DNA from: Tridacna crocea
Taxonomy: Eukaryota; Mollusca; Bivalvia; Cardiida; Cardiidae
Direction: 5' to 3'
Assembly: GCA_943736015.1 (NCBI GenBank)
Contig: OX031061.1
Span: 13,091,290-13,155,289 of the forward strand
DNA length: 64,000 nt
The notes beneath the pieces are model-generated. The model worked only from the letters and a program-made list of their open reading frames with translations, did not search any database and was not told the DNA's origin. This document shows, piece by piece, positions 1 through 64,000 of this stretch (positions are counted from its first letter, which is position 1; the number at the start of each line of letters is the position of its first letter). Both the position numbers and the translations under genes were made by a program.

Positions 1-39
1 ACTAACACTCTACTACCATAGCAAAACAACCTCGAAAGA

Positions 40-440
40 TTGTACTTCAGTACGAAGCAAGTTATATCCAAAGACGTGCTCACAGGAGTGGAAGTTCGTC
101 CAGTAGTTTTAACATTTGAAAAGGAAAAGTCCTCCATCAAACGCGTGATTCTCAGCTTCTGGCCTATCATTGTAACTCTCCCTGAGATTTTCCCAATTGC
201 AAATGAAGAGGACACTGCACAACCAAGAAAGTTGTCTATCACTTAGCATGCAACAAATCCCTCAATATACGTGGGAAAACTCTACATAAGTTCAAAATTG
301 GGACTAAGGAACACATAAAGGACATACGCCTAAATAAAGACACTCTCGTAACCAACCACTTCCACTAAGATTCTCACACACTTAAATCTGCAAAGAGAAT
401 CTCATTGGACCTACCTACTCCTTATTCTCTATCTGGTTGG
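40..440 (+). pseudogene. Broken Penelope-like retroelement fragment (RT end plus GIY-YIG-like part)
   Basis: Two reading frames carry adjoining pieces of one degraded protein. Frame 1 (from about position 97) reads like the segment after the reverse-transcriptase core of Penelope-like elements: a run containing RPVVLTFEKE, then SFWPII, then LPEIFPI. After a frame change near 246 the text continues with GKTLHKFKIGTKEHI and KDTLVTNHF, which resembles the usual GIY-YIG pattern (GKT...R.kEH...kkDT.V..HF). In-frame stops follow, so the copy is dead and its 5' part lies outside the window. The family name rests on remembered domain pattern only; an ancient LINE fragment is the alternative. Confidence 0.45.
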
Positions 441-472
441 GATCTACCGTACATCTCTTAGATCTCGGATAG

Positions 473-748
473 CCGGAAAACCTGCATTCAGCCATTCTTG
501 TTATCCTTTTCTGTTTCCTGTTGGGATGTGATTTTAAAACTGATGTTGACAACGGACAACTGAATACCCCGACATTCTGGGATGATGAAGAAATCCTTCT
601 AGTAGACATTTCTAGTCTATTACGCCTATCAACATCATTCCCGTCAACGACGTTGACAACGTCACCTGCACGTACTAACCAACGTCGGATAATGCATGCG
701 TGCAGTAAATACCATGAACCATGGTTTGATTTCTTTATGCAAATATGA
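473..748 (+). other. Unresolved open frame with a hydrophobic, signal-peptide-like start
   Basis: An open frame runs from a stop at 470 to 748. It starts with a hydrophobic stretch (NLHSAILVILFCFLLG) followed by an acidic segment (CDFKTDVDNG, TFWDDEE), as in a secreted protein, but there is no ATG in a suitable place. A related DNA stretch occurs at 895-955, where an ATG-led frame reads MRNLHLAILIFLSVLL and then stops. Both share AAACCTGCATT and AGCCATT at DNA level. They may be two decayed copies of the same leader exon or copies of a repeat. I do not recognise the protein. Confidence 0.2.
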
Positions 749-759
749 ATTTTATCAAT

Positions 760-1485
760 AATCACTGATATAACTTATATTTCTCGATCGTCACTCACCC
801 ATGTCTGATAAAGTCTTCCCCTTTTTAGCTCCACATTAACGCTCCACAAGTTACATAAAAGCCAAATTCAGCTGTGCCAACCAGCATCTTGGTTGATGAG
901 AAACCTGCATTTAGCCATTTTAATATTTTTGTCAGTGCTTTTAGTACTTTGATTGGATTTTGAACTTAGACTTGCGGCTTTGAGGATACAGAGTTAGTGA
1001 AAAGTATTGGGTTTAATCTAGAAAATAGATCTGTAAGTTGGAATTATCTTTTTCTTAAACAGGTTGCTCATATCTATTTGCAAATAAACACCATTGTTAA
1101 TTTATGTTTTAGGATCCAGAAATTTCATAGTTTTTGTCCTCTAAACACAATTCTTTAATTTGAGCGACTTATTTCAATTCTTGTTCTAAAATTCAAAATT
1201 GTCAAAATTTCATTCAAACTTAATTCTTCGTGTACTCTTTTGTCTATATTTATTAATAAATATTACTAATTGTTAAAGGCCTGTGGCTAGTTTTCTTTCT
1301 TGCTACACTTGTCTCGTAACATTTTGTAAGAAATATTTCAATGTTTAGCTTGTAAAAGTGGTAATTTCAAAGGCAAATGCCATATGTCCCTTTTGCAAAT
1401 CCTTTAAATTTGGACAAATTCACAACTGAAAAGAAAATGACATAGCAAGGATACTAGTGAAAAATAATTAAATAAATGAAAGTTA
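760..1485. other. AT-rich stretch, no confident gene
   Basis: Apart from the leader-like segment at 895-955, this holds a possible 3' splice site at 1062 (pyrimidine-rich tract then ACAG). A short open frame follows it (VAHIYLQINTIV...), but no convincing donor is present, so I do not call an exon. No tandem repeat is visible. Confidence 0.3.
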
Positions 1486-1489
1486 GTGA

Positions 1490-1810
1490 GATTGTTTGTC
1501 TTGAAGATTTCTCAGACGAGTTTGAAAATGGGCCATGTTGGGTCAAAAACTAGGTCACTAGGTCAAATCTTAGAAAAACCTTGTGTGCGCTCTGGAAACC
1601 ACATTTCTCTCAAAAACTCTTGAAAATTGAGTCGGAATGGAATGTTTGTCATGATAATATCTCAGATGAGTTTGATAGTATGTCATGTTGGGTCAAAAAT
1701 TAGGTCACAAGTTCAAATCTTAGAAAAAAACTTTTGCATGCTCTGGAGGACACATTTTCAGTCCGATACTCCTGAAACTTGTTTAAAGTTTGTCTTGATG
1801 ATACCTAGAA
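1490..1810 (+). repeat. Two monomers of the 'GGTCAAATCTTAGAAAAACC' core satellite (type 4)
   Basis: Two diverged copies of a monomer of about 155 bp, recognisable by TTTGAAAATGGGCCATGT, GGTCACTAGGTCAAATCTTA and CCACATTT. The same monomer forms arrays at 34.7, 37.7, 40.0, 47.0 and 48.0 kb and, inverted, at 2.5-3.3 kb. No element ends are attached here, so this is a fragment. Confidence 0.8.
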
Positions 1811-2017
1811 TGATTATTTTTTGTGGTTTTTAGAATTTGCAAAATTTGCAAAATTTTCTGTTTGCATGTTTTACCAGAAATATACTATCAAATAATAAGT
1901 GTCTTTAATTCACAAACATTTCCATAATCAGTATATCATTTTTTGACAAATGTACAGAGCTCCAGATAGAGAGAGAGAGATTTTGATTTCAAATTGAAAG
2001 TATTCATTATTTTACAG

Positions 2018-2139
2018 TAAGACCTATGGTGCGGGTACTAATGAGAGTGGCATTATGGAGATAGGGTTTCGAAGAGAAAGTACAGCTTTAGAATACCATC
2101 ACTCCATCTTATCTGGGGCTCTGATGTATATATATCCAC
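2018..2139 (+). CDS. Penultimate exon of an unidentified gene
   Basis: A 3' splice site (TTATTTTACAG, ending at 2017) opens a 122-nt exon without stops. One base completes the previous codon and 40 codons follow (begins KTYGAGTNESGIMEIGF, contains ALEYHHSILSGALMYIYP). The donor is CCAC|GTAAAC. The exon leaves one base over, which fits the exon at 2266 that starts with two bases. Composition is clearly protein-like and unlike the repeats on either side. I do not recognise the family, and earlier exons were not found. Confidence rests on splice sites plus phase. Confidence 0.5.
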
Positions 2140-2265
2140 GTAAACAGTATCTATAGCTTCCATATTGACTTTTAAGTTCATCTGCAATATTCCAACAAAT
2201 AATGGACATGGTACTGAAAATATTGGATTCTATGGATTACATATTAGATTTTATCACTATTACAG

Positions 2266-2324
2266 GTCAAAATGATGATAATGAGTCAGTGTTGAAAGAC
2301 AAACCCAAATATATATTAAGCTGA
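2266..2324 (+). CDS. Terminal exon of the same unidentified gene
   Basis: The upstream tract (TTTTATCACTATTACAG) is a good 3' splice site. The exon starts with two bases that complete the codon left open at 2139. It then reads 18 codons of polar sequence (QNDDNESVLKDKPKYILS) and a TGA at 2322-2324. The hydrophilic Asp/Asn/Lys-rich tail is a common kind of C terminus. No AATAAA follows before the repeat at 2457, so the transcript end is unknown. The intron between the two exons is 126 bp. Confidence 0.45.
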
Positions 2325-2456
2325 GATAGGAAGGAGAAGTGTTTAATCTTTTAAAAGAAAGCTGAATATTGTTTTTAGTGTTCACACTACATAAGGATGG
2401 CATTTAGCCCTCCAAAAGGAAGTCAAAATGAAGGCCACTGTGCAAGTTCCTAAAAC

Positions 2457-3330
2457 AAACAAGAGGGCCATGATGACCCTGGAGTCGCTCACCTGAGCTT
2501 TTTGATCAAACATGACCCATTTCCAATCTCTTCAGAGATAATAAAACAAACCATCTGACAAACACACATTGGTATTGGGCTTACAAATATGGCCTCTAGA
2601 GTACACAAAAGCCTTTTCTACAATTTGTCTGAGCGACCTACTTGAAATTTAGCAATCATCCAGACTTACATGTTGACAAACTTTCACGAGTATTTGAAAG
2701 AAATGTGTCCTCTAAAATGTATAAAAAGTTTTTCCGAGATTTGACCAAGTGACGTATTTTTTATCCAACATGACCATATTCATGCTATTCTACGATATTA
2801 TCAAAGCAAATTTCGAGATTAATTGACTGAAAATGTAGCCTCTAGGGCGTACACGCTGTTTTTCAAGGATGAAACTTGGTGACCTAGTTTTTATTTTACA
2901 TGAACCATTTTCAAACTCCTGCAAGATATCATCAAGACAAACATTCTAACAAAAGTTTAAATAATATTGGAATGTAATTATAGTACAAAAGATTTTTTTC
3001 AATATTTGACCTGTCACCTTGTGACCTAGTTGTGACCAATTTCAAGATTATTGGACTGAAAATGTGGTCCCTAGAGCTTACGTAAGGTTTTTCTAAGATT
3101 TGACCTGGTGACCTAGTTTTTACCCTGACATGACCTATTTTCAAAGTCATCCAAGCTTATATCATGAAAAAGATTCTAATCAACTTTAAAGAGCAGTGGA
3201 CTGAAAATCTGTCTTCTGGAGCAAACACAATATTTTTCAAAGATTTGACATAGTAACCTAGTGTTTGACCCCGCATGGCCCATTTTCAAACTCATTTACT
3301 ATATTATCAAAACAAAAATACAATGCAATG
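2457..3330 (-). mobile_element. Type 4 satellite element, 3' end present, 5' end lost
   Basis: The left edge is the inverse of the usual 3' end: AACAAGAGGGCCATGATG, then the sub-terminal repeat GCTCACCTGA. Inverted type 4 monomers follow (TGACCCATTTTCAAACTC and TTTTTCTAAGATTTGACC). No 5' palindrome is found before the next element begins at 3334. The 3' hairpin arm is imperfect (GGGCC/GACCC), so this is an old copy. Confidence 0.75.
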
Positions 3331-3333
3331 CAA

Positions 3334-4672
3334 GAAAAGAGAAAACAAGAGGCGTCAGAGACGGGTTATGCACCCCGAACAAATGCTTGTCATAAAATAT
3401 ATGAAATTGATATAAATTCACTTCTTTTATCCTAAAAGAACCTGTTCATGCCCCCCAAAATTTGAAGTGAAAAGGCAATTACTATCTTAGAGATAGCCAA
3501 CACAAACTTGTAGCCCAGTAAGTCCCCTTTAAGCCCCCTTTTCCCATAAGATAATATTGGATCATTGAAATAAATCAAACGGGCGTGAGGTTTGTGGCAT
3601 TTTTGAATAATAAATCAAAATTTGAAATTTCATGAAATTTTGATCAGTCATGTAGTAAATATTACATAAAACAATTTTTCACATGAAGCACCCTTTTTCG
3701 GAGACGCAGCCTGAAATTGAGAAACAGTAAGAGAGGTACCTGGGCAACGTTTCAACAAGTTCAGATTTGAAATTTCAGAAAGTTTTGAGCACTGATAAAG
3801 GAGATACTAGTGTAAAACAATTTTTTCCATGAAGTCGCCTTCTTCCGTGATGAAGCCTCAATTTGAGAAACCAGGAAAGACATATTTGCGCATTAATAAT
3901 TCATAGATTGAAAAAAACATGTGGGCACATATATATAAATAGGCTTCTGTAAAAGGCATAGCTCAAGATCAGACTGCACTGAATGTACACAATTAAACGT
4001 AGGCTTTTGCAGAAGACATAAACCAAGAAAAGACCGCCCATGTTGAAACTTGTAAAACAAGATATAACCATGAAATTTCATGAAATTTTGACAAAAACTG
4101 AACAAGATATTAGTAAAAATTGCAATTTTGCATTAGGGCTCCTTTTTCCTTGCCATTTTACAAGAAACCCCATTTTTCCATGACAGAGGGTCAAATTGAA
4201 AAACACATAGATAAAGAAGCAAGAGCACATGGTGAAATTTTGAAAAAACAATATAACCATGAAGTTTAATGAAATTTTGACCAAAACTGAATGAAATATT
4301 AGTAAAAATTGGAATTTTGCAAGAAACCTCCTTTTTCCATGACAGAACGTCATGTTAAAAATGCCCAGATTAAAAATAGCAAGGGCATATGCTAAAGCTT
4401 TCCATAAACAATATAACCATGAAGTTTCATGATATTCTGACAAGAACTGAATGAGATATTGGTAAAAATTGCAATTTTGCATTAAGCCCCTTTTTTCCAT
4501 GACACAGGGACAAATTGAAAATCTGGGAAAGATACGTCGGTGCCTTGCCCTAAGGAGTTCATATATGAAGTTTTATCAAATTTGGTCCAGGGGTTGTGGA
4601 GAAATCGCTTCGGACGGACAGACAGACGGAAGGACGGACTGACAGACGAAGCGGCGACTATATGCTCGCGAC
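3334..4672 (-). mobile_element. Type 5 satellite element, minus strand
   Basis: Inverse copy of the element at 53127-54358. It starts with AAAACAAGAGGCGTCAGAGA and the GGTTATGC...CCCGAAC sub-terminal repeat. The shared 3' domain follows (CTATCTTAGAGATAGCC hairpin), then type 5 monomers with TCCATGACA and AACCATGAAGTTTC. It ends in a GGACGGAC microsatellite and GCGACTATATGCTCGCGA. The 5' palindrome is damaged compared with the 53 kb copy. Confidence 0.8.
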
Positions 4673-4689
4673 AAGCAATTCATCCTTAT

Positions 4690-5533
4690 CCAATGATGTT
4701 TACTAGGCTTTCAAAGACAAATTCTTTCGTTTAAGCAACAGCTAGTTTGTTATCTGCTAATTCTTTCATTTTGATCCGTCAAAGGTGCATAATGTAGAAG
4801 GGGTAAAACTACAAAATTTCGCAAATTCAAAGTTCTTTTCACCAGAGAAAATATTACTATGTAGATCCAAGATCAGACTGCTCCTCTAGTGCTTAGTTCG
4901 ATTATCAGCATGTTCTCATTCATCCAGAATTTCAGTAACCTTCTTCTTCATAGCCATTGAAGTTTTGGATTGTGTGGTAAAGGATAACTTTCATCAAAAA
5001 TATTTTAAAGACTTTGTTTTCCTTTTCCAACAGTGCTCATGCAACACATGCTATTTATTTCTCATAATGCATATAATGTTGACTCTTCATTATATTCTCA
5101 AAACTAATATTAATTGTTTTCTTTGTCTCTGATTCCTGCTTAGTCCCGAGAAAATAATAGATTCGTTCTTTGTACCGATTCCTACTTTGTGCAGGAACAG
5201 TTTTAGAATTGAACCACACCAGGTAGGAATTTTTACTTCCCTCAGCAAAGTGAGAATTCCTACTTTGGGCATGACAGACAATTCCGGAGTTGGCCCGATT
5301 CCTACTTTGCGCAGATTATATATATGCAAGAACAAGGTAATCTTAGCAATAATAGGACTGCCATGTGAATTATGGTAATTTGCACGACATTTTTGCCAAA
5401 AAAATATGTTAACGACAAGAAGATTAACATTACATGTTAAAACGCAAAATGACCTTCATTTCAAACTGAACATAAAAGAGAAAAAAATAGAAAGAAGATT
5501 AAAAAAGAATGATGATAATAATTTAAGACTGAC
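4690..5533. other. Unique-looking AT-rich DNA with a short dispersed motif
   Basis: No supported exon. Three copies of a short motif, ATTCCTACTTTG followed by TGCAGG, GGCATG or CGCAGA, lie at about 5181, 5250 and 5309. A nearby CAAAGTGAGAATTCC makes part of the stretch palindromic. Function unknown. Confidence 0.4.
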
Positions 5534-5537
5534 TTAA

Positions 5538-5735
5538 CCCTTTCACAAACGATACATTTTGCACCCTTCCAAACCGAAAGAGTTTGCAGACAACAATTTT
5601 AGATTTGGAAAAAATGGCAGAAAATTCTCAAAAAGTTGAAAAAGGAGAATTATGAGCAATTTCTCCTTTTCCCATAGTGTTTTCAAAGGACTTTTACTGC
5701 AGACACGTAAAAACCAGGGCTTGTTTGGTAAAGGG
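5538..5735. mobile_element. piggyBac-like palindromic MITE, copy 1
   Basis: TTAA lies on both sides (5534-5537 and 5736-5739). The termini are CCCTTTCACAAAC and GTTTGGTAAAGGG. In the middle is a long imperfect palindrome (AAAAGGAGAAT...TTTCTCCTTTT). Length 198 bp. TTAA target sites and CCC...GGG ends are the known hallmarks of piggyBac-type elements; no transposase is encoded. Confidence 0.85.
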
Positions 5736-5747
5736 TTAAGCATATTA

Positions 5748-6005
5748 CATCCTCGGATACCCCGGGGTCTCCTATTTGCTACGCTACATCGACCCCTGGG
5801 ACAACTGACTAATAAAACTTTGAATCAGCCGCCGAAAATCGATTCGAAATGTCATAGCATACAGTCCACTCGCCCATCACAAAATGGTGATGGAACCAAT
5901 GAAAAGCCAGCATTCGGCCAGTGGTAAAACGAGGGAAATTCAATTAACTGTCCCAGGGGTCAATGTAGCGTAGCAAATAGGGAGACCCCGGGGTATCCGA
6001 GGATG
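5748..6005. mobile_element. Fold-back MITE with 9-bp target duplication (Mutator-like)
   Basis: Terminal inverted repeats of about 57 bp start CATCCTCGGATACCCCGGGG and end with its complement. They differ by one indel and a few substitutions. The 9-bp sequence AGCATATTA flanks both sides (5739-5747 and 6006-6014). Long inverted repeats with a 9-bp duplication suggest a Mutator-type element. It landed directly beside the piggyBac-like MITE, overlapping its TTAA by one base. Confidence 0.85.
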
Positions 6006-6045
6006 AGCATATTACATTAAGTCCAACGCATCTCATAACCAACAT

Positions 6046-6225
6046 TTCTACGGTATCAGGACATTTGCCTTCTACGGTATCAGGACATTTGCCCCCTAGA
6101 CATCTGCCCCCCGGACTTTAGCTCCCGGACTTCTGTCCCTGTAGGACGCAAACCTCCAGGTGGAAGGTGTCCTAAGGGGGTAAAAGTCCAGGGGCACAAG
6201 TCCGGGGGGGAATGTTCTAGACCCC
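6046..6225. repeat. GGACATTTGCCCCC-type short repeats
   Basis: A 25-bp unit (TTCTACGGTATCAGGACATT...) occurs twice in a row. Variants of GGAC(A/T)TTTGCCCCC and GGACTTCTGTCCC follow, then inverted counterparts (GGGGGTAAAAGTCC, GGGGCACAAGTCCGGGGG). The layout suggests a decayed inverted-repeat element, but I could not define ends. Confidence 0.5.
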
Positions 6226-6250
6226 ATTTCTATGTAGCCTTCTTTTACAG

Positions 6251-6321
6251 TAATGGCATGATGATACTTCATATTATTTCCTTGTCTCTTAATGCCAAGT
6301 ACCTAACACAGTTCCTAGCAG
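6251..6321 (+). CDS. Penultimate exon of a second unidentified gene
   Basis: A strong 3' splice site (GCCTTCTTTTACAG, ending at 6250) and a strong donor (GCAG|GTAGGA) bound a 71-nt exon. One base completes the previous codon. Then 23 codons read NGMMILHIISLSLNAKYLTQ and FLA, with one base left over. The phase fits the exon at 6624, which starts with two bases. The stretch is moderately hydrophobic; I do not recognise it. Confidence 0.5.
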
Positions 6322-6623
6322 GTAGGAAAAGAAAAGCATCAAGCAAAGTTTTTGTAACAAAAATAAAACCACAAATATGGCTGGTAAGCATGAGAATGAT
6401 GATGGCGATGGTTGAATTGAACAAATACAATTATGTAACAAAGTGGTCATCTATAAATGAATATTCATTAACAATGTGAGATATCTGCCCTATTGAAATA
6501 TCAAATCAAAATGAGAAATTCATCTTGGTAACTCACATTGCTAGTAAATCATATGATTACTTAACTGATGTTTGTAAAATGTGGTTAGCAACTTAGGAAT
6601 AAAAAATCTCTGATTTTTGGCAG

Positions 6624-6805
6624 TTAACTCTTTGGCACCAAATAGTGAAGGTCAACCTCTTTCGATGCCTGGATATAATACTCCACTGAAACTCAAACAG
6701 AGTTTTATAATGATAGGCTTGACTAAACGAGCAGACAACAGATCTGAGATCAGTCTGCATAAAGATTTAAACTCATGCATAATTATGTATCGTGTATTTA
6801 ACTAA
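6624..6805 (+). CDS. Terminal exon of the second unidentified gene
   Basis: The 3' splice site is CTGATTTTTGGCAG, ending at 6623. The exon starts with two bases that complete the codon opened at 6321. It reads about 60 codons (begins NSLAPNSEGQPLSMPGYNTP, contains IMIGLTKRADNRSEISLHKD, ends MYRVFN) and stops at TAA 6803-6805. Composition is ordinary globular protein, unlike the repeats. The intron to the previous exon is 302 bp. I cannot name the family. It could belong to the same locus as the 2.0-2.3 kb exons through alternative splicing, since the exon at 2018-2139 is also phase-compatible with this one. Confidence 0.55.
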
Positions 6806-7272
6806 AAGGTGAATATGACTGTAGGTCTTACTACTATGTCATGGCAAGCTCATTTTTTTTGTACTTTGATATCATTAGCTGAGAAAACTTACTAATGAAA
6901 TAACAAGAGAAAGCACCATATATAGCATATACAATTTCTTCTTAGTAAATAAGATCAAGATATATTTTACTTTTACACTTCTTTTGTTCATTTTTTAGAT
7001 GCAAGAATTAAATGCTACACTATTTATCAGTAACTTCAGTACTTTGATTTGCACTAAAAGTTCCTTTTACTGTAAATTAATGAATATGATTATTATGACC
7101 ATGAAAATAAGCATGCTATAAAATTTTACATTTTTTCTATCTAAAATAAAGAAATGAACCAGAAATATGTAGTAGTTGACTCAGCAATTGATCTAAAAGA
7201 AAGCCAAAAAGATTATATTAATGAAAGAAACCTATCGTCCCAGCTTTACAACAAGCAATTTTTGGTTAACAG
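6806..7272. other. AT-rich 3' flank, nothing recognised
   Basis: Presumed 3' untranslated and intergenic DNA after the stop at 6805. Several AAATAA-like strings occur (AATGAAATAACAAG near 6890, AGTAAATAAG near 6944), but no canonical AATAAA with a GT-rich element. No repeat family recognised. Confidence 0.3.
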
Positions 7273-7274
7273 AC

Positions 7275-8880
7275 AAAACAAGAGCTTCGCAGAGCGGCTC
7301 ATATTCGCCCATAAGGGCTTGTCAGTGAAGTGAGTTCAAATGACGGATGGGCCATGAATTAAGAGATCTTATTCTCCATGATATGTGAAAAATATAAAAG
7401 GGCAATAACTAAACAAGAGGGCCAAGATGGACCTGGATTGCTCACCTGAATTTTTGAGGGGGCCATAGCCAATTTTTTCAAAATCTAAACAGCCATTTCA
7501 GAGAAGAAAAATTTTTAAGAATTTCTTATGTTTGTAGAGTGTAAATAGCCCACAGCCAACAGAGCCATGTTTCTTGATGGATCAAAATATTTGAGCAACT
7601 TTTGAAAAGGGTCAACTAAGGAACATTTCTGTGAAATTATTTCAGAATCTGATCAGCCGTTTCAGAGAAGAATTTCAAAAAAATTCCTTCATGGCCAAAT
7701 AGTGCAAGTAGCCCCCATTCACCAGAGCCATGTTTATTGACAAATCAAAATTTCATTAACACCTTTTGAAAAGGGTCACCAAAAGAACATTTCTGTGAAA
7801 TTATTCCAAGCGGTTTCAGAGGAGAAGAGTTTATAAGAATTTCTTCATTTCCTAATAGTGTAAACTTGTAGCTCCCCATTCACCAGAGCCATGGTTTTTG
7901 ACGGATCAAATTTTCGCGAACATGTTTTGAAAAGGGTAATCCAAGGAACACCTCTGTGAAATTATTTCAAAATCTGACCAGCCTTTTCAGAGAAGAAGAA
8001 TTTTTAAGAATTCCTTTATTTCTGTATAGTGCAAGAAGCTCCCATTCACCAGAGCCATGTTTCTTTCAAAAGGGATCAAATTTCAGGAACAGTTTTTGAA
8101 AAGGGTCATCCAAGGAACATCTCTGTGAAATTATTTAAAAATCTGACCAGCGGTTTCAGAGGAGAAGATTTGTAAAGAATTTCCCAGAAAATTCCATTTG
8201 GTTGCCATGGCAACCAGAGTTTTTCACAGAATCAAATTCTGTGAACAAATTTTAAAGAGGACCTCCCAAGGAACATTCCAGCCAAGTTAAGTCCAATTGG
8301 CCCAGCAGTTTAGAAGAGTTGATGTTTAAAGAACTGTTGATGGCGCACGATGGACGACGGACGACGCACTACGAACACCCAGTGATCCTAAAAGCTCCCC
8401 TTGAGCATGTTGTGCTCAGGTGAGCTAAAAAATAAGGGTGGCACGGTTACAAATTTTGTGAACTGTTCTTATCCACAAGGTGTTCTATCAGTCTTTGAAG
8501 GTTCAAGATCATAGCTTTTATATTTTAGAAATTATGGCCCAGACGAAAATTCACTTCTTCATAATGTGTTCTATTAGTCTTTCAAGTTTCAAGATGATTG
8601 ATTTTGAAGTTTGGAATATATAGTCTTTACAAAAGTTCAAACCGATAATAAACAAAGGGTAATAACTCAAAAAATAAAGGTGGCAGAGTTGTGGCTCATG
8701 TACACTGCACTTTTCCCTAATGGGTTCTATCAGTCTAGCTTTTATAGTTTGGAAATTATGGCATGGACAAAAATTCAAACTGAAAATTAACAAAGGGCAA
8801 TAACTAAAAAAATGAAGGTGGCAGAGTTATGGTTCATGTGCACTGCACTTCTCCATAATGGGTTCTCACTGCTCTCAATA
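7275..8880 (-). mobile_element. Family G satellite element, split by a nested element
   Basis: The left end, AAACAAGAGCTTCGCAGAGC, is the inverse of a 3' hairpin (CGC-TCT-GCG) plus CTCTTGTTT. Core monomers contain GGGCAATAACTAAAAAA, AAGGTGGCAGAGTT and TGTGCACTGCACTT, repeated at about 8450, 8690 and 8820. The element at 7411-8428 interrupts a monomer exactly within ACTAAAAAA. The 5' end was not identified. Confidence 0.65.
7411..8428 (-). mobile_element. Type 2 satellite element (HINE-like), complete, minus strand
   Basis: Both ends are present: AAACAAGAGGGCCAAGATGG at the left (inverse 3' hairpin end), then GCTCACCTGA. At the right is AGCTCCCCTTGAGCATGTTG then TGCTCAGGTGAGCT (inverse 5' palindrome). 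Between them lie about five inverted type 2 monomers with CACCAGAGCCATG and TTTCAGAGAAG. A GACGACGGACGAC microsatellite sits next to the 5' end. The target is an A/T run inside a family G monomer. Confidence 0.85.
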
Positions 8881-8934
8881 CATATTTCTGTTTACATCAC
8901 CTGATCGCGCCCAATTTCTTTTTGATTATCAGTT

Positions 8935-9180
8935 CAATCCGTAAATGCGTTTTTTTTTTTTTTCATATTTCTTTATCAGATTATCATATTTCTATTTTCT
9001 CATGATTATCGACCATAATTGTGCAAATTCTGCGCTGTAGAAAGTAATTTGCCATGAAACAAACTTGTCGGGGATCTGTCTTCAAAAGTGTCGGGGAACT
9101 GTCTCCAAATCTGTCTCGAAAACTTGTGTCTGGAAAAGTTCGGTCTTGTCGGGGAACTGTCTTGCGAAGACCAGTCATAA
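8935..9180. other. Small repeat with GTCGGGGAACTGTCT motif
   Basis: Three copies of GTCGGGGA(A/T)CTGTCT lie at 9067-9160, preceded by a run of 16 or more T. The minus strand is open in two frames across this stretch. It could supply a second exon to the minus-strand start at 9287, but the short repeats make that call unsafe. Confidence 0.3.
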
Positions 9181-9262
9181 AAATAGCATCGGAGCAGACA
9201 CCTTCAGACTGAAGGTACCAACTCTCCTATGGTGAACTCAACAATTTAGGAAATCTTCTTAC

Positions 9263-9287
9263 CTATTCGATATTCTGAATCTGCCAT
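9263..9287 (-). CDS. Possible first coding exon of a minus-strand gene
   Basis: On the minus strand an ATG with A at -3 and G at +4 starts 25 nt (MADSEYRI plus one base) and meets a near-consensus donor, G|GTAAGA. The next exon was not fixed. An acceptor near 9164 would continue an open frame through the GTCGGGGA repeats. Support is only a good start context plus a good donor. The position, back to back with the plus-strand start at 10099, is what makes it plausible. Confidence 0.3.
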
Positions 9288-10098
9288 TATGGCGTTAAAT
9301 CGGTTTCTATCGTAGAATATATGCTGGTTTCTCTATATCTGTGAATGTCGGATGTGAATGTCACAGTGAGGTTGTTAACAATGCGCAGTTTACGCTCCCA
9401 AAAGTAGTTCTCTGTATCTTTATTCAAAATTTGAGCACCATTCGTCTAACAAACTGAGATACTTTAGAACAGTGAAGCCACCGTTAAACGAATTCAACTG
9501 CATTTGAAAAGTAAAACTGATGCGAAAGCTGTCAGTTTCTACAGCCTCGTTCACGAGGTCAAGTCATGGAGGTCAAGTAGAGCGGGGTCAGGGTCGAATG
9601 TCAGTTTTCGTAAGTTTTACCGGTTGCTTGTTGTCGTAGAACCACTCAAATATTCTTTCCTTCCGTAAAAGTGATTATTGTGAGTTCATTTGTAAATGGC
9701 GTTGCTTTTCAAAAGGAAACAAGATAAGAAAAACATTAAGGGGGGGGGAGGGTGGTGACCAGTAGGCTATTTTTAGAATTCTGGGAATTTAGATCTACTT
9801 CTACTTTCGGTTTAACTACAGGTACATCTACATTTTACGGCAGAAATATATGTAGGTTTTATTGTCACTTATATAGATCTAAACACTAAAACATAATACG
9901 ACCCGTGTTTAACAATGGTATTTTTCTAAACCCTTTTTTTTTCTTTTTCTTTAAACTTTCTGTCTCGGTAACAAAGTAACAGTGTAATCATACATTTAGT
10001 AGAATATAGGAACTACTTTCCAGATTCGTCCTTCACTGGCTTCAGCTTCAACAAATATTGTTTTGGGCAAGTAGATCCAGTCAAACTCAAATACGACA
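9288..10098. promoter_or_regulatory. Possible divergent promoter region
   Basis: About 0.8 kb of non-repetitive DNA lies between two possible start codons pointing outwards (9287 minus, 10099 plus). It looks richer in CpG than the AT-rich repeats around it, judged by eye. No TATA box or named binding site can be assigned with confidence. It contains a G run near 9740 and a T run near 9935. Confidence 0.3.
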
Positions 10099-10148
10099 AT
10101 GAAAGGCAAACAGAAAAGGTCAGAGCTCAGTGACAACGAACCAGACAA
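10099..10148 (+). CDS. Possible first exon of a plus-strand gene
   Basis: An ATG with A at -3 opens 16 codons of a basic/acidic polar start (MKGKQKRSELSDNEPD) plus two bases. It ends at a consensus donor, AA|GTAAGG. The next phase-compatible exon candidates are at 10834, 15213 and 15553. A charged N terminus of this sort is common in nuclear proteins, but that is inference only. Confidence 0.45.
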
Positions 10149-10833
10149 GTAAGGACTTATTTCTACTTATTTATTTCGTCCACCTCGTGTCGTCGGTAAC
10201 GGGCTTTTCATTCCTGTGCTAGTTCGCCCAGTCTTGTTCAAGCGGGCTTGTTCGTCTCGGCTTGTGTGTCCCATCTGATTTCCCTCATGGTCCGGGCTTG
10301 TTCGTCCAAACTTATGTACCTGCCACCCAAAGGTGATAGTGCATACTTCTTTGATTCTGGTAAGTGTATGTGAAAAGGTGTTACCTGCACATTATCCCCG
10401 ATCATTCTACTCGGCCTAAGATATGGGTCATTCTCTGAAGTCGAGACTGGAATGAATCGCATTTTAGTGATTTTTGAAACTAACTACATTCTGACCTGTA
10501 GTTAGTGTATTACATTTATCTATGTTTTTACAAAACTTTGCTAGTAATTTGCAAACACTGAGACATTTAGGTATTGTAGAAAATGACCTTGAACTTGACA
10601 CCTGTATAAGATTTGTCTTTACCATCACAATGAAGTCTAAAGCTAATTTTCTTAAATGTTCATAGAAATGTTGTTTTTTTTAATGGTCATATTGTAGTAT
10701 ACATTGATTTTTAACATATTAACATACGCAGGTAATTTTTTAGTCAGTATACATGTGTAAAGATACTACCATGTATCTGTGCAACAAAACTGTCGGAAAA
10801 CGTTCAGGCTTTTTTTCATTTTCAAATTATCAG

Positions 10834-10855
10834 GAAACTTAAATTAGTATTTTGG
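10834..10855 (+). CDS. Possible 22-nt micro-exon
   Basis: A pyrimidine-rich tract (CTTTTTTTCATTTTC, then ATCAG) precedes 22 nt. One base completes the AA left by the first exon to give Lys; seven codons follow (KLKLVFW), then GTACGT. Phase is compatible on both sides. Micro-exons are easily faked by chance, so confidence is low. Confidence 0.3.
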
Positions 10856-11126
10856 GTACGTTACGGTTTGTTGAGGGTGGTATAGAGATATATAGATTTT
10901 AAACAATGGTGTAATTTTACCATATATCTGGAAAATGACATAAAATGTCCCTGTTATGGAAGAGACATCGCGTGATGGAAAAGACACATGAGTGACGGTA
11001 GAGACTTGACATGTTTCATTCCAAGAACTAGTTGTAAATTTTTGTAATCAATGATAATAACAACTAAACCAATCAAAGCTTTTAATTCATAAATCTGATT
11101 AACACTAAAAGTCAATCCAATTTGAA

Positions 11127-12530
11127 AACAAGAGGACCATGATGGTCCTATATCGCTCACCTGAATACTAAGCAGTAAAGGTCAACAACTATCGAGTTCA
11201 ATGCCAAATGATAATGAAACGAGCAGCAAATTGTCACAAGATATGCCCGTCCCACAGCCAGTTGTCGAGGAGGTATAATAAATGCAAAGGGCAGGTAATG
11301 CAACAGCTATATTTATAAAGTCTCAAGATGACAAAGTTCTGCTCTGGACAAGCAAGAAATACTACAGGTATGAATGAAGATCAAAGTGAAATCAGCGTTA
11401 GGTAGAGTCATTGTTCTTGAGCGTAACATTGCAACAAATATGCATTCCAAGCTTGAAGTCGGTCTAACTTAAGATGACAAAGTTATATTCCTCAGAAGCA
11501 CTAAATGATGTAAAAATGAAGGTCAAAGGGGAGTATCTCGAAGACAGTACACAGTAGAGTTACAAATCTTGCACACTGCACTTCCAACAACAAATAAGCG
11601 TACCACATTTCAAGCCATTCCTACTTAAGATGACAAAGTTTTGCTCCAGACAAGCAAGAAATGCTATAGAAATGAAGATCAAAGGGGAATAACTCAAAAT
11701 TCATGCTAGGAAGAGTTTTGGTTCTTTTGCACTGCACTCCTTATTATTGCAACAAACACAAATGCCAAGTTTTAAGTTTGGAGGTGACAAAATTTCAAGG
11801 GCAAATAACTCCAGTCATTCTAATCAGATAAGACCAATAATCGAACCCATCCGAGATCTTATTGCCATATATATTTTGACCAAGTTTGGTGCTGACTGGT
11901 TAATAATTGTAGATGCTAAAGTGTAAACAAGAAGATTTTTAAAAAATTCCTTCTCTATGTGAAATCCGAGAACCAACAACATAGGGCCAATTTCCATGCC
12001 AGGGTCATAGTTTGAAATATTTTGGTAGAGGGCCACTAGATGATGCTGCATGCTACATATGAAAACTCTAGCCCTTACGGTTTGGGACAAAAAGATTTAT
12101 AAAGCTTTCCTTCTTTATCTCCGATTGAAATCCGAGAACCTACAACATAGGGTCAATTTCCACACTGGGGCTATCATTTGGAGTATTTTGGTAGAGGGCC
12201 ACTAGATGATGCTACATACCATGCCTTACATGAGTGCCCTAGCCCTTAAGGTTTGGGACAAGATTTTTGAAACTTTCTTCTTTATCTCTAAGTGAAATAT
12301 GAGAACTCACAACATAGGGCCAATTTCAACACCAGCGCCATAATTTGAAGTATTTTGGTAGAGGGCCACTAAATTCTGTAGAGGTTCATCCAAGGAACAT
12401 TCCTGCCAAGTTTTATCAAGATTGCCCATGTTGTTTTGGACGAGAGGATTTTCAAAGAAATTGTTTACCGACAGACGGACAGATGGACGGACAAACAGAC
12501 GACGGACGTTGAACGATCACAATAACTCAC
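11127..12530 (-). mobile_element. Composite type 1 satellite element, minus strand
   Basis: The left end is AACAAGAGGACCATGATGGT plus GCTCACCTGA (inverse 3' end). Next come TACTAAGCAGTAAAGGTC and an embedded inverse fragment of a family C 3' end (GCAAATTGTCACAAGATATG, CCCGTCCCAC). Other monomers follow (GATGACAAAGTT), then inverted type 1 monomers (TTTTGGTAGAGGGCCACTAG). The right part has the GACGGACAGATGGACGGAC microsatellite. The same composite order, in the other orientation, forms the 3' part of the element at 18811-21413. Confidence 0.75.
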
Positions 12531-12537
12531 ACCCAGA

Positions 12538-13505
12538 GCACATAAAGGGTCACCAGATGATGCTACATGCAAAATATGAATGCTCTAGCCCTTATGGTTC
12601 GTTGTAAGAAGATTTTAAAAGATTTCCTTCTATGATTTTATGTAAAATAGTGTGCACCCGGGCAGAGCCCAAATATGATCCCATGGGGATAATTTTAACA
12701 ATTTTTATAAAGGGTCACCAGATGATGCGACATGCAAAATAATTATGAATGCTCTAGTCCATATGGTTTGTCACAAGTATATTTGATTTCCTTCTTTGTT
12801 TCTATGTAAAATAGGGTGCGCCCGGGCAGAGCCGAAATATGACCGCAGAGGGATAATTTTAACAATTTTAGTAGAGGATCATCAGATAATGCTACATACC
12901 AAATATGAATGCTCTAGCCATTATGGTTTGTCAGGAGAGGATTTTTAAAGATTTCCTTCTTTGTTTCTATGTAAAATAGGCGCTCCCGGGCAAAGCCCAA
13001 ATAATTTATGACCCCAGGGGAATAATTTTCACATTTTTCGTAAGGGGTCATCCAATGATGCTTCAAACAAAATATGAATGTTCTCAGCCTTATGGTTTGT
13101 CACAAGAAGACTTTTTTTTTTTTTTTTTTTTAAATCATGTTCAGCCATGGCAACCAGAGTTTTTGACAGAATTAAATTCTTAAAACACCTTTTTTAGAGC
13201 TTCATCCAAGGAACAATCCTGCCAAATTTTATCAAGATTGGCTGTCTGGTTTTGGAGGAGAAGATTTTTAAAGAAATTGTTAAGGGATGGACGGACAGAT
13301 GGACGTGCAGTCTTAGAAGAGGACACTTGTGGGGTCGAATTGCTCTCTATTAAATGCAATCCCACAAGTTGATTTTTTAACCCCACTAATCCCTAACCCT
13401 AACCCCATACCTACCAGATGGACAGAATGCAACCCCATACAGACCCTGCAACGTCCGCCTCGTAAGGGCTGACGGACGGACGACGACCGATCACAATAGC
13501 TCAGT
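12538..13505 (-). mobile_element. Second type 1 array with 5' microsatellite, minus strand
   Basis: About four inverted type 1 monomers carry the variant GCACCCGGGCAGAGCC and AATATGAATGCTCTAGCC. A GCCATGGCAACCAGAG head and a GGACGGACAGATGGACG/GGACGGACGACG microsatellite follow, split by an insertion at about 13303-13450. The insertion contains CCCTAACCCTAACCCC. A T-run of about 20 lies at 13112. The far 5' palindrome is lost. Confidence 0.7.
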
Positions 13506-13564
13506 CGAGGAAAGATCTATTATCGTGAATGGATAGCAAACACATGGATAATAAAAGCATACAA

Positions 13565-15200
13565 CCGTTTAGATTCGTGGGGGGGGGGGGGGAATCATGA
13601 ATTTGTAAGCTGTGGCCGTATGTACATGTACGTGTAAAACTGTTGACAAAGGGCTTAAAACCCAAGAACAACATCATCAATATTGAGAATACAAAATTTC
13701 CATGTTAGTTAAATGCGTCTTAAATCAGTTAGTATAGGATTATAATAAAATTTTGTCTCTACCGTTACGAGACGGTAGAGACACGGTCTTCACCATCACG
13801 GTGACTAGCGTAATGGAGGAGACTGTGACGGTAGTGACAAATTCATGAAAACATGTGATTCCCTGGCCATATGACCTTTGACAATGACGAACAACAAATA
13901 TATTGTAAATGTGACATCTGATTCATAAACAAACTGTAGAAGTTCGATTGTAATACAGTAAACTTTTATTTTGATGAGCGTTTGGTAAAGACTGCATAAA
14001 AAGTACGGTTTTGGCAAAGAAAACTTACCACTGTGTTTTCATGGGCCATCGTCAATGGCCAGGTTGGCAGAAAAAGAAGTGTGTTCCGAATCATTGTAAC
14101 ACCATATAGAGACGTAATTTGACAGGGTAATAAATCGTTATCTGTATTTTTTAAACAACTTTAAGTCTGTGACGGTAAAGAAAAATATTCGTGGGACAGT
14201 TTGAGTAAAAATTTGAAGTTGAAAAAAATTGAAACAAAATGAAATTTTGGTAAAATTTGCGGACAAGTTAAAGACGTGCACCTCTTCACGATATAATGAT
14301 ACCAAAACTGATTTGTAATAAGCTTGATGAATCTGTGTTTCATGTTATAATATATTGGATATATAAAATGGGACAGTATTGACATGAGCGTGACGGTAAT
14401 TTTAGAGGTGATATTCAACTGTTTGTTTAAAGTTATGTTTAATACATTTGACTATAGATACACTTCCAATCATAATCATTTGGCCTTCAAGTCACTTAAG
14501 CAGTCTTTTAACCCTGAGTCGTTTACCACTTTTGATAAATATAGAGTTGAAAAGTCTCTGCCGTCACGTTATGTCTCACGTTGTGACGGTAATTTAACTG
14601 AAACATAAAAGGCATTTTTATCACAATATCAACTGTATTTCATTACATGTCTAATTTGACAAAGTTTAAAAAGGGTATAAAATACTGTTGAAGGTGGATT
14701 TATGTGGAATACATCATTTTTAAAGAAACGCAACGACTGGGACAAAAAAGGTGTGTGAAATAATATGTTCTCAGAGAATGACCTATATAGAGAAATCGTA
14801 CCCTACAGATTTTTTCTTTTTTTTTGGGGGGGGGGGGGGGATAATGTTTTTGTCATATAACAATTTCAGTCATAGTCTTAGCACTTCCCAACTAATTCAG
14901 CTGCAAGGGAGGGTTTTTTTGGGGTGCTGTAATTGTACTGGTAATTGAAAAGGCCACAATATAGACTCTAAGGTTAATTGGCTTCAGGAAAATGGTCAAA
15001 AGTAGAAAACAGCTTTTTTTTTTTGACAATAGATGAGAATTCCTCATGATGAGCATTTTTACCATTTTGTTTCATTGTTTTTCACAGAAAGCTGATAGAT
15101 TAATCTCTAGAAAGATGCCCACCAGTGGTTTGACATCATTAGTACTTGTAACACAATTTTTTTTCCATATATTTTGATGTATCATCGTTCTTCATCAATA
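13565..15200. other. Intron-like DNA with a scattered GTGACGGTA motif
   Basis: No satellite monomers here. GTGACGGTA occurs exactly at 13825, 14169, 14390 and 14583, and once more at 10992. A perfect 11-bp inverted repeat, GTCTCTACCGT...ACGGTAGAGAC, lies at 13755-13783. Homopolymers stand at 13578 (G) and 14806-14840 (T then G). No exon with paired splice sites was found. Confidence 0.5.
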
Positions 15201-15212
15201 TGCAATAAACAG

Positions 15213-15292
15213 GTTTATATTGCATGGAAATCAGTGTTGCAAAATCATAATGAGCACATTTATCAAATATCACATTTTTTCAAACCAAACAG
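15213..15292 (+). CDS. Possible third exon of the 10.1 kb gene
   Basis: A 3' splice site (ATGCAATAAACAG, weak pyrimidine tract) and a good donor (AAACAG|GTACAT) enclose 80 nt. They read 26 codons (VYIAWKSVLQNHNEHIYQIS then HFFKPN) plus two bases. The frame is compatible with the micro-exon at 10834-10855 (phase 0) and with the next exon, which begins with one base. Protein-like composition in an otherwise AT-rich intron supports it. Family unknown. Confidence 0.4.
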
Positions 15293-15552
15293 GTACATGT
15301 ATGTTAAAATCTGTTTTAAATTGTATCTGTGGATGACTGTTTACTCATTCAGAAGGAATATCAATGAAACAATCCACAACCATACAAGGAAGAAGAAACT
15401 AATATAAGAATGCACAGGAAGTTCGTTTGCTGGTTAGGACATCAGTTTTACCTATTGACATAGAACATATTGAATATAGTGTGCCATACAAAGAATATTT
15501 TTCTGATTGGATGGGTTTATAACGTTTTAACAAGTTGTTTGCTTCAAAATAG

Positions 15553-15599
15553 GATGGTTGCTTCAAAAGAGGGTATTTTCATTTATAATGCAGTGACAG
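15553..15599 (+). CDS. Possible fourth exon of the 10.1 kb gene
   Basis: A 47-nt exon lies between GCTTCAAAATAG and the donor ACAG|GTAATC. It completes the AG from the previous exon to Arg, then reads MVASKEGIFIYNAVT plus one base. The ending (IFIYNAVTG) resembles the last strand of a WD-type propeller blade, which is a hint only. A downstream candidate starting with two bases is at 16410. Short length keeps confidence modest. Confidence 0.35.
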
Positions 15600-15690
15600 G
15601 TAATCGTTTGCTGCTTTACACAACAAGCTCCATGGTGAAATATTATATAAACAGCTTTGACTGTCAGAAAATCCCTGATACAGTTTTTAA

Positions 15691-15911
15691 CCCTTTCCCA
15701 AACAACAAACTTTTGGACTAGACCAAATTGAAAGCATTTGCAAACGATAATTCAACTCTTGCTAAAAAGATGACTTCTGTCTATGATAGAGTAGAAAACA
15801 TTGTGGGAAAAGGAGAAAATGCTGGTTACCAGCATTTTCTCCTTTTCCCACAATGTTTTCAAAAGGCTACTATTCCAGACCCGTAAAAACCAGGGATTGT
15901 TTGGGAAAGGG
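15691..15911. mobile_element. piggyBac-like palindromic MITE, copy 2 (first of a triple)
   Basis: 221 bp, flanked by TTAA at 15687-15690 and 15912-15915. Ends are CCCTTTCCCAAAC and GTTTGGGAAAGGG. The centre is an almost perfect palindrome of about 57 nt (GTGGGAAAAGGAGAAAATGC ... GCATTTTCTCCTTTTCCCAC) with a one-base centre. Confidence 0.92.
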
Positions 15912-15915
15912 TTAA

Positions 15916-16137
15916 CCCTTTCCCAAACGGAAAATTTTGGATCAGACTAAATTGAAAGCATTTTACAGATGACAAATTAGCAGTTGCTGAAAAGATGATT
16001 TTTTCTATATGATAGGGTAGAAAATATTGTGGGAAAAGGAGAAAATGCTGTTTACCAGCATTTTCTTCTTTTCCCACAATGTTTTCAAAAGGCTTCTATT
16101 CCTGACCGGTAAAAAACAGAGACTGTTTTGGAAAGAG
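15916..16137. mobile_element. piggyBac-like palindromic MITE, copy 3 (second of a triple)
   Basis: 222 bp, same orientation as copy 2, sharing TTAA 15912-15915 with it and TTAA 16138-16141 with copy 4. Terminal CCCTTTCCCAAACGG and the central palindrome are intact; the right end (GTTTTGGAAAGAG) is more worn. Confidence 0.92.
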
Positions 16138-16141
16138 TTAA

Positions 16142-16363
16142 CCCTTTACCGGATATGCCAATTTGAGGCTCTTCCATATCAGAAGCAAATAAAGATATGA
16201 TGTAAAAAATTTGGACAAATGAGGATACAAATATCTGATTGAGTGGAAAACATTGTGGGAAAAGGAGAAATTGCTCGTTACGAGCAATTTCTCCTTTTCC
16301 CACAATGTTTTCAAAAGCTTTCTGTTGTTGATACGTCAATATGAGTATCTGTGGAGTAAAGGG
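16142..16363. mobile_element. piggyBac-like palindromic MITE, copy 4 (third of a triple)
   Basis: 222 bp, flanked by TTAA 16138-16141 and 16364-16367. The palindrome centre differs from its neighbours (AATTGCTCGTTACGAGCAAT instead of the TGCTGG...CCAGCA centre), with both arms changed in concert. Confidence 0.9.
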
Positions 16364-16409
16364 TTAAAATAAGTTATCAATAATCTGAATATTCATACTG
16401 CCTTTTCAG

Positions 16410-16494
16410 TTTCGGCATGGAAGACCTTGTTTTATTTGGTTTTATACCACACAGCGTTTGTAGAGGACAAATTATATGGCACAAAATATCATTT
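16410..16494 (+). CDS. Weak exon candidate
   Basis: A very good 3' splice site (TTCATACTGCCTTTTCAG) is followed by two bases and 27 open codons (begins SAWKTLFYLVLYHTAFVEDK), then a poor donor, TT|GTAAAA. Phase fits the exon ending at 15599 and the one starting at 25592. A degraded MITE palindrome follows at about 16520-16580. Listed because acceptor and phase agree, but the donor is unconvincing. Confidence 0.2.
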
Positions 16495-16749
16495 GTAAAA
16501 AGTGTGAAAACTGTGAGGCAATTAAAAGGAGAAGTTGCTGGTTACAAGCATTATCTCCATTTACCATCATGTTTTCAAAACTATAGTTTGTTAGGCATAA
16601 TGTCTGCCACAATCTGCAATAAATCATTGAAACAAATTGCTAATATTGGCAGATGACTTTCAGTTGAACCTGCTACAGTAGAATATATATGATTTCTTTG
16701 CTGATTTGAAACCATTTTATGCAGAGTTCTACCAATTATCGATAAATCT

Positions 16750-18375
16750 GGAATCCACACTAGACAAGCATTGGTCCACCCTTCTGTCTGTATGTCCGTC
16801 TGTCCATCTATCCGTCCGTCCCAAACCATTTCTCCACACCCTGGGACGAAACTTGATGAAACTTTATATGTGACCTCCTTAGGATATTGAGTCAATGTGA
16901 TTTGCCCGCTTTTCCAATTTGAGGCTGCATCATGGAAAAAGGGGGTTTCTTGTAAAATTCCAATTTTTTAGCTCACCTGAGCAGAACATGCTCAAGGGGA
17001 GCTTTTAGGAGCAACAGGTGTCCGTCGTCAACAATTCTTTAAACATCAACTCCTCCTAAACCGATGGTTTTTTAGCTCACCTGAGCAGAACATGCTCAAG
17101 GGGAGCTTTTAGGAACACCAGGTGTCCGTCGTCCGTCGTCAACAATTCTTTAAACATCAACTCCTCCTAAACTGATGGGGCCAATTTGGACTGGTCAAAC
17201 TTGACTGGAACGTTCATTGGAAGGTCCTCTTTAAAAATTGTGCACAGAATTTGATTCTGTCAAAAACTCTGGTAACCATGGCAACTACATGGAATTTTCT
17301 AAGAAATTCTTTAAAAACCTTCTTCTCTGAAACCGCTGGCCAAATTTTAAAATAGTTTCACACAGATGTTCCTTGGGTGACCCTTTTCAAACTCGCGAAA
17401 TTTTGTTCCGTCAAGAAACATGGCTCTGGTGAATGGGGGCTACTTGCACTATACGGAAATGAAGAAATTCTAAAAAATTCTTCTTCCCTAAAACAGCTGG
17501 ATAGATTCTGAAATAATTTCACAGGGATGTTCCTTAGGTGACCCTTTTCAAAAATTGTTGGTAAAATTTTGATCCGCCAAGAAACATGGCTCTGATGAAT
17601 GGGGACTACTTGCACTATATGGGAAATGAAGAAATTCATAAAAAAATTCTTCTCTCGAACAGCTGGTCAGATTTTGAAATAATTTCACAGCAATGTTCCT
17701 TGGGTGACCCTTTTCGAAAACTGTTCGCGAAATTTTGATCCGTCAGGAAACATGGCTCTGGTGAGTGGGGGCTACTTGCACTATACTGACAGGAAGAAAT
17801 TCTTAAAATTCTTCTTTTCTGAAACGGCTGGTCAGATTTTTAGATAATTTCAAAGAGATTTTCTTTAAGTTACTCTTTTCAAAACCTGTTCGCAGGTTAA
17901 TGGGGGCTTCTTGCACTATAGGGAAATAAAGAAATTCTTAAAATTCTTCTTCTCTGAAAGGGCTGGTCAGATTCTGAAATAATTTCACAGAAATGTTCCT
18001 TGAATGACTCTTTTCAAAAATTGTTCGCAAAATTTTGGTAGGTGAAGAAATATGACTATGGTGAATGGGGGCTACTTGCAGTATATGGAAGAAACTCTTA
18101 AAAATTCTTCTTTTCTGAAGCTGCTGGTCAGATTTTGAAATGACTTTTACATGTGACCTTTTGAAAATTGCTAGGCAAAATAATGATTTTGTTTCCAGTG
18201 TTTCAATTACTCAAAAAAAAAATGGCTGTGGTCCTCTTGAAAATTCAGGTAAGCAATCAGGACCATCTTGGCCCTCTTGTTACAAAAATCGCTTTGGCAA
18301 AATTTCATGAGACTTCATATTTATATTGTTTATCAAAAGTTTCACCATGTACCCTTGTTTTTTATGCGCTGCCAA
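16750..18375 (+). mobile_element. Type 5 element fragment split by a nested element
   Basis: GTCCGTCTGTCC microsatellite and ATTTCTCCACACCCTGGGAC head, then GCATCATGGAAAAAGGGGGT up to CCAATTTTT at 16966. The text resumes after the nested element at 18282 with TTTGGCAAAATTTCATGAGA. In undisturbed type 5 monomers these two pieces are adjacent. Confidence 0.7.
16968..18281 (+). mobile_element. Type 2 satellite element with a doubled 5' head
   Basis: The 5' palindrome (AGCTCACCTGAGCAGAACAT, GCTCAAGGGGAGC) occurs twice, at about 16968 and 17072. Each is followed by GGTGTCCGTCGTC and AACAATTCTTTAAACATCAA. About six type 2 monomers follow (GAATGGGGGCTACTTGCAC). The 3' end has TCAGGTAAGC, hairpin GGACCATCTTGGCCC and CTCTTGTT. 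Inserted in the T run of a type 5 monomer. Confidence 0.85.
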
Positions 18376-18660
18376 AGGTGACAGATATTGGCGTCATCTT
18401 CTCCTTCTGTCTGTCAGCATGTTTGTCTGTCCCTTCGTTCGTACATGTGTATATCCATTTCTTGTGATTGCGACTCCTCCCACATATCACGATGAATTTG
18501 GATAAAATTTTCACAACTTTTTTCATCATGTGACCTAGCGCATATTATCAAGTATTTGAGATTTATAGCTGTGCCATGGAAAAAGAGGGATTCATGTTAT
18601 ATTTCATTTCATTCCTTGCGAATGCAATTCCTCCCACATTTCTTGACAGACTTGGATCAG
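18376..18660 (+). repeat. Family H monomers
   Basis: About two monomers with TTCTTGTGATTGCGACTCC, ATGTGACCTAGCGCATATT and ATAGCTGTGCCATGGAAAAA. The same family is at 35980-36360. Preceded by TGTCTGTC-type microsatellite. No own ends seen. Confidence 0.65.
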
Positions 18661-18663
18661 GGT

Positions 18664-21560
18664 TGTTATACCACGCCGAAGGCGGAGGGATATAGTTTTA
18701 GCGTTATCCGTCCGTGTTTCCGTCCTGGCAATTATCTCCAATACCATTGGACGGAATTTCATGAAACTTTATACATGTTTATAATAACCCATTCTGCCGC
18801 AATTTTTTTTAGCTCACCTTAGCACAAAGTGCTAAAGGTGAGCTATTGTGATCTCCCAATGTCGGGTGTCCATCGTCAGTCAACAATTTCTTTAAACATT
18901 TCTCCTCCTAATCTTCTGGGCCAATCTTCATGAAACTTGGCAGGAATGTTCCTTGGGTAAAGCGTTACAAAAGTTGTTCCAAAAATTTAATTCCACCCTT
19001 AACTCTGGTTGCAATGGCAACAAAAAGAAAAAAAAAAACCAAATCTTTGAAAATCTTCTCCTCTGAAACTAGAAGGGGTAGAGCTTTGATATTTGGTATG
19101 TAGCATCTCCTAATGGACCTCTACCAAGATTGTTCAAATTATGCCCCTAGGGTCAAAACTGGCCCTGCCCCGGGGGATAACGCATTTGAGCATAGGAACA
19201 AAGAAGGAAAACTTTAAAAATCTTTTCCTCTGAAACTTGAAGGCGTAGAGCTTTGATATTTGGTATGTCGCAACTCCTAGTAGACCTGTACTAGTAGCGT
19301 CTGTGGACTTCTTCCAAGATTATTCATATGATGCCCCTAGGGTCAAAACTGTCCCCGTCCCAGGGATCACAAGTTTGAAACAAAGGAACAAAGAAGAAAA
19401 ACTTTAAAATTCTTCTTCTCTGAAACAAGGTGCAGGGCTTTGATATTTGGTATGTAGCATCTCCTAGTAGACCTCTACAAAGATTGTTCATATGATGTCC
19501 CTGGGGGTCTAAACTGGCCCCTCCACGGGGGTCACAAGTTTAAAACATAGGAACAAAGGAGGAAAACTTTAAAATTCTTCTTCTCTGAAACTAGAAGGTG
19601 CAGGGCTTTGATATTTGGTATGTAGCATCTCCTAGTGGATCTCTACCAAGATTGTTGAAATGATGTGCCTGGGGTCAAAACTGGCCCCGCCACAGGGGTC
19701 ACAAGTTTGAAACATAGGAACAAAGAAGGAAAACTTTAAAATTCTTCTTCTCTGAAACTAGAAGGTGCAGGGCTTTGATATTTGATATGTAGCATCTCCT
19801 AGTGGATCTCTACCAAGATTATTCATATGATGTCCCTGGGGTCAAAATATCTGAAACTAGAAGGTGCAGGGCTTTGATATTTGGTATGTAGCATCTCCTA
19901 GTGGACCTCTACCAAGATTGTTCATATGATGTCCCTGTGGTCAAAAATATCCCCACCCTGGGGGTCATAATTTTGAAACATAGGAACAAAGAAGGAAAAC
20001 TTTAAAATTCTTCTTCTCTGTAATTAAAAAGTGCAGGGCTTTGATATTTGATGTGTAGCATCTCCTAGTGGACCTCTACCAAGATTGTTCATATGATGTC
20101 CCTGGGGTCAAAACTGGCCCCAACCCGGGGGTCACAAGTTTGAAACATAGGAACAAAGAAGGAAAACTTTAAAATTTTTCTTCTCTAAAACTAGAAGGTG
20201 CAGGGCTTTGATATTTGATACGTAGGATTTCCTAGTGGACCTCTACCAAGATTGTTCATATGACATCCCTGGGATCAAAACTGGCCCCGCCCTTGGGGTC
20301 ACAAGTTTGAAACATAGAAATAAAGAAGGAAAACTTTAAAATTTTTCTTCTCTGAAACTAGAAGATGTAGAGCTTTGATATTTGGTAAGTTGGAATTCCT
20401 AGTAGACTTCTACAATGTTTGTTCATGATGTCCCTAGGGTCCAAACTTGCCCTGCCCCACTGGTCACATGTTCAAAACATAGGAACAAAGAAGGAAAACT
20501 TTAAAAATCTTCTTCTCTGAAACTAAAAGGTGCAGGGCTTTGATATTTGGTATGTAGCATCTTGTAGTGGACCTCTACCAAGATTGTTCATATGATGTCC
20601 CTGGGGTCAAAACTGGCCCCGCCCCGGAAGTCACAAGTTTTAACATAGGAACAAAAAATTCTTCTTCTCTGAAACTGGTAGGCTTAGAGCTTTTATATTT
20701 TGTATGAAGCATATCCTAGTAAACCTCTACCAAGTTTGTTCATATGATGCCCCTGGGTTCCAAACTGGCTCTGCCCTGGGGGTCACAAGTTTGAACATTG
20801 GGGAAAAAAAGGAAAACTTTAAAATTCTTCTTCTTTGAAACCAGAAGGTGTTGAGCTTTGATATTTGGTATAAAGCATCTGCTAGTGGACCTCTGCCAAG
20901 TTTATTCATATGATGCCCCTTGGGCCATAAAATGCCCAGCCCCTGGGGTCACAAGTTTAAACATTAGAACTAAAAAGGAAAAAATTAAAATTTTCTTCTC
21001 TGAAACTAGAAGGTGTAGAGCTTTGATATTTGGTATGTAGCATCTACTAGTGGATCACTACCAAGTTTGTTTATAAGATGTCCCAGGGGTCAAAACTGGC
21101 CCTGCCCTGGGGGTCACAAATTCTTAACCTAGGAACAAAAAAGGAAAACTTTAAAATTGTTCGGAGAGCTTTGATATTTGTTACGTCAAATTGACTTGAG
21201 ACTTGGTGAACATGTTTGTTGTATTGCATGCCCTTTGCAACTATTATACCTCCTTGACAACTGTTGGTGGGATGGGCATATGTTGTGACAATTTGCCACT
21301 CTTGTTTTATTATCATTTGGCCTTGAACCTCAATATTTGTTCTTTATCTTCATTGCAGACCTTTATTGCTTAGTACTCAGGTGAGCAATATAGGACCATC
21401 ATGGTCCTCTTGTTTATTAATGTTTCTCCAGCTTTTGGACATAGTTTCATGAAACTTCATATTTTTATTAAGTTTGTGTTGGCTATCTGGCTATCTCTAA
21501 GATAGTAATTGCCTTTTCAATTTTTGGGGGGCATGCAAAGGTCCTTTTAAGCCCCGGTCA
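18664..21560 (+). mobile_element. Family I element, split by a nested type 1 element
   Basis: The 5' end is GTTATACCACGCCGAAGGCG, a small palindrome, followed by TCCGTCCGTGTTTCC. The core reaches AATTTTTTTT at 18809, and the text resumes at 21416 (TTTCATGAAACTTCATATTT). It ends in the CTATCTCTAAGATAGTAATT domain shared with the type 5 elements at 3.4 and 54.2 kb. Confidence 0.6.
18811..21413 (+). mobile_element. Composite type 1 satellite element, largest in the window
   Basis: The 5' palindrome pairs AGCTCACCTTAGCAC with GTGCTAAAGGTGAGCT around AAA. Then come GTCGTCAGTC-like microsatellite, a head with CTGGTTGCAATGGCAAC, and roughly 13 type 1 monomers of about 165-190 bp (GCTTTGATATTTGGTATGTA, GGGGTCACAAGTTTG). 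Near the 3' end lies a family C 3' fragment (GATGGGCATATGTTGTGAC, ATTTGCCACTCTTGTTTTA). The true 3' end follows: ACTCAGGTGAGC, hairpin GGACCATCATGGTCC, CTCTTGTTT. Confidence 0.9.
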
Positions 21561-21990
21561 CATATTCACGGAAGACCACCACAGAAGAGCTATGGTCTAA
21601 TCGCTCACGGATGACTACGGAAATGATGAATTCCGTAGTCTGCTACGGTTCCAAAACGGATACACAACGGTGTGAGTAAGGATTCGACGGATCTACAGCC
21701 AAAATGTAGGTCAGAGTTCCAGGAGTGATACGGACTGTTACGGTTCGACATGGTTTAATAAGGAGCGACACGAATCAGGATGATTGTAGAACGGATACAC
21801 TACGATTTGCTACGGTACAGGTACGGATTAGTATGAATAAGAACGATCCGATACGTATTAGTACGAATCGTCATGGATCGATACGGACATACCACGATTT
21901 AGCATTCCGTTCAAGTGCTCTAGCCTGCTCACTTTCAAAATGCAACAAGTTCGGCCATGAGAGCCTCATACTGGCCATGGAGGGGTCTTC
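21560..21990. repeat. TACGGA/ACGGAT-rich sequence
   Basis: Dense TACGG, ACGGATAC and ATTCCGTAG strings and many CpG. It begins GCCCCGGTCACATATTC. A similar text occurs inverted at 24470-24680 and in its duplicate at 30584-30794. Probably a mobile element family; ends not defined. Confidence 0.5.
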
Positions 21991-22049
21991 GTAAAAGCCA
22001 ATCTCTAGTCCACATATTCTCTGTCTTTTATTACCTGATTATTATAATC

Positions 22050-23790
22050 AATAACTCATCACAAGTTGACAAAATTTGGCCTCCACGAAATTGAAAGTAC
22101 AATGTATCTGCAGATAACAACTGTAAATTCGGTACAAATGAGCCTCAGTTCTACAATAAGGTAGAAAGCATTGTGGGAAATGGAGAAAATGCCCATTTTG
22201 AACATTTTTTAGCTCACCTGAGCACAACATGCTCAAGGGGAGCTTTTAGGGTCACTGGGTGTCCGTCCTGCATCGTCAACAATTCTTTAAACATCAACTC
22301 CTCAACCGCTGGGCCGATTTGGACCAAACTTGGCTGGAATGTTCCTTGGGAGATCCTCTTTAAAAATTGTTTACAGAATTTGATTCCATCAAAAACTCTG
22401 GTTGCCATGGCAACCAAATGGAATTTTTTAGCAAATTCTTTAAAAATCTTCTCCTCTGAAACCGCTGGTCGGATTTTGAAATTATTTCACGGATACGTTC
22501 CTTGGGTGACCCTTTTCAGAAATTGCTTGTGAAATTTTGATCCGTCAAAAATTGTGGCTCTGGTGAATGGGGGCTACTTGCACTATACAGAAATCAAGGA
22601 ATTCTTTAAAAATCTTCTCCTCTGAAACCACAGGTCGGATTTTGAAATAATTTCACAGATATGTTCCTTGGGTGACCCTTTTCAAAAATTGTTTGTGAAA
22701 TTTTGATCCGTCAAAAAATGTGGCTCTGGTGAGTGGGGGCTACTTGCACTATACAGAAATGAAGGAATTCTTAAAAAATCTTCTTCTCTGAAACCGCTGG
22801 TCAGATTTTGAAGTAATTTTACAGAGTTGTTCCTTGGGTGACCCTTTTCAAAAATGTTCACGAAATTTTGAATGGTCAAGAAACATGGCTCTGGTGAATG
22901 GGGGCTATTTGCACTATAGGGAAATGAGGAAATTCTTAAAAATTTTTCTTCTCTGAAACCGCTGGTAAGATTTTAAAATAATTTCTCAGGGATGTTCCTT
23001 GGGTGACCCTTTTCAAAAGTTGTTTGCGAAATTTTGATTGGTCAAGAAACATGGCTCTGGTGAATGGGGGCTACTTGCACTATAGGGAAATGAAGAAATT
23101 TTTAAAAATTCTTCTTCTCTGAAACAGCTGGACAGATTTTGAAATGATTTCACAGAGATGATCCTTGGGTGACCCTTTTCAAAAACTTTTGATCAGTCAA
23201 GAAACACGGCTCTGGTGAATGGGGGCTACTTGCACTATATGGAAATGAAGAAATTCTTGAAAATTCTTCTTCTCTGAAACTCATAGTCAGATTTTAAAAT
23301 AATTTGACAGAGATTTTCCTTGGGTGATCCTTGCTTTTGTGAATGGGGGCTACTTGCACTATATGGACATGATGAAATTCTTGAAAATTCTCTTTCTCTG
23401 AAACCCCTGGTCAGATTTTAAAAGAAATTTTCCGAAATGTTCCTTGGGTGACCCTTTTTAAAACTTGTTCCTAAATTTTGATCCATCAAGAAACATGGCT
23501 CTCGTGGATGGGGGATACTTGCTCTTATACAGAAATGAAGAATTCTTAAAAATTCTTCTTTTTCAAACTGACGTTCAGATTTCAAAATGAATTTTACAGG
23601 TGACCTTTTGAAAGTTGCTTAGCAAAATTATAAATTTGGTTCCAATGTTTCAATACCTCAAAAAGAAAAATAGGCTATGGTCATCTCAAAAATTCAGGTG
23701 AGCGATCCAGGGCCATCTTGGCCCTCTTGATTCGATTTCCTAGAATCAGAATGTTTTGTTCACATGTCTGTTGCAGACCCATAAAAAGAA
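22050..23790. mobile_element. piggyBac-like MITE interrupted by a type 2 element
   Basis: The left half runs from about 22050 to GAGAAAATGCCCATTTTGAA. The right half resumes at about 23732 (AGAATGTTTTGTTCAC, GACCCATAAAAAGAAGGGAT). The extreme right terminus is deleted here but still present in the duplicate (GGTAAAGGGTTC, about 29900-29911). Confidence 0.75.
22208..23731 (+). mobile_element. Type 2 satellite element inside a MITE palindrome
   Basis: 5' palindrome AGCTCACCTGAGCACAACAT/GCTCAAGGGGAGC, then GTGTCCGTC and head GGTTGCCATGGCAACC. Eight or so type 2 monomers of about 165 bp follow (GGCTCTGGTGAATGGGGGCT). The 3' end has TTCAGGTGAGCGATCCAG, hairpin GGGCCATCTTGGCCC and CTCTTG. The target is the TTTT just right of the MITE centre. 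Confidence 0.9.
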
Positions 23791-23919
23791 GGGATCGATG
23801 TAAATATTGATCAATAACGTGTCTCTTATGTTCATAAAATCTGCTGTTTATTTCACAATTACACTGATTATCGTGAATGTTTATGTTTTAAAAGTAAAGT
23901 GCTTGTCTTTATAGTCAGT

Positions 23920-24110
23920 ATCATCCATTTCGAAAGGGCCAGCCTGGCACCAGGCAGGCAACCAGTCACCATACATCAAACAAGCTGGCGGTTCACCAAC
24001 CAGCCATATCTGGACAAGCTCCTGGCGGGGCTCAAACCTTTGACATCCCGTTTTGTTGGCGGTTGCCTGAACCACCATAAACGGTTACAGTTTTATGTAC
24101 ATGTACTCGT
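23920..24110 (-). mobile_element. tRNA-derived SINE-like segment
   Basis: On the minus strand GGTGGTTCAGGCAACC and GGTTTGAGCCCCGCC are placed like A and B boxes. An imperfect direct/inverted repeat body follows (GGCTGGTTGGTGAACC, TGGTTGCCTGCCTGG). The identical segment is at 30034-30224 in the second unit. A read-through frame covers it but has no independent support. Confidence 0.35.
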
Positions 24111-24455
24111 ACTATTTGATCATTTTACTTGCATGTTTAGCATCGTTGTTTGGATAGAATGTGACATTATAATACCGATGTTTTCTCATTTTTGCACAAT
24201 GTTTTGTAAAATATGTAACCTTAAATTAAAGGTTTTAGTAGTGGAACGATAAAAATATAATTATTACATCTATGTATGTCATCAAGCTGCTGGACCAGTG
24301 CCTTGACATTTTGTGCCATACCAATATCCAATTGCAGTCAATTTATTGCAAACGTCATTTGTTGACGGTTCATGATTGTGAATTCAACAACAAAGCGCTA
24401 TCTACAATGACAAAGTAAAAATACCCTTGTTGAAGTACATGATTCTGAATTTATC

Positions 24456-24700
24456 CTACCAAACAATAGTGGTCCGTACAATTCCGTACTGTGTCGTGTT
24501 GCAACATAGTAAACCATAAAAGACCGTGCGAATCCCTGCCTCTCCGTAGTACAACGTATTAAGGTCATGACTTTCTGTTGGTATTTTATTTACCCCATTT
24601 CTACCTCTTTTCCTTGAACGTGGACTGACATAAGTATAAACCTGAAAGGCTAAGATACAGTCAATCGTCCTTTTCATAATTCTATTTGATATTTAGGAAA
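24456..24700. repeat. Inverted copy of the TACGGA-rich family
   Basis: Contains GTGGTCCGTACAATTCCGTA, GTGTCGTGTTGCAAC and CCGTAGTACAACG. These are the complement style of the stretch at 21560-21990. Duplicated at 30570-30814. Confidence 0.45.
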
Positions 24701-24755
24701 ACTTTGCTTGAAAAGGAGAAAGAGGTGGATAATGTAAAATTAATTTTAATAGATA

Positions 24756-25551
24756 CAGTCGAATCTCTACCTCGAAGTTCGGGGGACACTGGTAAAAACT
24801 TCGAGTTATAGAAAGTTCGACGTGTAGATCATCGGAGTTCTCGAAACTAGGTACGAATTGGATAGATGGCGAAATACCGGAAGTAAATAGAGGCATCATT
24901 TGATTTGTCTTCATTCGACTAATCGAATATAAAATAAGATAAAATCGAATAGAAAAATAAGATAAAATAAGTTTTATTATTATTATTTATTTATTCATTA
25001 AGAAACATTGTTTTTATACAAATTCTACAACTACTATGAACAATAAACATAAAAATTGCACATTGACCGGGTCCTTCACCAAACAAGTTCTGTATGGAAT
25101 TAGCGTTGGGTTCTTCACTCGTCAATGTAAATGACAAATGTAACACAAAAAAATTTTTTCCGACCCTTTCACTCAAATCACTCAAACTTTGAAGTTTTAA
25201 TCTCACAGTCAAACTATCAATCCAAAATCAAACAAACAATCGATAATCAATATACTGTAATACAGTTGTTAATTACCGGAGATGACAAGTCGAAAGGTGT
25301 GAAAAACCTGATTGACAGGAAACATCGTCCTTTACAAATTTACTTCGAGGTAAAGATGTGTGAATACGTTCAAACAATGGTGATTGGACCTTGAAATTCA
25401 TTCGACGTATGGATAAATTTCGAGGTACGGATAACGACGTATGGAGGTTGAATTATATTGAAATAAAGAGCAATGAGATCGGGACCTGAAAAAAACTTCG
25501 ACGTAGGGATAAGTTCGACTAAGGAACGTTCGCGCTAAGGACGTTCGACTG
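24756..25551. mobile_element. TA-flanked pogo/Tigger-like non-autonomous element
   Basis: 796 bp that starts CAGTCGAATCTCTACCTCGA, ends ACGTTCGACTG, and is flanked by TA on both sides (24754-24755, 25552-25553). The matching empty site in the second unit is AGATATTCC with a single TA at 30868-30869. CAGTCGAA ends and TA duplication are typical of pogo-type Tc1/mariner relatives. Sub-terminal ACTTCGAG/ACGTCGAAG motifs recur. No transposase frame. Confidence 0.92.
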
Positions 25552-25591
25552 TATTCCAAATACAAAGTTATTGTTTCTATACTTGCCCAAG

Positions 25592-25659
25592 GTCTACTAA
25601 AATAGGCCATGCAGAACAACAACAAGAAACCACTCAGAAAGTAATTACCACTGAATTCA
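25592..25659 (+). CDS. Possible exon (first copy of a duplicated exon)
   Basis: The 3' splice site TTGTTTCTATACTTGCCCAAG precedes 68 nt: one base, 22 codons (begins STKIGHAEQQQETTQKVITT, ends EF), one base. The donor is TCA|GTAAGC. The Gln/Thr-rich text is protein-like and is preserved without change of frame in the second unit at 30908-30975. It lies 39 bp after the TA-flanked element. The exon at 39359 would continue it in phase. Gene identity unknown. Confidence 0.35.
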
Positions 25660-26229
25660 GTAAGCCAATAGCTGGCAAGTGATTAGTAGAGAAGAAACAA
25701 AGAGAAAAAAAAGGAAAATATCTTATATTGGTTATGTAGCCTTTTTTGGGCAACTTCAGATTTTGTGACAGAGTTTCACAAAGACCTGTGGCACTGTCAC
25801 ATGACCAATAAGGTGTTGATAAGGAGGATTTGTGTTTAAATCAGTATGATAACGTTATGATGACATTATATCTGATGTAATAAAATTAGAGTTACTGACT
25901 GCTAAAATATAATGATCATCCCCTTATTCAAACACCCAAAATGCACATCTTCATTGAATAGAATAGTGCATTGCATGATTGTATATGATTGCAAAGAAAA
26001 ATATATCTTGTTATATATATCTGTATTTTCCAAGATTTGTTTGTAGCATAAAAACTAAATAGTCCTCTGTAAAGGCTTATGAGGAGACTGGTAAGCCTTC
26101 GCATGTTATGTTATCATAATCTATGTTCGGCAGATTGATAGAGCTGTTAGGTTATTCTCAAATTGGAAAATCAAATCAGGTTGAGTAATCATTGAATATG
26201 AGAAACTGCACCTCAGTCCTCAGGTTTTT

Positions 26230-28197
26230 TTAGCTCACCTGAGCACGAAGTGCTCATCGTGAGCTTTTGTGATCGCCCAATGTCCGTCGTCCGTCATGCG
26301 GTGTGCGTCGTCCATCGTGCGTCGTCCGTCATCCACAATTTCTTTAAACCTCTTCTCCTCCTTAACCACTGGGCCAATCTTGATGAAACTTGGCAGGGAT
26401 GTTTCTTGGGTGAAGCTCTACCGAAGTTGTTCAAGAGATTGAATTCCAGCCATAATTCTGGTTGCCATGGCAACCAAAAGGAAAAAAATAGCAAAATCTT
26501 TGAAAATCTTTTTCTCTGAAACTAGGAGGCGTAGAGCTTTGATATTTGGTGTGTAGCATCTCCTAGTGGACCTCTACGGAGATTGTTCATATGATGCCCC
26601 TGGGGTCAAAACTGGCCCCGGCCCGGGGGTCACAAGATTGAAACATAGGAACAAAGAAGGAAAACTTTAAAATTCTTCTTCTCTGTAATTAAAACGTGCA
26701 GGGCTTTGATATTTGATATGTAGCATCTCCTAGTGGACCTCTACCAAGATTGTTCATATGATGTCCCTGGGGTCAAAACTGGCCTCAACCCGGGGGTCAC
26801 AAGTTTGAAACATAGGAACAAAGAAGGAAAACTTTAAAATTCTTCTTCTCTGTAATTAAAACGTGCAGGGCTTTGATATTTGATATGTAGCATCTCCTAG
26901 TGGACCTCTACCAAGATTGTTCATATGATGTCCCTGGGGTCAAAACTGGCCTCAACCCGGGGGTCACAAGTTTGAAACATAGGAACAAAGAAGGAAAACT
27001 TTAAAAATCTTCTTCTCTGAAACTAGAAGGCGTAGAGCTTTGATATTTGGTATGTAGCATCTCATTGTGGACCTCTACCAGGATTGTTCATATGATGCCC
27101 CTGGGGTCAAAAATGGCCCTTCCCCGGGGGTCACAAGTTTAAAACATACGAACAAAGAAGGAAAACTTTAAAATTTTTCTTCTCTGAAACTAGGTGGTGC
27201 AGTGCTTTGATATTTGGAATGTAGCATCTCCTAGTGGACCTCTACCAAGATTGTTCATATGATGCCCCTGGGGTCAAAACTAGCACCGCCCCACGGGTCA
27301 CAAGTTTGAAACTTAGGAACAAAGAAGGAAAACTTTAAAATTCTTCTTCTCTGAAACTAGAAGGTGCAGAGCTTTGATATTTGGTGTGTAGCATTTCCTA
27401 GTCGACCTCTACCAAGATTGTTCATATGATGCCCCTGGGGTCAAACTTAGCCCTGCCCCGGGGGTCACAAGTTTGTATTATAGGAAAAAAAAAGGAAATC
27501 TTTAAAATTCTTCTCTGAAACTAGAAGGCATAGAGCTTTGATATTTGGAATGTAGCATCTCCTAGTGGACCTCTATCAAGAGTATTCATATGATGCCCCT
27601 GGGGTCAAAACTGGCCCTGCCCTGGGTGTCACAAGTTTGAAACAAAGGAACGAAGAAGGAAAACTTTAAAATTCTACTTCTCTGAAACTAGAAGGCGTAG
27701 AGCTTTGATATTTTGTTAGTAGCATTTCCTAGTGGACCTCAACCAAGATTGTTCATATGATGCCCCTGGGGTCAAAACTAGCCCAGCCCCGGGGGTCACA
27801 AGTTTGTATTATAGGAACAAAGAAGGAAATCTTTAAAATTCTTCTTCTCTGAAACTAGAAGGCGTAGAGCTTTGATATTTGGAATGTAGCATCTTCTAGT
27901 GGACCTCTACCAAGATTGTTCATATGAATCCCCTGGGGTTAAAAAAAAGGGCCCTGCCTCGGGGGTCACAAGTTTGAAACATAGGAACAAAGAAGGAAAT
28001 CTTTAAAATTCTTCTTCTCTGAAACTAGAAGGCGTAGAGCTTTGATATTTTGTTAGTAGCATTTCCTAGTGGACCTCTACCAAGTTTTTTCTTAGGATCC
28101 CCCTGAGGTCAAAACTGGCCCTGCCCAGGGGTCACAAGTTTCATTTTACAGCTTGGTACTCAGGTAAGCGATATAGGACCATCCTGGTCCTCTTGTT
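26230..28197 (+). mobile_element. Type 1 satellite element in unit A
   Basis: 5' palindrome AGCTCACCTGAGCACGAAGT / GTGCTCATCGTGAGCT, then GTCCGTCGTCCGTC-type microsatellite and head GGTTGCCATGGCAACC. About eleven type 1 monomers follow, with at least two adjacent ones almost identical (26660-27000). The 3' end has CTCAGGTAAGCG, hairpin GGACCATCCTGGTCC and CTCTTGTTT. Confidence 0.92.
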
Positions 28198-28282
28198 TTT
28201 TCAATCATCAGTATTACAGAACAGCATCTGAAAGCAGTCAAATAGCAAATATTTACAGATCACTAGTTTTGGAAAAAAAAAA

Positions 28283-28862
28283 AAGATATCATCATCGAGC
28301 TATGTTGATCCATCTTAGCGAGCCAAGGTTATGATCACTATGTGGATCTTACCTTGGCCGATCAAGCCCGATTTCAAGATTCCGGCAACATATGCCCCCC
28401 TATTGGATGTTGGCTACTATCCCCATTTACATCATATTTCTGATAGCCAATCAAATATCATTTTACAAACCGCTTATGGATACAATTATTCATCATGAAG
28501 CAATAAGCACTCACATACTCTGACATTCCATCGTCAGGTGCTGGAATATAGCCTAAAACCTCCAGTAATATTGATTGGTCACACTTAAAATTTCTATAAA
28601 TGTTATTGGTCTTCTTTTTTTCGGTAATAAATCATTACAGATCCTGCACATATCCACAGAAGTATCCAAGTTAACTACCTATTTTTATTCGAAAGGTATC
28701 AAAAATGAAATGCTACGAGCAATTTGATTCGTGCAGTTAGAGCTTGCTGCAACTAATAAAAATGCATATCACTGGAATGTCGAAATCAAGTTCGATCCGC
28801 CAAGGGTATAGCAGCGTAGTGGATCGTCACCCTTGGCTTGCGAAGATGATGTTGATCAGGCT
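28283..28862. mobile_element. TIR element with CATCTT(A/C)GC(G/A)AGCCAAGG ends, unit A
   Basis: The left part (GATCCATCTTAGCGAGCCAA, GTGGATCTTACCTTGGC) is imperfectly complementary to the right part (TTCGATCCGCCAAGGGTA, CCCTTGGCTTGCGAAGATGA), over about 60 bp. The internal part is AT-rich. The same element is in unit B at about 33262-33845. Target duplication not determined. Confidence 0.65.
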
Positions 28863-28869
28863 CTAAAAT

Positions 28870-29577
28870 CTTTCTATTATATGGAATCATCAGATCAAAG
28901 AAATGGGGGAGCTGGTATAATTACACTGTTTGCCTTTGAAGTCTTGGTATCTTCGTTATCATAATTTTGAGCAATAATCATTTCACCTAGCTTTTAAGAT
29001 ACCTGTCAGAGGCTTTTTAAAGGACCATAACTGTTAGGTCTCTGGTGCCATTAGGAAATTGAACCTGTGTTTGTAAGGCAAAATTCTTCCTAATGTTTTG
29101 CAGCATGCAGCCCAGTTTTCTTTGTTGAGCTATGTATGACCTCAGAATAAGCAATGTCTCATTCTTAATTGTTTTAACTAACTTATTTCAACTTCTGAGT
29201 TTGTTACTGAGAATAAAAAATGTTACTAAAATTTTTTGCCATAACCTTACACGAAGAAAAAAATAGGCTTAGCCTATGTATACTTGATGCACGAGCAAGC
29301 CAAGCTTGCATCATACCAGTTAACAAGAAAAATACAGTAATGTAGTAAATAGATTTCAGTATCAGTAACATCGTAGGATTGATTTGCAAAAACATAGATC
29401 TATTTGTGTTTATCAATTTAACAACTCTTCTCGTATACAATTAAATCCAGCAGCTCCATTTCCCACAACATAATTACCCAATGTACGTGAAAATCACTTG
29501 AGTTTCTGTTGGCGTGTCAAGGATAAATATTGTAGAGTTCATTTAATGTTTACTAAATGTTTACTGAGTTAATTTCA
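28870..29577. other. Non-repetitive tail of unit A, nothing recognised
   Basis: AT-rich sequence repeated only as part of the duplication (33850-34555). No splice-supported exon. A 78-codon minus-strand frame at 29204-29440 is kept in both units but has no other support. Confidence 0.4.
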
Positions 29578-30907
29578 GATCCATCAGGAAACATGGCTCT
29601 CGTGGATGGGGGATACTTGCTCTTATACAGAAATGAAGAATTCTTAAAAATTCTTCTTTTTCAAACTGACGTTCAGATTTCAAAATGAATTTTACAGGTG
29701 ACCTTTTGAAAGTTTCTTAGCAAAATTATAAATTTGGTTCCAATGTTTCAATACCTCAAAAAGAAAAATAGGCTATGGTCATCTCAAAAATTCAGGTGAG
29801 CAATCCAGGGCTATCTTGGCCCTCTTGATTCGATTTCCTAGAATCAGAATGTTTTGTTCACATGTCTGTTGCAGACCCATAAAAAGAAGGGATCGAATGG
29901 TAAAGGGTTCAATGAAAATATTGATCAATAACGTTTCTCTTATGTTCATAAAATCTGCTGTTTATTTCACAATTACACTGATTATCGTGAATGTTTATGT
30001 TTTAAAAGTAAAGTGCTTGTCTTTATAGTCAGTATCATCCATTTCGAAAGGGCCAGCCTGGCACCAGGCAGGCAACCAGTCACCATACATCAAACAAGCT
30101 GGTGGTTCACCAACCAGCCATATCTGGACAAGCTCCTGGCGGGGCTCAAACCTTTGACATCCCGTTTTGTTGGCGGTTGCCTGAACCACCATAAACGGTT
30201 ACAGTTTTATGTACATGTACTCGTACTATTTGATCATTTTACTTGCATGTTTAGCATCGTTGTTTGGATAGAATGTGACATTATAATACCAATGTTTATT
30301 CATTTTCGCACAATGTTTTGTAAAATATGTAACCTTAAATTAAAGGTTTTAGTAGTGGAACAATAAAAATATAATTATTACATCTATGTATGTCATCAAG
30401 CTGCTGGACCAGTGCCTTGACATTTTGTGCCATACCAATATCCAATTGCAGCCAATTTATTGCAAACGTCATTTGTTGACGGTTCATGATTGTGAATTCA
30501 ACAACAAAGCACTATCTACAATGACAAAGTAAAAATACCCTTGTTGAAGTACATGATTCTGAATTTATCCTACCAAACAATAGTGGTCCGTACGATTCCG
30601 TACTGTGTCGTGTTGCAACATAGTAAACCAAAGAAGACCGTGCGAATCCCTGCCTCTCCGTAGTACAACGTATTAAGGTCATGACTTTCTGTTGGTATTT
30701 TATTTACCCCATTTCTACCTCTTTTCCTTGAACGTGGACTGACATAAGTATAAACCTGAAAGGCTAAGATGCAGTCAATCGTCCTTTTCATAATTCTATT
30801 TGATATTTAGGAAAACTTTGCTTGAAAAGGAGAAAGAGGTGGATAATGTAAAATTAATTTTAATAGATATTCCAAATACAAAGTTATTGTTTCTATACTT
30901 GCCCAAG

Positions 30908-30975
30908 GTCTACTAAAATAGGCCATGCAGAACAACAACAAGAAACCACTCAGAAAGTAATTACCACTGAATTCA
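30908..30975 (+). CDS. Possible exon (second copy of a duplicated exon)
   Basis: Same acceptor, frame and donor (TCA|GTAAGC) as 25592-25659. Because each copy enters with one base and leaves with one base, the two cannot both be spliced in series without breaking the frame. At most one would be used per transcript. Confidence 0.35.
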
Positions 30976-31545
30976 GTAAGCCAATAGCTGGCAAGTGATT
31001 AGTAGAGAAGAAACAAAGAGAAAAAAAAGGAAAATATCTTATATTGGTTATGTAGCCTTTTTTGGGCAACTTCAGATTTTGTGACAGAGTTTCACAAAGA
31101 CCTGTGGCACTGTCACATGACTAATAAGGTGTTGATAAGGAGGATTTGTGTTTAAATCAGTATGATAACGTTATGATGACATTATATCTGATGTAATAAA
31201 ATTAGAGTTACTGACTGCTAAAATATAATGATCATCCCCTTATTCAAACACCCAAAATGCACATCTTCATTGAATAGAATAGTGCATTGCATGATTGTAT
31301 ATGATTGCAAAGAAAAATATATCTTGTTATATATATCTGTATTTTCCAAGATTTGTTTGAAGCATAAAAACTAAATAGTCCTCTGTAAAGGCTTATGAGG
31401 AGACTGGTAAGCCTTCGCATGTTATGTTATCGTAATCTATGTTCGGCAGATTGATAGAGCTGTTAGGTTATTCTCAAATTGGAAAATCAAATCAGGTTGA
31501 GTAATCATTGAATATGAGAAACTGCACCTCAGTCCTCAGGTTTTT

Positions 31546-33177
31546 TTAGCTCACCTGAGCACGAAGTGCTCATCGTGAGCTTTTGTGATCGCCCAATGTC
31601 CGTCGTCCGTCGTGCGGTGTGCGTCGTCCATCGTGTGTCGTCCGTCGTCCACAATTTCTTTAAACCTCTTCTCCTCCTTAACCACTGGGCCAATCTTGAT
31701 GAAACTTGGCAGGGATGTTTCTTGGGTGAAGCTCTACCAAAGTTGTTCAGGAGATTGAATTCCAGCCATAATTCTGGTTGCCATGGCAACCAAAAGGAAA
31801 AAAATAGCAAACTCTTTGAAAATCTTTTTCTCTGAAATTAGGAGGCGTAGAGCTTTGATATTTGGTGTGTAGCATCTCCTAGTGGACCTCTACGGAGATT
31901 GTTCATATGATGCCCCTGGGGTCAAAACTGGCCCCGGCCCGGGGGTCACAAGATTGAAACATAGGAACAAAGAAGGAAAACTTTAAAAATCTTCTTCTCT
32001 GAAACTAGGTGGTGCAGAGCTTTGATATTTGGTATGTAGCATCTCCTTGTAGTCCTCAAGCAAGATTTTTCATATGATGCCCCTGGGGTCAAAACTGGCA
32101 ACGCCCCAGGGTCACAAGTTTGAAACATAGGAACAAAGAAGGAAAACTTTAAAAATCTTCTTCTCTGAAACTAGAAGGCGTAGAGCTTTGATATTTGGTA
32201 TGTAGCATCTCATTGTGGACCTCTACCAGGATTGTTCATATGATGCCCCATGGGTCAAAAATGGCCCTTCCCCGGGGGTCACAAGTTTAAAACATACGAA
32301 CAAAGAAGGAAAACTTTAAAATTTTTCTTCTCTGAAACTAGGTGGTGCAGAGCTTTGATATTTGGAATGTAGCATCTCCTAGTGGACCTCTACCATGATT
32401 GTTCATATGATGCCCCTGGGGTCAAAACTAGCACCGCCCCACGGGTCACAAGTTTGAAACTTAGTAACAAAGAAGGAAAACTTTAAAATTCTTCTTCTCT
32501 GAAACTAGAAGGTGCAGAGCTTTGATATTTGGTGTGTATCATTTCCTAGTCGACCTTTACCAAGATTGTTCATATGATGCCCCTGGGGTCAAACTTAGCC
32601 CTGCCCCGGGGGTCACAAGTTTGTATTATAGGAAAAAAAAGGAAATCTTTAAAATTCTTCTTCTCTGAAACTAGAAGGCATAGAGCTTTGATATTTGGAA
32701 TGTAGCATCTCCTAGTGGACCTCTATCAAGAGTGTTCATATGATGCCCCTGGGGTCAAAACTGGCCCTGTCCCGGGGGTCACAAGTTTGAAACAAAGGAA
32801 CGAAGAAGGAAAACTTTAAAATTCTACTTCTCTGAAACTAGAAGGCGTAGAGCTTTGATATTTTGTTAGTAGCATTTCCTAGTGGACCTCAACCACGATT
32901 GTTCATATGATGCCCCTGGGGTCAAAACTAGCCCAGCCCCGGGGGTCACAAGTTTGTATTATAGGAACAAAGAAGGAAATCTTTAAAATTCTTCTTCTCT
33001 GAAACTAGAAGGCGTAGAGCTTTGATATTTTGTTAGTAGCATTTCCTAGTGGACCTCTACCAAGTTTTTTCTTAGGATGCCCCTGAGGTCAAAACTGGCC
33101 CTGCCCAGGGGTCACAAGTTTCATTTTACAGCTTGGTACTCAGGTCAGCGATATAGGACCATCACGGTCCTCTTGTT
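31546..33177 (+). mobile_element. Type 1 satellite element in unit B
   Basis: Counterpart of 26230-28197 with the same 5' palindrome and 3' hairpin (GGACCATCACGGTCC here). The array is about 336 bp shorter, close to two monomers. Its sub-terminal repeat reads CAGGTCAGCG. Confidence 0.92.
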
Positions 33178-33261
33178 TTTTCAATCATCAGTATTACAGA
33201 ACAGCATCTGAAAGCAGTCAAATAGCAAATATTTACAGATCACTAGTTTTGGGAAAAAAAA

Positions 33262-33845
33262 AAGATATCATCATCAAGCTATGTTGATCCATCTTAGCGA
33301 GCCAAGGTTATGATCACTATGTGGATCTTACCTTGGCCGATCAAGCCCGATTTCAAGATTCCGGCAACATATGCCCCCTATTGGATGTTGGCTACTATCC
33401 CCATTTACATCATATTTCTGATAGCCAATCAAATATCATTTTACAAACCGCTTATGGATACAATTATTCATCATGAAGCAATAAGCACTCACATACTCTG
33501 ACATTCCATTGTCAGGTGCTGGAATATAGCCTAAAACCTCCAGTAATATTGATTGGTCACACTTAAAATTTCTATAAATGTTATTGGTCTTCTTTTTTTC
33601 GGTAATAAATCATTACAGATCCTGCACATATCCACAGAAGTATCCAAGTTAACTACCTATTTTTATTCGAAAGGTATCAAAAATGAAATGCTACGAGCAA
33701 TTTGATTCGTGCAGTTAGAGCTTGCTGCAACTAATAAAAATGCATATCGCTGGAATGTCGAAATCAGGTTCGATCCGCCAAGGGTATAGCAGCGTAGTGG
33801 ATCATCACCCTTGGCTTGTGAAGATGATGTTGATCAGGCTCTAAA
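33262..33845. mobile_element. TIR element with CATCTT(A/C)GC(G/A)AGCCAAGG ends, unit B
   Basis: Counterpart of 28283-28862 with a few substitutions (TTCGATCCGCCAAGGG and CCCTTGGCTTGTGAAGATGA). Confidence 0.65.
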
Positions 33846-34734
33846 ATCTTTCTATTATATGGAATCATCAAATCAAAGAAATGGGGGAGCTGGTATAATT
33901 ACACTGTTTGCCTTTGAAGTCTTGGTATCTTCGTTATCATAATTGTGAGCAATAATCATTTCACCTAGCTTTTAAGATACCTGTCGGAGGCTTTTTAAAG
34001 GACCATAACTGTAAGGTCTCTGGTGCCATTAGGAAATTGAACCTGTGTTTGTAAGGCAAAATTCTTCCTAATGTTTTGCAGCATGCAGCCCAGTTTTCTT
34101 TGTTGAGCTATGTATGACCTCAGAATAAGCAATGTCTCATTCTTAATTGTTTTAACTAACTTATTTCAACTTCTGAGTTCGTTACTGAGAATAAATAATG
34201 TTACTAAAATTTTTTGCCATAACCTTACACGAAGAAAAAAATAGGCTTAGCCTATGTATACTTGATGCACGAGCAAGCCAAGCTTGCATCATACCAGTTA
34301 ACAAGAAAAATACAGTAATGTAGTAAATAGATTTCAGTATCAGTAACATTGTAGGATTGATTTGCAAAGACATAGATCTATTTGTGTTTATCAATTTAAC
34401 AACTCTTCTCGTATACAATTAAATCCAGCAGCTCCATTTCCCACAACATAATTACCCAATGTACATGAAAATCACTTGAGTTTCTGTTGGCGTGTCAAGG
34501 ATAAATATTGTAGAGTTCATTTAATGTTTACTAAATGTTTACTGAGTTAATTTCAGATTAACACATATTAACTGAATCTAAGCATAAATTATATACAAAT
34601 GTATAGGGCTTTCAAAGTACAATTTCCCATGGGTTTGCTACGCCTATGTAAACGGTGACTTTTTCCCGATCTGTTTGAGATTTTCCCTCGCAAAGAGCCC
34701 GTCTTCTGATTTTTACTCAGGTGCTCGCCATAAT

Positions 34735-35885
34735 TCGTACAGGTCTTTTACCTTGTGTGCGCTCTAGAGGCCACATTTTCAGTCCAACACTCATAAAACT
34801 TGGTAAGAATATTTGCCTTGATAAAATCTCGAATGAGTTTGAAATTGGGTCTTGTCGATACAAAAAATAGGTCACTAGGTCAAATCTTAGAAAAACCTTG
34901 TGTAGGCGCTATAGGCCACATTCTCAGTCCGATACTCATGAAACTTGGTCAGAATGTTTGCCTCGCTAATATCTCGGACGAGTTTGAAAATGGGTCATGT
35001 CGGGTCAAAAACTAGGTCCCTGGGTCAGATGTTAGAAAAATTTTGTTCACGCTCTAGAGGCTACATTTTCAGTCCGATACTCATGATACTCATGAGTTTG
35101 AAAATGGGTCATGTCGGGTCAAAAACACTAGGTCAAATCTTAGAAAAACCTTGTGTATGCTCTAGAGGCCACATTTTCAGTTCAAAACTCTTGAAAGTTG
35201 GTCAGAATGTTTGTCTTGATTTCTTAGATGAGTTTGAAAATGGGTCATGTTGGGTCAAAAACTAGGTTACAAGGTCAAATGTCAGAAAAACCTTTTGCAT
35301 GCTATAGAGGCCACCTTTTCAGTTCAAAACTCTTGTAAGTTGGTTGGAATGTTTGTCTTAATGATATCTCCGACGAGTTGGAAAATAGATCATGTTAGGT
35401 CAAAATCTAGGTTTCCAGGTCAAATCTTAGAAAAACCTTGTACACGCTCTGGATGCCACATTTTGAGTCAAACACTCTTGAAAATTGGTCAGAATATTTG
35501 CCTTGATAATATGTTGGATGAGTATGAAAATGGGTCATGTTGGGTCAAAAACTGTTATAAAAACCTTATGTATGCTCTTGAGAAAACATTTTCAGTATGA
35601 TACTCCTGAAACTTCTTCGTAAAATTTGTCTTGGTGATACCTTGAATGAGTTTGAAAATGGGTCATGTGGAGATAAAACTAGGTCACTTGGTCAAATATT
35701 AGAAAAACCTTGTGTACACTCTAGAGACCACATTGTCTGCCTGATACTGTTCGAACTTGGTCAGAATGTTTGTTTTGGTAATGTCTGAAAAGAGTTTGAT
35801 AATGGGTAATTGTCGGGTCCAAAACTAGGTCACTTGATCAAATCTTAGAAAAACCTTTTGTACGCAGTAGAGGCCATATTTTCAT
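34735..35885 (+). repeat. Type 4 satellite array without recognisable ends
   Basis: About seven monomers of 140-175 bp built around CCTTGTGTGCGCTCTAGAGG, CCACATTTTCAGTCC, AAACTTGGTCAGAATGTTTG, GTTTGAAAATGGGTCATGT and AACTAGGTCACTAGGTCAAA. The many short open frames here arise because a monomer can be open for over 100 codons; they are not genes. Confidence 0.9.
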
Positions 35886-36365
35886 GGACCAATAACAAAA
35901 AGGCCACATGTACATGCAAATCACAATACCTGTAGTATGTTTGTATCAAAAAAGGTTTTTTTCGGCGAGGGATATCATATCAATGAAGTTGCTTGTTGAA
36001 TTTATAGCTGTGTCATGGAAAAAGAGGCTTCATGTCAAATTTAAACTGCAAACATCAGTAAGTCCATTTCTTGTGAATGCAACTCCTCCTACACTTCTTC
36101 ACCAATTTTTATAGAATTTTTTTACAGAATGTTTCTTATTATGTGATCAAGCGCATATTGTCAAGGTTTTGCTAGTCATAGCTGCATCATGGAAAAAGGG
36201 GTCTTCATGTAATATTTTATTTTCACTAATATCTCTTTTATTACTGGACACATCTCAACGGATTCGGACAAAATTTCCACAGATCATGTGACCTAGTGCA
36301 CATTTTCATAGTTTTGGAATTTATTGCTGTGGCATGAAAAGAGGGGGCTTCATGTCAAATTTAAA
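35886..36365 (+). repeat. Family H monomers and flanking repeat
   Basis: 35886-35985 matches a stretch at 47745-47860 (AACAAAAAGGCCA, TTTTTCGGCGAGG / TTTTTCAGCAAGG). 35985-36365 holds family H monomers (ATTTATAGCTGTGTCATGGA, TGTGATCAAGCGCATATTGT). Confidence 0.6.
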
Positions 36366-36368
36366 TTA

Positions 36369-37513
36369 TAGCTCTACTGGCTTTCAGCCAGCAGAGCCTA
36401 TGTCATGGAGTGGTTTTCGGCATCCGTCTGTCTGCTAGTCTTTTTCTTGTTTACGCAAAAGTCTGCATTTGTTGCCAGATTTTCATGAAACTTGCACAGT
36501 TTGTTTATCTCATCAATAGCTTCAACCCTATTGATTTTGAGAAAAATCCAACAAACAGTATGGGAAAAGTAGCCATTTCAAGTTGAAAAATTCAAATTCT
36601 TTTTTACACGATAAAGTCTGCATTTGTTGTCAGATTTTTGTGAGACTTGCACAGTTTGTTTACCTCATCAATAGTTTCAACCCTACTGATTTTTGAGAAA
36701 AATCCAACATACAGTATGGGAAAAGAAACCATTTCAAGTTGAAAATTAACAATTCTTGTTTACGCTATAAAGTCTGCATTTCTTGTTAGACTTTCGTGAA
36801 ATTTGCACACTTTGTTTATCTTATCAGTAGCTTCTACCCTTTTGATTTTGAAAAAAATCCAATGAACAATATGGGAAAAAAAGCCAATTAAAGTTCAAAA
36901 TTTCACATTCTTGTTTACATGATTAGGTCAGCAGTTTTGGTTAGATTTTCACGAATCTTGCACAGCTGCTTTCATAAACCCTATTGAACCCTATTGATTT
37001 AAAAAAAATCTGACAATCAGTTTTGGAAATGTAAGCATTCAAATTTGAAAATTTCCAATTCTTGTTTTGGCAATGAAGTTTTGGCAATGAAGATCCAATT
37101 CTTTTGAGGATTCATCAAGGGATTGAATATTTAGTAAATTGTTCAGGAAAAGTAGCCATTTGATGACTTTGTATTGTTTTCTGATCAGCAAGTCCACATT
37201 ACTAGTCAAATTTCTTAGAAATTTACCAGGATTGTTTAATACTAGGCATAATGAAAGTTTGAAACACTATCAAATTTGCCAGGATTCCAAACATTTAGAT
37301 TTAAGAAATTTCACTTAAGTTTTTTTAGTTTCAGTTTGTTCAATTCAGCATGCCTACATATGCTGTCTTAATGGGTTCAAGCCCAGTTGCAAGAACACAT
37401 TTGTATGTTTTTTTTATCTTTTTGCATCATGAATTCATAAAGTGTGCTAGCAAAAGAAAAATTTAATTCTCTGCCAGTAGAGCATATTCAGGCCCTTCCA
37501 GGGTCTTCTAGTT
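36369..37513 (+). mobile_element. Family D satellite element, complete
   Basis: The 5' palindrome GCTCTACTGGC TTTCA GCCAGCAGAGC starts it. Next come CATCCGTCTGTCTGC and five to six monomers of about 165 bp with AAGTCTGCATTTGTTGCCAG, CTTGCACAGTTTGTTTA and AACCCTATTGATTTTGAG. The 3' end has the inverted arm GCCAGTAGAGC at 37473, a hairpin CCCTTCCAGGG, and TCTTCTAGTT. Confidence 0.85.
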
Positions 37514-37604
37514 CATTAATGTATTCCAATTGATTGACATAATTTTATGAAACTTCATCATTCTATTGGTTAACCTAAGCCAATAAACCAGTGAGTCTTC
37601 ACTT

Positions 37605-38395
37605 TTTATTAGCTCACCTGAATGAGCTATTGTGATAGTAAACTATTGTGATAGTGCTGTGTCCGTCATGCGTCGTGCATCATCCGTCGTCAACTTTTAC
37701 CTTGTGTACGCTCTAGAAGCCACATTTTTCGTCTGATACTCATGAAACTTGGTCAGAATGTTTGCCTTGATGAAATCTAGGGCGACTTCAAAATTCGATC
37801 ATGTTGGGTTAAAATCTAGGTCACTAAGTCAAATATTAGAAAAAACATTGTTTAGGCTATAGAGGCCACATTTTCAGTCCAATACTCATGAAATATGGTC
37901 AGAATGTTTGCCTTGATAACGTCTCGGACTAATTTAAAAATGGGTTATGTAGGGTGTAAAACTAGGTCACTAGGTCAAATCTAAGGAAAACCTTGTGTAT
38001 GCGATGGAAGCCACATTTTCAGCCCCATACTCATGAAACTTGGTCAGAGTGTTTCGGGCAAGTTCGAAAATGGGTCATGTTGGGTAAAAACTATTCTGAT
38101 AGTGCTGTGTCCGGCGTCCGTCGTGCGTCATTCGTCATCAACTTTTACCTTGTGTACGCTCTAAAGGCCACATTTTTCGTCTGATACTCATGAAACTTGG
38201 TCAGAATGTTTGCCTCGATGAAATCTCGGACGAGTTTGAAATTGGGTCATGTCAGGTATAAAAAACTTGGTCACTAGGTCAAATCTAGAGCCCACATTTT
38301 CAGTACGATACTCATGAAAGTTGGTCAGAATGTTTGCTTTGATGATATCTCAGACGAGATCGAAAATCAGTCATGTCGGGTCAAAAACTAGAATA
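37605..38395 (+). mobile_element. Type 4 satellite element, 5' end only
   Basis: 5' end TTAGCTCACCTGAATGAGCT, GTGTCCGTCATGCGTCG microsatellite, then type 4 monomers. A second copy of the 5' unit (GTGCTGTGTCCGGCGTCCGT) lies inside at about 38105. No 3' hairpin; it stops near 38390. Confidence 0.75.
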
Positions 38396-38830
38396 ACAAA
38401 CATGTAATTATTTTCCATATTATGTCTTCTTTGGACGCTGTATTTGAAGCTTCGTCTGTGTATTTCCGGTGTGTAAATGAGTGAGTTGCTCACACAAAAA
38501 TAGATCATGCTTCCCGTCGGTGTCAACCTAGGCTCTAGCAAATCTCAATTTTCTCGTGTTGTCAGATGGTTTTCGACTACTTGGGTTTTATGAATGAAAG
38601 TTAAAAGGCTTTGGGGGTATAAGGATGATTTTTTTTGTATATTTGTAAAATTTTCATCCCGAAATCTGAAGGGCCACCTTTAATATGATTATGGAATAGT
38701 TCATGGTTTTTAACTTGTAAGTTTTCTTACCTTGACCTGGGATTGGTATTACATCATAATTTCAAAGAATGGCCCCTAATATTGTTGTTGTTCACTGGAT
38801 AGTTTACACCTCTTCAAATTTTATTTGTTA
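38395..38830. other. Unassigned, no supported gene
   Basis: Single-copy within this window, with no tandem structure and no exon with paired sites. A stretch with better CpG content (TTCGTCTGTGTATTTCCGG, GCTTCCCGTCGGTGTCAACC) may be a fragment of another repeat. Confidence 0.3.
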
Positions 38831-38831
38831 T

Positions 38832-39145
38832 ACCCCTGGAAAAGGAATATTTTCAAGGGTATACTGAAATCAGCCTGTCTGTGGGTGTGTCTGTCTGTAC
38901 ATGTGTCCGTCTGTACACAAGGTACTAGTATTTTTCTGTTTGGAACTCTTCCAACACTTTTCCTTCAATTGTATTGAAACTTTGCACGTAATTATGTTGA
39001 TCATATAATGAAAATTTGCGAGACGCAATTTTCAAGTGTCAACTCTTCCTGGTTGAGGAATTATCTCCCCTTGAACTTGACACTTTTTTTCTGTCAAAGC
39101 GCTTCGGGGGTACTAAGCCACATTCAGTGGCAGCTCCAGTTTGTA
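38832..39145 (+). mobile_element. Family F element with TATACCC palindrome
   Basis: The 5' end GTTATACCCCTGGAAAAG pairs with TTTTCAAGGGTATACTG. Then come TGTCTGTCTGTAC microsatellite and one core unit (AACTCTTCCTGGTTGAGGAA, CCCCTTGAACTTGACAC). It ends CCACATTCAGTGGCAGCTCC, a CCAC...GTGG hairpin. A second copy at 63520-64000 carries a MITE. Confidence 0.65.
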
Positions 39146-39239
39146 CATGTATATGTTTGAAAACCTCATTACCATAGATTTGGTAAGAAGATCAGAAAGG
39201 ACATTGTAATGGCAAAGTTTTTTGTAACCACTTTCATTC

Positions 39240-39300
39240 CACAGAAATCTGTGTCTGTCTGTCTTTGTCTTTCTGACTGTCTGTCTGTATATGTCTTTGT
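39240..39300 (+). repeat. TGTC/TCTG microsatellite
   Basis: TGTGTCTGTCTGTCTTTGTC and further CTGTCTGTCTG, just upstream of the exon candidate at 39359. Confidence 0.7.
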
Positions 39301-39358
39301 TTTTATATTAGCAGATAATTTGTGTCTTTTATGAAATTTGTTTTTTTCTATTTGCCAG

Positions 39359-39423
39359 CAAATGAATTTAAAAGGGAGTTGATTTTCAGATATTCATTAC
39401 AAGCTCATATAGCACTTTGCTGA
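39359..39423 (+). CDS. Possible terminal exon
   Basis: A long pyrimidine tract (TTTGTTTTTTTCTATTTGCCAG) is followed by two bases and 20 codons (NEFKRELIFRYSLQAHIALC), then TGA. The two leading bases complete the codon left open by 25659 or 30975. A consensus-looking GTAAGTG follows just after the stop, so an alternative reading of the exon cannot be excluded. Phase plus acceptor are the evidence. Confidence 0.3.
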
Positions 39424-39789
39424 GCAGTAAGTGGCACAGAGTTTGAACTTGTATTTCAAGGCATTCTGGTTCAATCCATGATGGCCACATGGCCTTGTAT
39501 GTTGACATAGACGTGCTAGGCTCTTGCTCAGTTCTGGATAATCCTTGAGAAACATAAATGAGATAGTGACTTGTCTTCATAAGGTTGTTGGTAGAAAAAC
39601 TGTGAATGACATTTCATTGAGAGACACCACACATTCATATGTTTGTAAGGTTTCCTGAAATAGAGTAAGCGTTTGTCAGTTCTGTCAAAAAAGAAATCTA
39701 TATGGCTGGCTTAAATGATAATATAAAAGAATATTTCATTTAAAAATTTAAAATTTACACCACACTTTTTAATGTATGGAACTGGCTTA

Positions 39790-39905
39790 ACCCTTAAGTT
39801 TCTAAGCACTACCGACTGACCTTTTGCGGACTATGTAGATCAAGATCAGACTGAACAGAACATGCAGTCTGTTTTTGCATCTACACTGTCTGATACGGGA
39901 ATATC
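39790..39905. repeat. Fragment with GATCAAGATCAGACTG motif
   Basis: TTAACCCTTAAGTTTCTAAG followed by GTAGATCAAGATCAGACTGA and TTTTGCATCTACACTGTC, which make an imperfect hairpin. Related text at 44010-44170 (GTAGATCAAGGTCATGC, CAATCTATACTGTC) and fragments at 3965 and 4868. Likely another TTAA-type MITE, ends worn. Confidence 0.5.
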
Positions 39906-39957
39906 TGTCATTAAAAAAAAACCAAAATACCTTTCTAAAAGCACAATTTGGGTTTGT

Positions 39958-41365
39958 GGCTCACCTGAGCATTAAGTGCAAATGGTGAGTTATTGTGATT
40001 GTGCTCTTTTCCGGCATCCGTTGTGCGTCGTCAGCTGTCAACTTTTACGTTGTGTACGCACTACAGGCCACATTTTCTGTCCAATACTCCTGAAAGTTAG
40101 TAAGAATATTTGCCTTGATTATAATTATCCGACAAGTGTGAAAATGGGTCAGGTTGGGAAAAAATTAGGTCACCAAGTCAATCATAGAAAAACTTTGTGC
40201 ACACTCTAGAGGCCATATTTTCAGTTCAATGCTCTTGAAAGTTGGTCAGAATGTTTGTCTTGATGATATTTTGGATGAGTTATGGCCATGTTGCGTCAAA
40301 AGCTAAGTCACTATGTCAAATCTTAGAAAAACCTTGTGTACACTGTAGAGGCCACATTTTCAGTCCAGTACACTTGAAATTTGGTCAAAATATTTGTCTT
40401 GATGAAATCAGAAAGGAGATTAAAAATGGGCCATGTTGGGTCAAAAACTAGGTCACTAAGTCAAATCTTTGAAAAAACGCTCCACATCTTCTATCTGGTA
40501 CTCCTTAAAGTTGGTCAGAATCTTTGTCAGGATAATTTTGCATATGAGTTTAAAAATGGGCCATGTCAGGTCAAAAGCTAGGTCGCCACATCAGATCTTA
40601 CAAAAACCTTGTGTACACTGTAGCGGCCACGTTTTCATTCCAGTGTTCTTCAGAGTTGGTCAGAAAGTTTGTAATGATGATAGCTTGGATGAGTTTGAAA
40701 CTAGGTCATGTCAGGTCAAAAAGTAGGTCACTGGGTGAAATCTTTGAAAAACCTTGTGTATGCTCTAGAGGCAACATAGTTAGTCCAGTTTGTTGAAATT
40801 TGGTCACAATAAGACTAGTCTGAAAATGAGTCATTTTGGATAGAACATAGGTCACTAGGTCAAATCAGGGAAAAACCTTTTGTACTCGCTAGAGCTTACA
40901 TTTTCAGTCCAATGCTCTTTAAACTTTGTCAGAATACATGTATTTGTCTTTATTTTATCTTGCATGAGTTTGGAAATGGGTCACATTGATCTAAACTAGG
41001 TCACAAGGTTTTAATCCTTGAAAAACCTTGTGTATGCTCTAGAAGCCACATTTTCAGTCCAATAATCTTGGAACTTGCTTAGAATGTTTGACTTGATACA
41101 CCCTACATGTTACATTTTCTTTCAGATATTCATACTTTGTCAGAATGTAGGTCTGGATAATTTCTACATGTCAAGTAGACCGCTGAGACAAATTCTAGAA
41201 AAGGATTGTGTGCACTCTGGAGGCTGTATTTCTAAGTCCAGTAGTAATTAATGTTTGTCAGAATGTTTGTCTTAATATCTCTTAAGAGATTGGAAATGGG
41301 TCATGTTTGATCAAGAGGCACATGTGAGTAACTTCTAGGCAGTCATGACCTGCTTGTTTATTATT
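39958..41365 (+). mobile_element. Type 4 satellite element, plus strand
   Basis: 5' end GGCTCACCTGAGCATTAAGT / GCAAATGGTGAGTTATTG, microsatellite GTTGTGCGTCGTC, then eight or nine diverged type 4 monomers. The 3' end is eroded (ACATGTGAGTAAC...CATGACCTGCTTGTTTA near 41325-41362). Confidence 0.8.
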
Positions 41366-41375
41366 GGCTTGATTT

Positions 41376-43288
41376 TTAGCTCACCTTAGCACAAAATGCT
41401 AAAGGTGAGCTATTGTGATCGCCCAATGTCCGGCATCAGTCGTCTGTAGTTGGTCAACAATTTCTTTAAACATCTTCTCCTCCTAAACCACTGGGCCAAT
41501 CTTCATGAAACTTGACAGGAATGTTCCTTGGGTAAAGCTCTACCAAAATTGTTAAAAGAATTTAATTCCACGCATAACTCTGGTTGCCATGGCAACAAAA
41601 CAAAACAAAACAAAAAAAAAAAAAACAAACTCTTTAAAATCGTCTCCTCTGAAACAAGAAGGTGTAGAGCTTTGATATTTGGTATGTAGCATCTCCTAAT
41701 GGACCTCTACCAAGATTATTCAAATTATGCCCCTAGGGTCAAAACTGGCCCAGCCCCAGGGGATAACGAGTTGGAGTATAGGAACAAAGGAGGAAAATTT
41801 TAAAAATCTTCTCCTCTGAAACTTGGAGGCGTAGAGCTTTGATATTTGGTACATAGCATCCCCTAGTGGACCTCTACCAAGTTTGTTCAAATTATATTCT
41901 TTGGGTCAAAACTAGCTCCACCCCAGGGGTCACAAGTTTGAGCATAGGAACAAAGAAGGACCTCTACCAAGATTGTTCAAATTATGCCCCTGGGGTCAAA
42001 ACTGGCCCCGCCCCGGGGGATAACGAGTTTGAGCATAGGAACAAAGAAGGAAAACTTTAAAAATCTTCTCCTCTGACACTTGAAGCTGTAGAGCTTTGAT
42101 ATTTAGTATGTGGCATCTCCTAGTAGACCTCTACCAAGTTTGGTCAAATTATGCCCCTGGTTCAAAACTGGCCCCACCCCAGGGGTCACAAGTTTGAGCA
42201 TAGGAACAAAGAAGGTAAACTTTAAAACTCTTCTCCTCTGAAATTTGAAGGTGTAGAGCTTTGATATTTAGTATATGGCATCTCCTAGTGGACCTCTACC
42301 AAGTTTGTTCAAATTATGTCCCTGGGGTCAAAACTGGCCCCATCCCAGGCGTCACAAATTTGAGCATAGGAACAAAGAAAGAAATCTTTAAAATTCTTTT
42401 CCTCAGAAACTATAAAATGTAGAGCTTTGATATTGGGTCTGTTGCATCTCCTAGTGGACCTCTACCAAGTTTATTCAAATGATGTCCCTAGGGTCAAAAC
42501 TGGTCCCGCCCTGGAGGTCACAAGTTCCAACATTGGAACAATGAAAGAAAATTTTAAAATTCTTCTTCTCTAAAACTAGAAGGCATACAGCTATGATATT
42601 TGGCATGTAGCAATTCCTAGTGGACCTCTACCAAGTTTGTTCATATAATGCCCTTGGGGTCAAAACTGGCCCTGCCCTGGGGAAGTCACAAGTTCGAACA
42701 TAGCAACAAAGAAGGAAAACTTTAGAAATCTTTTCTGAAACTTGAAGGTGCAGAGCTTTGATATTTGGTATGCAGAATATTCTAGTGGATCTCTACCAAG
42801 TTTGGTCATATGATGTCCCTGGCGTCAAAACTGGCCATGCCCCGAGGTCACAGATTCGAACATAGGAAGGAAGAAGGAAAATTTTAAATTTCTCTTTCTT
42901 TTGAACAGGAAGGTGTAGAGCTTTGATATTTGGTGTGTAGCATCTTTGAGTGGACCTCTACCAAGTTTGTTCCAAGGATGCTGCTTGGTTAAAACTGACC
43001 CAGCCCCTGGGACCAGAAGTTCGAACATAGGACAAAGAAGGAAAATTTAAAATTCTTCTTTGAAATTGGAAGGTGTAGAGCTTTGATATTGGATTGCCCT
43101 ATGTCCGGCATCTGTTGCCCATCAACAATTTCTTTCAACATCTTCTCCTAACCCACTGGGCCAATCTTGATGAAACTTGGCAGGGATGTTCCTTGAGTGA
43201 AGCTTTACCAAAGTTGCTTATAGAATTGAATTTCACTCATAAGCTATAGTCTAAGGTGAGCGTTTCAGGGCCAATGGCCCTCTTGTTT
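41376..43288 (+). mobile_element. Type 1 satellite element, complete
   Basis: 5' palindrome AGCTCACCTTAGCAC / GTGCT-like AATGCTAAAGGTGAGCT. The head has GGTTGCCATGGCAACA and an A-rich run. About nine type 1 monomers follow. A second, headless copy of the 5' unit (TCAACAATTTCTTTCAACAT) at about 43090 precedes the 3' end. The 3' end is AAGGTGAGCG, hairpin GGGCCAATGGCCC, CTCTTGTTT. Confidence 0.88.
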
Positions 43289-43437
43289 TTTTCACTTTTA
43301 AAGCAGAAATAGAGTTAAAAGGATGAAAGGATGGCAAGATTCTTTAGCAACTAATTATTGTAAAAAGTTTTCTACATTGAATGGTTCATGAAAAATTGGA
43401 AAAAAAGAAAAGCAGATTACAGGGAAAGCATAGTATC

Positions 43438-43925
43438 TGTTGATTGATTGATTGATTGATTGATTGTATGGTGTGAAATGCTGTTTTCAACATTATTTCA
43501 ATTATATCAGGATGGCCAGTGCATCTATCCATGCTTTCCTTGAATTTTTTTTACCATTGATACTCCATACAAGTCACTGTATATGATCTCAAGAAAGAGA
43601 TAGAGCATATAAGAATCATCTTTGACAGAAAATGATTGATTGGTATTTATCACCGTTTTCAACATTATTTCAGTTATATCCCAGTGGCCAGTGCACCCAA
43701 CTGTGCTTTCCTTGAATTTCTTTTATGAATACTTTGCCCAATATCATTTCCAAGCTGCTGTCTACTTTTCCACATCACCAAACAATGGTCAGCAGTGAGA
43801 GAGGAATGAATCCTGTCACAATGACTATCATCAATCCTCAGAAGGAAATTGGCCGAGCTGGGGATCAAATCTGCGATCCCTTTTTCTCAAGTCTTGTATG
43901 CTAATAACTGAGCTATTGGGCTTGA
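43438..43925 (-). mobile_element. tRNA-derived SINE with (TCAA)n tail, two overlapping copies
   Basis: Minus orientation. A tRNA-like head lies at about 43840-43915 (plus-strand text CTGGGGATCAAATCTGCGAT is an inverted B box; ACTGAGCTATTGGG an inverted A box). The body contains AACATTATTTCAGTTATATC. The body and tail occur twice, at 43438-43560 (with GATTGATTGATTGATTGATT) and 43625-43735. Confidence 0.6.
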
Positions 43926-44159
43926 ACTAAAGATGCCATCTCTCATCTGTTAACAGAGTGTCTACTACTTGCTAGTTCTGCATAAATAGCCTCCATGCCT
44001 ACAAGATACATGCATACTTAAACCTTAATGACTTCACGACTACAATTGCCTTTGCTGTTAGTGTAGATCAAGGTCATGCTGCACAAAATGTGTAGCCTGA
44101 TCTTCAATCTATACTGTCCGCTTTGTGGAAACACTGTAGACAGATCAATCATGAAATTG

Positions 44160-44690
44160 CAGTTATTTGCGTTGTGTCTGTGGTATACTGATCTATCCTG
44201 CAGATAAGTGTAAAGGTACGAGTATAGCTTGTGTTTGTATAAAGGGAATTCATACTGCATTGCTAGCATTTGTAGTGACATGGTAGAGCGTTGGCTTTGA
44301 GACCGGCAGGTTCATGGTTATTTCTTAGAACTGTTACATTGGCTTTCATTGTAAAAACCCCACTTGTTTGACAATCAGGGTAACAGAAATTGAAGGATAA
44401 GTGGATGATTCATCATAAGGCGGGGGGGGTATGTAATATACTGGTCTATCCAATAGATAGATGTAAAGGTATAGCTTGTGTTGGTATAAGGGGACATTTA
44501 TACTGCCTTGCTATAGATCTAGCTTTTGTAGTGCCTTGATCGAGCGTTCGCCTTAAGAGCCAGAGGTTCAGGGTTCAAAGCCCACCAGATACGGCTATTT
44601 CTTAGACCTGTTTAAAATCTACAGGATGAAAACATCTGATAGGTTTATTTGGAACTTTAAGGGTAACTGGTTGATATTGTGTCAGTTGTA
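44160..44690 (+). mobile_element. tRNA-like SINE pair, plus strand
   Basis: Two related copies of about 260 bp. Each has GATAGATGTAAAGGTATAGC-like leader and ATACTGCCTTGCTA. Then comes a tRNA-like part with A box TCGAGCGTTCGCCTTAAGAG (copy 2) or TAGAGCGTTGGCTTTGAGAC (copy 1) and B box GGTTCAAAGCCC (copy 2). Confidence 0.5.
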
Positions 44691-44820
44691 TGTATAGAAA
44701 CCATTAAAAAAAAATATATATAGAGCAGGCATTTTGAATGTTTAGAAATATAGTACACCATAATTTATAATTTAAGGAATAAAATTTATTGTCTATGTAA
44801 CAGGTGGTGAAAAATATATC

Positions 44821-44897
44821 GCGGCTCAACCGGGATTCGAACCCGGGGTCTCGGGAATACCGTTCCTGCACTCTAACCAACTGAGCTACCGAACCAC
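44821..44897 (-). tRNA. tRNA-like cassette 1 (degraded)
   Basis: The minus strand folds as a cloverleaf. Acceptor GGTTCGG pairs with TTGAGCC, D stem GCTC/GAGT, T arm CCGGG-TTCGAAT-CCCGG. The anticodon stem has one mismatch. The anticodon loop is ACGGTAT, with C instead of T at position 33. It lies in a repeat bounded by TGTAGC...GTTACA-type ends, so a mobile tRNA-like sequence is more likely than a working gene. Confidence 0.4.
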
Positions 44898-45093
44898 ATG
44901 TCGATACGGTCGCACGGTATATCACCAAATACCTGTACCCTGCTACATGTACCCCCTCCAAATTTAGAATTTATCCCAAATTCTGGAGACAGAGAAGCAT
45001 TGTGAAATGTTCTCGAGATGCCTAAGCAGTAGCCATCCACATCGTTGGTTATTTACGGAGGGCGCCAAATGTAACAGGTGGTGAAAAATGTAT

Positions 45094-45170
45094 CGCGGCT
45101 CGACCGGGATTCGAACCCAGGGTCTCAGGAATACCGTTCCTGGACTCTAACCAACTGAGCTACCGAGCCA
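45094..45170 (-). tRNA. tRNA-like cassette 2 (better preserved)
   Basis: Same cassette 273 bp further on. All stems pair: acceptor GGCTCGG/TCGAGCC, D stem 4 bp, anticodon stem CAGGA/TCCTG, T stem CTGGG/CCCGG with loop TTCGAAT. The loop ACGGTAT would read GGT (threonine) but has C at position 33, which is abnormal. Flanked by the same GTAACAGGTGGTGAAAAATG and CGGCTACAT repeat ends. Confidence 0.5.
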
Positions 45171-45352
45171 CATGTCGATACAGCCGCACGATATATCAAC
45201 AAATAGCTGTGCCCGGCTACATTTATAAGATTTATTCAAGTTTTATTTTATTTCTGTGATGCTGTTCAATTATTTTCAAAAAATCTAAAGGTTAACTAAA
45301 ACCCTGTAATTCACCATTGAATTTATAATTCACAAGTGAATTTTGTTACTTT

Positions 45353-46752
45353 ATTATACGCCCGTCGAAGACGGGACGTATTATGGGATCACCCATGGCG
45401 GGCGGGCATCCAGGCGGGCGGGCGGCGTCCAGTTCTTTGTCCGGAGCATATCTCCAAAACTATACTAGCTAGGGTTATGAAATTTCATGGGTGGATACAT
45501 CTCATCGAGGGGGAGTGCAGTGCACAAGAATCATAACTCTTGCTCGCTTAATTTTTCAGTTATTGCCCTTTGTTGTTTTTCATACTTGAATTTTGTCCGG
45601 AGCATATCTCCAAAACTATAGTAGCTAGGGTTCTGAAATTTCATGGGTGGATAGATCTCATCAAGGGGGAGTGCAGTGCACAAGAATCATAACTCTTGCT
45701 TGCTTAATTTTTGAGTTATTGCCCTTTGTTGTTTTTCATACTTGAATTTTGTCCAGAGCATATCTCCAAAACTATACTAGCTAGGGTTATGAATTTTCAT
45801 GGGTGGAAAGATCTCATTGACGGGGAGTGCAGTGCACAAGAATTATAACTCTTGCTCGCTTAATTTTTGAGTTATTGCCCTTTGTTGTTTTTCATACTTG
45901 AATTTTGTCCGGAGCATATCTCCAAAACTATACTAGCTAGGGTTATGAAATTTCATGGCTGGATAGATCTCATTGACGGGGAGTGCAGTGCACAAGAATC
46001 ATAACTCTTGCTTGCTTAATTTTTCAGTTATTGTCCTTTGTTTTTTTTTCATACTTGAATTTTGTCCGGAGCATATCTTCAAAACTATAGTAGCTAGGGT
46101 TATGAAATTTCATGGGTGGATAGATCTCACCGAGGGGGAGTGCAGTGCACAGGAATCATAACTCTTGCTTGCTTAATTTTTGAGTTATTGCCCTTTGTCG
46201 TTTTTCATACTTGAATTTTGTCCGGAGCATATCTCCAAAACTATACTAGCTAGGGTTATGAAATTTATGGGTGGATAGATCTCATCGAGGGAGAGTGCAG
46301 TGCTCAGGAATCATAACTCTTGCTCGCTTATTTTTGAGTTATTGCCCATTGTTGTTTTTCATACTTGAATTATGTCCGGAGCATATCTCCAAAACTATAC
46401 TAGCTAGGGTTATGAAATTTCATGGCTGGATAGATCTTACCGAGGGTGTGTGCAGTGCATAAGAATCATAACTCTTGCTTGCTTAATTTTTGAGTTATTG
46501 CCCTTTGTCGTTCATACTTGATTTTTGTACGGAGCATATCTCCAAAACTATAGTAGCTAGGGTTATGAAATTTCATGGGTGGATAGATCTCATCCATGGG
46601 GAGTGCAGTGCACAGGAATCACAACTCTTGCTTGCTTTATTTTTGAGTTATTGCCCTTTGTTGTTTTTCATACTTGAATTTTGTCCGGTGCATGCCCCAC
46701 CTTTACAACTTGGGGTAAGACGGGCGTATCTTGCGACAATTTGCCGCTCTTG
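45353..46752 (+). mobile_element. Family C satellite element, complete
   Basis: 5' palindrome ATACGCCCGTC GAA GACGGGACGTAT, then GGCGGGCGGGC repeats. Eight monomers of 153-157 bp follow, starting at GTCCGG 45439, 45595, 45751, 45907, 46064, 46220, 46374 and 46527. Each contains GCATATCTCCAAAACTATAC and GGAGTGCAGTGCACAAGAAT. The 3' end has inverse arm GACGGGCGTAT, hairpin GCGAC-AATTT-GCCGC, and TCTTGTTTTT. Confidence 0.92.
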
Positions 46753-47029
46753 TTTTTGATATACCATGGATATTTATTAGAACATGAATTAATGTTCAGC
46801 AGGTAAACATCATGTATTTGATATAGTTAACATCACTGATGCAGTCTACACTTCAATGAACAATAAAAAACTGAAGTTTCATTTAATAGTAAATTTAGAT
46901 ATCTTGTTCCATACTATAAATATACATCAAGTCCCCCTTTTTCATGACATGTCTTTAAACAATCCCCCCCCCCCCAAAAAAAAAGTTATGGTCAGACTAT
47001 TATTCATAAGGAACATAATAAATGGTTGT

Positions 47030-47698
47030 ATGAAGTTTGGTCATTTCTGGTCAAAAATTTGGTCAATCGGCCAATCTTGGAAAAACCTTGTGTGCACTAT
47101 AGAGGCTACATATTTAGCCCTTTACTCTTGAAAATTAGAGTGTTTGTCTTGATAATGCATGTATTGAGTTAGAAATTTGGTCATGTCAGGTGAAAAGGTA
47201 GGTTGATTAGCAAGAAAAACTTTGTGTACATTGTGAAGGCCAGATTTTCAGCCCTGTGCTCATGAAAATGTTTGAGAGCATGTGTTCTGATAATATCTTG
47301 AACATGTTTGAAATCGGGTCTACTGAGACAAATTTTGGAAAAAGAAACTTTTTATGCATTCTAGAAGCCTTTGTATGTTTTGTTTTTGAGAGATTCTTAT
47401 AAAAATTGGTAAGAATGCTTTTCTTGATCAGTCAAGTTAGTAAGTGAGATCATGTTAGGTCAAGAAGTAGGTCTTTGGGACAAAAACCTCATGACTGAGT
47501 ATGAGAGAGACAATATTTTCAATTCAATACTCATGAAACATAGTTGGAATGTTTGTCTTGGTTAGATTTCTGACAAGTTCTTTAAAAGGTTATGTTTTGT
47601 CAAACATAGGGTAGCTGTCATGTTTTGCATTATCTCAACAAGGATCTCTACAGCTTTGTGAATCCTAGATGGCTTTAGGGCCAATGGCCCTCTTGTTT
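47030..47698 (+). mobile_element. Type 4 satellite element, 3' end only
   Basis: Four worn type 4 monomers end in the hairpin GGGCCAATGGCCC and TCTTGTTTA. No 5' palindrome. Preceded by a C10-A10 homopolymer at about 46964-46984. Confidence 0.75.
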
Positions 47699-47859
47699 AA
47701 TGAAATGCCAAGTCATGGAAAAATTGGGCTTAATGTTAGATTCCATCATGGATCAACAACAAAAAGGCCAGGTAAACATTTTTTAAGGCAAAATCACTTT
47801 TATTTCGGGCAAAATAAGTCTTTTTCAGCAAGGTATATCATTTCATCAAAAAGTCTTGT

Positions 47860-49103
47860 CTAATTTTGCATAAATGATGGGATATGTGACAGAAATAAAA
47901 ATAAAGACCCTTGTGGGAACAGGGGAAAATGATGGTTATCAGCTTTTTTAGTTCACCTGTGCAAGAAGTGCTCAAGATAAACATTTTGTGGTCATACTGT
48001 GCCTGTTTTCTGTCATGTGTTGTCTGGTTGTCCACATTACCTTGTGTGCTCTCTAGATGTCACATTTTCAGTTAAAATCACATGGAATTTGATCTGTTTG
48101 TCTAGATAAATCTGGGGCAAATTTGGTATTTAGTCATATCAGGTAAAAAGTAAGTCTTTGGGCCAAATCTAAAAAACACTTTCTGTGCACTCTGATGACA
48201 ACATTTTTAGCCTGATACTCATGAATTTAAGTCAGAGTTTCGTTTTTTTTTTTTTTTAAATCTCAGACAAAGTCAGCATTAGAATTTTTTTTACCAGAAG
48301 GAAGGTCTCTGGGATTAATTTGAGAAAATGTGAAGTGCATTTTTCAGACTGAATTTCATGAAAGTTGATAAAAATGTTTGTCTTGGACATTTTAGAAATT
48401 AGATCAATGCCTAGTCAAAACTAAGGTCACTAGGCCAACTCTAAGAACAGTATAAAGTGCACATTTGAAGCCACATTTTTAGTCTGATACTCATGAAATT
48501 TGATAAGAATGTCTTGATGATATCTTAGGCATGTCTAGAATTGGATCACAGTTGGATAAAAAAAGTAGGTCACTCCGCTAAATCTTAGAAAACCTTGAAT
48601 GCACACTGATGACTATATTTTTAGCCTGTTACTCATGAAACTAAATTAGATGTATTTGTTCTCAGGGTGTCTTAGGTGACTGTAATAACTTGGAAAACCC
48701 TTTTTCAACCTGATACTCTTGAAGCTTGGTCAGAAAATTGTTTTGTTGAAATCTTGGACAAAATTGGCTGCAACAGGTCAAAAGGTTGATCTCTAGGCCT
48801 AATCTTTGAAAAACCTTATGTGCTGTCTAGTGGCAGTCTGATACTCATGAAACACTATCAGAATATTGGTCTTGATGATATCTTTGGCAATTTTTAGAGT
48901 AAGGTCAAGTTGTTAAAAAAGTTGGTCACTTACACTCATGTGTTTTACATCATTAAAACAACGATCTCTTCAGTTTCATGAACCTAAGATGATCTACTCA
49001 GGTGAGCACTTTAGGGTCAATGGCTGTACTGTGTTCATGCTCACTATGTTTTCAAAAGCCTTCTCACCAAGGGTCATTAAACACAGGATTATTAAGTAAA
49101 GGG
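47860..49103. mobile_element. piggyBac-like MITE interrupted by a type 4 element
   Basis: The left half ends GGGGAAAATGATGGTTATCA; the right half resumes ACTATGTTTTCAAAAGCC and ends GTAAAGGG before TTAA 49104-49107. The left terminus is not clear. Confidence 0.7.
47947..49025 (+). mobile_element. Type 4 satellite element inside a MITE palindrome
   Basis: 5' end TTAGTTCACCTGTGCAAGAA / GTGCTCAAGATAAAC. Six or so worn type 4 monomers follow. The 3' end is ACTCAGGTGAGC with a damaged hairpin (AGGGTCAATGGCTGTACT). The insertion point is the T run right of the MITE centre, the same site as for the element at 22208. Confidence 0.8.
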
Positions 49104-49136
49104 TTAAGGATGAAATTATATTTTCTTGACCTACAG

Positions 49137-49634
49137 AAATAGCACAACACCAACAACAATCTCTAAGCCAGATACACATGAGGGTGGCACAAAGCTAATA
49201 AACACATTGGTATTGAACCAAAGACCAGAACCTAAGGCAAGCACTCAGCCTTTACATCATGTACAAATACTTGAAACATTGCAAGAAAGGTCTCCTGCAA
49301 CTATCGCTACTTCAAGTCCTTCTTCGAAAACTAATTTAGCAGTCTCAGGTGATTCTGTTGATGGAGTCAAAAAGGCATCTGCTAACCAAGAAACAATTCA
49401 CTTAAGTGGCTTAAGTGATACAAATAGTGGATACAAAGATTCTACATTCAAAGATAAAGATACCAACAAGGATAATGTGCCAGACATGGAAAAAGTAGGA
49501 CACTATAGAGATGAAAAACCAACCAAAATGGATAAAATTGAGTTTAAAACGGATCCCGATGAAGTTGTGCAAAATGAAAAGCATGAAGACACTGTGATAG
49601 AAAGAGCCAAGGAAGGATACACTACTCCTATAGT
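49137..49634 (+). CDS. Internal exon of an unidentified gene (166 codons)
   Basis: Largest credible coding piece in the window. The 3' splice site ATTTTCTTGACCTACAG (ending 49136) is followed by one base and an uninterrupted frame to the donor AGT|GTATGT, leaving two bases. The protein is hydrophilic and low in complexity: Ser/Thr/Pro at first (NSTTPTTISKPDTHEGG), then Lys/Asp/Glu (KDSTFKDKDTNKDN), no membrane segment. This is typical of a disordered region. Entry and exit phases are equal (498 nt, a multiple of three). The next exon in phase is 55036-55242. Reading on past the donor would give a short hydrophobic tail and a stop at 49692, which could be an alternative end. Confidence 0.55.
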
Positions 49635-49639
49635 GTATG

Positions 49640-50345
49640 TTTCATGTTTTGTTGTTCATTTACATGTAATTCTATTTTTGACTGCCCTGTAGTCTGGAAT
49701 CTTTTGATACTGTGCTCTTTTTAAGCCTTTACCAAACAATACAAATGAAGTATTTCATCAGTATACATTTCTGATCAGTTGGATGAGGTTGGGTTGTTAG
49801 TGTTTAGAGGTGCTTATTGGATGAGACCAAAAATCGAATTGGATGGAAGCCTCTTTACTCATGCAATGAGAACTCGTCTGACCACATAGAAACTCTGACT
49901 GTTGTAATGGTCCTTTACATATATGTACCTCCCTTTATAACTTAAAAAAGAAAGAGATAGCTGCACATACATGAATCTGAGAATGGACAGAAAGAGCCTA
50001 AAACGAATACTTCGATGTAGTCTTTGATCATGATGATGCTGTACAAAGAGTGTACATGTGTGATACAGAATGAGTACAGAATTTATGTTTTTCTATTGCC
50101 TATCGTTATTTTAATGGTTTCTGCCATTTTTCAGTCTGTCTGTCCATCTGTCTGTTAGTCCATCTGGATGTCAGTCCATTAGTCTGTTTCTTGTTAACAG
50201 GATTAAGCCCACTGTTATTAGATTTTGCACAGTTTATATTATTTAATAGATTTAACCCTATTGATTTTGAAAGAAATCAAACAAATAGTAAGGGAAAGGT
50301 AGCCATTTCAACTTGAAATTTTAAATTTTTTGATTACCCTATTTA
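49640..50345. other. Intron-like DNA with a family D fragment
   Basis: 49640-50120 shows nothing recognisable. 50120-50330 is a family D fragment (TCTGTCTGTCCATCTGTC microsatellite, AGATTTTGCACAGTTTATAT, AACCCTATTGATTTTGAAAG) with no ends. Confidence 0.6.
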
Positions 50346-50346
50346 G

Positions 50347-50733
50347 TCTGTGAATCAAGTAAATGATGAACAATTTAATTTTATGATTTCTGAAGTTCAG
50401 TTAAAGGTGAATATTACATGCATCATCACTTTTGGTTGGAAAATCTTGTACACAGACAAGACCAACAACAATGGAAAAAAGCATGAGAATGAGAAAAGTT
50501 GCACTGCGATAAGTAAAGATGAGGCTGATTTTGGATATGTCACTGACTTACTTTACATATTAGTAAACATCTTGTATTCTAGAGTTAAAATTGAAGAGAT
50601 TTTGCAGTTCATGTTTATCATATGTAATAATAACAATTCTAACAATATTGTGAGTGGGGCAGTATTTGGAGACTTGGTTATTATTTGTTTACATTTGTAT
50701 CTTGAGTCACTCTGTATGACAAATAACTAGCAA
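50347..50733 (+). other. Exon-like open frame, not phased with its neighbours
   Basis: A good 3' splice site (TTTTTGATTACCCTATTTAG) starts an open frame to a stop at 50731-50733. Two parts look coding: SVNQVNDEQFNFMISEVQLK (50347-50406, followed by GGTGAA) and KTNNNGKKHENEKSCTAISK after TTGTACACAG at 50455. Neither enters in the phase required after 49634. It may be an exon of an alternative transcript, part of another gene, or chance. Confidence 0.2.
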
Positions 50734-50734
50734 A

Positions 50735-53125
50735 GGACTAGCATTCGCTTGTCTAAAACTGACAGCATGTAGATTGGAATGTGAGATTCTACATTTTCAG
50801 TTATCAGTAAAATAAATGACAAACAAGCATCCTGCAATGTCAACTTTAGCTTTTGTACTATTTATGGGTCTATGTTAACATATGCAGCTTGTTTTTTCAT
50901 GTGTTCATACATAGAAAGATAGCACTGTGCAGGCCCATTGGAGCGAAATTTTATTTGGTCCAGCCATTTAGGCAAGCGGCGAAGTCGCAAAGCCATGCTT
51001 CCCCGCAAAAATTTGAAAATAAGGGGCTCTCTGGTGCATTTTTTTAGGGTTTTTTTTAACACACTTTTTTCTAGCTGCCAATTCTCTGCAATGACCGAAA
51101 TACTGTTGAAAAGGACATAAAGCATCAAAACATTATAATCATTTCTGATGTCTTCTGATCTCTCGAAAGAATTTGTTTCATATCTTACAGCCGTGTACTC
51201 TTAAAGAAAATGTTTCTCAACAGGAACTGAAATTTTTGGCTTCATGTATACCCACACTATAATAGCGATTAAGTGTTAAATGTGTTTTTCATGGCTTGGT
51301 GGTTAAGCATTTTTTTCTTGTGGTGTCACCCATTAAATCTGTCTAACAAGCATGCGATTACGAATCAAAGCTTTATTTTCATCTCTGGACCAGTGCACAA
51401 ACAGGACGAAGTAAGTGTTGCAAAGCCTACGATCCAACATGCAACGCTTTTTTTGAAAGCATTTAAATTTGCAAATTGCAACGTCAAGACAGACAAACCC
51501 CAAAAAGAGGGTAATTGCGCTTTTGAACAGTAGGAGATAAATAATTAAACAAAAACAAATGCTACAAGATACATGATTCTGCAGAATAACAATTACTTGT
51601 AAATTATTTCTGTAAAAAGCAGTCATTTTTCCTAGGCATTACTTAGGCTGTGGAAATACATTTATTTGTGTCTCAAATATCTGCTGAGAACACCAGATTA
51701 TTGATACTTGTTATAACTAAAATGCAGTTTAAAACTTTAAGATGTTTCTTACAAGTATCAATAATCTGGTGTACATGTTATGATAGCGAGCCATTGTTTT
51801 GAGCGAAATCAAAGAACACTACACCTTTGCATCTAGTAGCAATATTTTCAAACATGTTTAGAAATGGATGCAATGTATTTCAGTTCTCAAAAAAACGAAT
51901 CTGATTGCTAGACATAGTTATTTGGCTATATCTGGAAGCGTATATCATTTTTGGCCAAAAATTTGGTCCGCCCATTTTTCATTTTCGGCCGTAAATTTGG
52001 TACGGCCATTGCCAGACCAGCCGGACCGCTTCCGACAGCCTTGTTTTGACATTTACAAGAAAAGAAGATTTAAAAAAGGTGTTGAGAAGGTAATCTAAGG
52101 TATGAACTATACAAAGTCTGTTGACTTGAGATAATTTATGCAGTATTCTACATTGTTATTGAACTGTAAGTTAAAAACTTTCAACCCACACTTCCAATTC
52201 AAATTTTTTTTTTTTAACATTATTTTGACCTTAGAATATGAAACACACAAAGAATTATTATGGAATCTGTTCCCTTGTATACATGTATCTTAACTGTGCA
52301 CATAGCCAATTGACAATTTTGTCACGCTTCACTAAACAATGGTATTTGTGTACAATGCTCCATTTTTATGTTGTAAATGCAGACCTGGCAAAAGTTTTAG
52401 CATTTGAATAAGTGCAAAGTTTGCCTCATGATAGCCAACTATAGCAGAGTTAAAGAGTCTCCTGTATTCTGTCCAGAAAAGCCTGAGATTAACATTTGAA
52501 ACCTATTGGGAAAATATCTGGATGTGCTGCCATTTATGACTTTGTCTGGTTGATTTTTTGTGCATTATCTATCATTCACAGGTTGTAGCTGAAGTTCATC
52601 CGAACGTGAAATGATTTTGATTGATTGAATTAATTTGATTATGTATTGCAGTTTAAAATTGCAAATTTACCATCCCTTGACCCATCCATCTTTAAGTCTT
52701 GAGCTGGATGTACTGTTCTCCCTACATAGAGAAAGTCATGCTATTGAAGACAATTCATCAAATCACTGGACTTGACCTAATTTCAATCATATATCATAAA
52801 GACAAACGTTGCGACCAAGCTTCATGAGTATCTGGCTGGAATATGGCATCGAGAGTGCACACAAGTTTTTTCTAAGATTTACCAGAGAAAAAGTAGGTCA
52901 CTAGGAACATCTAAGGAAAACCTTGTGTGCAATCGAGAGGCCACATTTTCAGCCCAATTCTCATGAAATTTTATCAGAATGTTTTTCATGATTATATTCA
53001 TGATAATATTGGACAAAAAATCTGTTTGTGTGATTCCATGGTTCATGTGAAAAGTTTCTGAAAAAATAATGCCTACTTATTTCACCTACAGCATCTTGGA
53101 CCAAAACCATAAACACAGATTTTTT
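50735..53125. other. Mostly unassigned intronic DNA with one perfect hairpin
   Basis: 50925-51050 (GGCCCATTGGAGCGAAATTT) and 51950-52040 (TTTGGTCCGCCCATTTTTC, GACCAGCCGGACCGC) look like fragments of further repeats. A perfect inverted repeat is at 51691-51771 (separate entry). 52840-52990 holds one type 4 monomer. A small exon-like frame ends GTTGAGAAG|GTAATC at 52089, without further support. Confidence 0.4.
51691..51771. other. Perfect 21-bp inverted repeat, 39-nt loop
   Basis: The left arm CACCAGATTATTGATACTTG plus T (51691-51711) is exactly complementary to 51751-51771. The total of 81 nt is the size of a microRNA precursor. Arms end sharply on both sides. It could also be the remains of a small inverted-repeat element. 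No seed match or expression can be judged here. Confidence 0.6.
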
Positions 53126-53126
53126 T

Positions 53127-54358
53127 ATGCTGCCCGAAGGGCGAGCATATAGTCGCCGCTTCATCTGTCCGTCCGTCCTTCCGTCCGTCCGAAGCCATTT
53201 GTCCACAACCCTTGGACCAAATTAGATGAAACTTCATATATTAACTCCTTAGGGTAAAGTGCCCAAGCACTTTTCCTGGTTTTTCACTTTGACCCTGTGT
53301 CATGGAAAAAGGGGGCTTAGTGCAAAATTGCAATTTTTTACTAATAACTCATTCAGTTTTTGTCAAAATATCATGAAACTTCATGGTTATATTGTTTACG
53401 GAAAGTTTCAGCATGTGCCATTGCTATTTTTAATCTAAGCGTTTTTTAAGTTGATGTTCTGTCATGGAAAAAGGGGGTTTCTTGCAAAATTCCAATTTTT
53501 ACTAATATCTCATTCAGTGTTGGTCAAGATTTCACTAAATTTCATGGTTATATTGTTTTTTCAAAGTTTCACCATGTGCTCTTGTTTCTTTATCTATGTG
53601 TTTTTCAATTTGACCCTCTGTCATGGAGAAAGGGGGTTTCTTGTAAAATGCCAAGGAAAAAGGGGCCTTAATTCAAAATTGCAATTTTTACTAATATCTC
53701 GTTCAGTTTTTGTCAAACTTTCACGAAACTTCATGGTTATATCTTGTTTTACAAGTTTCAGCATGTGCCCTTGTTATTTTCAATCTATGAATTATTAATG
53801 CGCAAATACCTCAATCCTGGCTTCTCAATTTGAGGCTGCATCACGGAAAAGGGGGACTTCATGGAAAAAATTGTTTTTCACTAGCATCTCCTACATCAGT
53901 GCACAAGACTTTATGAAATTCAAATTTGAACTTGTTGGAACGTTACCCAGGTACCTCTCTTCCGGTTTCTGAATTTCAGGCTGTGTCACAGAAAAAGGGG
54001 GCTTCATGTAAAAAATAGTTTTATGTAATATTTACTACATGACTGCTCAAAATTTTATGAAATTTCGAATTTTGATTTATTATTCAAAAATGGCATAAAC
54101 CACACACCTGTTGTATTTAATTCAATGATGCAATATTGTCTTATGGGAAAAGGGGACTTAAAGGGGGCTTAGTGGGCTTATTGTCCTCTACAAGTTTGTG
54201 TTGGCTATCACTAAGATAGTAATTGCCTTTTCTCTTCAATTTTTTGGGGGGCATGAACAAGTCCTTTTAGGATAAAAGAAGTGAATTTATATCAATTTCA
54301 TATATTTTATGACAAGCACTTGTTCGGGGAGCATAACCTGTCTCTGACGGCTCTTGTT
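53127..54358 (+). mobile_element. Type 5 satellite element, complete
   Basis: 5' palindrome TTATGCTGCCCGAA / GGGCGAGCAT, then GTCCGTCCGTCCTTCCGTCC. Monomers of about 170 bp follow with CATGGAAAAAGGGGGCTT, ATTTTTACTAATATCTCATT and TTCATGGTTATATTG. A 3' domain holds CTATCACTAAGATAG and GCATGAACAAGTCC. The 3' end has the inverse arm TTCGGGGAGCATAA (13 of 14 match the 5' arm), a hairpin TGTC-TCT-GACGG, and CTCTTGTTT. Confidence 0.88.
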
Positions 54359-54473
54359 TGTTAGGCCTAATTTGAAAAATACAACATAACGTTTTTGTGT
54401 CTACTGAAAAACGGAATACAGTTACATTAATTAAAGTGGCTTTCCGATAGGCCCATATGGTGTGATGTTTTAA

Positions 54474-54694
54474 CCCATTACCACTCAATCCCTACTTTTG
54501 ACGCCCCTGAGAAAGAAGCCTTTTGAAAACACTGTGGGAAAAGGAGAAAATGCTGGTAACCAGCATTTTCTCCTTTTCCCACAGTGTTTTCTACCCTTTT
54601 CAGAACAAATTTCTATTTTTCAGTCACCTTTATTTTGTCGTCTGCAAATGCTTTCAATTTGGACCAGTCTAAAATATTCTTGTGTGGTAATGAG
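54474..54694. mobile_element. piggyBac-like palindromic MITE, copy 5
   Basis: 221 bp flanked by TTAA (54470-54473, 54695-54698). Ends CCCATTACCACTCAATC and GTGTGGTAATGAG. Central palindrome CTGTGGGAAAAGGAGAAAAT / ATTTTCTCCTTTTCCCACAG with centre GCTGGTAACCAGC. Reverse orientation relative to copies 2-4. Confidence 0.92.
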
Positions 54695-55035
54695 TTAAGA
54701 GAGACAGCAAAAATGCTTATGAGGGACTTAAGGTTGGTTGACAATGATTGTCGCACTTAAAGTGCTTTAAGATAATGGGTCCAGTGCTTTTAGGACTCTA
54801 AGAAAGTGGGAATAGGAAAACATGGTGAGAAAAGTAAGAAATCCTGGTTGTTTTTATTTTTTCCTTTTCTTTTGATAATGTATCCTTCACTCTAACAGAC
54901 AAGTGTCATCAACTGATCCACATTTGGTTAGTCATCTGCAAGCACTTTTAACCAAGAAAAATGTAGAATTTCCTTGTTGTTTGTTAAAGAAGAATGTATA
55001 TGCAATTATGAGCAATATCCTAATTTTACTTGCAG

Positions 55036-55242
55036 TGAAGAGGAATATGAGGATAATTCTAAACGATCGTACAAACAGTACAGAAGGTACTCTGGAGAAG
55101 ATCACCTAAGATCCAGACAAACAGGAAGAGAACCAAATACTGATAACAATCAACAAGATCCTCTACCTAAAGGTAAAACTGAAACCACTCTGGAAAAGAA
55201 AAGAAATGATGCAGATAAGACAGGCTTCACTAATGGAATACG
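55036..55242 (+). CDS. Penultimate exon of the 49.1 kb gene
   Basis: The 3' splice site CCTAATTTTACTTGCAG (ending 55035) opens 207 nt without stops: one base, 68 codons, two bases. The donor is ACG|GTAAAG. It is strongly hydrophilic (EEEYEDNSKRSYKQYRRYSG, then Asn/Gln- and Lys/Glu-rich), matching the style of the 49.1 kb exon. The two bases left at 49634 complete its first codon. A competing acceptor (CACTCTAACAG, 54898) would give another frame that ends at 55109; I prefer 55035 because it continues through a good donor to the terminal exon. Confidence 0.5.
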
Positions 55243-55406
55243 GTAAAGTTAACTTTTTTTTTTATAGTTATAATTATCATACACTTTTCTCATAAGTCTG
55301 ATTTTACACTTTTACGGAACAAATCAAAGTTTAAATGACCTTGAGAAAGACAACTTTGGAAAACATATTGGGAAGTTTTTGGACCAGTATTTTCTATTTA
55401 TTTCAG

Positions 55407-55434
55407 AGATGAAATTAATAATGTTAAGGCATAA
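55407..55434 (+). CDS. Terminal exon of the 49.1 kb gene
   Basis: The 3' splice site TTTTCTATTTATTTCAG (ending 55406) is followed by one base that completes the CG left at 55242. Eight codons (DEINNVKA) and TAA at 55432-55434 follow. Three exons in consecutive matching phase ending in a stop is the main evidence for this gene. Intron of 164 bp. No canonical polyadenylation signal seen nearby. Confidence 0.45.
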
Positions 55435-56950
55435 TTGGTCGTTCTACAAACCATTCCAAGTTTGGCATGTGTGTGAAATTTTGCCATCTGGTAGCTAATT
55501 CAGCCCTTTTCCAAGCATTATTATTGGCAAAACTGTGAGGAAGGAGGTTTGTTGCGTCAAAGACTAGTCCCATCACTTGAGCTACATTTAATTTGCAACC
55601 TGCAAATACTATTTAGGCAGACAAGTCTAATTATTTTTTAGTCGGTAAAGAGTTGTGAGGGCCGTTTTGAAAGTTCTGATAATGGATGCGGGTTTGTAAA
55701 ACTGCTCTTTTCTACTCAAAATTGCCTATTCTAAGAGGATTACCCAATGTCAATGGGTAGGTCTCTCTATCATATCCAAGAAGAACACAATGTAGATGTT
55801 CACATTTCAGTTCACTGCTCATGATTTTGGTCTTAATTACCAGAGTTGTTTGTTTTTGGTAAAATTTCAGACCAGTTTAAAAAAAGGGGTCACACTTAGA
55901 CAACGAGTAAATGTTTTTGATGGTCATTTTTAGGCCAGGGAATCCCTCTCAAGGGATTCCCTTGCCTATAGGGATCGTAAGCTGCCTATTCAGACAAAAA
56001 TGTTGGACGGTGTGTCCACTCTATATCGCTGAGTCCGCCAAAACAACTAGTTTCCCAAGTATATACAGAGATTGCTTATCACACGGTGTGAATGCTTTCC
56101 TTTCCTCAAAGCTTTCATCTGCAAAACGCCATTGAATTTAATAACTGACGAGTGTGTGTTTTTTATCCCGTTTTTGTCATTAACACTGACCTAATAAAGG
56201 CGTAACCTAATAAACTTAGCTTTATCAGGCAGTTGTGTATTCTTACGCGCTATACGGTTAATATCTATAACGCTCTCTCTTGCACTCCGGATCATTCACA
56301 TTCAGGTATGGTGAGATTAACGAACGACAACTCTGCTCGGACTTTGTCTATAACGTTGTGTTGACATTTGAACATTATGTGTCACAAAATGCGTCTCCGC
56401 TAAAAGCGATTGTAAATAAAGCAAACTACATATAGAATATTGGCCCGTGTTATGTTTATCACTTTTTCTTATGTATATCGACTAAATCTTGGGTGCTTCA
56501 GCGGAATGCTGAAGAAATCGGTCCCTGGAGAAATCGTCCCCAAACTGCTTGGCCCGTGTTATATTTATCACCATGGAGAAATCGGCCCCTGGAGACGATT
56601 TCTTTGGTGAAATCGTCCCCAAATAAAATTTTAGAAAAATCGACCCCAACATCAAATTTCATCCATATCGTTAATCAAGTTGTCTATAAAAATATTTTTG
56701 AAATTTCGTTGTCTTTAGTATGTATTATGTGTATTAGTTACCTTTATCTCAGAGTTATTTGGTAGTTTTGTCATTGTTTATACTGCCTATTTCACACTGA
56801 TAGGATGTATTTCACACCTTTTACACCTGTCACAAATAGATTACACCTGTGTGATTCTTAAAAATTTTTTTGATTGACTTTGATTTGAAACCAAATAAAT
56901 GCTTATAATTTTTTTCAGTAGTTGTTCGCTTGTCATTTAATGTATCCTTT
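55435..56950. other. 3' flank with short hairpins and AAATCGNCCCC motifs
   Basis: An inverted repeat GGGAATCCCT CTCA AGGGATTCCC lies at 55937-55962, extended to GGC/GCC. GAAATCG(G/T)(C/T)CCC occurs at least four times at 56512-56655, once inverted as GACGATTTC. GGCCCGTGTTAT occurs at 56441 and 56550. No splice-supported exon found. Confidence 0.45.
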
Positions 56951-56953
56951 TTT

Positions 56954-58551
56954 TAGCTCACCTGAGCACAACGTGCTCAAGGGGAGCTTTTAGGATCACC
57001 CGGTGTCCGTCGTCCGTCGTCCGTCGTGCGTCGTCAACAATTCTTTAAACATCAACTCCTCCTAAACCGCTGGGCGGATTTGGACCAAACTTGGCAGGAA
57101 TGTTCCTTGGGAGGTCCTCTTTAAAAATTGTTCACAGAATTTGATTCCATCAAAAACTCTGGTTGCCATGGCAACCAAATGGAATTTTTTAGCAAATTCT
57201 TTAAAAATCTTCTGCTCTGAAACTGCTGGTTGGATTTTAAAATAATTTCACAGATATGTTCCTTGGGTGACCCTTTTCAAAAATTGTTCGTGAAATTTTG
57301 ATTCGTCAAAAAATGTGGCTCTGGTGAATGGGGGCTTCTTGCACTATACAGAAATGAAGGAATTCTTTAAAAATCTTCTCCTCTGAAACCGCTATTCGGA
57401 TTTTGAAATAATTTCACAGATATGTTCCTTGGTTGACCCTTTTCAAAAATTGTTCGTGAAATTTTGATTGGTCAAAAAATGTGGCTCTGGTGAATGGGGG
57501 CTTCTTGCACTGTACAGCAATGAAGGAATTCTTAAAAAATCTTCTTCTCTGAAACCGCTGGTCAGATTTTGAAATAATTTCACAGAGATGTTCATTGGGT
57601 GACCCTTTTCAAAAATTGTTCGCGAAATTTTGATTGGTCGAGAAACATGGCTCTGGTGAATGGGGGCTACTTGCACTATACAGAAATGAAGAAATTCTTA
57701 AAAATTCTTCTTCTCTGAAACCGCTGGCCAGATTTTAAAATAATTTCACACAGATGTTCCTTGGGTGACCCTTTTTAAAAATTGTTTGCGAAATTTTGAT
57801 CCGTCAAGAAACATGGCTCTGGTGAATGGGGGCTTCTTGCACTATACAGAAATGAAGAAATTCTTAAAAATTCTTCTTCTCTGAAACCGCTGGCCAGATT
57901 TTGAAATAATTTCACAGAGATATTCCTTGGGTGACCCTTTTCTAAAATTGTTCGTGAAATTTTGATTGGCCAAGAAACATGGCTCTAGTGAATGGGGGCT
58001 ACTTGCACTAGATGGAAATGAAGAAATTCTTGAAAATTCTTCTTCTCTGAAACCCGTGGTCAGATTTTAAAATAATCTGACAGAGATGTTCCTTTGGTAA
58101 CCCTTTCCAAAAGCTGTACATATAATTTTGATCCGTCAAGAAACATGGCTCTTGTGAATGGGGGCTACTTGCACTATACGGACATGATGAAATTCTTTAA
58201 AATTTTCTTTCTCTGAAACCCCTGGTCAGATTTTGAAATAATTTCAGAGAGATGTTCCTTGGGTGACCCTTTTCAAAACTTGTTCGTAAATTTTGATCCA
58301 TCAAGAAACATGGCTCTCGTGGATGGGGGTTACTTGCTCTTATACAGAAATGAAGAATTCTTAAAAATTCTTCTTTTTGAAACTGATGGTCAGATTTCGA
58401 AATGACTTTTACAGGTGACCTTTTGAAAACTGCTTGGCAAAATTATAAATTTGGTTCCAATGTTTCAACGCTAAAAAAGAAAAAAAAAAAAAGACTATGG
58501 TCATCTCAAAAATTCAGGTGAGCGATCCAGGGCCATCTTGGCCCTCTTGTT
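56954..58551 (+). mobile_element. Type 2 satellite element, complete
   Basis: 5' palindrome AGCTCACCTGAGCACAACGT / GTGCTCAAGGGGAGC, then GTCCGTCGTCCGTCGTCCGT. Head GGTTGCCATGGCAACC and seven to eight type 2 monomers of about 165 bp follow. The 3' end has TTCAGGTGAGCGATCCAG, hairpin GGGCCATCTTGGCCC and CTCTTGTTTTT. Best-preserved type 2 copy; it can serve as reference for the others. Confidence 0.93.
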
Positions 58552-58639
58552 TTTTAATCTCTCTCTTTCTCTACTAGTGTCATATGACATACCTGTGACC
58601 AATACCATTTAGCAGGGGCATCAGTGTCTCTGACACACA

Positions 58640-59000
58640 TATTTCTAGTGTTCACTAGGGCTTGTGTGCATCTGAATATTTCTGGTCCATAACTTCTACA
58701 ATTGTGGATGGATTTCAAAATAATTTGGCACAATTGACCTCCATCACGGTTAGATGGGCCATTTGAAACGTCTGTTCAAGTAGGTTCAAGATCAAGACCA
58801 CATTGAAGGCAAATTTTTCGTCCGAACCATAACTCCTACATTTTTGGATAGATTCCGATATAAATTAGCATAATGCATTGTTCTCCATTATGAGTAGAAG
58901 TTCCATTTATTCAGGTCCAGGGTCTAGGTCAAGCTTGAGAGTCAAGTGTTCGCGGACTTGACACAAGTTGTCCTTGGACAACAATTATGAATTAGGATTA
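58640..59000 (+). repeat. Diverged 'CCATAACT(C/T)CTAC' repeat, two to three units
   Basis: Units of about 145 bp with TCCATAACTTCTACAATTGT / CCATAACTCCTACATTTTT, GGATGGATTTCAAAATAATT / GGATAGATTCCGATATAAAT and AGGTTCAAGATCAAG. No ends recognised. Confidence 0.55.
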
Positions 59001-59129
59001 ATGTCTTTATATATTATGTAGATATAAGTATCCAAGCTCAAGTCACTGTGACTTGTCCGTAAAATAGGCAAGTATAATAGGTAAATCGAGCCTAATCGTT
59101 TTCCTAAAACAATCCAACCTTTTAACAGT

Positions 59130-59215
59130 ATTTTATTGAGAAAATATTTTGGCTAAAAGAGAATTTGCTTGTAACAAGCAATTCCTCCCAATTTCCCCAA
59201 AATCTTACTTTTCAA
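59130..59215. mobile_element. Very worn palindrome of the piggyBac-like MITE
   Basis: TAAAAGAGAATTTGCTTGTA / ACAAGCAATTCCTCCCAATT matches the MITE centre at low identity. Termini not found. Confidence 0.4.
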
Positions 59216-59749
59216 TATACACGAAGAACTACTTTGGATTTTCATCTACAACTTCCTTCAAATATGACTAGTTCAAAATTTCGTCGACTTGTGGAAGGTA
59301 GAGACAACATGACCAAATGCCGTATCACTCCAATCTTTATTATTCATTACATTTTACCTTGATATCTATCTTACATGTATTTTCATTGAAATCAATAAAA
59401 ATAAATATGTTCTTGAGTCATAAATGTAAAAAATAGCGTCATTCAGGACTACAAGACATCACATGTCTCAGAAAATTTAGATAACCAAAATTGGTGATGC
59501 ACCGATTGAATATGGTTCAATTTTGACTTGGGAATGTTTACAAGCACGACAAATTACTAAGTATTCTAAGCCATTATCAAGCACCGCATAACTGTGAGCA
59601 CATGCCTAGCTCTGGTTTAATTAGTTTCTGGCTGGTGCTTTCTAGTATCAGTTCAAAATTTCCTGATAAAACCAAGCATTCCAGGGGCTTAGTGGAATCC
59701 GCTTGTATCCCTGTCCGTCTACCTGTTTGTATTAATTAAAATTGACCTC

Positions 59750-60330
59750 ATGTGTTGTTTCATATCCTCAATTTCCTGGCCTTCAGTACTATCAGTACTT
59801 TGATTGTTAATTAGTTTTATAAATAAAGCCCATAACAAATAAACAAATGAACAAATGTAGAGCAGAAATACAGGTACCCAACAGGATTCGAAGTTAGACC
59901 ACCAGGACGAAAGGCCAACACCAAAACCTGAGCTGAAGAGAATTCTCCCTAATGCAGATGTTAGATATTGTATAGAAACCAGGATGAAACCATGCATGAA
60001 GGAGTAGTCTCCCGTAACACTCCTTTTAAAGTCATCATTTATTGATGACTTAAAGCCTTAGTAGGCAGAAAGTCCGTTTTTGGACAACAAATGGGATTAA
60101 TGGTTAATCCTGTACGCGCCACCATCCTACTAACAAAGTCAGTAACAAAGAAACAAATGGACAAATGCATAGCAGAAAAACAGGGACCGGGCAGGATTCG
60201 AACCTAGAATGCGGGGAAGAAAGGCCAATGCCATAGATACTGAGCTAAAGAGAATTATCCCTTATGCAGTTGTTGGGTATTGTATTGAAACCGGTATATA
60301 GCCAAAAATGAAGCAGTAGTTTCTGCTAAC
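59750..60330 (-). mobile_element. tRNA-derived SINE pair, minus strand
   Basis: Two copies (about 59800-60010 and 60120-60330). Each has a plus-strand inverted B box (CAGGATTCGAAGTTAGACC; GGCAGGATTCGAACCTAGAA) and an inverted A box (CCTGAGCTGAAGAG; ACTGAGCTAAAGAG). Shared flanks are AACAAATGAACAAATG / AACAAATGGACAAATG and GTTGGGTATTGTATTGAAAC. Confidence 0.65.
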
Positions 60331-60576
60331 ATTTAGGTTATTTGTGTAAATGAAATCTTCGTGCATAAAACAAGATTATTTGTTGTCTACAAATAGGTCA
60401 CAAGGTCAGATTTAAGAAAAAAACTTTTTCATGCTCTGGCAGATTTTGGTCAAATATAAATAAGAATCATCTCCTCACAAAAAGTATGCCCACTAGGTCA
60501 CATTACAGAAAACTCTGTGTGAGGAATCCAGTGGCATCGTTTCAATTACAAGAATCATTATCTTTTCCTTGATAGT

Positions 60577-62895
60577 TTTTAGCACACCTGAGCACCTCAT
60601 GCTCAAGGGGAGCTCTTAGTATCAGACGGTCTCCGTCATTAGTTGAGCGTCGTCTGTCATGGGTCATGCGTTGTCAACAATTTTTTAAACATCAACTCCT
60701 CCTAAACCCCTGGGCCAATTTGGATCAAACTTGGCTAAAATGTTCCATGCTCAAGGGGAGCTCTTAGTATCAGACGGTCTCCGTCATTAGTTGTGCATCG
60801 TCTGTCATGGGTCATGCGTTGTCAACAATTTTTTAAACATCAACTCCTCCTAAACCCCTGGGCCAATTTGGATCAAACTTGGCTAAAATGTTCCTTGGGA
60901 GTTCCTCTTTAAAAATTGTTACAGAATTTGATCGATCAAAAACTCTGGTTGCCATGGCAACCAATTGGAATTTTCTAAGAAATTCTATAAGAACCTCGAC
61001 AGAAAGGGCTGGTCAGATTTTGAAATAATTTCACAGAAATGTTCCTTTGGTGACCCTTTTTAAAAATTGTTCATAAAATTGTGATGTGTTAAGAAACATG
61101 GCTCTGGTCAATGGGGGCTACTTGCCTTATACAGAAGTGAAGAAATTCTTAAAAATTCTTCTTCTGTGAATCAGCTGGTCAGATTTTAAAATGATTTCAC
61201 AGAGATGTTCCTTAGGTGACCCTTATCGAAATTTGTTCACAAAATTTTAATGCATCGAGAAACATGGCTCTGGTAAATAGAGGTAAATAGAGGCTTCTTC
61301 CCTTTTTAAAAATTATTCATATAATTGTGATGTGTTAAGAAACATGGCTCTGGTCAATGGGGGCTACTTGCCTTATACAGAAGTGAAGCAATTCTTAAAA
61401 ATTCTTCTCTGAATCAGCTGGTCAGATTTTGAAATGATTTCTCAGAAATGTTCCTTAGGTGACCCTTTTCGAAATTTGTTCACAAAATTTTAATGCATTG
61501 AGAAACATGGCTCTGGTAAATAGAGGCTTCTCCCCTCTTTAAAAATTGTTCATAAAATTGTGATGTGTTAAGAAACATGGCTCTGGTCAATGGGGGCTAC
61601 TTGCCTTATACAGAAATGGAGAAATTCTTTAAAATTCTTCTTCTCTGAATGGATGGTCAGATTTTGAAATAATTTCACAGAGATGTTCCTTTAGTGACCT
61701 TTTTCAAAATTTTTTCGTGAAATTTTGATCCGTTAAGAACATGGTTCTGGTGATTGGGGGGCTAACCTGTACTATACGGAAATGAAGAAATTCTTGAAAA
61801 TTATTCTTTTTTGGAATGGCTGGTCAGATTTTAAAATAATTTCACAAAAATGTTCCTTGGGTGACCCTTTAGAAACTTGTTCTGGAAATCTTGATGCGTC
61901 AAGAAACATGGCTTTGCTAAATGGGGGCTACTTGATGACCATTAAGAAATTCTTAAAAATTATTCTTCTCTTAAACTGCTGGTCAGATTTTGAAATAATT
62001 TTAGAGAGATGTTCCTTAGGTGACCCTTTCCAAAAAAAACTATTTGCGAAATTTTGATGCATCAAGAATCATGACTGTTGTGAATAGGGGCTACTTGCAC
62101 TATACTGAAGAATTGAAGAAATTCTTAAAATTTCTTCTCTGAAATGGCTGGTCAGATTTTGAAATAATTACGCAGAAATGTTTCTTGGGTGACCCATTTT
62201 GCAACGTGTTCAAGAAATTTTGATCCATCGAGAAATGTGGCTCTGATGCCTGTGGGCTATTTATATTTTAAGGACATGAAGAAATTCTTAAAAATTCTTC
62301 TTATCTGAAACCGCTGGTCAGATTTCAAAATAATTTCACAGCAATGTTCCTTGGTTGACTCTTTTCAAAAAGTGTTTCTAAAATTGTGATCTGTCAAGAA
62401 ACATGACTCTGGTAAGGGGGGCTATTAATAACACTACAGGGACATGAAGAGAAATTTGTTGATTCTTCTTCTCTAGAATGGCTGGTCATATTTTGAAATA
62501 ATTTCACAGAAATGTTCCTAAGGTGACCCTTTCAAAATATGTTAGGGAAATGTTTATCCATTGAAAATAACAGCCAATTGTTGGCACCTACATGTGGTGC
62601 TCTTGTTCGACTTCCGTCTTTAGTCACTATTGAGCTTGTGCTTTCCTTCAAGAAATTGTCCTTGGGTAATCAATCCAAAAAATTATTTGCAGAATTCTGA
62701 TTGATAAAAATCATTGCTGTAGTGACGATTGCAGGGGTGGTGACAGATTTTGAAATGACTTTTACAGGTGACCTTATCAAAATTGCTTGGCAGAATAATG
62801 ATTTGTTTCCAAAGTTTCAATACCTCAAAAACACTTGGCTATGGTCCTCTCAAAAATATAGGTGAGTGATCCAGGGCCGCTTTTGCACTTTTGTT
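60577..62895 (+). mobile_element. Type 2 satellite element, long and worn, duplicated head
   Basis: 5' end TTAGCACACCTGAGCACCTC / ATGCTCAAGGGGAGC. The part from ATGCTCAAGGGGAGCTCTTA to CTTGGCTAAAATGTTCC occurs twice in a row (60600-60746, 60747-60895). About eleven type 2 monomers follow, with a higher-order repeat at 61080-61580. A foreign 3' hairpin end (GCACCTACATGTGGTGC then TCTTGTT) lies inside at about 62585. The own 3' end (TATAGGTGAGTG, GGGCCGCTTTTGCACTT) has a broken hairpin. Confidence 0.82.
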
Positions 62896-63021
62896 TATAA
62901 TATCTTGCCAGAGTCAGCTTTCATAAAAAGATATCATATTTTAGAAAAACCTTTTTTGTGCTCTAGAGACTTAACTTTAGTCAAATGGTTATAAAAATGG
63001 ACCAGAGTTTGCCCCTTTTAA

Positions 63022-63242
63022 CTCGTTACCAAACAACAATATTTTAGACTTGTCAAAATCAAAAGTATTTGCAGACGACAAAATAAAAGTGACTGAAAAT
63101 ATGAAATTTGTTTTGAGAGGGGTAGAAAACATTTTGGGAAAAGGAGAAAATGCTGGTTAGCAGCATTTTCTCCTTTTCCCACAATGTTTTCTAAGGCTTC
63201 TTCCTTCAGGGTCGTTAAAAGTAGGGATTGTGTGGTAATGGG
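63022..63242. mobile_element. piggyBac-like palindromic MITE, copy 6
   Basis: 221 bp between TTAA 63018-63021 and 63243-63246. Ends CTCGTTACCAAAC and TGTGTGGTAATGGG. Palindrome GGGAAAAGGAGAAAATGCTG / CAGCATTTTCTCCTTTTCCC. Confidence 0.9.
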
Positions 63243-63519
63243 TTAAACAAACTATTACTTGAAAAACTTAAAGGGGTAAAAAAAACTAGGTCAGAGGATA
63301 AACTTAAAGGACAACCTAACATTTGCCCAAGTTAACAGTATTATTTCCCCAAAATTTGCCCCTGAAATCTTGGGAGATATTTTTTATCTTGAGTAAAAAT
63401 ATACACAATTAGTGATATTAATTCATACCTATGGTGCAATCATGAATGTTGGTTACTTTTGGAATAGGTCAAAAAGTTCAATCTGGGAAAAGCTTTTTAT
63501 GAATTACAGAGTTAAAGTT

Positions 63520-64000
63520 TCAGTCGTATATTTATACTGGAATCAGCCTGTCTGTCCATGTGTTCGTAAATCGGTATGTCCTTCTGTGTACAAAATACTA
63601 GTAATTTTGTGTTGCAAACTCCTCTTACAGTTTTTCTTCAATTGTATTGAAACTTTGCACATATATTAATCATATATTGAAGATTTGCAAGACGCAATTT
63701 TCTAGTGTTAACTCTTTCTGGTTGAGGAATTATCTCCCCTTGAACTTGACACTTTTTTCTGTATTAACTAACAACCACATGACAAAATTTTAGGCTTGTC
63801 CAAATAGAAAGCATTAGCAGACGACAAAATAACAGCGACTGAAAATTTGAAAAAGTAGAAAACATTGTAGAAAAAGGAGAAAATGCTGGTTACCAGCATA
63901 TAGTCCTTTTCCCCACAATGTTTTCTAAAGGCTTCTTTCTCAGGGTTGTCAAAAGTAGGGATTGTGTGGTAATGGGTTAATTCACATTTAGTGACAGCTC
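63520..64000 (+). mobile_element. Family F element, split by a MITE, runs off the window
   Basis: Matches 38870-39145: AATCAGCCTGTCTGTCC, CTTCAATTGTATTGAAACTT, GGTTGAGGAATTATCTCCCC and TTGAACTTGACAC. The counterpart of CCACATTCAGTGGCAGCTCC is seen after the MITE as CACATTTAGTGACAGCTC at the window end. Confidence 0.75.
63768..63976. mobile_element. piggyBac-like palindromic MITE, copy 7
   Basis: 209 bp between TTAA 63764-63767 and 63977-63980, inserted in a family F element. The palindrome's right arm is altered (CCAGCATATAGTCCTTTTCC), so the hairpin is weakened. Confidence 0.85.

Follow-up and report, generated by a model that had tools for sequence, protein, structure and literature searches.

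Several satellite-carrying elements lie close together in a 64,000-nucleotide stretch of the Tridacna crocea genome (the window; contig OX031061.1, positions 13,091,290 to 13,155,289), and they raise the question of whether they share one build, how many families they form and which machinery copies them. The reading that we favor, with considerable confidence, is that they are non-autonomous Helentrons (HINEs), copied in trans by a rolling-circle transposase and placed into T-runs; the likely supplier of this transposase for one group of them, group A, is a Helentron with a type-4 end. The observations behind this reading are the recurrence of the ends in many copies, insertion into T-runs, length steps of whole monomers and a coding locus that combines a Rep match with an endonuclease and has a type-4 end behind it.

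Table 1. Satellite-carrying elements, assigned to probable HINE families, and partial features in the window (window positions)
Feature	Position	Strand	Description
HINE family D	36370..37511	+	5' AGCTCTACTGGC palindrome, 155-bp monomers, inverse arm GCCAGTAGAGC, hairpin AGGCCCT/AGGGTCT, terminal TCTAG
HINE group A type 1	41378..43285	+	arms GCTCACCTTA/TAAGGTGAGC, 167-bp monomers, hairpin GGGCC/GGCCC, terminal CTCTTG
HINE family C	45356..46752	+	arms ATACGCCCGTC/GACGGGCGTAT, 156-bp monomers, hairpin GCGACA/TGCCGC (one mismatch), terminal CTCTTG
HINE family type 5 (E)	53126..54356	+	arms TATGCTGCCCGAA / TTCGGGGAGCATA, monomers ~161 bp, hairpin CCTGTC/GACGG, terminal CTCTTG
HINE group A type 4	56955..58549	+	arms GCTCACCTGA/TCAGGTGAGC, 166-bp monomers, hairpin GGGCCA/TGGCCC, terminal CTCTTG
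Type 2 5' part	37611..38394	+	145-bp monomer; no own 3' end recognised
Type 2 5' part	39958..41330	+	145-bp monomer; no own 3' end recognised
Composite 3' region	21295..21412	+	C-like 3' end, then type-1 3' end 108 bp later

The single architecture proposed in the first-pass annotation is real, and the arms, 3' hairpins and terminal hexamers are found in the window where they had been described (Table 1). The order is a 5' palindrome with its arm, a GTCC-type microsatellite, tandem monomers, an inverse copy of the arm, a 3' hairpin, CTCTTG or TCTAG, and then Ts of the host, and type 2, C, D, and type 5 each show the same plan elsewhere in the genome as well. The elements tested possess subterminal inverted repeats and, close to the terminus, a 3' palindrome or stem-loop, as HINEs do, and lack the hallmarks of canonical Helitrons (5' TC, 3' CTRR, A/T insertion), the termini being CTCTTG or TCTAG and the targets T-runs. 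The terminal TCTTGTT or TCTAGTT given earlier stands as far as CTCTTG or TCTAG, but the final TT belongs at least partly to the host T-run. Within the window, a perfect stem (5–8 bp, loop of 3–7, G-U pairs allowed) that ends exactly at the heptamer occurs at 9 of 42 TCTTGTT sites, compared with 1 of 875 sites when the letters are permuted in 40 other ways; a 41st permutation, CTTGTTT, scores high (10 of 38 sites), its sites being those of TCTTGTT moved along by one base. For TCTAGTT, 1 of 21 sites has such a stem. The 3' regions are repeated genome-wide, with 2380 (C), 1773 (D), and 1988 (type 5) first-look candidates, and scoring covered the best 40 in each case; since these copies are the best matches to the window 3' regions, the agreement of their 3' ends partly reflects selection.

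The number of families is smaller than the "at least six unrelated" ones first counted. The 60-bp 5' ends of types 1, 2, and 4 align with one another at scores of 66–74 (maximum of 200 shuffles, 24) and their 60-bp 3' ends at scores of 43–64 (maximum of 200 shuffles, 28), with the window slices of type 4 and type 1 lacking one base at the 3' end. These three types share both ends, which leaves four terminal families rather than six, namely group A (types 1, 2, and 4), C, D, and type 5. Most end comparisons among these four fall inside the shuffle range, with edge cases at the 5' end for type 4 and C (2/200) and type 1 and C (3/200) and at the 3' end for D and type 2 (1/200) and type 1 and C (1/200). 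Among the monomers, a 37-bp box is common to types 1 and 4 and its score is reached by none of 100 shuffles, and type 2 and D monomers align with a score of 30, barely over the shuffle maximum of 28. With up to one mismatch allowed, the motif TGAAACTT, which was picked post hoc, reaches at least 0.5 per monomer in five of six array types (0/400 permutations); de novo and mixed-strand controls did not single it out as a shared monomer motif.

The first-pass annotation had seen in these families a convergence on the same 3' signal, which is not borne out, as the signal is equally well explained if related transposases have retained one end structure. An independent origin of the C, D, and type 5 ends, with convergence on the hairpin and CTCTTG or TCTAG as the structure required by one transposase, is quite improbable: the families have this hairpin and these terminal letters in common while most of their end comparisons lie inside the shuffles, yet descent of each family from its own Helentron lineage predicts the same pattern equally, and some comparisons sit at the shuffle edge. 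More probably, the four terminal families stem from different Helentron lineages under one end requirement. It is unlikely, in addition, that a few endonuclease-bearing group A Helentrons serve unlike HINE families (A, C, D, and type 5) by recognizing 3' ends through their shape, a hairpin beside CTTG or CTAG, and not through their sequence; if this were true, one machinery would spread satellite arrays of unrelated origin.

Insertion into T-runs, which the annotation had proposed to check, is supported both by the copies and by paralogous empty sites. The targets are T-rich with Ts on both sides and appear unmodified, a TT duplication being excluded only in type 2 copy L023. Some copies of type 2, C, and type 5 have uninterrupted paralogous sites, and the window D copy has a weakly supported one. 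For type 2, 3 of 11 joined queries were examined closely, with the rows of L015 and L019, mispaired within arrays, set aside; in each of the three copies the joined flanks match an uninterrupted paralogue through the junction. In L023, the right flank is a T followed by a C, so a TT duplication is rejected there. In family C, both ends are present in 29 of 30 loci (window copy included), the left T-run measures 5 in 24 loci, 6–8 in 3 and 2 in 2, the right T-run holds at least two Ts in 29/29, and 14 of 29 joined-flank queries gave spanning matches, those of L030 and L040 being weak. Taken alone, the C family could also be read as showing a TT duplication in its two extra Ts. An identical 3' end followed by TT is seen in 12/12 fetched D copies (TT or more in 13/13 with the window copy) and in 10/10 fetched type 5 copies (TT or more in 11/11 with the window copy), and spanning matches were obtained for one of five joined D queries (the match of D_L069 to its own locus left out) and two of ten joined type 5 queries. 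The 5' end of copy L078 is doubtful, and the joined flanks of the window type 4 and type 1 elements, trimmed by one base at the 3' end, gave no spanning match.

These junctions bear on a rival idea that is barely credible, namely that the elements are MITEs with tandem repeats and owe their movement to a DDE transposase. The elements are short, look non-coding and have inverted repeats near both ends, and bivalve elements of such build were formerly called MITEs (PMC7492417, in the account given there). A fixed-length target-site duplication is nevertheless absent from the empty sites examined, where no duplication exceeds TT and TT itself is excluded in L023; the ends are asymmetric, with a hairpin at the 3' side, and the type-4 3' terminus recurs at a Rep/endonuclease locus. 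With subterminal inverted repeats, a 3' hairpin and T-run insertion without the duplication typical of DDE transposons, the proposed fit to Helentron-associated elements is supported.

Comparison with the ends of autonomous Helentrons, a further step suggested by the annotation, yielded a likely partner for group A and none for C, D, or type 5. The Rep profile PF14214 gave 32 matches, with all 42 candidates scored. At C1:69631529-69639253, an open frame of 2575 aa has a Rep match of 100.8 bits, above the cut-off, a C-terminal AP-type endonuclease (PF03372, E 6.3e-6, 26.6 bits vs a cut-off of 24.5) and helicase matches below the cut-off in its C-terminal part. A type-4 HINE 3' end lies on the same strand at C1:69641247-69641321, 2.1 kb past the stop, and the last ~75 bp of the window type 4 element are common to coding locus L083. 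On these sequence grounds, the candidate supplier of group A is likely a Rep/endonuclease Helentron in the same genome, with which type 4 has its 3' terminus in common.

Group A 3' ends occur often (7–9 on the + strand of the window), and chance alone could place one behind a Rep gene. It is conceivable, if doubtful, that the type-4 end at C1 is a leftover of an unrelated HINE and that another element is the true partner. No matching 5' terminus of the C1 element turned up within 2.2 kb upstream of its first ATG, and of three predicted or scanned places behind other Rep frames that lack the C13 segment, two gave no end. Such an end is missing at three of the six Rep loci examined, namely C1:73580687 (800 bp at the predicted place), which was rejected as partner, and C16 and C17 (~3.9 kb behind the frame). 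Against a remnant, 30 of the 31 similarity matches of the C1 stretch were listed, each starting at position 948 or later, and the 947 bp preceding the type-4 end show no HINE similarity among the matches listed. Moreover, the whole C1 segment with its 3' end recurs at C15, and a second Rep locus, on C13, has the same ~1-kb segment, 3' end included, 6.4 kb behind its own Rep match; the query of this recurrence search ended at the terminus itself, and its range stops there. Another 37 places match only the last 66–75 bp. The type-4 end probably belongs to the C1 coding element. On C10, a third Rep frame is followed by a type-1 end, which counts as supportive evidence only, because the 3' region there, which belongs to a high-copy group with 39 other places, contains a 44-bp stretch 79.5% like the type-1 monomer.

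Two OTU-Rep-PIF1 loci (L081 and L082, 99.8% identical over 10 kb) were rejected as partner, as neither contains a hairpin-TCTTGT/TCTAGT end; none of the four arms searched is present in L081. A separate PIF1-like query against 299,451 bases gave a best E of 3.1.

Under the favored HINE reading, the rolling-circle transposase would be supplied in trans and copy the elements into T-runs, the 5' arm would act as start mark and the inverse 3' arm with the hairpin as stop mark, and the satellite monomers would be passengers whose number varies by whole units. Group A would be mobilized by the putative Rep/helicase/endonuclease Helentron with the type-4 3' terminus.

The coexistence of many families, which had been regarded as new, has already been described in Crassostrea gigas, where 11 Cg_HINEs share the same plan and some are unrelated in every module (Vojvoda Zeljko et al., 2020, PMC7492417). 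By their description, they resemble the T. crocea elements in having a 5' subTIR, a complementary inverted repeat, a GTCC-type microsatellite, 140–180-bp monomers and a 3' subTIR with a palindrome; in both species, some families have common ends and different monomers, and targets are T-rich, with empty sites and no target-site duplication (PMC7492417). In the account of the oyster elements, no autonomous partner could be identified or related to them (PMC7492417), whereas T. crocea has a likely partner for one group. HINE-Mo and DINE-1, as described by Thomas et al. (2014, PMC4067079), similarly combine subTIRs and a 3' stem-loop with an unmodified target and two or more Ts on either side, and are tied to Rep/helicase/endonuclease elements; in contrast, the window hairpin stands 0–1 nt ahead of the last six bases, every window family carries satellite arrays and the hosts differ. 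The oyster pearl elements CvA, CvE, and CvG, re-classed as Helentrons (PMC7492417, PMC11136912), are likewise described as short arrays of ~160-bp repeats flanked by conserved ends. Palindromes at both ends and asymmetric terminal inverted repeats are shared with Helitron2, which is described as lacking an endonuclease (PMC4067079), unlike the likely C1 partner; L081 and L082 (OTU, Rep, PIF1; no endonuclease found) are nearer to Helitron2 but without such ends. A literature search for CTCTTGTT together with "Helitron" gave no relevant match.

What is new here is a likely autonomous partner for one HINE group. With many HINE copies that have their 3' terminus in common with a coding Rep/endonuclease locus, the question of the autonomous partner becomes testable, and the link would connect dispersed satellite DNA with a defined machinery. 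The lengths of C elements cluster at steps of about one monomer, and 15 full-size C copies, drawn from the best matches, differ by 0.6–1.5% from their own majority; such well-preserved copies suit tests for recent movement.

The elements in the window are a real, well-bounded set of HINEs (non-autonomous Helentrons) of known kind. The common architecture claimed for them, with a 5' palindrome and its arm, a GTCC-type microsatellite, tandem monomers, an inverse arm, a 3' hairpin, and a terminal CTCTTG or TCTAG, was borne out for D, type 1, C, type 5, and type 4 by direct reading, Tandem Repeats Finder, and motif scans. In the window, a perfect stem ends exactly at TCTTGTT at 9 of 42 sites vs. 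1 of 875 for 40 other permutations of the heptamer; the remaining permutation, CTTGTTT, gives the same site set shifted by one base. The hairpin is kept while its letters change (GGGCCA/TGGCCC, GGACCA/TGGTCC, GCGACA/TGCCGC with 5/6 pairs, AGGCCCT/AGGGCCT, and CCGTC/GACGG), and a C-G pair in the 3' stem of C is T-A in the C-like end at window 21300. A hairpin of the type GCAC.../...GGTGC adjoins TCTTGTT at window 62590-62606 and in another locus of the genome (L013, near 4573, minus strand), and is perhaps another terminal family.

HINEs and composite 3' regions in the window
Feature	Position	Strand	Basis or description
HINE family D	36370-37511		direct reading, Tandem Repeats Finder, motif scans
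HINE type 1	41378-43285		direct reading, Tandem Repeats Finder, motif scans
HINE family C	45356-46752		direct reading, Tandem Repeats Finder, motif scans
HINE type 5	53126-54356		direct reading, Tandem Repeats Finder, motif scans
HINE type 4	56955-58549		direct reading, Tandem Repeats Finder, motif scans
Composite 3' region	21295-21412	+	C-like 3' end 108 bp before type-1 3' end
Composite 3' region	11251-11129	-	C-like 3' end ~91 bp before type-1 3' end

The first-pass annotation had counted at least six unrelated families, which comparison of the ends reduces to four terminal families as judged by sequence: A (types 1, 2, and 4), C, D, and type 5. Some between-family scores are borderline against 200 shuffles (5' type 4-C, 2/200; 5' type 1-C, 3/200; 3' D-type 2 and 3' type 1-C, 1/200 each), and the families may therefore be distantly related. 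Among the monomers, types 1 and 4 have a 37-bp box in common and type 2 vs. D scores slightly above all 100 shuffles, while none of the other 13 of 15 pairs does so. The motif TGAAACTT (≤1 mismatch), chosen post hoc and with mixed controls, recurs roughly once in each monomer, on the element strand, in five of the six array types (2, 4, C, D, and type 5). Family C copies measure 788, 924, 1080-1088, 1211-1272, 1375-1432, and 1555-1560 bp, in steps of about one monomer each plus small shifts in the 5' part. The novelty claimed for many coexisting families does not hold, as PMC7492417 describes, in oyster, 11 Cg_HINEs built on the same plan. They form groups both related and unrelated to one another, have T-rich targets, and lack a TSD, and the paper could not link them to any of ten autonomous elements that carry a Rep motif of Helentron type. 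The plan and the T-rich targets are as in the window elements, whereas a likely partner, for group A only, is found here; this is the useful new part, and among the open-access papers listed in searches on bivalves no title or abstract opening names such a partner.

Insertion between Ts, for which a check had been proposed, was seen as T-runs at the ends and at empty sites of type 2, C, D, and type 5 in the searched genome (1.05 Gb, 31 contigs); the ends of these elements are fixed and they insert into T-runs. PMC4067079 gives the defining features of HINEs and Helentrons, with two or more Ts on both sides and no target modification (background also in PMC11136912 and PMC8268682). The 3'-most 235 bp of the window C copy occur in identical form at 31 places, itself included (best of 2380 candidates), and 15 full-size copies diverge by 0.57-1.50% from their majority. 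Both ends are present in 29 of 30 C loci, with 5 Ts before ATACG in 24 copies, 6-8 in 3, and 2 in 2 (across the loci fetched, 0.37% of positions mark the end of a run of exactly five Ts), and 2 Ts after CTCTTG in 19 and more in 10. Spanning matches were obtained for 14 of 29 joined-flank queries (L030 and L040 weak). Ten of these fall within one palindromic repeat, and a C monomer (L031), a type-4 array (L038), a type-5 array (L047), and another repeat (L035) account for one apiece. This palindromic repeat, TGCTGGTAACCAGCATTTTCTCCTTTTCCCACA, lies at window 54496-54668 and in many loci, and is the target of 10 of the 14 empty-site C copies and of some type-2 copies. C filled sites have ~2 Ts more than empty sites, a surplus that by itself would fit either element sequence or a TT duplication.

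In type 2 (20 loci sampled), three copies (L022, L010, and L023) have flanks that, once joined, match uninterrupted paralogues across the junction, with 94.5% identity over 200 bp for L022. L023 has 5 Ts before AGCTC and 1 T before CTCC, and its empty site has 4; six Ts filled vs. four empty, with a single T on the right, mean that two Ts were added, and TT duplication is thereby ruled out at this locus. Three other type-2 copies on different contigs (L009, L012, and L018) have the same host flanks on both sides and L017 has the left flank only, which would fit either a shared target repeat or co-amplification. All 12 fetched D copies and the window copy end in TCTAG followed by 2-5 Ts, and all 10 fetched type 5 copies and the window copy end in CTCTTG followed by 2-9 Ts. 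Usable spanning matches came from the window copy alone in D (78% over 156 bp; 5 queries) and from L073 (83% over 166 bp) and L080 (78% over 135 bp) in type 5 (10 queries).

By analogy with the known family, rolling-circle copying would start at the 5' arm and terminate at the 3' hairpin, the single strand would insert into T-runs, and the transposase would be supplied in trans. The composite 3' regions resemble the product of read-through or nested insertion, copied afterwards, and the same C-like/type-1 order at two places suggests one event that spread.

The proposed comparison with autonomous Helentron ends yielded a likely partner for group A, with the type-4 3' terminus standing behind two Rep loci, on contigs C1 and C13. 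A PF14214 profile search of the genome gave 32 matches (42/42 candidates scored); some of these are paired pieces of a single locus, and nine lie within open frames of at least 1896 aa. C1:69631529-69639253 is an open frame of 2575 aa, assigned to Rep by this search; domain reading covered its two ends and found PF04843 (38 bits) in the N-terminal part and the endonuclease PF03372 (26.6 bits; cut-off 24.5) in the C-terminal part, after sub-threshold helicase matches. A type-4 3' terminus (C1:69641247-69641321), 2.07 kb past the stop codon on the same strand, is 92.3% identical over 78 bp to window 58477-58554. In the first 1200 bp of L083, a stretch 3' of this frame that starts 1.05 kb past its stop codon, the 30 listed of 31 similarity matches start at position 948 or later. 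L083:1-1022 matches C13:11803938-11805026 (86% and 81%), which lies 6.4 kb downstream of the Rep match C13:11798066-11798644, where the frame has only 490 aa; C15:27555303-27555936 (94% over positions 388-1022), which has no Rep match nearby; and C1:55582662-55583549, without the 3' end. A further 37 places match solely from 948-957 to the end of this query, which stopped at the terminus and so probed homology only up to it. The pattern is what would be expected if an element and its HINEs shared one 3' box, and the C1 Rep/endonuclease element is likely the partner of group A. Immediately upstream of the Helentron frame, L084 (131-200) has a HINE-like 5' box that contains a GTCTGTC-type repeat and is perhaps a nested element.

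Ends elsewhere were predicted from the C1 spacing (5,689 bp after the Rep match end), and a group A 3' end lies behind three of six Rep loci examined, C10 included. At C10 (2534-aa frame), a type-1 3' end at C10:26048645 is 116 bp off the predicted place; the probability of a random hit within 800 bp on a single strand is ~0.2% from 5809 first-look subfamily candidates and ~10% from how densely group A ends occur in the window. In the fetched piece, bases 140-300 have matches at 39 other places and 44 bp resemble a type-1 monomer at 79.5%, so that this end may be a plain HINE remnant. At the predicted end C1:73580687, none was found in 800 bp. Two further loci, L081 and L082 (C16 and C17), contain OTU, DUF6570, Rep, and PIF1, with no endonuclease found by domain search and no clear Pfam match for a second frame of 322-361 aa; they were rejected as group A partners, no such HINE end being present in 10 kb. 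They are 99.8% identical across all 10 kb fetched; therefore, either their ends fall beyond it or these 10 kb are a segmental copy.

Two type-4-like 5' ends at window 16971 and 17075 have the same orientation, with 104 bp between them. Type-1 elements at 26233-28197 and 31549-33177 have similar flanking bases and are spaced 5316 bp at their 5' ends and 4980 bp at their 3' ends, as if a duplication had been followed by a change of two monomers. Two tRNA-family matches on the minus strand (window 44822-44895 and 45096-45169; 47.8 and 54.7 bits) sit within two similar ~270-bp stretches, and may represent duplication of a tRNA gene or a repeat derived from tRNA.
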